The notes beneath the pieces were generated by a model. That model did no database searches. It was not told where the DNA came from and saw nothing but the letters and a program-made list of their open reading frames with translations. Positions 1-42,399 of a stretch of 42,399 nucleotides of DNA are shown piece by piece. Source of the stretch: Syncephalis plumigaleata (lineage: Eukaryota > Zoopagomycota > Zoopagomycetes > Zoopagales > Piptocephalidaceae); contig JAIXMF010000089.1 of the NCBI GenBank assembly GCA_025201365.1, forward strand, positions 1-42,399, written 5' to 3'. Position 1 is the stretch's first letter, and every line of letters begins with the position of its first letter. Made by a program: the position numbers and the translations under genes.

Positions 1-1124
1 CCTATACGATGGCTATATCTTTATTTGCATAAATATATCAATAGCTAACATGGCACTACTAGAGGGTAATAACGGCACTAGTACGCTTACTAATTGGCTA
101 TTAGCATGGTATTACAGGATTGTTTATTTGTTTGTATTCTATAAGCATATATGCTCATTCGCTCTATTCACTCTTACTGCTATCCATACTACTTGTCCTT
201 CTGCTTCTATTCTCATTCAGCCAATAAACACCATATCAACTTCATACATATCGCTGTATTCTCTACACTCTATTGAACATGCTTTGCTTTCAACCAATAC
301 AACTAGCTACTACTGCTGCTACTGCTATTCCTATCATTCTTATTCAGTTATCAGCAGTATGCAATCAACTAGAATATATCACTCAACCACTCACTGATGA
401 TGCATTAATATCGATGGATGTATATTTACCTGTAGTCATTGTAATGAATTGTATAGCAAATCATCGAACAACACAGTAGATGCTGACCATCTGACGTGAT
501 CGTGCGTGCATTGACATGAATACACTACTACTACCTGATACTTGAATCACGAACTATAACTGAATGACAGCATAGCTTACAAGTAGAAACAATGGTTTAA
601 TGGTCACTGCCATCATAGTTGGATCGTGTAATTGTCTTTATTAATCAATGATATGTACGTCTATTAGCTTAGACACTTTCTAGTTATAATCGATACACTA
701 TTAGTATACGGTAAGTACCGAGCAATAGCTGATTCATTCTACTAAAATACTAATAGGTCATTGAATGGATTAGTAATCATATAGACAATGAGAATGTGAT
801 GACACTCGCACAGCATGACCATACAACTGCTGATATCGCTCTATGATTTAATGATTTCATCATCGATAAAACATATTCACTATTTCGATACAATATTATT
901 ATAGCTTTTAAATGTATTGCTGCAATATGATGTGTTCGTCATTAGGAGTATAGTCAGCAATGGACTTGGCTACGTGTATACAACTGGATATACAATGACT
1001 ATACAGAATGACTGATGCTAACTGATAATTATGAATGGCGAATAATGAGTGTACTAACGAACATTGTTAGTATTAATTAATGCCACGGCAATAGATACGC
1101 AAATAAATGAGTAACGAGTAACGC
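1..1124. other. unique left flank, no gene recognised
   Basis: This stretch lies outside the palindrome. I see no conserved coding sequence. The frames open at 50-397 and 273-479 translate to Ser/Thr/Tyr/Ile-rich low-complexity peptides with no motif and no believable splice structure. One small stretch (about 74-112) resembles the AT-rich word block inside the R repeats (see findings). The rest is AT-rich intergenic-looking sequence. Confidence 0.5.
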
Positions 1125-1805
1125 ATAGCTCGTTACATATCGCCTTCGGGTACATAGTAATATGGAACGTACATTGATCGGTTAATGCTACGTGATTCTA
1201 CGCAAAGTGTACTAAAGGTTTATTGTTATTAACGAGTGAGTCTAGAACAGACCTCGAGGGTGTCCTATGAGGCTTTACGCTTTCATTTCATCACGACTAA
1301 CTCCTGTTCTAGAAGGCAGCTTAGCTTCACGATCTAGCATGCATATATAATACCCGGTCAAAGGGACATTCAGTCGTGTGCCGCTCTGTCTACTATTACC
1401 TGATCTACGCCGTTTAACGCCACTCTCTACATATCAACAGGCTATGAAACAACGTGTGCCATTCTCGACTACGTGCCTATATGCTCCATATATTGACTGG
1501 TGCATCCTACGTGGACCTATACCGCGTAACTAACTCGCATAATTACATGTACCTGGCGGTTAATAGTTCCTAATCATTCTTGGTTATTGGTGAATACCAC
1601 CTGCTTTACACGTTCACCCCTCTCCCTCTCTCTATTGTTTACTACTCTTTCCTTTCTCTCTTTCTTCGCCGTTCACTACTCGTATTCGTAATGCTCGCTG
1701 TACCTGTTCTTTGTTTCTCCTATTCCTTCTTCTTGTATACGCTTACCTTTGCTTAGCACACTCGTGTACTTGTACTTTCTCCTCTCTCGCTTGTTTATGT
1801 TTTAC

Positions 1806-1828
1806 TCGCGTTCGCTGTTCACAGTTCC

Positions 1829-1863
<35 letters not shown>

Positions 1864-2044
1864 GATCTAACGGTAGATTGCGTCATCATCTACGCGTTCG
1901 CTGTTCACCGCTTCTCGTTGTTGTCGTTGATCTAACGTTAGTTCGTGTCATCATCTTCGCGTTCGCTGTTCACAGTTCCTTGTTGGTGTCGTTGATCTAA
2001 CGTTAGTTCGTGTCATCATCTACGCGTTCGCTGTTCACAGTTCC

Positions 2045-2079
<35 letters not shown>

Positions 2080-2512
2080 GATCTAACGGTAGATTGCGTC
2101 ATCATCTACGCGTTCGCTGTTCACCGCTTCTCGTTGGTGTCGTTGATCTAACGTTAGTTCGTGTCATCATCTACGCGTTCGCTGTTCACAGTTCCTTGTT
2201 GGTGTCGTTGATCTAACGTTAGTTCGTGTCATCATCTACGCGTTCGCTGTTCACCGCTTCTCGTTGTTGTCGTTGATCTAACGTTAGTTCGTGTCATCAT
2301 CTACGCGTTCGCTGTTCACAGTTCCTTGTTGTTGTTGGTGTCGTTGATCTAACGGTAGATTGCGTCATCATCTACGCGTTCGCTGTTCACCGCTTCTCGT
2401 TGGTGTCGTTGATCTAACGTTAGTTCGCGTCATCATCTTCGCGTTCGCTGTTCACCGCTTCTCGTTGGTGTCGTTGATCTAACGGTAGATTGCGTCATCA
2501 TCTACGCGATCT
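1806..2512 (+). repeat. 65-bp minisatellite with (TTG)n runs, copy 1
   Basis: Tandem units of about 65 bp, each carrying TTGATCTAAC, then GTTAGTTCG or GGTAGATTGCG, then TCATCATCTACGCGTTCGC and TGTTCAC. Two unit types alternate. One carries the perfect palindrome CTAACGTTAG, the other CTAACGGTAG. Expanded TTG runs occur at about 1830-1864 and 2045-2080. Each unit has an ACGCGT hexamer. No coding role is supported. Confidence 0.9.
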
Positions 2513-2935
2513 ATTCATCCTGCCTATTGTCCTTACCTCTTTGTAGTTTGCGGTGCTTTCCTACGCACGCTCACTACGATCACTACGATCACGCGTTCAT
2601 ACTCACTTTATTCTGCTGTAATCGCCTCCCCTTCAGACTGTAGGACTTGTGCACGACAAGGCTACCGTACTGTTCCTACGGGTGCCTTACAGCTGTCATT
2701 GCGTCATGATCCACTCGCGCGTTTATTCCTTTGTACGTTAACAGTGCTCATCTGCTACTCTTTGTATTGCAAGGTAAGCTGCCGTTTGTTTATTAGATTT
2801 CTACTGTGCACTAGCTACGGGTATTGCTTGCGCGTCTAAAGCTATTCTGCATGCTGTTTTGCATACTGTGTAGGCTTCAGGTAAGTTCCGTTTGTTCACT
2901 TTTCTATGCTCATTACACTCGTATAAGCCGTTTAT

Positions 2936-3235
2936 TAATAAAAAGCAATAAGCTATTAGTACACCTACTAATTGGTCATTAGTATGGTATTAATAAAGTG
3001 TTAATAAATTACTAATATAGCCCTTAGTAAAATTAACAAGGGTTAGCAGCTTAAACTAGCAAAAAGTTACTAATGAACCCATTAATAAATGTTAACAAAT
3101 TTATTAATAAAAGTTAACAGTTAAAAAATTGCCAGTTTAAAACTAGTAAAATATTACTAATGAACCCATTAGTAAAAGTTAACAAAAAGTTAACAAATTT
3201 ATTAACATTTATTAACACCTATCCCCCATTATTAA
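2936..3235. repeat. AT-rich short-word block in R copy 1
   Basis: Degenerate words of the type TTAATAAAAGTTAAC, ATTAGTAA and CCCATTAGTAA recur every 15-40 nt on both strands. The block is repeated in all four R copies. A second block of the same kind lies at 4010-4583 on the other side of the 522-nt segment, so the segment is framed by similar AT-rich sequence. The same words also occur at the edges of the hairpin core (12770-13090, 13940-14010, 15110-15180). Confidence 0.75.
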
Positions 3236-3238
3236 CGG

Positions 3239-3255
3239 CCCTAACCCTAACCCTA
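3239..3255. repeat. interstitial telomere-type repeat, R copy 1
   Basis: CCCTAACCCTAACCCTA, under three units of the TTAGGG repeat used as telomere by most fungi. It sits at the same place in each R copy, between the AT-rich block and the 522-nt segment. Confidence 0.85.
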
Positions 3256-3378
3256 TATAGCTATTAATAGAAACGCAGTCACGGTGCTATTTGTATGGCG
3301 CTTTACTTTCCCCCATTAACTATCGTTGTTGTGGTCCAATCTCGCTGATTGTGCGCTCATTCGACGTATCTCACTTTT

Positions 3379-3900
3379 CCGGACCAGAATATGTACCTGT
3401 TACCTAAATAAATGACAAATAGGGCGAGTAAAATGTCGATAGTTGTCGTGATTCTTGATTTGGCTGTGCTTTCCAGTATCCATGTTTTCCTCCCCCGATA
3501 TCCATCAGATCGGCATGCAGGTGCTACCATTCTACTGGGCATCACAGAGTGCACAAGTCTACTTATTCGCTGAACCCAGCATAGCTTAGTAGTACGGCGA
3601 GTAAAGCCGCGGAAATCGCCGTGATTCTTGAATTTGTATGGTAGTTTCCCTATAATACCGTGTTATCCAATGCTATTGCCATAACGCACTTGAAAGCATG
3701 CACAAATAGTGCATTTCGCATGTCCAGACCGCAATAGCGAGTTGATTGATATGCGAGTTGGCTACAATCGATGCATTTCCAGGCAATAAATCGCAAATAG
3801 TCTATTTCTCCCATACAAATCGCGTTATTTGGTCGTCCGGTCCTTTTCATTTCGCTCAAATGGCGTTATTTCTCAATGGCAGTGGCATATTCTGGTCCGG
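3379..3900. mobile_element. 522-nt segment bounded by 15-nt inverted repeats (MITE-like?), R copy 1
   Basis: CCGGACCAGAATATG at 3379-3393 is the exact reverse complement of CATATTCTGGTCCGG at 3886-3900. Inside are two decayed copies of a motif (GGCGAGTAAA ... GTGATTCTTGA near 3422 and 3597). Short open frames of 65 and 69 codons (3357-3554 and 3650-3859, minus) fall in this region. They resemble no family I know, and the first runs past the inverted repeat. No target-site duplication is obvious. A non-autonomous element is one reading; a structured non-coding segment is another. Confidence 0.45.
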
Positions 3901-6702
3901 ACGGGCCTTCTGACTTCAATAGGTGCAATACTACCTCCAGAAGACCAGAATTGAGCGAGAAAAATGGATATACCAGAAAAATGACCTGATTCTCCAAGGG
4001 CCCCAATGGGCCATTAACTTTTATTAATAAGTTTGTTAACTTTTATTAGTAATTTTATTAACTTTTTATTAGTAATTTACTAGCATTTATTAGTCAGACA
4101 AGGGTCCGGTCCCCTCAAGAGCCGCAGCAGAGCCGCAGCAGAGCCGCAGAAGAGCCGCAGAAGAGCCCAAATAGCTATCAACTTTTATTAATAAATTCAT
4201 TAACTTTTTATTAGTAATTTTGTTAACTTTTATTAACCAGAAAATGACCTGGTCCTCCATGAGTCGCAATGATCCCCCATTGGGCTATTAACCTTTATTA
4301 ATAAACTTGTTAACTTTTGTTAACCTTTGAGTCATGAGCTTTCATTAGAAATTTGTTAACTTTTGTTAACCATTGATTAGTAGCTTTCATTAGTAAATCA
4401 CCTATCTAGTAATGAGGAGGTGATAATGAAGCTTAGTAATAAAGAATTAAGAAGACATCACTAATAAAATACTAATAAATCTATTGACATTTATTAATGC
4501 CGCTCCTTATGGTTTCCTCCTATCTTCCCCTTCCATTTTGTTAATGCTCCCATTAGTAAGTTTGTTGACTTCATTAATAGATAATGGTTATTGCATTCAT
4601 TCAATGTCATTATACTCTTCTCTTCACTAATCCCGCTCATTCCTCGCACGTTATATTCATTACTCTCTTTCACTCGCTCGCTCTACGCATTCCTTACGTG
4701 TTCTACTCATTACGCTCTCACTTTCCTCTTACATTCATCTCGTGCTCTACTCACTCTACTCATTACGCTTACAGTCTACTTATTCCCCTCTCGATCTACT
4801 CACTCCTCTTGCACGATCTACTCGTTGTTCATGCACTTTACTCTCTATACTTGTTCCTCGCGCGTTCTGGTCATTTCCCTTGCATCAGCTACTCCATCCT
4901 CGTGCGTTCTACTTGTTTCTCGCTCGTTTTACGCACTATACTTACTCCTCGCTTGATCTACTCATTCCACTTACTTTCGCTCGCGCGTTTTACTTGCTCC
5001 TCTTGCACGATCTACTCACTTCTCTCACGCGTTTTATGCATTCGCTCGCGCGCTCTTGTTACTATACTCATTCCTTTTGTACGATCTATTTATTACTCTA
5101 GCCCTTTATTCACTATACTTGTTCCTCGTGTGTTCTAGTCATTCTACTCGTTCCTCGCTCCATCTACTTATTCTTCTTACGTTCGTCATGCGTTCTATTC
5201 GTTCCACGTACTTCCTCGCTTGATCTACTCATTATATTCGTTCTTCGCGCGCTATGCTCACTACACTTATTTCTCTTGCACGATCTACTCGTTCGTCGCA
5301 CGCGTTATACTCATTCTAGTGATTACGTTTACATTCTACTTGTTCTTCGCGCGTTTTACTCACTATACTCATTACGCTCGCACATTCGTCTTACATTCCT
5401 CGCTCGATCTTGCCACTATACTCACTTTTTTCGCGTTCTACTCATCCCACTTACTTCCTCGTGCGTTCTATCAATTACTTTTACGTTCGTCGCGCGCTCT
5501 ACTCGTTCCCGTTCAACCTACTCGTTTGTTGCACGATATACTTGTTTCTTTTACTCGTTCCACCCATTACTCGTGCGCTATACTCGCTCCTCTTACTCAT
5601 TATACTCGTTCCTCATGCGCTTTACTCGCTTTACTCACTCCTTCCGCTTGCTCTACTCACTTTTTTTGCTCGATCTCGTTCGTTGCGCGCTTTACTCACA
5701 TTTCTCTCGCGTTCTACTCGCTCCTCTTGTACGATCTACTTACTAGACTCGTTTCTCGCGCGTTCTATTCTTTCGTCGTGCGCTTTACTCACATTCCTCG
5801 CGCTCCATCTACTCACTATCCTCATGTTTTACTCATTATACTCGTTCCTCGCGCGTTGTAGTCATTTCCTCTTGCGCGATCTTGTCACTATACTTATTCC
5901 TCGCACGTTGTAGTCAATATACTTACTCCTCTGGCTCGATCTACTTATTCCTCGTGCGTTCTAGTCACTATACTCCCTTCTCTCGCTTGATCTCATTCGT
6001 TGCGCACTATACTCGCTATACTCACGCTTTACTCACACCACTGATTCCTCGCTCAATCTTGTTACTATACTCACTCATCTCGTTCGAGCTACTCATTCCA
6101 CTTGCGCGTCCTAGTCCTTCCTCTTGTCACTTTACTCACTTCTCTTACTCGTTCTGGTCATTCCTCGCTTGCCCTGCTTGTTTCTCGCACGAACTTGTCA
6201 CTATACTCACTTTCTTGTGTGTTCTACTAATTACTTTTACGTTCGGCGCGCGAGCTACTCACTTCTCCTGCACTTCTATTTATTCATTGCGCGCTTTACT
6301 CCTTATTCTTATTCGTTCTACTCTTTCTACTCATTCAACTTGCATGAGCTTGCCACTATACTCCTTCCTCTCGCATTATCTACTTACTATATTCGTTTCT
6401 CGCGTGTTCTACTCACTCCTCTCGCGCGAGCTTGCCATTCCTCGTGCGCTTTACTCACTATGCTCACTCCCTGCACGTTCTAGTCCTTCCTCGCGCGTTC
6501 TACTCACTCCTCTTGTATGATCTGCTCACTATGCTCACTCCTTGCGCGTTCTGCTTGTTTATTACTTATTTCTCGCTCGATCGCGTCACTATGCTTACTC
6601 CTTGCGCGTTCTGCTTGTTTATTACTTATTTCTCGCTCGATCGTGTCACTATGCTTACTCCTTTTGCTCGATGTACTCATTCGTCGCGTTCCGCTCGTTA
6701 TA

Positions 6703-6813
6703 TTCAATATGCTTTCTACTGCGTACAAACTATTAAAAATTATCGTTCAACATATATTCTTTTATTACACGTGTATACACTCGTTACTATTAACTATTCA
6801 AGCTACTACGTCC
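6703..6813 (+). repeat. interspersed CACGTG module 1, left arm
   Basis: About 110-bp AT-rich module embedded in the C/T tract. It shares with modules 2 and 3 the order: TACTG-GTAC/ATAC, AACTA, TTCA-CATATAT, TTTTATTACACGTGTATACA, CTCGTTACTATTA, AAGCT(A/G)CTAC. The centre ACACGTGT is palindromic. Confidence 0.8.
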
Positions 6814-7870
6814 ACTATTTCTCTTGCACGCTCTACTCATTACTCGCCCGTTCTTGTCATAATACTTATTCCTCTCGCATTCTACTCACTCCTCTTGCTC
6901 GATCTCGTTCCTCTTACTCCCTATACTCATCCCTCTTACTCGCTCTATTCCTTACGCTCATTCCTCTTACTTATTCCTCGCGCTTGAGTAACTCACTATA
7001 CTCGTTCCTTTCGCGTTTTACTCTTTTCTCTCACTCGATCTTGTCATTATATTCACTCATCTTGTTCGATCTACTCGTTCGCTGCGTACTTTACTCCTTC
7101 TTCTTACTCGTTCTACTCATTACTCGTTCCTCTCGCGTTCTACTCACTCCTCTCACGCGTTCTATGCATTCACTCGCTCGCTCTAGTTACTATGCTCATT
7201 CCTCTTACACGAGCTACTCCCTATACTTGTTCCTCTTACGTTCGTCGCACGCTTTAATCACTCCTCTTACACGAGCTAATTCGTTGCGCGCTATACTCGT
7301 TTCTCGCTCAATCTACTCGCTTCTCTCGCGTTTATTCGTTCCTCTCTCTCTCTCGTTTGATCTCGTTCGTCGCGCTCTATACTCGCCATACTTACTCGTT
7401 TCTCTTGATCTACTCGCTCTTCTCGCGCTTTATTCACTCCACTGATTCCTCGCGGGCTCTTGTCATTCTACTCGTTCCTCTCGCGCGTTACTCATTACAG
7501 TCAATACGTTTTCTATTGATTACTCGTGCGCTTTACTTGCTTTACTCACTCCTCTCGCTTGATCTGGTCACTATACTCAATACGCTTGCATTTTCGTCTT
7601 ACATTCCTCGCGCGCTCTATTCATTCCTAATTACTCGTGCGTTATACTCTTTATACTTATTCCTCTCGCGTTCTACTCACTCCTCTGACTTATTTTTTTT
7701 ACGTTCCTCGCGCACTTCACCCATTCTTCTACTCCTTCGTTGCACACGGTCTACTCACTATACTCCTTACTCCTACTTTATATTCTCGGTGCTTATGTAG
7801 CTGTAGTATCCATACTTCTTTTAACACTTACCGTGGCTATAATACCGAACTTCATATACAGTAACACCTC

Positions 7871-7980
7871 TGTAAATACGCTTACTACTGCATACTAACT
7901 AACAAAGATTACCGTTCAATATATACTACTTTATTATACGTGTATACACTCGTTACTATGAATTAACCAAGCTGCTACAC
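7871..7980 (+). repeat. interspersed CACGTG-type module 2, left arm
   Basis: Same module as 1 and 3, with a T replacing the C of the core (TTATACGTGTATACACTCG). The right-arm partner reads TATACGTGTATATATTCG, two C-to-T changes within five bases. Confidence 0.8.
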
Positions 7981-8622
7981 CTTCAACGTTCACTCGCGTG
8001 CTACACTAATTCCTCTCACATTCTACTTACACTCGTCGCGCTTATCCCTCTCTGGCATTCCTTGCGCGTTCTATACATTACGCTCATTCCTCGCTGACGT
8101 TCCTCGTTGACTCTACCCGCTACACTCATTACGTTCATTCCACGCTAGCTCTACTCGATATACTCATAACACTCATTCCTCGCGCGTTTTACTCATTACG
8201 CTCGCACATTCCTCTTGCTTACTCGCGCGTTCTAGTCATTCTTCTTGTCACTTTACTCGCTCCTCTTACTCGTTGTATTCATTATCCTCCTCCTCCTCCT
8301 CTTACTCGCTATACTCACTCTTCGCTCGTTCTATTCCCTATACTCACTTCTTTCACTCGATCTCACTCCTTCGCACGAGCTAGTCATTCGTCGTGCACTA
8401 TACTCACTCTTCTCGCTCGAGCTACTTGTTCCTCTTACTTCCTTGCACGATCTACTCGTTATATTCGTCCTTCCCACGTTATACTCGCTCTACTCGTTCG
8501 TCGCACGCGTTATACTCATTCTAGTGATTACATTTACATTCTACTCGTTCTTCGTTCCTCATACTCACTACACTCACTCTTCTCACTCGAGCTATTCGTT
8601 CCTCTCGTATTCTACTCAATAC

Positions 8623-8735
8623 ATTCAATACGCTTGTTACTGTATACGAACTAATAAAGACTACCTTTCAGCATATATTATTTTATTACACGTGTATACA
8701 CTCGTTACTATTAGCCAACTAAGCTGCTACAGCAA
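8623..8735 (+). repeat. interspersed CACGTG module 3, left arm
   Basis: Same module. TTACACGTGTATACACTCG is followed by TTACTATTAGCC and AACTAAGCTGCTACAG. It is closest to module 1 at the core and to module 2 at its 3' part. Confidence 0.8.
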
Positions 8736-10130
8736 CAATTTCTCTCGCTCACTCTCGTTTCTCTTACGTTCGTTGCACGTTCTATACTTTACGCTCATTT
8801 CTCTTACTCACGACATTTGTTCCTCGCGCGTTCTAGTCACTATACTCACTTCTCTTGCACGAGCTAATCATTCCTCGCGCGTTCTGTTCATTCGCCGTGT
8901 GTTTACTTACTCCTTCGTCGCTCGATCTACTCACTATACTTGTTCCTCTCTCTCTCGACCTACTCGCTCTTCTCGCATTTTACTCACTCCACTGATTCCT
9001 CGCGGGTTCTTGTCATTCTACTCATTGCTCGTGTGTTCTACTCACTTCTTTCACTCGATCTACTCGTTCCTTGCTCGCTCTAGTTACTATACTCCTTCCT
9101 CTTGCACGATCTACTCCCTATACTCAATATACTCGTTCCTCGCACGTTCTATTCGTTGCTCATGCGCCCCACTCACTATAATCACTTCACCCGCTCGATC
9201 TACTCATTACTTGCTCCATCTCGTCGCTATACTCACTTCTCTCGCTGCTCAACTTATAGCTCGTGCGTTCTACTCGTCCCCCTCGCTCGATCTCGTTCCT
9301 TACACTCACTATACTCACTCATCTCTCTCCATCTCGTCACTATATTCACTCCTCTCGCTCGATCTACTCATAACTCATGTGCTATACTCGTTTTTTGTTC
9401 GATCTCGTTCCTCCCGTTTTACTCTTTACACGTTCGCTCAATAACCGCGTAACTCGTTACATATAGTCTTTGGGTACATAGTAATATAGAACGTATATTG
9501 ATCGGTTAATGCTACGTGATTCTACGCAAGGTGTACTAAAGGTTTATTGTTATTAACGAGTGAGTCTAGAACAGACCTCGAGGGTGTCCTATGAGGCTTG
9601 ACGCTTTCATTTCATCACGACTAACTCCTGTTCTAGAAGGCAGCTTAGCTTCACGATCTAGCATGCATATATAATACCCCGTCAAAGGGACATTCAGTCG
9701 TGTGCCGCTCTGTCTACTATTACCTGATCTACGCCGTTTAACGCCACTCTCTACATATCAACAGGCTATGAAACAACGTGTGCCATTCTCGAATACGTGC
9801 CTATATGCTCCATATATTGACTGGTGCATCCTACGTGGACCTATACCGCGTAACTAACTCGCATAATTACATGTACCTGGCGGTTAATAGTTCCTAATCA
9901 TTCTTGGTTATTGGTGAATACCACCTGCTTTACACGTTCACCCCTCTCCCTCTCTCTATTGTTTACTACTCTTTCCTTTCTCTCTTTCTTCGCCGTTCAC
10001 TACTCGTATTCGTAATGCTCGCTGTACCTGTTCTTTGTTTCTCCTATTCCTTCTTCTTGTATACGCTTACCTTTGCTTAGCACACTCGTGTACTTGTACT
10101 TTCTCCTCTCTCGCTTGTTTATGTTTTACT

Positions 10131-10152
10131 CGCGTTCGCTGTTCACAGTTCC

Positions 10153-10187
<35 letters not shown>

Positions 10188-10368
10188 GATCTAACGGTAG
10201 ATTGCGTCATCATCTACGCGTTCGCTGTTCACCGCTTCTCGTTGTTGTCGTTGATCTAACGTTAGTTCGTGTCATCATCTTCGCGTTCGCTGTTCACAGT
10301 TCCTTGTTGGTGTCGTTGATCTAACGTTAGTTCGTGTCATCATCTACGCGTTCGCTGTTCACAGTTCC

Positions 10369-10412
<44 letters not shown>

Positions 10413-11116
10413 GATCTAACGGTAGATTGCGTCATCATCTACGCGTTCGCTGTTCACCGCTTCTCGTTGGTGTCGTTGATCTAACGTTAGTTCGTGTCAT
10501 CATCTTCGCGTTCGCTGTTCACAGTTCCTTGTTGTCGTTGTCGTTGATCTAACGGTAGATTGCGTCATCATCTACGCGTTCGCTGTTCACAGTTCCTTGT
10601 TGGTGTCGTTGATCTAACGTTAGTTCGTGTCATCATCTACGCGTTCGCTGTTCACAGTTCCTTGTTGTTGTTGGTGTCGTTGATCTAACGGTAGATTGCG
10701 TCATCATCTACGCGTTCGCTGTTCACCGCTTCTCGTTGTTGTCGTTGATCTAACGTTAGTTCGTGTCATCATCTACGCGTTCGCTGTTCACAGTTCCTTG
10801 TTGTTGTTGGTGTCGTTGATCTAACGGTAGATTGCGTCATCATCTACGCGTTCGCTGTTCACCGCTTCTCGTTGTTGTCGTTGATCTAACGTTAGTTCGT
10901 GTCATCATCTACGCGTTCGCTGTTCACAGTTCCTTGTTGTTGTTGGTGTCGTTGATCTAACGGTAGATTGCGTCATCATCTACGCGTTCGCTGTTCACCG
11001 CTTCTCGTTGGTGTCGTTGATCTAACGTTAGTTCGCGTCATCATCTTCGCGTTCGCTGTTCACCGCTTCTCGTTGGTGTCGTTGATCTAACGGTAGATTG
11101 CGTCATCATCTACGCG
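10131..11116 (+). repeat. 65-bp minisatellite with (TTG)n runs, copy 2
   Basis: Same unit as the other three arrays and the longest of them. TTG runs lie near 10154-10187 and 10370-10413. Repeated higher-order blocks at about 10640-10970 suggest local duplication of two-unit blocks. Confidence 0.9.
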
Positions 11117-11846
11117 ATCTATTCATCCTGCCTATTGTCCTTACCTCTTTGTAGTTTGCGGTGCTTTCCTACGCACGCTCACTACGATCACTACGATCAC
11201 GCGTTCATACTCACTTTATTCTGCTGTAATCGCCTCCCCTTCAGACTGTAGGACTTGTGCACGACAAGGCTACCGTACTGTTCCTACGGGTGCCTTACAG
11301 CTGTCATTGCGTCATGATCCACTCGCGCGTTTATTCCTTTGTACGTTAACAGTGCTCATCTGCTACTCTTTGTATTGCAAGGTAAGCTGCCGTTTGTTTA
11401 TTAGATTTCTACTGTGCACTAGCTACGGGTATTGCTTGCGCGTCTAAAGCTATTCTGCATGCTGTTTTGCATACTGTGTAGGCTTCAGGTAAGTTCCGTT
11501 TGTTCACTTTTCTATGCTCATTACACTCGTATAAGCCGTTTATTAATAAAAAGCAATAAGCTATTAGTACACCTACTAATTGGTCATTAGTATGGTATTA
11601 ATAAAGTGTTAATAAATTACTAATATAGCCCTTAGTAAAATTAACAAGGGTTAGCAGCTTAAACTAGCAAAAAGTTACTAATGAACCCATTAATAAATGT
11701 TAACAAATTTATTAATAAAAGTTAACAGTTAAAAAATTGCCAGTTTAAAACTAGTAAAATATTACTAATGAACCCATTAGTAAAAGTTAACAAAAAGTTA
11801 ACAAATTTATTAACATTTATTAACACCTATCCCCCATTATTAACGG

Positions 11847-11863
11847 CCCTAACCCTAACCCTA
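11847..11863. repeat. interstitial telomere-type repeat, R copy 2
   Basis: Same 17-nt block as in R copy 1, in the same orientation and context. Confidence 0.85.
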
Positions 11864-11986
11864 TATAGCTATTAATAGAAACGCAGTCACGGTGCTATTT
11901 GTATGGCGCTTTACTTTCCCCCATTAACTATCGTTGTTGTGGTCCAATCTCGCTGATTGTGCGCTCATTCGACGTATCTCACTTTT

Positions 11987-12508
11987 CCGGACCAGAATAT
12001 GTACCTGTTACCTAAATAAATGACAAATAGGGCGAGTAAAATGTCGATAGTTGTCGTGATTCTTGATTTGGCTGTGCTTTCCAGTATCCATGTTTTCCTC
12101 CCCCGATATCCATCAGATCGGCATGCGGGTGCTACCATTCTGCTGGGCATCACAGGGTGCACAAGTCTACTTATTCACTGAATCCAGAATTGCATAGTAG
12201 TACGGCGAGTAAAGCCGCGGAAATCGCCGTGATTCTTGAATTTGTATGGTAGTTTCCCTATAATACCGTGTTATCCAATGCTATTGCCATAACGCACTTG
12301 AAAGCATGCACAAATAGTGCATTTCGCATGTCCAGACCGCAATAGCGAGTTGATTGATATGCGAGTTGGCTACAATCGATGCATTTCCAGGCAATAAATC
12401 GCAAATAGTCTATTTCTCCCATACAAATCGCGTTATTTGGTCGTCCGGTCCTTTTCATTTCGCTCAAATGGCGTTATTTCTCAATGGCAGTGGCATATTC
12501 TGGTCCGG
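11987..12508. mobile_element. 522-nt inverted-repeat-bounded segment, R copy 2
   Basis: Same 15-nt terminal inverted repeats as in R copy 1 and the same length, with a few substitutions (for example GGCATGCGGGTG near 12119). Confidence 0.45.
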
Positions 12509-13203
12509 ACGGGCCTTCTGACTTCAATAGGTGCAATACTACCTCCAGAAGACCAGAATTGAGCGAGAAAAATGGATATACCAGAAAAATGACCTGATTC
12601 TCCAAGGGCCCCAATGGGCCATTAACTTTTATTAATAAGTTTGTTAACTTTTATTAGTAATTTTATTAACTTTTTATTAGTAATTTACTAGCATTTATTA
12701 GTCAGACAAGGGTCCGGTCCCCTCAAGAGCCGCAGCAGAGCCGCAGAAGAGCCGCAGAAGAGCCCAGATAGCTATTAACTTTTATTAATAAATCCATTAA
12801 CTTTTATTAACCATTGATTAGTAACTTTCATTAGTAAGTCAACTACCCAGTAATAAGAGGATGTTAATAAATCTAATGACTTTTACTAGTGCCTTTCTTT
12901 ATTATCCCCTCTTAACTTTCCCTTACCTTTTATTAATGCTCCCATTAGTAACTTATCCTTTTTTATTAATACCCATGACACCTCTTGATTTCCCTCGGTT
13001 TCCCCTTGCTACCCCCTGGTGTTACCATGGTCATTAGTCAAGGTTAACAAAAGTTAACAACTTTACTAATGTGGATTAATGATGGCTATTGAAGGCAAGT
13101 GACGGTCAGTGATGGATATAGGTGCTCTCGACACCCCCTGACACCCCCTGACCCCCTCTTTGAGAGCCAGCTCAAGCCAGCTTCAAGGGTCCCGGTCCCA
13201 TTT

Positions 13204-13344
13204 GAGCTCTCTATTTTTATAAATTCGAATTTCGCTCCTACAATTCAGATAAAAATATATGTTGCTCAGCCGCACATTCTGGACTATATATATTTTAATT
13301 TGATTTTTAGGAGCGAAATTCGAATTTATAAAAATAAAGAGCTC
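13204..13344. repeat. hairpin module 1 (H1)
   Basis: Ends GAGCTCTCTATTTTTATAAA and its near reverse complement. The inner stem is ATTCGAATTTCGCTCCT pairing with AGGAGCGAAATTCGAAT, and the AT-rich loop contains GCTCAGCCGCACATTCTGGA. Confidence 0.85.
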
Positions 13345-13436
13345 ACTGGGGACCGGCCGAGGACCCGGGCTCTTCACCTAAAATGACCGATTTTGACCAG
13401 TTAAGGCCAATTATACCGGCTCTTCACTGACCCCCC

Positions 13437-13581
13437 GGAGCCCTCTATTTTTATAAATTCAAATATCGCTCCTAAAATCCAAATAAAAATACGTTTGTGC
13501 TCAGCCATCAATTCTGAATCAAAATATATTCTTACTTGGATTTTAGGAGTGATATTTGAATTTATAAAAATGGAGGGCTCC
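13437..13581. repeat. hairpin module 2 (H2)
   Basis: Ends GGAGCCCTC and GAGGGCTCC. The stem is ATTCAAATATCGCTCCTAAA against its near complement, and the loop contains GCTCAGCCATCAATTCTGAA. Confidence 0.85.
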
Positions 13582-13673
13582 GGGGGGTCAGTGAAGAGCC
13601 GGTATAATTGGCCTTAACTGGTCCAAATCGGTCATTTTAGGTGAAGAGCCCGGACTCTCCCGTGACCCCCCCT

Positions 13674-13814
13674 GAGCTCTTGATTTTTATAAATTCGAAT
13701 TTCGCTCCTAAAAATCAAATTAAAATATATATAGTCCAGAATGTGCGGCTGAGCAACATATATTTTTATCTGAATTGTAGGAGCGAAATTCGAATTTATA
13801 AAAATAGAGAGCTC
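13674..13814. repeat. hairpin module 3 (H1, opposite orientation to module 1)
   Basis: Starts GAGCTCTTGATTTTTATAAA and ends in AGAGAGCTC. The loop reads TCCAGAATGTGCGGCTGAGC, the complement of the module 1 loop. Confidence 0.85.
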
Positions 13815-14138
13815 AAATGGGGCCGGGACCCTTGAAGCTGGCTTCAGCTGGCTTCAGCTGGCTCTCAAAGGGAGTACAAGGGGGTGTCAAGGGGGGTGCC
13901 AGGGAGTGTCGAGGGTGTCAAGTGCTTGTATGTGCATCATTGACCTACATTAGCTTTTATTAGTAAAATTGTTAACTTTTGTTAATTTTTATTAACTTTT
14001 GTTAGCTTTGACTTATACATTTAACACCATCTGGCACCCCTTTGACACCCCTTGACACCCCCTTGACACCCCCTTGTACTCCCTTTGAGAGCCAGCTGAA
14101 GCCAGCTGAAGCCAGCTTCAAGGGTCCCGGCCCCATTT

Positions 14139-14279
14139 GAGCTCTCTATTTTTATAAATTCGAATTTCGCTCCTACAATTCAGATAAAAATATATGTTGC
14201 TCAGCCGCACATTCTGGACTATATATATTTTAATTTGATTTTTAGAAGCGATATTTGGATTTATAAAAATAAAGAGCTC
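14139..14279. repeat. hairpin module 4 (H1)
   Basis: Same orientation as module 1. The right stem is diverged (AGAAGCGATATTTGGATTTA), so the stem has several mismatches. Confidence 0.85.
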
Positions 14280-14371
14280 ACTGGGGACCGGCCGAGAGCC
14301 CGGGCTCTTCACCTAAAATGACCGATTTTGACCAGTTAAGGCCAATTATACCGGCTCTTCACTGACCCCCC

Positions 14372-14515
14372 GGAGCCCTCTATTTATATAAATTCAAATA
14401 TCGCTCCTAAAATCCAAATAAAAATACGTTTGTGCTCAGCCATCAATTCTGAATCAAAATATATTTTTACTTGGATTTTAGGAGCGATATTTGAATTTAT
14501 AAAAATCAAGAGCTC
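14372..14515. repeat. hairpin module 5 (H2/H1 chimera at palindrome centre)
   Basis: The left end is H2 (GGAGCCCTCTATTTATATAA). The right end (ATCAAGAGCTC) is that of an H1 module of the module 3 type. The symmetry of the giant palindrome breaks inside this end, at 14506/14617. Confidence 0.85.
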
Positions 14516-14606
14516 AGGGGGGTTACGGGAGAGTCCGGGCTCTTCACCTAAAATGACTGATTTTGGCCAGTTAAGGCCAATTATACCGGCTCTTCACTGA
14601 CCCCCC

Positions 14607-14751
14607 GGAGCCCTCTATTTTTATAAATTCAAATATCGCTCCTAAAATCCAAGTAAAAATATATTTCGATTCAGAATTGATGGCTGAGCACAAACGTATT
14701 TTTATTTGGATTTTAGGAGCGATATTTGAATTTATATAAATAGAGGGCTCC
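14607..14751. repeat. hairpin module 6 (H2)
   Basis: Partner of module 5 but with ordinary H2 ends on both sides (GGAGCCCTC and GAGGGCTCC). Confidence 0.85.
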
Positions 14752-14843
14752 GGGGGGTCAGTGAAGAGCCGGTATAATTGGCCTTAACTGGTCCAAATCG
14801 GTCATTTTAGGTGAAGAGCCCGGGCTCTCGGCCGGTCCCCAGT

Positions 14844-14984
14844 GAGCTCTTTATTTTTATAAATCCAAATATCGCTTCTAAAAATCAAATTAAAATATAT
14901 ATAGTCCAGAATGTGCGGCTGAGCAACATATATTTTTATCTGAATTGTAGGAGCGAAATTCGAATTTATAAAAATAGAGAGCTC
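14844..14984. repeat. hairpin module 7 (H1)
   Basis: Mirror of module 4, with the same stem mismatches. Confidence 0.85.
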
Positions 14985-15308
14985 AAATGGGACCGGGACC
15001 CTTGAAGCTGGCTTCAGCTGGCTTCAGCTGGCTCTCAAAGGGAGTACAAGGGGGTGTCAAGGGGGTGTCAAGGGGTGTCAAAGGGGTGCCAGATGGTGTT
15101 AAATGTATAAGTCAAAGCTAACAAAAGTTAATAAAAATTAACAAAAGTTAACAATTTTACTAATAAAAGCTAATGTAGGTCAATGATGCACATACAAGCA
15201 CTTGACACCCTCGACACTCCCTGGCACCCCCCTTGACACCCCCTTGTACTCCCTTTGAGAGCCAGCTGAAGCCAGCTCAAGCCAGCTTCAAGGGTCCCGG
15301 TCCCATTT

Positions 15309-15449
15309 GAGCTCTCTATTTTTATAAATTCGAATTTCGCTCCTACAATTCAGATAAAAATATATGTTGCTCAGCCGCACATTCTGGACTATATATATTT
15401 TAATTTGATTTTTAGGAGCGAAATTCGAATTTATAAAAATAAAGAGCTC
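15309..15449. repeat. hairpin module 8 (H1)
   Basis: Mirror of module 3. One end reads AATAAAGAGCTC here against GAGCTCTTGATT at the matching end of module 3. Confidence 0.85.
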
Positions 15450-15541
15450 AGGGGGGGTCACGGGAGAGTCCGGGCTCTTCACCTAAAATGACCGATTTGG
15501 ACCAGTTAAGGCCAATTATACCGGCTCTTCACTGACCCCCC

Positions 15542-15686
15542 GGAGCCCTCCATTTTTATAAATTCAAATATCACTCCTAAAATCCAAGTAAGAATATATT
15601 TTGATTCAGAATTGATGGCTGAGCACAAACGTATTTTTATTTGGATTTTAGGAGCGATATTTGAATTTATAAAAATAGAGGGCTCC
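15542..15686. repeat. hairpin module 9 (H2)
   Basis: Mirror of module 2. Confidence 0.85.
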
Positions 15687-15778
15687 GGGGGGTCAGTGAA
15701 GAGCCGGTATAATTGGCCTTAACTGGTCAAAATCGGTCATTTTAGGTGAAGAGCCCGGGTCCTCGGCCGGTCCCCAGT

Positions 15779-15919
15779 GAGCTCTTTATTTTTATAAATT
15801 CGAATTTCGCTCCTAAAAATCAAATTAAAATATATATAGTCCAGAATGTGCGGCTGAGCAACATATATTTTTATCTGAATTGTAGGAGCGAAATTCGAAT
15901 TTATAAAAATAGAGAGCTC
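15779..15919. repeat. hairpin module 10 (H1)
   Basis: Mirror of module 1. Confidence 0.85.
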
Positions 15920-16614
15920 AAATGGGACCGGGACCCTTGAAGCTGGCTTGAGCTGGCTCTCAAAGAGGGGGTCAGGGGGTGTCAGGGGGTGTCGAGAGCA
16001 CCTATATCCATCACTGACCGTCACTTGCCTTCAATAGCCATCATTAATCCACATTAGTAAAGTTGTTAACTTTTGTTAACCTTGACTAATGACCATGGTA
16101 ACACCAGGGGGTAGCAAGGGGAAACCGAGGGAAATCAAGAGGTGTCATGGGTATTAATAAAAAAGGATAAGTTACTAATGGGAGCATTAATAAAAGGTAA
16201 GGGAAAGTTAAGAGGGGATAATAAAGAAAGGCACTAGTAAAAGTCATTAGATTTATTAACATCCTCTTATTACTGGGTAGTTGACTTACTAATGAAAGTT
16301 ACTAATCAATGGTTAATAAAAGTTAATGGATTTATTAATAAAAGTTAATAGCTATCTGGGCTCTTCTGCGGCTCTTCTGCGGCTCTGCTGCGGCTCTTGA
16401 GGGGACCGGACCCTTGTCTGACTAATAAATGCTAGTAAATTACTAATAAAAAGTTAATAAAATTACTAATAAAAGTTAACAAACTTATTAATAAAAGTTA
16501 ATGGCCCATTGGGGCCCTTGGAGAATCAGGTCATTTTTCTGGTATATCCATTTTTCTCGCTCAATTCTGGTCTTCTGGAGGTAGTATTGCACCTATTGAA
16601 GTCAGAAGGCCCGT

Positions 16615-17136
16615 CCGGACCAGAATATGCCACTGCCATTGAGAAATAACGCCATTTGAGCGAAATGAAAAGGACCGGACGACCAAATAACGCGATTTGT
16701 ATGGGAGAAATAGACTATTTGCGATTTATTGCCTGGAAATGCATCGATTGTAGCCAACTCGCATATCAATCAACTCGCTATTGCGGTCTGGACATGCGAA
16801 ATGCACTATTTGTGCATGCTTTCAAGTGCGTTATGGCAATAGCATTGGATAACACGGTATTATAGGGAAACTACCATACAAATTCAAGAATCACGGCGAT
16901 TTCCGCGGCTTTACTCGCCGTACTACTATGCAATTCTGGATTCAGTGAATAAGTAGACTTGTGCACCCTGTGATGCCCAGCAGAATGGTAGCACCCGCAT
17001 GCCGATCTGATGGATATCGGGGGAGGAAAACATGGATACTGGAAAGCACAGCCAAATCAAGAATCACGACAACTATCGACATTTTACTCGCCCTATTTGT
17101 CATTTATTTAGGTAACAGGTACATATTCTGGTCCGG
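16615..17136. mobile_element. 522-nt inverted-repeat-bounded segment, R copy 3
   Basis: Inverted partner of the segment in R copy 2, with the same 15-nt ends. Confidence 0.45.
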
Positions 17137-17259
17137 AAAAGTGAGATACGTCGAATGAGCGCACAATCAGCGAGATTGGACCACAACAACGATAGTTAAT
17201 GGGGGAAAGTAAAGCGCCATACAAATAGCACCGTGACTGCGTTTCTATTAATAGCTATA

Positions 17260-17276
17260 TAGGGTTAGGGTTAGGG
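17260..17276. repeat. interstitial telomere-type repeat, R copy 3
   Basis: Inverted partner of the block in R copy 2 (TAGGGTTAGGGTTAGGG on the plus strand). Confidence 0.85.
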
Positions 17277-18005
17277 CCGTTAATAATGGGGGATAGGTGT
17301 TAATAAATGTTAATAAATTTGTTAACTTTTTGTTAACTTTTACTAATGGGTTCATTAGTAATATTTTACTAGTTTTAAACTGGCAATTTTTTAACTGTTA
17401 ACTTTTATTAATAAATTTGTTAACATTTATTAATGGGTTCATTAGTAACTTTTTGCTAGTTTAAGCTGCTAACCCTTGTTAATTTTACTAAGGGCTATAT
17501 TAGTAATTTATTAACACTTTATTAATACCATACTAATGACCAATTAGTAGGTGTACTAATAGCTTATTGCTTTTTATTAATAAACGGCTTATACGAGTGT
17601 AATGAGCATAGAAAAGTGAACAAACGGAACTTACCTGAAGCCTACACAGTATGCAAAACAGCATGCAGAATAGCTTTAGACGCGCAAGCAATACCCGTAG
17701 CTAGTGCACAGTAGAAATCTAATAAACAAACGGCAGCTTACCTTGCAATACAAAGAGTAGCAGATGAGCACTGTTAACGTACAAAGGAATAAACGCGCGA
17801 GTGGATCATGACGCAATGACAGCTGTAAGGCACCCGTAGGAACAGTACGGTAGCCTTGTCGTGCACAAGTCCTACAGTCTGAAGGGGAGGCGATTACAGC
17901 AGAATAAAGTGAGTATGAACGCGTGATCGTAGTGATCGTAGTGAGCGTGCGTAGGAAAGCACCGCAAACTACAAAGAGGTAAGGACAATAGGCAGGATGA
18001 ATAGA

Positions 18006-18812
18006 TCGCGTAGATGATGACGCAATCTACCGTTAGATCAACGACACCAACGAGAAGCGGTGAACAGCGAACGCGAAGATGATGACGCGAACTAACGTTA
18101 GATCAACGACACCAACGAGAAGCGGTGAACAGCGAACGCGTAGATGATGACGCAATCTACCGTTAGATCAACGACACCAACAACAACAAGGAACTGTGAA
18201 CAGCGAACGCGTAGATGATGACACGAACTAACGTTAGATCAACGACAACAACGAGAAGCGGTGAACAGCGAACGCGTAGATGATGACACGAACTAACGTT
18301 AGATCAACGACACCAACAAGGAACTGTGAACAGCGAACGCGTAGATGATGACACGAACTAACGTTAGATCAACGACACCAACAAGGAACTGTGAACAGCG
18401 AACGCGTAGATGATGACGCAATCTACCGTTAGATCAACGACAACGACAAGGAACTGTGAACAGCGAACGCGTAGATGATGACACGAACTAACGTTAGATC
18501 AACGACACCAACAAGGAACTGTGAACAGCGAACGCGTAGATGATGACGCAATCTACCGTTAGATCAACAACAACAACAACAACAACAAGGAACTGTGAAC
18601 AGCGAACGCGTAGATGATGACACGAACTAACGTTAGATCAACGACACCAACAAGGAACTGTGAACAGCGAACGCGAAGATGATGACACGAACTAACGTTA
18701 GATCAACGACAACAACGAGAAGCGGTGAACAGCGAACGCGTAGATGATGACGCAATCTACCGTTAGATCAACAACAACAACAACAACAAGGAACTGTGAA
18801 CAGCGAACGCGA
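18006..18812 (-). repeat. 65-bp minisatellite, copy 3
   Basis: Inverted partner of the copy 2 array, about 180 bp shorter. Its CAA (TTG) runs are shorter, at 18567-18588 and 18769-18789. These length differences are the main departure from symmetry in the inner arms. Confidence 0.9.
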
Positions 18813-20204
18813 GTAAAACATAAACAAGCGAGAGAGGAGAAAGTACAAGTACACGAGTGTGCTAAGCAAAGGTAAGCGTATACAAGGAATAGGAGAAAGA
18901 GAAACAAAGAACAGGTACAGCGAGCATCACGAATACGAGTAGTGAACGGCGAAGAAAGAGAGAAAGGAAAGAGTAAACAATAGAGAGAGAGAGAGGGGTG
19001 AACGTGTAAAGCAGGTGGTATTCACCAATAACCAAGAATGATTAGGAACTATTAACCGCCAGGTACATGTAATTATGCGAGTTAGTTACGCGGTATAGGT
19101 CCACGTAGGATGCACCAGTCAATATATGGAGCATATAGGCACGTAGTCGAGAATGGCACACGTTGTTTCATAGCCTGTTGATATGTAGAGAGTGGCGTTA
19201 AACGGCGTAGATCAGGTAATAGTAGACAGAGCGGCACACGACTGAATGTCCCTTTGACGGGGTATTATATATGCATGCTAGATCGTGAAGCTAAGCTGCC
19301 TTCTAGAACAGGAGTTAGTCGTGATGAAATGAAAGCGTCAAGCCTCATAGGACACCCTCGAGGTCTGTTCTAGACTCACTCGTTAATAACAATAAACCTT
19401 TAGTACACCTTGCGTAGAATCACGTAGCATTAACCGATCAATATACGTTCTATATTACTATGTACCCAAAGACTATATGTAACGAGTTACGCGGTTATTG
19501 AGCGAACGTGTAAAGAGTAAAACGGGAGGAACGAGATCGAACAAAAAACGAGTATAGCACATGAGTTATGAGTAGATCGAGCGAGAGGAGTGAATATAGT
19601 GACGAGATGGAGAGAGATGAGTGAGTATAGTGAGTGTAAGGAACGAGATCGAGCGAGGGGGACGAGTAGAACGCACGAGCTATAAGTTGAGCAGCGAGAG
19701 AAGTGAGTATAGCGACGAGATGGAGCAAGTAATGAGTAGATCGAGCGGGTGAAGTGATTATAGTGAGTGGGGCGCATGAGCAACGAATAGAACGTGCGAG
19801 GAACGAGTATATTGAGTATAGGGAGTAGATCGTGCAAGAGGAAGGAGTATAGTAACTAGAGCGAGCAAGGAACGAGTAGATCGAGTGAAAGAAGTGAGTA
19901 GAACACACGAGCAATGAGTAGAATGACAAGAACCCGCGAGGAATCAGTGGAGTGAGTAAAATGCGAGAAGAGCGAGTAGGTCGAGAGAGAGAGGAACAAG
20001 TATAGTGAGTAGATCGAGCGACGAAGGAGTAAGTAAAGCACACGGCGAATGAACAGAACGCGCGAGGAATGATTAGCTCGTGCAAGAGAAGTGAGTATAG
20101 TGACTAGAACGCGCGAGGAACAAATGTCGTGAGTAAGAGAAATGAGCGTAAAGTATAGAACGTGCAACGAACGTAAGAGAAACGAGAGTGAGCGAGAGAA
20201 ATTG

Positions 20205-20317
20205 TTGCTGTAGCAGCTTAGTTGGCTAATAGTAACGAGTGTATACACGTGTAATAAAATAATATATGCTGAAAGGTAGTCTTTATTAGTTCGTATACAG
20301 TAACAAGCGTATTGAAT
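20205..20317 (-). repeat. interspersed CACGTG module 3, right arm
   Basis: Inverted partner of left-arm module 3, with the core CGAGTGTATACACGTG on the plus strand. Confidence 0.8.
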
Positions 20318-20959
20318 GTATTGAGTAGAATACGAGAGGAACGAATAGCTCGAGTGAGAAGAGTGAGTGTAGTGAGTATGAGGAACGAAGAACGAGTAGA
20401 ATGTAAATGTAATCACTAGAATGAGTATAACGCGTGCGACGAACGAGTAGAGCGAGTATAACGTGGGAAGGACGAATATAACGAGTAGATCGTGCAAGGA
20501 AGTAAGAGGAACAAGTAGCTCGAGCGAGAAGAGTGAGTATAGTGCACGACGAATGACTAGCTCGTGCGAAGGAGTGAGATCGAGTGAAAGAAGTGAGTAT
20601 AGGGAATAGAACGAGCGAAGAGTGAGTATAGCGAGTAAGAGGAGGAGGAGGAGGATAATGAATACAACGAGTAAGAGGAGCGAGTAAAGTGACAAGAAGA
20701 ATGACTAGAACGCGCGAGTAAGCAAGAGGAATGTGCGAGCGTAATGAGTAAAACGCGCGAGGAATGAGTGTTATGAGTATATCGAGTAGAGCTAGCGTGG
20801 AATGAACGTAATGAGTGTAGCGGGTAGAGTCAACGAGGAACGTCAGCGAGGAATGAGCGTAATGTATAGAACGCGCAAGGAATGCCAGAGAGGGATAAGC
20901 GCGACGAGTGTAAGTAGAATGTGAGAGGAATTAGTGTAGCACGCGAGTGAACGTTGAAG

Positions 20960-21069
20960 GTGTAGCAGCTTGGTTAATTCATAGTAACGAATATATACAC
21001 GTATAATAAAGTAGTATATATTGAACGGTAATCTTTGTTAGTTAGTATGCAGTAGTAAGCGTATTTACA
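20960..21069 (-). repeat. interspersed CACGTG-type module 2, right arm
   Basis: Inverted partner of left-arm module 2, with CGAATATATACACGTATA on the plus strand. It differs from the left arm at two adjacent sites. Confidence 0.8.
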
Positions 21070-22126
21070 GAGGTGTTACTGTATATGAAGTTCGGTATTA
21101 TAGCCACGGTAAGTGTTAAAAGAAGTATGGATACTACAGCTACATAAGCACCGAGAATATAAAGTAGGAGTAAGGAGTATAGTGAGTAGACCGTGTGCAA
21201 CGAAGGAGTAGAAGAATGGGTGAAGTGCGCGAGGAACGTAAAAAAAATAAGTCAGAGGAGTGAGTAGAACGCGAGAGGAATAAGTATAAAGAGTATAACG
21301 CACGAGTAATTAGGAATGAATAGAGCGCGCGAGGAATGTAAGACGAAAATGCAAGCGTATTGAGTATAGTGACCAGATCAAGCGAGAGGAGTGAGTAAAG
21401 CAAGTAAAGCGCACGAGTAATCAATAGAAAACGTATTGACTGTAATGAGTAACGCGCGAGAGGAACGAGTAGAATGACAAGAGCCCGCGAGGAATCAGTG
21501 GAGTGAATAAAGCGCGAGAAGAGCGAGTAGATCAAGAGAAACGAGTAAGTATGGCGAGTATAGAGCGCGACGAACGAGATCAAACGAGAGAGAGAGAGGA
21601 ACGAATAAACGCGAGAGAAGCGAGTAGATTGAGCGAGAAACGAGTATAGCGCGCAACGAATTAGCTCGTGTAAGAGGAGTGATTAAAGCGTGCGACGAAC
21701 GTAAGAGGAACAAGTATAGGGAGTAGCTCGTGTAAGAGGAATGAGCATAGTAACTAGAGCGAGCGAGTGAATGCATAGAACGCGTGAGAGGAGTGAGTAG
21801 AACGCGAGAGGAACGAGTAATGAGTAGAACGAGTAAGAAGAAGGAGTAAAGTACGCAGCGAACGAGTAGATCGAACAAGATGAGTGAATATAATGACAAG
21901 ATCGAGTGAGAGAAAAGAGTAAAACGCGAAAGGAACGAGTATAGTGAGTTACTCAAGCGCGAGGAATAAGTAAGAGGAATGAGCGTAAGGAATAGAGCGA
22001 GTAAGAGGGATGAGTATAGGGAGTAAGAGGAACGAGATCGAGCAAGAGGAGTGAGTAGAATGCGAGAGGAATAAGTATTATGACAAGAACGGGCGAGTAA
22101 TGAGTAGAGCGTGCAAGAGAAATAGT

Positions 22127-22237
22127 GGACGTAGTAGCTTGAATAGTTAATAGTAACGAGTGTATACACGTGTAATAAAAGAATATATGTTGAACGATAA
22201 TTTTTAATAGTTTGTACGCAGTAGAAAGCATATTGAA
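22127..22237 (-). repeat. interspersed CACGTG module 1, right arm
   Basis: Inverted partner of left-arm module 1, with CGAGTGTATACACGTG on the plus strand. Confidence 0.8.
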
Positions 22238-25027
22238 TATAACGAGCGGAACGCGACGAATGAGTACATCGAGCAAAAGGAGTAAGCATAGTGACACGAT
22301 CGAGCGAGAAATAAGTAATAAACAAGCAGAACGCGCAAGGAGTAAGCATAGTGACGCGATCGAGCGAGAAATAAGTAATAAACAAGCAGAACGCGCAAGG
22401 AGTGAGCATAGTGAGCAGATCATACAAGAGGAGTGAGTAGAACGCGCGAGGAAGGACTAGAACGTGCAGGAGTGAGCATAGTGAGTAAAGCGCACGAGGA
22501 ATGGCAAGCTCGCGCGAGAGGAGTGAGTAGAACACGCGAGAAACGAATATAGTAAGTAGATAATGCGAGAGGAAGGAGTATAGTGGCAAGCTCATGCAAG
22601 TTGAATGAGTAGAAAGAGTAGAACGAATAAGAATAAGGAGTAAAGCGCGCAATGAATAAATAGAAGTGCAGGAGAAGTGAGTAGCTCGCGCGCCGAACGT
22701 AAAAGTAATTAGTAGAACACACAAGAAAGTGAGTATAGTGACAAGTTCGTGCGAGAAACAAGCAGGGCAAGCGAGGAATGACCAGAACGAGTAAGAGAAG
22801 TGAGTAAAGTGACAAGAGGAAGGACTAGGACGCGCAAGTGGAATGAGTAGCTCGAACGAGATGAGTGAGTATAGTAACAAGATTGAGCGAGGAATCAGTG
22901 GTGTGAGTAAAGCGTGAGTATAGCGAGTATAGTGCGCAACGAATGAGATCAAGCGAGAGAAGGGAGTATAGTGACTAGAACGCACGAGGAATAAGTAGAT
23001 CGAGCCAGAGGAGTAAGTATATTGACTACAACGTGCGAGGAATAAGTATAGTGACAAGATCGCGCAAGAGGAAATGACTACAACGCGCGAGGAACGAGTA
23101 TAATGAGTAAAACATGAGGATAGTGAGTAGATGGAGCGCGAGGAATGTGAGTAAAGCGCACGACGAAAGAATAGAACGCGCGAGAAACGAGTCTAGTAAG
23201 TAGATCGTACAAGAGGAGCGAGTAGAACGCGAGAGAAATGTGAGTAAAGCGCGCAACGAACGAGATCGAGCAAAAAAAGTGAGTAGAGCAAGCGGAAGGA
23301 GTGAGTAAAGCGAGTAAAGCGCATGAGGAACGAGTATAATGAGTAAGAGGAGCGAGTATAGCGCACGAGTAATGGGTGGAACGAGTAAAAGAAACAAGTA
23401 TATCGTGCAACAAACGAGTAGGTTGAACGGGAACGAGTAGAGCGCGCGACGAACGTAAAAGTAATTGATAGAACGCACGAGGAAGTAAGTGGGATGAGTA
23501 GAACGCGAAAAAAGTGAGTATAGTGGCAAGATCGAGCGAGGAATGTAAGACGAATGTGCGAGCGTAATGAGTATAGTGAGTAAAACGCGCGAAGAACAAG
23601 TAGAATGTAAACGTAATCACTAGAATGAGTATAACGCGTGCGACGAACGAGTAGATCGTGCAAGAGAAATAAGTGTAGTGAGCATAGCGCGCGAAGAACG
23701 AATATAATGAGTAGATCAAGCGAGGAAGTACGTGGAACGAATAGAACGCATGACGAACGTAAGAAGAATAAGTAGATGGAGCGAGGAACGAGTAGAATGA
23801 CTAGAACACACGAGGAACAAGTATAGTGAATAAAGGGCTAGAGTAATAAATAGATCGTACAAAAGGAATGAGTATAGTAACAAGAGCGCGCGAGCGAATG
23901 CATAAAACGCGTGAGAGAAGTGAGTAGATCGTGCAAGAGGAGCAAGTAAAACGCGCGAGCGAAAGTAAGTGGAATGAGTAGATCAAGCGAGGAGTAAGTA
24001 TAGTGCGTAAAACGAGCGAGAAACAAGTAGAACGCACGAGGATGGAGTAGCTGATGCAAGGGAAATGACCAGAACGCGCGAGGAACAAGTATAGAGAGTA
24101 AAGTGCATGAACAACGAGTAGATCGTGCAAGAGGAGTGAGTAGATCGAGAGGGGAATAAGTAGACTGTAAGCGTAATGAGTAGAGTGAGTAGAGCACGAG
24201 ATGAATGTAAGAGGAAAGTGAGAGCGTAATGAGTAGAACACGTAAGGAATGCGTAGAGCGAGCGAGTGAAAGAGAGTAATGAATATAACGTGCGAGGAAT
24301 GAGCGGGATTAGTGAAGAGAAGAGTATAATGACATTGAATGAATGCAATAACCATTATCTATTAATGAAGTCAACAAACTTACTAATGGGAGCATTAACA
24401 AAATGGAAGGGGAAGATAGGAGGAAACCATAAGGAGCGGCATTAATAAATGTCAATAGATTTATTAGTATTTTATTAGTGATGTCTTCTTAATTCTTTAT
24501 TACTAAGCTTCATTATCACCTCCTCATTACTAGATAGGTGATTTACTAATGAAAGCTACTAATCAATGGTTAACAAAAGTTAACAAATTTCTAATGAAAG
24601 CTCATGACTCAAAGGTTAACAAAAGTTAACAAGTTTATTAATAAAGGTTAATAGCCCAATGGGGGATCATTGCGACTCATGGAGGACCAGGTCATTTTCT
24701 GGTTAATAAAAGTTAACAAAATTACTAATAAAAAGTTAATGAATTTATTAATAAAAGTTGATAGCTATTTGGGCTCTTCTGCGGCTCTTCTGCGGCTCTG
24801 CTGCGGCTCTTGAGGGGACCGGACCCTTGTCTGACTAATAAATGCTAGTAAATTACTAATAAAAAGTTAATAAAATTACTAATAAAAGTTAACAAACTTA
24901 TTAATAAAAGTTAATGGCCCATTGGGGCCCTTGGAGAATCAGGTCATTTTTCTGGTATATCCATTTTTCTCGCTCAATTCTGGTCTTCTGGAGGTAGTAT
25001 TGCACCTATTGAAGTCAGAAGGCCCGT

Positions 25028-25549
25028 CCGGACCAGAATATGCCACTGCCATTGAGAAATAACGCCATTTGAGCGAAATGAAAAGGACCGGACGACCAAA
25101 TAACGCGATTTGTATGGGAGAAATAGACTATTTGCGATTTATTGCCTGGAAATGCATCGATTGTAGCCAACTCGCATATCAATCAACTCGCTATTGCGGT
25201 CTGGACATGCGAAATGCACTATTTGTGCATGCTTTCAAGTGCGTTATGGCAATAGCATTGGATAACACGGTATTATAGGGAAACTACCATACAAATTCAA
25301 GAATCACGGCGATTTCCGCGGCTTTACTCGCCGTACTACTAAGCTATGCTGGGTTCAGCGAATAAGTAGACTTGTGCACTCTGTGATGCCCAGTAGAATG
25401 GTAGCACCTGCATGCCGATCTGATGGATATCGGGGGAGGAAAACATGGATACTGGAAAGCACAGCCAAATCAAGAATCACGACAACTATCGACATTTTAC
25501 TCGCCCTATTTGTCATTTATTTAGGTAACAGGTACATATTCTGGTCCGG
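25028..25549. mobile_element. 522-nt inverted-repeat-bounded segment, R copy 4
   Basis: Inverted partner of the segment in R copy 1, with the same 15-nt ends. Confidence 0.45.
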
Positions 25550-25672
25550 AAAAGTGAGATACGTCGAATGAGCGCACAATCAGCGAGATTGGACCACAAC
25601 AACGATAGTTAATGGGGGAAAGTAAAGCGCCATACAAATAGCACCGTGACTGCGTTTCTATTAATAGCTATA

Positions 25673-25689
25673 TAGGGTTAGGGTTAGGG
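25673..25689. repeat. interstitial telomere-type repeat, R copy 4
   Basis: Inverted partner of the block in R copy 1 (TAGGGTTAGGGTTAGGG on the plus strand). Confidence 0.85.
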
Positions 25690-26405
25690 CCGTTAATAAT
25701 GGGGGATAGGTGTTAATAAATGTTAATAAATTTGTTAACTTTTTGTTAACTTTTACTAATGGGTTCATTAGTAATATTTTACTAGTTTTAAACTGGCAAT
25801 TTTTTAACTGTTAACTTTTATTAATAAATTTGTTAACATTTATTAATGGGTTCATTAGTAACTTTTTGCTAGTTTAAGCTGCTAACCCTTGTTAATTTTA
25901 CTAAGGGCTATATTAGTAATTTATTAACACTTTATTAATACCATACTAATGACCAATTAGTAGGTGTACTAATAGCTTATTGCTTTTTATTAATAAACGG
26001 CTTATACGAGTGTAATGAGCATAGAAAAGTGAACAAACGGAACTTACCTGAAGCCTACACAGTATGCAAAACAGCATGCAGAATAGCTTTAGACGCGCAA
26101 GCAATACCCGTAGCTAGTGCACAGTAGAAATCTAATAAACAAACGGCAGCTTACCTTGCAATACAAAGAGTAGCAGATGAGCACTGTTAACGTACAAAGG
26201 AATAAACGCGCGAGTGGATCATGACGCAATGACAGCTGTAAGGCACCCGTAGGAACAGTACGGTAGCCTTGTCGTGCACAAGTCCTACAGTCTGAAGGGG
26301 AGGCGATTACAGCAGAATAAAGTGAGTATGAACGCGCGATCGTAGCGAGCGTGCGTAGAAAAGCACCGTAAACTACAAAGAGGTAAGGGCAACAGGCAGG
26401 ATGAA

Positions 26406-26813
26406 TAGATCGCGTAGATGATGACGCAATCTACCGTTAGATCAACGACACCAACGAGAAGCGGTGAACAGCGAACGCGTAGATGATGACACGAACTAAC
26501 GTTAGATCAACGACACCAACGAGAAGCGGTGAACAGCGAACGCGTAGATGATGACGCAATCTACCGTTAGATCAACGACACCAACGAGAAGCGGTGAACA
26601 GCGAACGCGTAGATGATGACACGAACTAACGTTAGATCAACGACACCAACGAGAAGCGGTGAACAGCGAACGCGTAGATGATGACACGAACTAACGTTAG
26701 ATCAACGACACCAACAAGGAACTGTGAACAGCGAACGCGTAGATGATGACGCGAACTAACGTTAGATCAACGACACCAACAAGGAGTGGTGAACAGTGAA
26801 CGCGAGTAAAACA
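26406..26813 (-). repeat. 65-bp minisatellite, copy 4 (short)
   Basis: Inverted partner of the copy 1 array with only about six units and no expanded TTG run. Its last unit near 26783 carries a variant (AAGGAGTGGTGAACAGTG) not seen in the other arrays. Confidence 0.9.
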
Positions 26814-27423
26814 TAAACAAGCGAGAGAGGAGAAAGTACAAGTACGCGAGTGTGCTAAGCAAAGGTAAGCGTATACAAGGAATAAGAGAAAGAGAAATAA
26901 AGAACAGGTACAGCGAGCATCACGAATACGAGCAGTGAACGGCGAAGAAAGAGAGAAAGGAAAGAGTAAACAATAGAGAGAGAGAGAGGGGTGAACGTGT
27001 AAAGCAGGTGGTATTCACCAATAACCAAGAATGATTAGGAACTATTAACCGCCAGGTACATGTAATTATGCGAGTTAGTTACGCGGTATAGGTCCACGTA
27101 GGATGCACCAGTCAATATATGGAGCATATAGGCACGTAGTCGAGAATGGCACACGTTGTTTCATAGCCTGTTGATATGTAGAGAGTGGCGTTAAACGGCG
27201 TAGATCAGGTAATAGTAGACAGAGCGGCACACGACTGAATGTCCCTTTGACGGGGTATTATATATGCATGCTAGATCGTGAAGCTAAGCTGCCTTCTAGA
27301 ACAGGAGTTAGTCGTGATGAAATGAAAGCGTCAAGCCTCATAGGCCACGCTCGAGGTCTGTTCTAGACTCACTCGTTAATAACAATAAACCTTTAGTACA
27401 CCTTGCGTAGAATCACGTAGCAT

Positions 27424-27935
27424 AGATTGCGGTAATACTCCAGTTTGGACCCATGTGGAATACATCCATTTATCATTCGAAAGCATCCAATAATATCTCG
27501 ATCCATATTGGCATATAGCCCAGAGTAAGCTGTATAATTTTATGACATGCTTATATGCATAGACAATATTCACCGTGCGCTATACTCTATGAAATTACAT
27601 GTGGAAATTGATACTATATCAGCAAGTAGCCACTGCATTTACTAGTTCATTGTCATCATTATTAATCGTCAAGTGTACTTACCATTGCAATCCTATAGGT
27701 ATACATTTGCCGTAGGTGCATCTTCTCCAAGGATATCATAGTGGATGTATATTAAAATAAATTATTATACAAGATAGAATGCTCGATACACATTAATACG
27801 GCTCATTAGCTTGACCATTGTTTTATTTGCTTTCCCAGTTGCAGTTGCAGTTCGGTATACGTAGCATATGCTCACCTGCTTGCTGTAGGAGCATTGTTCA
27901 ATAAAACCAACGAAATGTAAAGCATGCGTCACTTT
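27424..27935. other. intergenic, palindrome edge to UGT 3' end
   Basis: Unique AT-rich sequence of about 510 bp. The open frame at 27376-27573 straddles the palindrome junction and has no family features. I see no gene here. It would hold the 3' UTR of the glycosyltransferase. Confidence 0.6.
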
Positions 27936-29761
27936 TTATGCTTGCTTCTCTTTATGTCGACTAAAGCGTAAAGCCATTATAGCATATCGTATAGCATAGA
28001 CGACTCCACCGATGATAGCGGATAAGACTAGTAGTGCGAATGCGTACAGATCATAATTGCGAGCTTTCCACCATGGCATACGCCAGTTAGCGGTCTCGTG
28101 CGTCTTGATTGCACCGGGCACGGCTGCTAGCTCAATGAGATCAGCGCTATGATTGCGATTACGATCAGCGATAGAAATCATTCGATAAAGTCTCGCCATG
28201 TTCGCGCGGCTATCCTTGGCCAATGACGAGTCAGGCGATAGTAGTCGATGAAATGCATCGTTTAACATGTCCACTTTCACATCCGTTCGAGGAAGCCATA
28301 ATCCTACTTGTAGTTCGGTCAGTTTACGCGCATTCATGGCTTGATCGCCCATTATCGGCAGTCCAAGAACAGGTACACCGGCGAATATCGTCTCGTATAC
28401 GGAGCTAATACCGCAATGCGAGATGAATAACACGGTCGATGGATGCTGAAGTATGGCGCGTTGTGGTGCCCTATCCAATAGTCGAACCACTGGATGTCGT
28501 CCAGATCGCATATCAGCGACACTATGTGTCGTTCCATCGATCGTAATGGTAGATAGAAGCGATTCCTCATGATTACCCGATCGCATTAGACCCCATACGA
28601 CCGCATCAATTAATCCATCGCGATGAGCGGCTAGTAACGCGTAGAGAATGGTGGATAAGCGTTGACGTGGTACGATCATAGCACTTCCGAATGCCACGTA
28701 AACGACGCGTTCATGAGCATCTAGGAATTGACGTAACTCATCGGATAGCGGTGTAAATTCTTTAGGCAATAGCGGACCAACCATGTATGTATTGGGCGGT
28801 AATGGTCGTGGTGTCTAGACTACGAATGAGTGTCTTGTTTCTTGTTTCGATCAATAACTTATTAATCAATTACCTCAAATCCAAAGAAGCTGTTCACCAG
28901 TACGAGTCCATGACGCCAACGTTCCTCGTAACTAGTGTAGGCCTCGGTACCTAGCTCGAGTGCCATGCCTCGTTGTAAAGAGGCGGTCTCAATAATGGTC
29001 GGTATCATTCTTATTGGTAATAAAAACGTGTCGTAAAAACGATCGAAAAAGCTTGCATGTTCATAGGTTGACGGCATAGGATGCATTGAACTGGATATGT
29101 ACGGTTGAGCATCTTGACCTATAAGACGCGTAAATGAGAATCGATGCAACCATTAAATTCGTTATAGCTTACCAAATGTTCCAGCCATGTGTACGGTAAT
29201 AACGAAGGGACGACCTGTTTCGTAGGCGGCATCAACGCAAGCCATACTGCAAAAGTCGCAGATAACCACGTCAACGTTATTATTAAGAATATACTGTCGA
29301 TATAACCGGTAGTCTTGCGGATAGTTCTCCAAGAAGATTTTAGACATGTGTCGTATGAAAGCAGTGAAATCAACCTCGTCTTCGGTAAGCATGAATTTAC
29401 GAATGACTTCATGGAATGATGGGCCATTAACCGGATTGTCGCCCATATCCAATGGTTGTACCTTAGGATAATTCTTCAACCATGCCTTCACCGTATCATT
29501 ATAGCTAGCGAAGGTGATTTTATGGCCGCGCGCCACTAGTATCTCGGCAATACTTAGTTGCGGTGATGCATGGGACCATGAACCCAAAGCCGTGCTTACA
29601 AAAATATTTAAAGGACGAGTGTCTACTTGAGTAGGTTCACGTATTTCCGGTGCAATATGGGTGTCCTTTATTTTACCAGAGGTGTTCTCGGTGACAACCA
29701 ACATCGACTGTGGTAAGATACAAACGAGCGCAATGACATATCGTAATCTTTTACAAAACAT
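27936..29761 (-). CDS. UDP-glycosyltransferase, secretory pathway type (GT1), 3 exons
   Basis: Transfers a sugar from a UDP-sugar to a small lipophilic acceptor; the acceptor cannot be read from sequence. Exons: 29761-29173, 29118-28874 and 28814-27936 (introns of 54 and 59 nt), giving 570 residues, normal for this family. I start at 29761 because MFCKRLRYVIALVCILPQ is a good signal peptide. The open frame extends upstream to 29911 through low-complexity GACGA-rich sequence that looks like 5' UTR. Exon 3 opens with TPRPLPPN and VGPL. The donor-binding PSPG-like region is visible: APQRAILQHP (about 394-403), SHCG (410-413) and GDQAMN (434-439). A C-terminal membrane span (about 533-560) with a basic tail (RHKEKQ) suggests a lumen-facing ER enzyme, as in animal UGTs and mucoromycete homologues. 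It lies tail-to-head after the NAD kinase gene. Confidence 0.88.
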
Positions 29762-30026
29762 ATTGTAATTTAGCGAATGACCAACAAAGAAGACGAGACG
29801 AGACGAGAGAAGAGACGAGAGGCGAGAGGGGAGCAAACTGAAATGGTATTCAGCCATGGTATGCCCTTTGCTTGAACCTATTTCCGCGCGTGCCGCTTGA
29901 TGACGCATCACAACTAATCACACGAGACATGCTAGAAATAAACGATGAATGATCGTCGTATATACCGAGCAGTTTACTTCGTATTACTGTATTTTATATA
30001 CTCATTAAATAATATTCATATCCTAG
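29762..30026. promoter_or_regulatory. UGT upstream region
   Basis: 265 bp between the UGT start and the NAD kinase stop. It contains a purine-rich GACGA/GAGAG stretch at 29790-29832, which on the coding strand is a TCTCGTC pyrimidine tract. Such tracts are common in fungal promoters and leaders. No TATA box was assigned. Confidence 0.4.
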
Positions 30027-32292
30027 TTATTCCCAGTCGGCATCCGTTCGCATTAGTAATTGATGCTTATTGGCGAAGCCTTGATTGAACTTTAACATTT
30101 GGTTAATATCCCGTACCCAGTCGACACCCTCGTTAATTCGATTAACACATAGCATCGGATAGTTGGATCTTTTGATCTAGTAGTAATCACGCGCATACAT
30201 GTATATGTACTAAGTATGATCATAGTTTATGGGTAATATCAATTTACTTACCTCGACATAACTTCCTACAGATAGCAGACATAGTTCTCGGCCATCAACG
30301 GTAAGTTCGGCTTCACCCCGACTAGAGGTAGACACGCGTACTTTTATTCGTGCATCAGCAGGCAAGAGAACCGGGCGGAATGAAAGTGACAACGGACACA
30401 CCGGTGTGATTAACAATGAGGGCACCGATGGATGTACGATAGGGCCACCTAACAGGATGTGGTATCAATGTCACATTATCAATGTTAGCGTATAGTACGG
30501 TAATCGACTTGTAATCAAGTAATACCTGCTGATAATGAATAGGCTGTAGATCCAGTAGGTGTAGCAATAATGAGTCTATAGTTTATAAGATAATTAATAT
30601 AATATTCGTAAGCATGATTGCCATCAGTATCATCATCATCATCATCGTCGTCGTCATCCTACCCGTCTGCCTATCGATAGAATGTAAGTATTATCTCATA
30701 TATATCAACTTATTATAATTTACTTACTACTGCATCTGTTAGAAATTCACCGTTCACATAGCAACTTACGGCGGACAAGTGTGGATAACGACCACGATGC
30801 AAGTTGACCTCATTCATCACTTGAATCCTATCTATTCGCATTGGAATTATTAGCGATATTAGATTAGCTCGGTCAATATTATTACCAGCTTGTTCCATCT
30901 TCTGACCGGTAGCTGTAAACGCGGTACATTCCAGACGTAGTCTAGGCAGCAATGAGGCATTACCATGAATAACATTGGATAAGGCAAGAATATAATCTTT
31001 GAAGTCTATTTCAATGTTAATTCAACATCAGATGATGAACGAATAGTATTCACGTCGTTGGCGTGATGATCACTTACGAAATGGTAGTAGAAATCCTAAT
31101 GTGCCCATGGAGAACGAAACAATCGGTGGTACGCGTCCATTAAATAGCGAGGAAACATGTAGGATTGTACCGTCACCGCCAATAGTTACGACGAAATCGA
31201 CTATTCGCTCGTACTCTCGATGTTCACCTAAGTAGACGAGTCACATGTCGTTAATATCATCGAGTATCTACTGCCTCGCTTCTCCTATCTCGTTATTCGT
31301 TTTACTCACTATACGTAACACTTACCCTCGGTGATCACATGGGCGAACGGCAATTGTTCCTGAAGGGTAGCGGCAACTTTACGTTCGATAACGACATTTA
31401 ACGGTGGATCCTGTTTGTTCAACCAACTAGTATCGTGATAAATCGGTGTGTATCCATTTAAAAGGGTGACACGGATAAATGAATAGATAATGGAAATATT
31501 AGCATGTTGCCCTATACTAAGTCGAAACTAGGCGAGGAGCGAACAATAAAAGCGATGAAACTTACTGTGCCACGTCGACTAACGCCTTTTCTGTTGCCTG
31601 ATCTGCCGGTTTTTTCACGAGTAGAACAGTGCGCGGTCGTTGCTTCCACGCCAATTGCCAACCACTACAACGCATTACGTTAATAAGGAACAATGGCGTA
31701 CAGTTTACGCACTGTTCATATTTCCTCATTCCATGAGGTATTATCCACTCACCTCGTGACCACATCATTATCATCGTGTGATTCAAGTTCAGTTGCGGAC
31801 AAGATTGTGCTCGATGCTTTTTTGTAGTCTACATGTCATATATCATGTCATGTCGCATTGTTAGCATCCTTAGAGAGCGAATAAGATAAGCGAATGTCCA
31901 CTATTCGTTCACCTTAACTACTTACTAGGTTGTTCTCGTCGAAAGTGTATCGGTTCCAATTGATAGTCGACCGAGGGCGATAGGTGTCGAGTATTACGCA
32001 GCGACAATTGACTGTGCTCCAGTGGTGACGCTATCCCCGAAGAATAACAAGCTAGACGAGGCACATTGTAACTGAGACCCGAGTCAGTATGCCTGTTAGC
32101 TGGAGTAGCACGCTGCATTCTAACGGCATGCTGTCGACACGACCATAGTAGTGATGAGTGGAATCGTGCATATAATGACGTTATGGACAGTGGGGTAAAG
32201 GTAGCACGTTGTGGCGTGTGGTTATTCCGGCAAACCAGTTGGCTTGCTGCACTGCTGGTGTGTCGAGGTAAACAAGTAAATGAACGCAGCAT
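30027..32292 (-). CDS. POS5: NAD(H) kinase, probably mitochondrial, 10 exons incl. an 8-nt microexon
   Basis: Phosphorylates NAD(H) with ATP to give NADP(H). Exons: 32292-31926, 31828-31753, 31664-31566, 31426-31326, 31227-31078, 31005-30728, 30670-30663, 30575-30526, 30448-30252 and 30176-30027. They total 1476 nt in frame, 491 residues. Motifs seen: KKP, the GGDGT loop (231-235), [23 protein letters not shown] (358-360), [28 protein letters not shown] and VDWVRDIN near the end. The first 70 residues are Arg/Ser-rich with no acidic residue ([19 protein letters not shown]), a typical mitochondrial presequence, so I favour a Pos5-like matrix NADH kinase. The microexon supplies most of the ADG codons, including the conserved Asp. 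Family assignment is secure; the compartment is inferred. Confidence 0.9.
30663..30670 (-). other. 8-nt microexon of the NAD kinase gene
   Basis: GCAGACGG on the minus strand, preceded by TATCGATAG and followed by GTAGGATG. Joining the previous exon (phase 0) and the next (A CTC ATT) gives [21 protein letters not shown], which aligns residue for residue in spacing with the invariant segment of NAD kinases. Without it the conserved DG is missing and the frame breaks. Confidence 0.85.
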
Positions 32293-33194
32293 TGCTGCTT
32301 AATGACAAATAGAACAACAATCGCTTCGAATTGTTTTTTCTCATGACAGGCGAGTGAATATTGCGTAAATAACGGCAAGGGTGATAACAACGCTAATTAC
32401 ATGATTTCCAACCCCATATTTGCACTTGCTCTCTTGCTCTCTCTTGCTCTCTCTTGCTCTACTAATGAACATTAACTGCTTATAATCGATGTATCAATAG
32501 CAATGACAAGTATGATAGATAGATAGATAGATAGATGGCATAATTTATAAATAGGGTATGGTAAAATAGTGACAATAGTCGCCATATGGTCATGGCTAAA
32601 CCATGACCAACGTTTAACCACAATTGATATTAAAAAAGAACCGTATAGAATGTTTTATTAGAAAAGGGGAGGGAGAGGAAGAGGCGGAATACGCCAGTGT
32701 AACATATGGATAATGGTGAATTCCATAGTGAGGCGATACCCAGTTAGACGATACCAATGGTGGGGCATAAACAAGCTTAGATACCTTTGACACGTTGTCC
32801 TCCGCCGTCGTTTGAGAAACTTGTTTTGCAAACGAGTTATACGCCGACAGTATAGCTATCTATTCTTATCGGTCAAGGCCCGCCCTCTTAATAACCGCAG
32901 CGATGCTCCCTCACCAGCGTCTTCTTCTTGTTCATTTACAATTACCGTCATTTATAAGCTATATCAAGCATACTTTTCATTGTTCCTCTTGTCTACATTC
33001 CAACTTCTCCACTAGTGCAGCTATCGATATTATTACCGTCCAATTTAATTACATATCTTCATCTTCATCTTCATCCACATCATTGCCATTGTTATTATCA
33101 TCATTAATACCCTCATTAATATCCCTATCATCACCCTCCCCACGGTTTAATCATAGTAATAATATTGATTGCTGCTACTGCCGTGTCCAGCAAT
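32293..33194. promoter_or_regulatory. divergent promoter region, NAD kinase / 7TM gene
   Basis: About 900 bp between divergent starts. It holds CTCTCTTG tandem repeats (32424-32461), a (GATA)n microsatellite (32514-32537), a purine-rich run (32662-32684) and a CTTCAT repeat (33057-33075) that would sit in the 7TM gene leader. A minus-strand frame across about 32660-32840 is open but has no recognisable product. Confidence 0.45.
32514..32537. repeat. (GATA)n microsatellite
   Basis: Six uninterrupted GATA units in the divergent promoter region. Confidence 0.9.
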
Positions 33195-35325
33195 ATGATC
33201 CATTATCGTGCTGTAAAGTTCGTTTGCACTTTTCTCTTCTTCACCTTCATAGTTGATGTCGCTTTATGGTCTACACAGTTGCAGCGGGTTTCTGCGCTAG
33301 TTACCTTCCATATCAAGAATCAAACTGTATCTTTTCACACTCAGGATCCTTTCCAGGTGCGCGTACCTGTCTACATCTATGAGGGTGTCCTGATACAGGC
33401 CGAGTTTGACGACTCGAAGGATTGTGTGCTTAAGTTTGAGCCGAATAGTCCTGTCCTGGCTAATAATACACAAGCTATTATTTCCATTAAAGAGAAGAAG
33501 TCATACAAGCAGGGCTGTGAGACGATGGTCAAGGTAAATAACAATGAGTTACATGCGTGATCATTGCTTGAAAAAGCAAAAACAAAACAAACCACTGAGT
33601 AGAACAATATTAATTAACGAGCGTATCACTGTTTGATGTGTAACCATATTCCTCGATGATGATGATGATCATGTAGGCAGTAGAAGCCGTCGTACAACTA
33701 GGAAAACAATTCGAATCTAGCGGTGGTCCTTCCATTGTCGCTGTACTCTATCTCCTCGACTTTAAAAAAGGCAATGTGCCAGGTGCACCACGTGATACGA
33801 AGTACACCGTTCGAGGTCTATCGTTCAGCAATGGTGCACCACCAATTCATACGGCACTCATGCCAGAATCACAGTTCGAGGAAGTGATACCGAAGCCAAA
33901 GAAGCAAACTGAACCAATTATGGTTTTACTGCAACAAGGTAAGATTATAATCATTGCAACGATTCTATCCACTGCTATCTACATACTAATGCCGTCATGC
34001 TAACGATTTATTATTCCACCGCTTAGAACCAGGTCCATGGAATGACGTCTTCTTAGCGGGCGAGTTCATCGCTTATACTTACGTTCTTATGGGCGTTATC
34101 ATTATCTTTGTTATACGTAGTCTCGTTATACTGGCTGGTATAGTCAAATCCGGTAAATATCCAACAAAGATGCGTATTGCCATTTATGTTTCCGCTTTTA
34201 TCGGTGCTATTCGTAAGTTACTGCCAGGCGTGTTGTCATCGTCTCTATTTAATTAACACCTCCCTATCATATGTAGTGTTCATTGCTACCCTGCCTATGA
34301 ATCCATTCACCGAGGGTTATCAGCTGATCTACCGTATTATGGAGTTGTTCCTAGTGATTTCATTCCATTTGCTGATTCTATTATGGTAAGTAGCCGATGA
34401 TTACACGCTTATGATTCATCTTCTAATCAAACAAAAATGACCTGATTACCTATTTGTAGGCATCATTTCATTAAGCGAATGAATAATAGACGTCATATCA
34501 CGGTGTTCAAGTATATCATCTACATTTCATTGCTGGCAGCCGTGGTAAAGTTCATCATTCGAACCTTCTTTCCCGGAGAAGGCAAGGGAACGCCTACAGC
34601 CTATATTGTATACATCAACCGTGTTATAGGCTGGGTGATGCTGGGCATCATGCTTCTCTTCTTTATCTACTACGGTAAGCTACCTTGCTATCGATGCCTA
34701 TGACTACACGACACTAATAGAATGGTATTCAATAGGTCTGGCCTTTTGGATTAAGCGACAGAATGTACACTCAACATGGTAACCCGTAGTGCACTCAGTC
34801 AGGTAAGTAAAACGCGAGCATGTTCGTATGCCTCCTATCCATCATCGCTATGCAATGACATATTGACTAATTTGCCTTTCTTTCTTTGTTTGTTTGTTTG
34901 TTTGCTTCCTTTATACTTACTAGGTCACTCTCATTTGCATGGTTTGCATACTCGGTGTTATCGTGTCTATAGTCGAGGAAATCATGAAAAATGAAAAAGT
35001 CTGGCGAATAGGCGTAGCACCAGAGGCGGTACGTCTAGTGCTGAAGGATATCGCGCCCAGTATGCGTATTATCGCCATCTTATTCGTGCTTGACGTTCGT
35101 AGCAAAACGCAAACGAGCACCTCAGTGCGTAGTGGTGTGGTGCGTACACCCTACGGGGTTAAACCATCCGAGCTCTCCGTGCGAAGTGCAGGCACCGGCT
35201 ACCCCGACAGTGCTACGATTGTGTCGAATCGATCTCGCGGCATGTCATTCCAACCAAGCACGCAGGATAAGGACACATTTAACACGAGTCATACGGCCAT
35301 GCCAGGATCTCATAACAACGTGTAG
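33195..35325 (+). CDS. seven-transmembrane protein with signal peptide and luminal domain, 7 exons
   Basis: Function not known. Exons: 33195-33533, 33677-33938, 34027-34212, 34277-34385, 34460-34674, 34756-34802 and 34924-35325, giving 519 residues. The start is chosen at MIHYRAVKFVCTFLFFTF, a signal peptide; an upstream in-frame ATG at 33165 is possible. Residues about 30-200 form an N-terminal luminal/extracellular domain. Spans follow at about 209-235, 249-267, 281-300, 308-328, 345-370, 387-405 and a weaker one at 425-443. A Ser/Thr-rich cytosolic tail of about 75 residues completes it. The topology resembles the GOST/GPR107 type (luminal domain plus 7TM), but I see no diagnostic motif. 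Exon 6 is uncertain: the natural acceptor at 34735 gives GLAFWIKRQ and then a stop. An AAG acceptor at 34755 keeps the frame. Confidence 0.72.
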
Positions 35326-35638
35326 CAAACGCCACTCATCATCGCGTAGTTGTAATACATGCGTTCCAATACGACAACATGCTGGCATTACTTGTCGCTC
35401 TATCTCTATCTATCTATCTTTATCTCTCTGTCAACTAATTGTTCATTCCCTAAATGTCTATGTGTTCATGTGTTTCTATGTATGTGTCAGTATTTACTAT
35501 AATCTACTCGACATTCCTAATATATATATATATAAACTAATATACGCGAGGTTATACACTTTTAATCATTTATTACTAAGCCATAATCGTTATTATTCAA
35601 TAAATAATTGTATCAACATCTGTTTATTTAGTTGTGCT
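35326..35638. other. convergent intergenic region
   Basis: 313 bp between two converging stops. It contains CTAT/TCTC microsatellite sequence (35401-35432) and an (AT)n run (35520-35533). No gene was seen; it should hold both 3' UTRs. Confidence 0.6.
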
Positions 35639-36637
35639 TTACGGTTTTTTATAAGCTGGTGGTGTAGTAAGCCAATAGAATAAGCCAACACCCGCTAATG
35701 ATCCCACTGTAGGCAGTAGCTCCATTAGAAATACCGTATAGATCCAAATGGTAGCTAGACCCGGACATTGTCGCATAATACCATAAGCTGGTGATGTGTT
35801 TATCAAGTGTAATAAATAGCAACCCGATGCCGATGATATGATGGGCAGTAGACTTTTGACAATGATATGCTTTCGATACTTGTTACTAAAATAGATCATA
35901 ATAAGAAATACTGCCATCATCGTAGGCATCGTCATTCGTTCGATTAATTACACTTGCTTCACGATAGACATTCTCGTATCATGTCACTTACATGGAACTG
36001 CTTTCAATAAGCGTTGAATAATCTCCAGCGGCGGTGCCTCCTGATTATACTGACGATGTATTAACGTGTCCATAACAGCATAAATGGTACAGAAGGGAAT
36101 TGTATAGAGAATAGCATGGAAGATATAATCCTCCTCCTCCTCATCTTCATTCCCGCTAGTTCCATGCTTACGCTTGCCTTTACCAGACTTGCCATCGTTA
36201 TAGTCGAGTTTCTTTAATAGACCACTCTCCCTAATCAATCGCATCTTTTCGTCGTCTGGTATACCGCCATCATTATCCTCGTCATCGTTGTTGTTTTGTC
36301 CTTTCGGTTTCTTGCCAACACTGCCCGCATCAATGATACGTACATTGCCTTGACGTGTTTCCTTGTAAGATTGATGGTTACGCGTCGCTCCTTTCGCCTT
36401 ACGTTCCTCGATTTGTTCCACCAATGTTTTGGCCGCTCTCGGTCTATTCAATTCACTGGGACGTACACCCGTTGATAGTGCGGCTCTAGCATTAGGTGTA
36501 ATGATTTCATCGATAACATCGTCTTCAAAAGCATTGGGATCCGTCCTCCAATTATCGTCAACGTTGTGGTTAGACAACGACGACGACGACGACGACGTAG
36601 CCTTTTGTTGTCCTTTTCCTTTCTTCGTACGGCCCAT
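35639..36637 (-). CDS. membrane protein, fungal DUF7719-like, 2 exons
   Basis: Function unknown. Exons 36637-35992 and 35910-35639 (81-nt intron, acceptor GGCAG) give 305 residues. The start MGRTKKGKGQQ is chosen because it matches the lysine-rich beginnings usual for this kind of protein; the frame is open upstream to 36793. Residues 1-200 are hydrophilic and charged, with a Ser run, the acidic stretches NNNDDEDNDGG and NEDEEEED, and basic KGKGQQK and KGKRKHG. The C-terminal third has about four hydrophobic spans, starting YIFHAILYTIPFCTIYAVMD and ending in WIYTVFLMELLPTVGSL. The splice joins KAVP to LFLIMIYF in frame. I recall this LWxWxV...LLPxxxSL-type ending from fungal DUF7719 proteins, so the family name is a recollection and should be treated as tentative. 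Confidence 0.65.
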
Positions 36638-37001
36638 TATAGCTTGGTGTTTTATAGTCTTGACTATATAGTAGTAGAGGTCGCAATCACTTGAATAGGT
36701 GGAGAAGCAAAGAAGCAGCAAAGGAAGTCTCCATTTAGTAATTTGATATTTTCTACTGCCTGACTCGGTGACGTCCTCGCCTCCTTTCTTCACTTTCCTT
36801 CACTGCAATAAACTTGTAATAGTATTTGATACCTTCTCCTCTCGCTCTCTTTCCCTCACTCTCACTCTATCTCGCTCTTTCTGTCTTCATAGTTCTAGGT
36901 TAAGGCAACGTTAATAGTTCATTGTCGCGGTATTCCTGCTTCTTACTAGTTGTTTCTCGTTGACTTGTTCTTAGTACTGTTCTGTTTTAGCCGTTGTCAC
37001 T
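36638..37001. promoter_or_regulatory. divergent promoter, DUF7719-like / SHMT
   Basis: 364 bp between divergent starts. A pyrimidine-rich stretch (CTCTCGCTCTCTTTCCCTC, 36839-36886) precedes the SHMT gene by about 120 bp, typical of fungal promoters. No other sites assigned. Confidence 0.45.
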
Positions 37002-39242
37002 ATGCTACGCTTACTATCTACTCGTTTGGCGACACAACGAGTGGTTGCCCCTCAGTTGACGCGTACTATTCCGGTAACCATATTAGATAATACTGCATAT
37101 TGCTATAACGATAGAATAACTAAACTGGTATAACACTATTAGAAACGACTGTTTGCCTTTCCAGCTGGTCAAAAAGAGGCAGGTTTACCCTTATGCTAGC
37201 GTGCAGTGCATACAACATGCCATAGTTACTTACTCTTTCGTTATCTTCATTAGTTATTAAATAGCCCATTGTCAGAGGTTGACCCGGAAATGTTCGATAT
37301 TATCGAGAAGGAAAAGTGTCGTCAACGGGAGAGCATCGTACTTATTCCCTCCGAGAACTTTACCTCCTCTGCAGTAATGGAGGCTTTAGGTTCCATTATG
37401 CAAAACAAGTATTCAGAAGGATATCCTGGTGCTCGGTAAGTGTCTGCTTTTATTCATTTGATTACTAGCAAGTCTAGCTAATTTATTTATTGATATGATA
37501 TATGCACAGTTATTACGGCGGTAATGAATGGATTGATGCATCAGAGCGACTTTGTCAAAAGCGTGCCTTGGAAGCATTTCAACTCGATTCGAATCGTTGG
37601 GGTGTCAATGTTCAGGCACTTTCTGGTAAATGAAATGAAACAAATGAACAAGTAGTAGTAGTAACATCTCATATCTCATTTACTTTGATACTACCAGGTT
37701 CACCAGCCAATCTATGCGTTTATGGTGCTCTACTAAAGCCACACGAACGTATTATGGGCCTTGATTTACCACATGGTGGGCAGTAAGTTGAATGATATCT
37801 ATATCATCATCATTGACAGCTAATAATGAAATGTCAGTTTATCGCATGGTTATCAAACGGATACGAGAAAGATTTCCTCAGTATCCGTTTACTTTGAAAC
37901 GTTCCCTTATCGAGTGGACGAGTCAACCGGTCTAATTGACTATGACGTACTGGAACGTAACGCGCAACTATATCGACCAAAGATCATTGTGGCCGGTGCC
38001 AGTGCCTACCCGCGTATCATCGACTATCAACGTATGAAACAGGTAATGCAACGACGTGCTTACTTGCACCACACCCTACTAATCATTAGTAGATTGCGGA
38101 TAAATCAAAATCTTATCTTATGGTGGACATGGCTCATATAAGCGGTAAGTTATTGTGATCGTTATTATGATTATTATTAGGACGACACGCCAACTATCAT
38201 CATACGATATAGGTTTGATATCTGCCGGTGTATTGCCATCACCATTCGAGTATGCTGATGTGGTTACTACGACTACTCATAAATCATTGCGTGGTCCGCG
38301 TGGAGCACTCATCTTTTATCGTAAAGGAGTACGCAGTACAACGAAGAAAGGAGAAGGTTCGTTTTAAGTGATCATCCATCATTGATCATAATGGCTTTAT
38401 TTATTATTAATCCATTATATACTAGAAATACAATACGATCTAGAGAAACCGATTAATCATTCAGTCTTCCCTGGACATCAAGGCGGTCCTCATAATCATA
38501 CCATTGCAGCATTGGCAGTTGCTTTGAAACAGGTATTTCCATCAATAATTCATTCAATAGCATCATAATAACGACCTTACATTGTTCAGGCAACGACTAC
38601 GGAATTCCGTGAATATCAACAGCAAGTGCTACGAAACTGTCAACGATTAGCCGATGAACTAGATAAACGTACCTATCAGCTAGTATCTGGTGGTACAGAT
38701 ACGCATTTGCTACTCATCGATTTACGCGATAAGGGCATTGACGGTGCCCGTGTCGAACGGGTACTCGAACTGGCCAACATTGCCGCTAATAAGAACACAG
38801 TTCCCGGTGATCATAGTGCATTTGTTCCTGGTGGTCTACGCATTGGTAAGAGGAGAGCAAGGAGTACACTACACTTGTACTAACTATTAATTTGTATTCT
38901 ATCTGTTATATTAGGCACACCGGCTATGACATCGCGTGGTCTAAATGAAGATGATTTTGCTCAAGTGGCCGAATTCATCGATCGAGCAGTCCAGATTACG
39001 CAATCTATTAATAAGGGAGTATCAGGTATTGTCGTTTAACGTCTACCTATTCCAATCATGATTCTAATCTATTCCACATTGAATGTTTAGGTACTAAATT
39101 GAAGGATTTCAAGGATACATTAGGCGATAATGTAGGTCAATGGCCGGAATTACAACAGCTACACGATGATGTTGCTCGTTTCTCGCGTCGTTTCCCATCG
39201 GTGGGATTTGATGAATCGACAATGCGCTACCGAACTGACTAG
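37002..39242 (+). CDS. SHM1: serine hydroxymethyltransferase, probably mitochondrial, 12 exons
   Basis: PLP enzyme converting serine and tetrahydrofolate to glycine and 5,10-methylene-THF. Exons: 37002-37073, 37165-37200, 37254-37435, 37510-37625, 37698-37782, 37838-38042, 38093-38144, 38213-38356, 38426-38532, 38590-38845, 38915-39025 and 39091-39242. They give 505 residues in one frame. Seen: [45 protein letters not shown], the PLP lysine in [13 protein letters not shown] (K about 273), [11 protein letters not shown] and NKNTVPGD. The N-terminus [18 protein letters not shown] is Arg-rich and acid-free, a mitochondrial presequence. Exon 2 (12 codons ending PYAS) is the least certain; an 18-nt version ending at CAG/GTTTAC also keeps frame. 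The stop codon TAG abuts a splice donor (GTGAGT). Confidence 0.93.
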
Positions 39243-39290
39243 GTGAGTAAATGATATTGCACGTAGCTGTTATCATTGACTAATCACTAG
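39243..39290 (+). other. possible 3' UTR intron of the SHMT gene
   Basis: The sequence directly after the TAG stop is GTGAGTAAATG, and TTGACTAATCACTAG follows, giving a branch-point-like CTAAT and an AG 48 nt on. A second acceptor (GATTATAG) lies near 39321. The intron is inferred from signals only. Confidence 0.4.
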
Positions 39291-39867
39291 ATGAATGGTA
39301 TGGAACTACATTTGATTATAGGAATATTACAATATCAAAGTTGACTAAATTGCGTAATACATGTTGACACGAATACCCTGTATTCATCTGCATAATCATT
39401 TATTGTTATTAAGCAAATACGCTCATCACTCATGATACTACTGCTAATAGATTATGAATCAATAATAGAATATAATTGATCATATAGGATTATCATCATT
39501 ATCACCATTGATGATGATGATGATTGTAGTAGAATAAGCATCGAGAAATCAAACGAAAATAGTAAGTGAAATGTATCCATAATGAGGAAAGAAGTGTAGA
39601 AGGGGAGAGAGAGAGAGAGAAAACATTAAACGCAACCAACCAACTAATGAACTAATCAATCAATCAATCAATCAATGGTCATGTAACCGCAATAACAAAT
39701 AACAAATAACAATAATATAATAATACCAATGATGATGATGATGGTAAGTAATAAGAGTAATATCAATTGGTGTGGAGCAAACTCATTACCATCTATTACG
39801 TGTCACTTCTTTTGACTTCCCATTATTGCTTTCACTGTGTCGTTATAGCTCTTGCTGACTAACACGC
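39291..39867. other. convergent intergenic region, SHMT / TFIIB
   Basis: No gene seen. AT-rich with simple repeats: GATGATGATGATGATT (39511-39526), a GA run (39606-39620), (TCAA)n at 39654-39676 and ATGATGATGATGATGG at 39729-39744. Confidence 0.6.
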
Positions 39868-40896
39868 TTAAGGTGATGGCAATGAATCAATAGCATGAGC
39901 TGCATCCGTATGCTTAATCAACTCGCCTCGTGCTGCGTGTAGACCTTTATACGCATTCTTAATGGTTACCTCGGATACACCGGCCACCACGGCTATTTCC
40001 TTGGCGGGACGTGGCACACCATAGAGACTGGCCACCATGTAGATGCAAGCGGCTGCAATGGATACCGGACTTTTACCCGCTAGTGTACCAAGATCCTTGG
40101 CACGTTCACCGACCGCTTTGGCCGCTTTCTTAACCTCTGGTGGCAGACTGAGATACGAGCAGAAGCGTAGCATTAGATCGCCACCCGCCATATCCTGCGA
40201 TAGCATGGCAGTGTCCAATTCCCGTGCCAATGCTTTGAAGCAGCGTCCGATCTCCTTCTTGGGCACCTTGGTTAATGCGCATATCTCTTTGAAGGTACGC
40301 GTGACACCCTCTTGTCGACAAGCGATGAAGATACACGCGGCGATAAGTGCGTCGTTGCTCTTGCCACGTAGCAGTTTACGCTCGTCCACCTGCTTGTACA
40401 AATGCTTCGCGGCATCACCGATAAGACGTGGCAGACCGATGGCGTCACACATCGCGGAGATCTCCTTGTAGGTTTGCACCAAGTGACGCTCCCCCTTAAC
40501 GGCCGACGCACGACCATGTGTCTTGCTGAGATGGCGTGACGCGCCACTGCCTCCGTCTAGTTTCGAGATGATCGTGTCGAGTTGCGTGCCATTAAGTAAT
40601 GGATTAGCACTGCCACCCACACGAGATGGATCCTCATCTTCATTGCTGAAGGTACGCCATTCAGAACGCGTGTCTACAATACGATCACCGAGAACGAGTC
40701 CACAGTCGCCGCATACTAAATCACCCTCGGCGAAACACTCGACGATATTCGGTGGATCGCGTCGACAATCACGACAGATTAACCTGATGTTTAGATCGGG
40801 CATAGCAGGTCCAGCGGGTGGTGCACCAGTTCCATTGGCCATCTTATTCTGAGCTACTGCCGCATTGGCCCCGGTTGCTCCATTGCGATAAGCCAT
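39868..40896 (-). CDS. SUA7: transcription initiation factor TFIIB, intronless
   Basis: General RNA polymerase II factor bridging TBP-promoter DNA and the polymerase. 342 residues in one exon, close to the yeast length. A variable, Ala/Gly/Asn-rich N-terminus (1-33) precedes the zinc ribbon with Cys41, Cys44, Cys62 and Cys65 (CRDC ... CGDCGLVLGDRIVD). The B-reader follows (SEWRTFSNEDEDPSRVGG). Two cyclin-like repeats follow (about 125-225 and 235-335), with KEIGRCFKAL in the first and GKSPVSIAAACIYM in the second. All parts are complete. It is the only complete gene in the window without an intron, and its codons look richer in G/C than those of its neighbours, which I judge by eye only. It converges on SHMT and lies upstream, same strand, of the NADK-distal end of the cluster. 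Confidence 0.95.
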   Translation of the reverse strand: MAYRNGATGANAAVAQNKMANGTGAPPAGPAMPDLNIRLICRDCRRDPPNIVECFAEGDLVCGDCGLVLGDRIVDTRSEWRTFSNEDEDPSRVGGSANPLLNGTQLDTIISKLDGGSGASRHLSKTHGRASAVKGERHLVQTYKEISAMCDAIGLPRLIGDAAKHLYKQVDERKLLRGKSNDALIAACIFIACRQEGVTRTFKEICALTKVPKKEIGRCFKALARELDTAMLSQDMAGGDLMLRFCSYLSLPPEVKKAAKAVGERAKDLGTLAGKSPVSIAAACIYMVASLYGVPRPAKEIAVVAGVSEVTIKNAYKGLHAARGELIKHTDAAHAIDSLPSP

Positions 40897-42076
40897 GATC
40901 TGTTATGTCGTTGAACGCCGTACACGTTAAAGCAATATCTGTGTAGACAAAATGGAAAAGATAACAAAACAAATCGATGATTATTACGCTTATTCCATGA
41001 CATTAACTAGTAATAATGACGATAATAACAAACATTCTTCTATTGATTGTAATGCATATGTATATGTATATATACTATAGGCATATATAATTGTTAAGAA
41101 AGAGGAAGGGAAAGAAATGCATTCGTAGAACATATCAAATTGAATAGATCAAGCCTATCTCATCTCAGAACATCCAACTATTAAGCTAATGCAATACAGA
41201 AACAACATAATTATCGTACAACAACAAAGCAGGCGTGTTACATCATATATTAAGGTATTTGAACAGGCTATCATATAAAAGAGACTACAATATTACCTGA
41301 TGTATATGTGTATATGTGATGCAAGGTAGATAACAATATGGATAAATCCACCAAGTTATCTGAACGTATTTCAATCGTATATATCTTTCTCTCTCTCTGT
41401 GTGTGTGTGCCTAACTATTTCCTCCTAGTGTAGATCAAGTCCAACGAATAGATGATGGTCACGTCGTACGTTTAATCAAGTAGTACCAGTTTAAATATAA
41501 TAGTAGGATGATGATAATAAAATGAGAAATCGCACGTATACGAGAAGATCAAGGAGAGAAACTCTGTTACGGTCAACACACGTTGCACGTAGTGCACTTG
41601 TCCTCTTACACGACTAGTGTAAGGATAGATGAAAGAAATGAAATACGAGATACGATCGAGTTTATGCAGACGCGGTAGATGAAGAAGATGAAAAAAGGAA
41701 TGAAGTGATGAGTTGTTTATGATGAAGGACAAGGGAAAAAAGAGAAAAAGAAAGAAGACAGAATGTGGAAAAAGCCTGTACATTAATAATATGCAACTCT
41801 CGTGACACTCACTCGTATATGAATGACACTGATATGATGAAATATACACTTTTCTATACGAGTAAATGAATTTTAATAGATATAATCAACTGTATTGCAT
41901 ACGCATAATTCATTTTATACTATGGAATGAATATGCCTCGCTAATATAGTAAGTAAATCTAATGAGGTTTTGGTTTGTATCCTATATGATAAATAGTGTT
42001 ATAAATAGGAGTGAAGGGCATTCATGGATCATCTATCATCATTAGCATATTTACTATAACGTTATATACGTGTCTC
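40897..42076. other. intergenic region between ferredoxin and TFIIB genes
   Basis: About 1.2 kb of AT-rich sequence with no gene that I can support. It holds a TATGTATATGTATATATAC stretch (41054-41078) and a CT/GT simple repeat (41388-41409). An open minus-strand frame at 41472-41849 is Phe/Ser/Tyr/His-rich low complexity and is not called. Confidence 0.55.
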
Positions 42077-42361
42077 TTACCATCTACCCATATTACGTGT
42101 GGCCGAGGGTAGTCGTACTCGAATACCATCTAGATCCTTTGTCATAATTACTTGACAACCAAGACGCGATCTAATATAAATAATATAAATAAGCAAACAA
42201 GCGTATACATTGCTCGATTCAATGCTTACGTTTCTGTTAGTCCAAATGCTAAATCTAACATATCATTTTCTTCGTCAGATGGCTCTTCAAGTCGCTCAAA
42301 TACATCAGGATCTAGGATAACAATGACAGGTGGAACAGGCCTAATGATGCTTCACAGGCAC
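42077..42361 (-). CDS. YAH1: mitochondrial [2Fe-2S] ferredoxin (adrenodoxin/Yah1-like), 3' part, frame broken twice
   Basis: Electron carrier for iron-sulfur cluster assembly and related mitochondrial hydroxylations. Only the last two exons are in the window: 42361-42230 and 42170-42077, with a 59-nt intron; an acceptor at 42362-42363 shows the gene continues beyond the edge. Seen: GACEASL, then ACSTCH in another frame, then [29 protein letters not shown] and SRLGCQV, ending [14 protein letters not shown]. The cysteines of the cluster motif and the distal GC are all encoded, but two single extra bases disrupt the reading: a second C in GGCCTAATG (plus strand, about 42340-42341) and a second A in AACAATGAC (about 42321-42322). 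Exon phase agrees with the intron only if both are discounted. Sequencing or assembly error is likelier than a pseudogene, since flanking codons are intact. Confidence 0.8.
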
Positions 42362-42399
42362 CTATTCTCCATCCCAATTCATCATCATCATCATCATCG

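Follow-up and report, generated by a model that had tools for sequence, protein, structure and literature searches.

Architecture and gene content of the palindrome

What kind of locus is a palindrome of some 26 kb that adjoins gene-bearing DNA, and how do its two arms stay alike? The window analysed here is the entire 42,399-base contig C372 of a 32.6-Mb genome in 383 contigs, and a first-pass annotation had described in it a nested palindrome of ~26 kb with the order R-tract-R-core-R-tract-R, which exact 25-mer matching recovered at the positions it had given. From 1173 to 27423, the order is R5-array-R, tract, R5-array-R, core and then the mirror image, where R5 is ~0.63 kb, R is ~1.57 kb and the array consists of 65-bp minisatellite repeats containing TTG runs. 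The outer left unit, L1 (1173..4156, + strand), is made up of R5 (1173-1806), the array with its TTG runs (1807-2591) and R (2592-4156), and is followed by the left tract (4157..9496, +), which carries no Pfam domain, and by the inner left unit, L2 (9497..12766, +), with R5, the 65-bp array and R at 11200-12766. Beyond the core (12767..16358), where ten hairpins with 60-120-bp arms form a palindromic array, lie the inner right unit, R2 (16359..19442, −), a mirror of L2 with an R identical to that of L2, the right tract (19443..24782, −), a mirror of the left one, and the outer right unit, R1 (24783..27423, −), a mirror of L1 in which R is 99.9% and R5 97.2% identical.

Inverted diagonals of exact 25-mers pair 10836-14506 with 14617-18287, 4129-9948 with 18991-24810 and 2592-4138 with 24790-26336, with outer inverted copies at 1207-1624 and 26984-27401. 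Between the exact arms lies the 110-nt spacer described earlier (14507..14616), which shrinks to a 56-nt gap at 14534-14589 when mismatches are allowed. The two R units in each arm are direct repeats, as had also been proposed, at offsets of 8608 (left) and 8413 (right), and the strand asymmetry ascribed to the tract was confirmed by a pyrimidine content of 70% in the left and 30% in the right copy versus 51% in the right flank; it is thus the strand running toward the core that is 70% pyrimidine, with a weak periodicity near 29 bases. Over 5.34 kb, the left and right tracts are separated by 2 mismatches and 2 one-base gaps, a near-identity far beyond chance.

The same annotation had held that nothing inside the palindrome encodes a recognisable protein and that the adjoining DNA is rich in genes, and domain searches agreed on both counts. 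No Pfam family (E ≤ 0.001) was found in 20 of the 28 internal ORFs of at least 80 aa, the 20 scanned being 14/14 of the left half and 6/14 of the right half, and a protein-coding element was ruled out on this result. The long ORFs inside the tract probably arise because its pyrimidine-rich strand has few stop codons. The right flank (27424..42399) is gene-bearing, and three of the five flank ORFs scanned matched Pfam families, namely UDPGT (27936-28814, −), an SHMT exon (37830-38141, +) and TFIIB (39868-40902, −), with none in the other two. An RNA or tRNA locus was likewise ruled out, the window containing no Rfam family at gathering score and no tRNA gene. ARAGORN also reported no tRNA genes on the stretches examined of C372, C1 (1.51-1.56 Mb), C223, C2, C13, C236 and C283. 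One tRNA-Met was seen at C79:234863-234937, outside the R unit there.

Recurrence of the structure and its two haplotypes

The genome was searched with R (best 40 of 77 candidates), the tract (best 40 of 54) and the core (best 40 of 51), and 246 kb of sequence was read. The same order and relative orientation were found at C1:1526.1-1547.7 kb, C223:353.5-378.9 kb and C2:55.9-95.3 kb, so that both inverted arms are present on C372, C2, C1 and C223, the outer right unit of C1 lacking the array and R5. On C13 (from the contig start, with a core at about 15.5-18.5 kb), C236 and C283, partial structures show the same arrangement over the parts read. Among the best 40 of 51 candidates, long core matches fall on at least seven contigs (C372, C236, C223, C2, C13, C283 and C1), and never do two separate cores lie on one contig. 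The core of C1, at 1.537 Mb, lies about midway along its 3.05-Mb contig, and that of C223 is internal to 1.95 Mb; long ORFs, called by length alone, lie on both sides of these two cores and on the left side of C2, whose right side is allelic to the gene flank of the window. Allele-level likeness of C236 to C223 and of C283 to C1 suggests about four core-bearing loci, a tentative count obtained by pairing these contigs. The 2.35-Mb contig C112 has no core or R match among those listed (best 40 of 51 and of 77, respectively), so not every large contig shows a core.

Identity between loci is 92.7-97.1% for R, a divergence of 3-7%, and cores diverge by up to about 23%. R units are dispersed, with long matches on at least 16 contigs among the best 40 of 77 candidates, and they occur without a core on, for example, C79, C362 and C1 at 2.53 Mb, so that C1 has a solo R in addition to its core locus; R is therefore not exclusive to the putative centromeres. 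Some solo copies (C362 and C1:2.53 Mb) are truncated at the R5/array side. On C287, of which 5.0 of 13.4 kb was read, a 2.3-kb tandem unit contains part of R, and the core matches listed there are all short. Relatives of the tract lie about 1-6 kb from the telomeric end of C316, a contig of 10,194 bases with terminal TTAGGG repeats preceded by TTAGGC variants, and also near several contig ends among the best 40 of 54 candidates. As these tract matches near contig ends occur on both strands, the tract skew was no longer read as a sign of replication polarity. A subtelomere was ruled out for the core loci of C1, C223 and C2 by the long ORFs on both sides, the tract family nevertheless being common to telomere-bearing C316.

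Positions 27424-42000 of the window align with C2:95262-109832 at 98.86% identity with 166 mismatches, the flank as a whole being allelic to C2:95262-110000, and the left flank (1..1172, +) shows 0 mismatches and a single 1-base gap to C2:54708-55826 over the 1,119 bases that were compared. Parts of this left flank reappear at C1:2523.6-2526.5 kb and at C79:239.7-240.0 kb, which makes the flank a dispersed repeat in its own right. Judged from these alignments, C372 is the second haplotype (allele) of C2, with the structure at the same site in both. The two homologues share both flanks of a gene-free region at a fixed site, into which retrotransposons have been inserted in C2, as they have in the C13 structure. 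The C2 copy, at ~39.4 kb, is larger than the 26 kb of C372 because a right-arm unit of ~11.2 kb is tandemly repeated, each copy holding a 4.6-kb insert; the tandem copies are 99.85% identical over the 12.7 kb compared. A 1333-codon ORF in the first C2 insert matched Ty1/copia-type reverse transcriptase and integrase families over the 1010 residues searched, and the 5.1-kb insert that interrupts an R unit on C13 is of the Ty3/gypsy type, as matches to RVT_1, RNase H and integrase families were found in the 953 residues searched out of 1187.

Homogenisation of the arms

Persistence of so large a palindrome had been taken to imply either a short-term origin or an active homogenising mechanism. 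The former does not fit a structure common to both haplotypes and to further loci whose R units and cores have diverged as described above, and the latter is favoured by the likeness of tract arms in cis, with C223 as an exception. On C1, the two tract arms show 0 mismatches over 4.4 kb and six gaps of 1-2 bases, compared with 2 mismatches in 5.3 kb on C372, 10 in 3.0 kb on C2 (where an insert in each copy of the right arm restricts the comparison to that length) and 27 in 3.8 kb on C223. Between alleles, the C372 arms differ from the C2 left tract by 42-43 mismatches in about 5.2 kb, C1 differs from C283 by 23, and the right tract of C236 differs from those of C223 by 31 (right) and 7 (left). 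Tract arms are thus closer in cis than between alleles in three of the four haplotypes measured. The left tract of C223 is the exception, being closer to the right tract of C236 (7 mismatches) than to its own right arm (27), and a haplotype exchange or a phase switch is therefore possible there.

Similar behaviour was seen for R, where, among 28 copies compared, mirror partners are closest or nearly so, at 100% for L2/R2 and 99.9% for L1/R1 of C372, versus 99.4-99.5% for other pairings within that contig, and at 99.9, 99.7 and 99.8% for L2/R2 of C1, C223 and C236, respectively. R copies of C372 and C2 are 95.9-97.0% alike, and R1 of C223 clusters with C236 copies. The repeats are homogenised between arms and between chromosomes, with identities in cis of 99.28-100% for tract arms and up to 100% for mirror R copies, the R5 of C372 and the C223 locus being exceptions. 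In C372, R5 copies are closer within an arm (99.4 and 99.0%) than across arms (98.6 and 97.2%), and a clean conversion between mirror copies only is too simple an account, since R pairs across arms and R5 within an arm. Polishing with mis-mapped reads could exaggerate the identity of the arms; it did not erase all differences between them, because array lengths and R5 differ between arms and the core halves are about 7-11% apart at C1, C2 and C13.

The hairpin core

The hairpin-rich core described by the first-pass annotation proved to be an array of ten hairpins, centred within 13203-13345, 13377-13641, 13673-13815, 14138-14280, 14365-14523, 14547-14811, 14843-14985, 15308-15450, 15482-15746 and 15778-15920. 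The same kind of array, with arms of at most 120 bp and loops of 3-26 nt as the search setting, gave 10 hairpins on C2, 5 on C1, 8 on C223, 9 on C236, 9 on C13 and 2 on the partial C283, for a total of 53 across seven cores, with arms of 50-120 bp and 83-96% pairing. With identical settings, none were found in 42.5 kb of compared DNA (flanks of 14.9 and 16.0 kb and an 11.6-kb left arm), and hairpin arrays are confined to the cores in the DNA compared. One 165-nt unit folded as single-stranded DNA reached −52.3 kcal/mol (z −14.4), with 0 of 200 shuffles as good.

The hairpin units are of two sequence types, and, when one unit per type was compared, 18 stem pairs differed, of which 8 keep Watson-Crick pairing by two-sided change. 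Co-variation was assessed over the 37 distinct rows among the 53 units, with the structure taken from one row and with shuffles that ignore relatedness; on these terms, pairing holds in 2279 of 2552 cells, compared with a mean of 2159 and a maximum of 2183 in the shuffles, and double changes occupy 107 cells, compared with a mean of 56 and a maximum of 70. At 11, the count of stem pairs showing at least one double change does not exceed that of the shuffles (mean 11.9). By these counts, the symmetry of the core is kept while its sequence changes, which is compatible with selection or with arm-to-arm conversion.

Centromere and RNAi machinery genes

A CENP-A gene is present at C57:421.8-422.3 kb in three exon fragments, and among solved structures it matches S. 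pombe Cnp1 chains best, at 131.5 and 131.2 bits, versus at most 116.1 bits for canonical H3 chains. There are two kinds of canonical H3 gene, both of them represented on two contigs; the gene that was searched has its best matches among ordinary H3 chains. Argonaute (Piwi) has two apparent loci, RdRP also has two, accompanied by probable allelic copies, and Pre-SET gave one match with a stop inside. Exon-wise genome searches that lacked a usable positive control yielded no match to CENP-C_C, Chromo_shadow or IFT46. Chitin synthase gave 24 matches, counted exon by exon, and these, the RdRP matches and the lack of an IFT46 match at most hint at a non-flagellate fungus.

Centromere reading and alternatives

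Taking recurrence, allelic position, gene emptiness and architecture together, the structure is best read as a regional centromere, and we consider it probable that the palindrome is one haplotype's copy of a fungal centromere of the inverted-repeat kind. The hairpin-array core, at about 3-3.6 kb, is where CENP-A and the kinetochore would most likely sit, perhaps with one such core per chromosome. The mirror R units and the pyrimidine/purine tracts would then serve as pericentromeric repeats that confine the core and probably feed an RNAi-dependent heterochromatin, with siRNA and heterochromatin predicted on the arms. The arms may be kept alike by gene conversion or by inversion between mirror copies. 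Several observations speak against the centromere reading: C112 has no listed core or R match, R is found away from cores, the exon-wise searches gave neither CENP-C_C nor Chromo_shadow, the outer right unit of C1 is incomplete, the left tract of C223 is nearer to C236 than to its own right arm, and tRNA genes are missing from the borders. More speculatively, and with the odds against it, the hairpin array might itself be the centromere signal, a cruciform-forming, shape-encoded core that directs CENP-A loading within cis-homogenised arms; that its symmetry is, in addition, maintained by compensatory change while sequence drifts between chromosomes is a conjecture of the same doubtful rank, taken jointly with the whole proposal. 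If true, such a core would offer a natural system in which DNA shape, not sequence, specifies the centromere.

A heterochromatic island of the silent mating-type or subtelomere type, palindromic and homogenised without a kinetochore, could account for tract relatives near the telomere of C316 and near several contig ends, and for solo R and tract units inside contigs. This appears improbable, however, as the full two-arm structure with its core is found once per contig on at least seven contigs and at internal sites, while the solo units have no core. The dispersal of R over at least 16 contigs and the truncation of some solo copies at the R5/array side would also suit a composite element, mobile now or in the past, that had spread to several loci with the palindrome as its own body. 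Such an element is harder still to reconcile with a structure that sits at the same site in both haplotypes, with one full copy per contig and no sign of coding capacity in the 20 ORFs scanned out of 28, and the retrotransposons that were found lie within the structure and are not its makers.

An assembly artefact, either a fold-back chimera or a collapse, would explain near-perfect arms and why the small contigs C372, C236 and C283 break off within or close to repeats, but we regard it as very improbable indeed. The flanks differ on the two sides, the array is not of equal length in the two arms, R5 diverges between arms by up to 2.8% (C372) and core halves by about 7-11% at C1, C2 and C13, and independent copies exist on contigs of Mb size as well as in the second haplotype; this recurrence makes a fold-back private to C372 unlikely.

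Comparison with known centromeres

As a regional centromere, the structure would best be placed as an inverted-repeat centromere of the S. pombe/C. tropicalis type with a novel hairpin core. It resembles S. pombe in having a core within nested inverted repeats in a gene-poor region, in a genome with a Cnp1-like CENP-A, Argonaute, RdRP and Pre-SET. In S. pombe, the borders of centromere domains carry tRNA genes and subtelomeres hold dg/dh-like DNA. Tract relatives near a telomere recall the latter, whereas no tRNA genes were found by ARAGORN at the borders here, on stretches of seven contigs. The structure is also shorter, at about 22-39 kb compared with 40-110 kb for S. pombe centromeres (PMC4741521), and its core is a repetitive hairpin array common to several loci.

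In C. tropicalis, C. sojae, C. viswanathii and C. parapsilosis, the core is likewise flanked by inverted repeats (PMC4741521, PMC7292649), and the homogenised-inverted-repeat (HIR) type of C. tropicalis shares with the present loci repeats that are homogenised within and between chromosomes and related cores on different chromosomes (PMC4741521, PMC7292649). C. tropicalis is described there as having repeats of about 3-4 kb and a non-repetitive core of ~3 kb, without outer repeats and without full RNAi (PMC4741521, PMC7292649), whereas here each arm holds two R units and a 3-5-kb tract, RNAi genes are present and the core is a repetitive hairpin array. As this core consists of dyad DNA, the structure does not belong to the C. 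tropicalis subtype in the strict sense and is better called a variant. Recruitment of CENP-A in C. tropicalis depends on the inverted orientation of the repeats as well as on their sequence (PMC4741521).

An inverted repeat surrounding a mid region is also found in Komagataella phaffii, as a 2-kb repeat and a 1-kb mid region, reportedly with no conservation between chromosomes (PMC7263194). The mosaic centromeres of Mucor circinelloides have retroelements near the kinetochore region and are reported to lack CENP-A (PMC7385547); two retrotransposons lie inside the repeats here, but a CENP-A gene is present. In the accessible portions of the open-access literature searched, we met no description of a hairpin-array core or of inverted-repeat centromeres outside the ascomycete yeasts. 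The combination of an inverted-repeat design, RNAi genes and a Cnp1-like CENP-A bears on whether such centromeres are ancient or repeatedly invented, and the presence of two haplotypes allows a direct measurement of arm homogenisation. Dyad symmetry or cruciforms have been proposed to mark centromeres (Kasinathan and Henikoff 2018, via PMC7263194), and the hairpin core makes this proposal of dyad or non-B DNA marking directly testable.

Variation and insertions within the repeat structure

On contig C223, which carries a further copy of the structure, the left inner unit has a 65-bp minisatellite array of 3.7 kb (360596-364291), compared to an array of only 1.05 kb (370482-371531) in its mirror, and this inequality between mirror units indicates that the arrays escape the proposed homogenisation between arms. 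Retroelements were also present inside the repeats. On C2, the other haplotype of the window locus, both tandem right-arm copies contain, within the tract, a Ty1/copia-like element (76680-81288 and 87869-92477) that carries a long open frame, and on C13 a Ty3/gypsy-like element (9104-14161), the final portion of which reads like a putative chromodomain, is inserted in an R unit.

R units outside the full structure

A 2.3-kb unit containing part of R was observed at C287:1-5000, with two copies 99.8% identical over the 2.0 kb compared. Among the matches listed in a genome search with R, three copies on this contig run one way and two the other, while those listed in a search with the core, the central hairpin array, were short ones only. 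The C287 repeats are another palindromic arrangement. Solo R units, two with a short stretch of tract (C79:235797-240000 and C1:2528335-2531134) and one read only up to R (C362:363030-365000), were also found, with the R5/array side partly missing in two of the three (C362 and C1). These units may be remnants of centromeres that have decayed, silencing elements dispersed in the genome, or mobile copies.

Other repeats

At the telomere end of C316 (9800-10194), a block of TTAGGC repeats lies immediately internal to the terminal TTAGGG repeats. A dispersed element of ~90 bp, a relative of the end of the core (window 16169-16262) and possibly a small mobile element, is scattered across many contigs; the search with the core placed copies in the window at 4473-4562 and 24377-24466 and, among the matches listed, on C318, C373, C335, C362, C57, C35, C113, and others.
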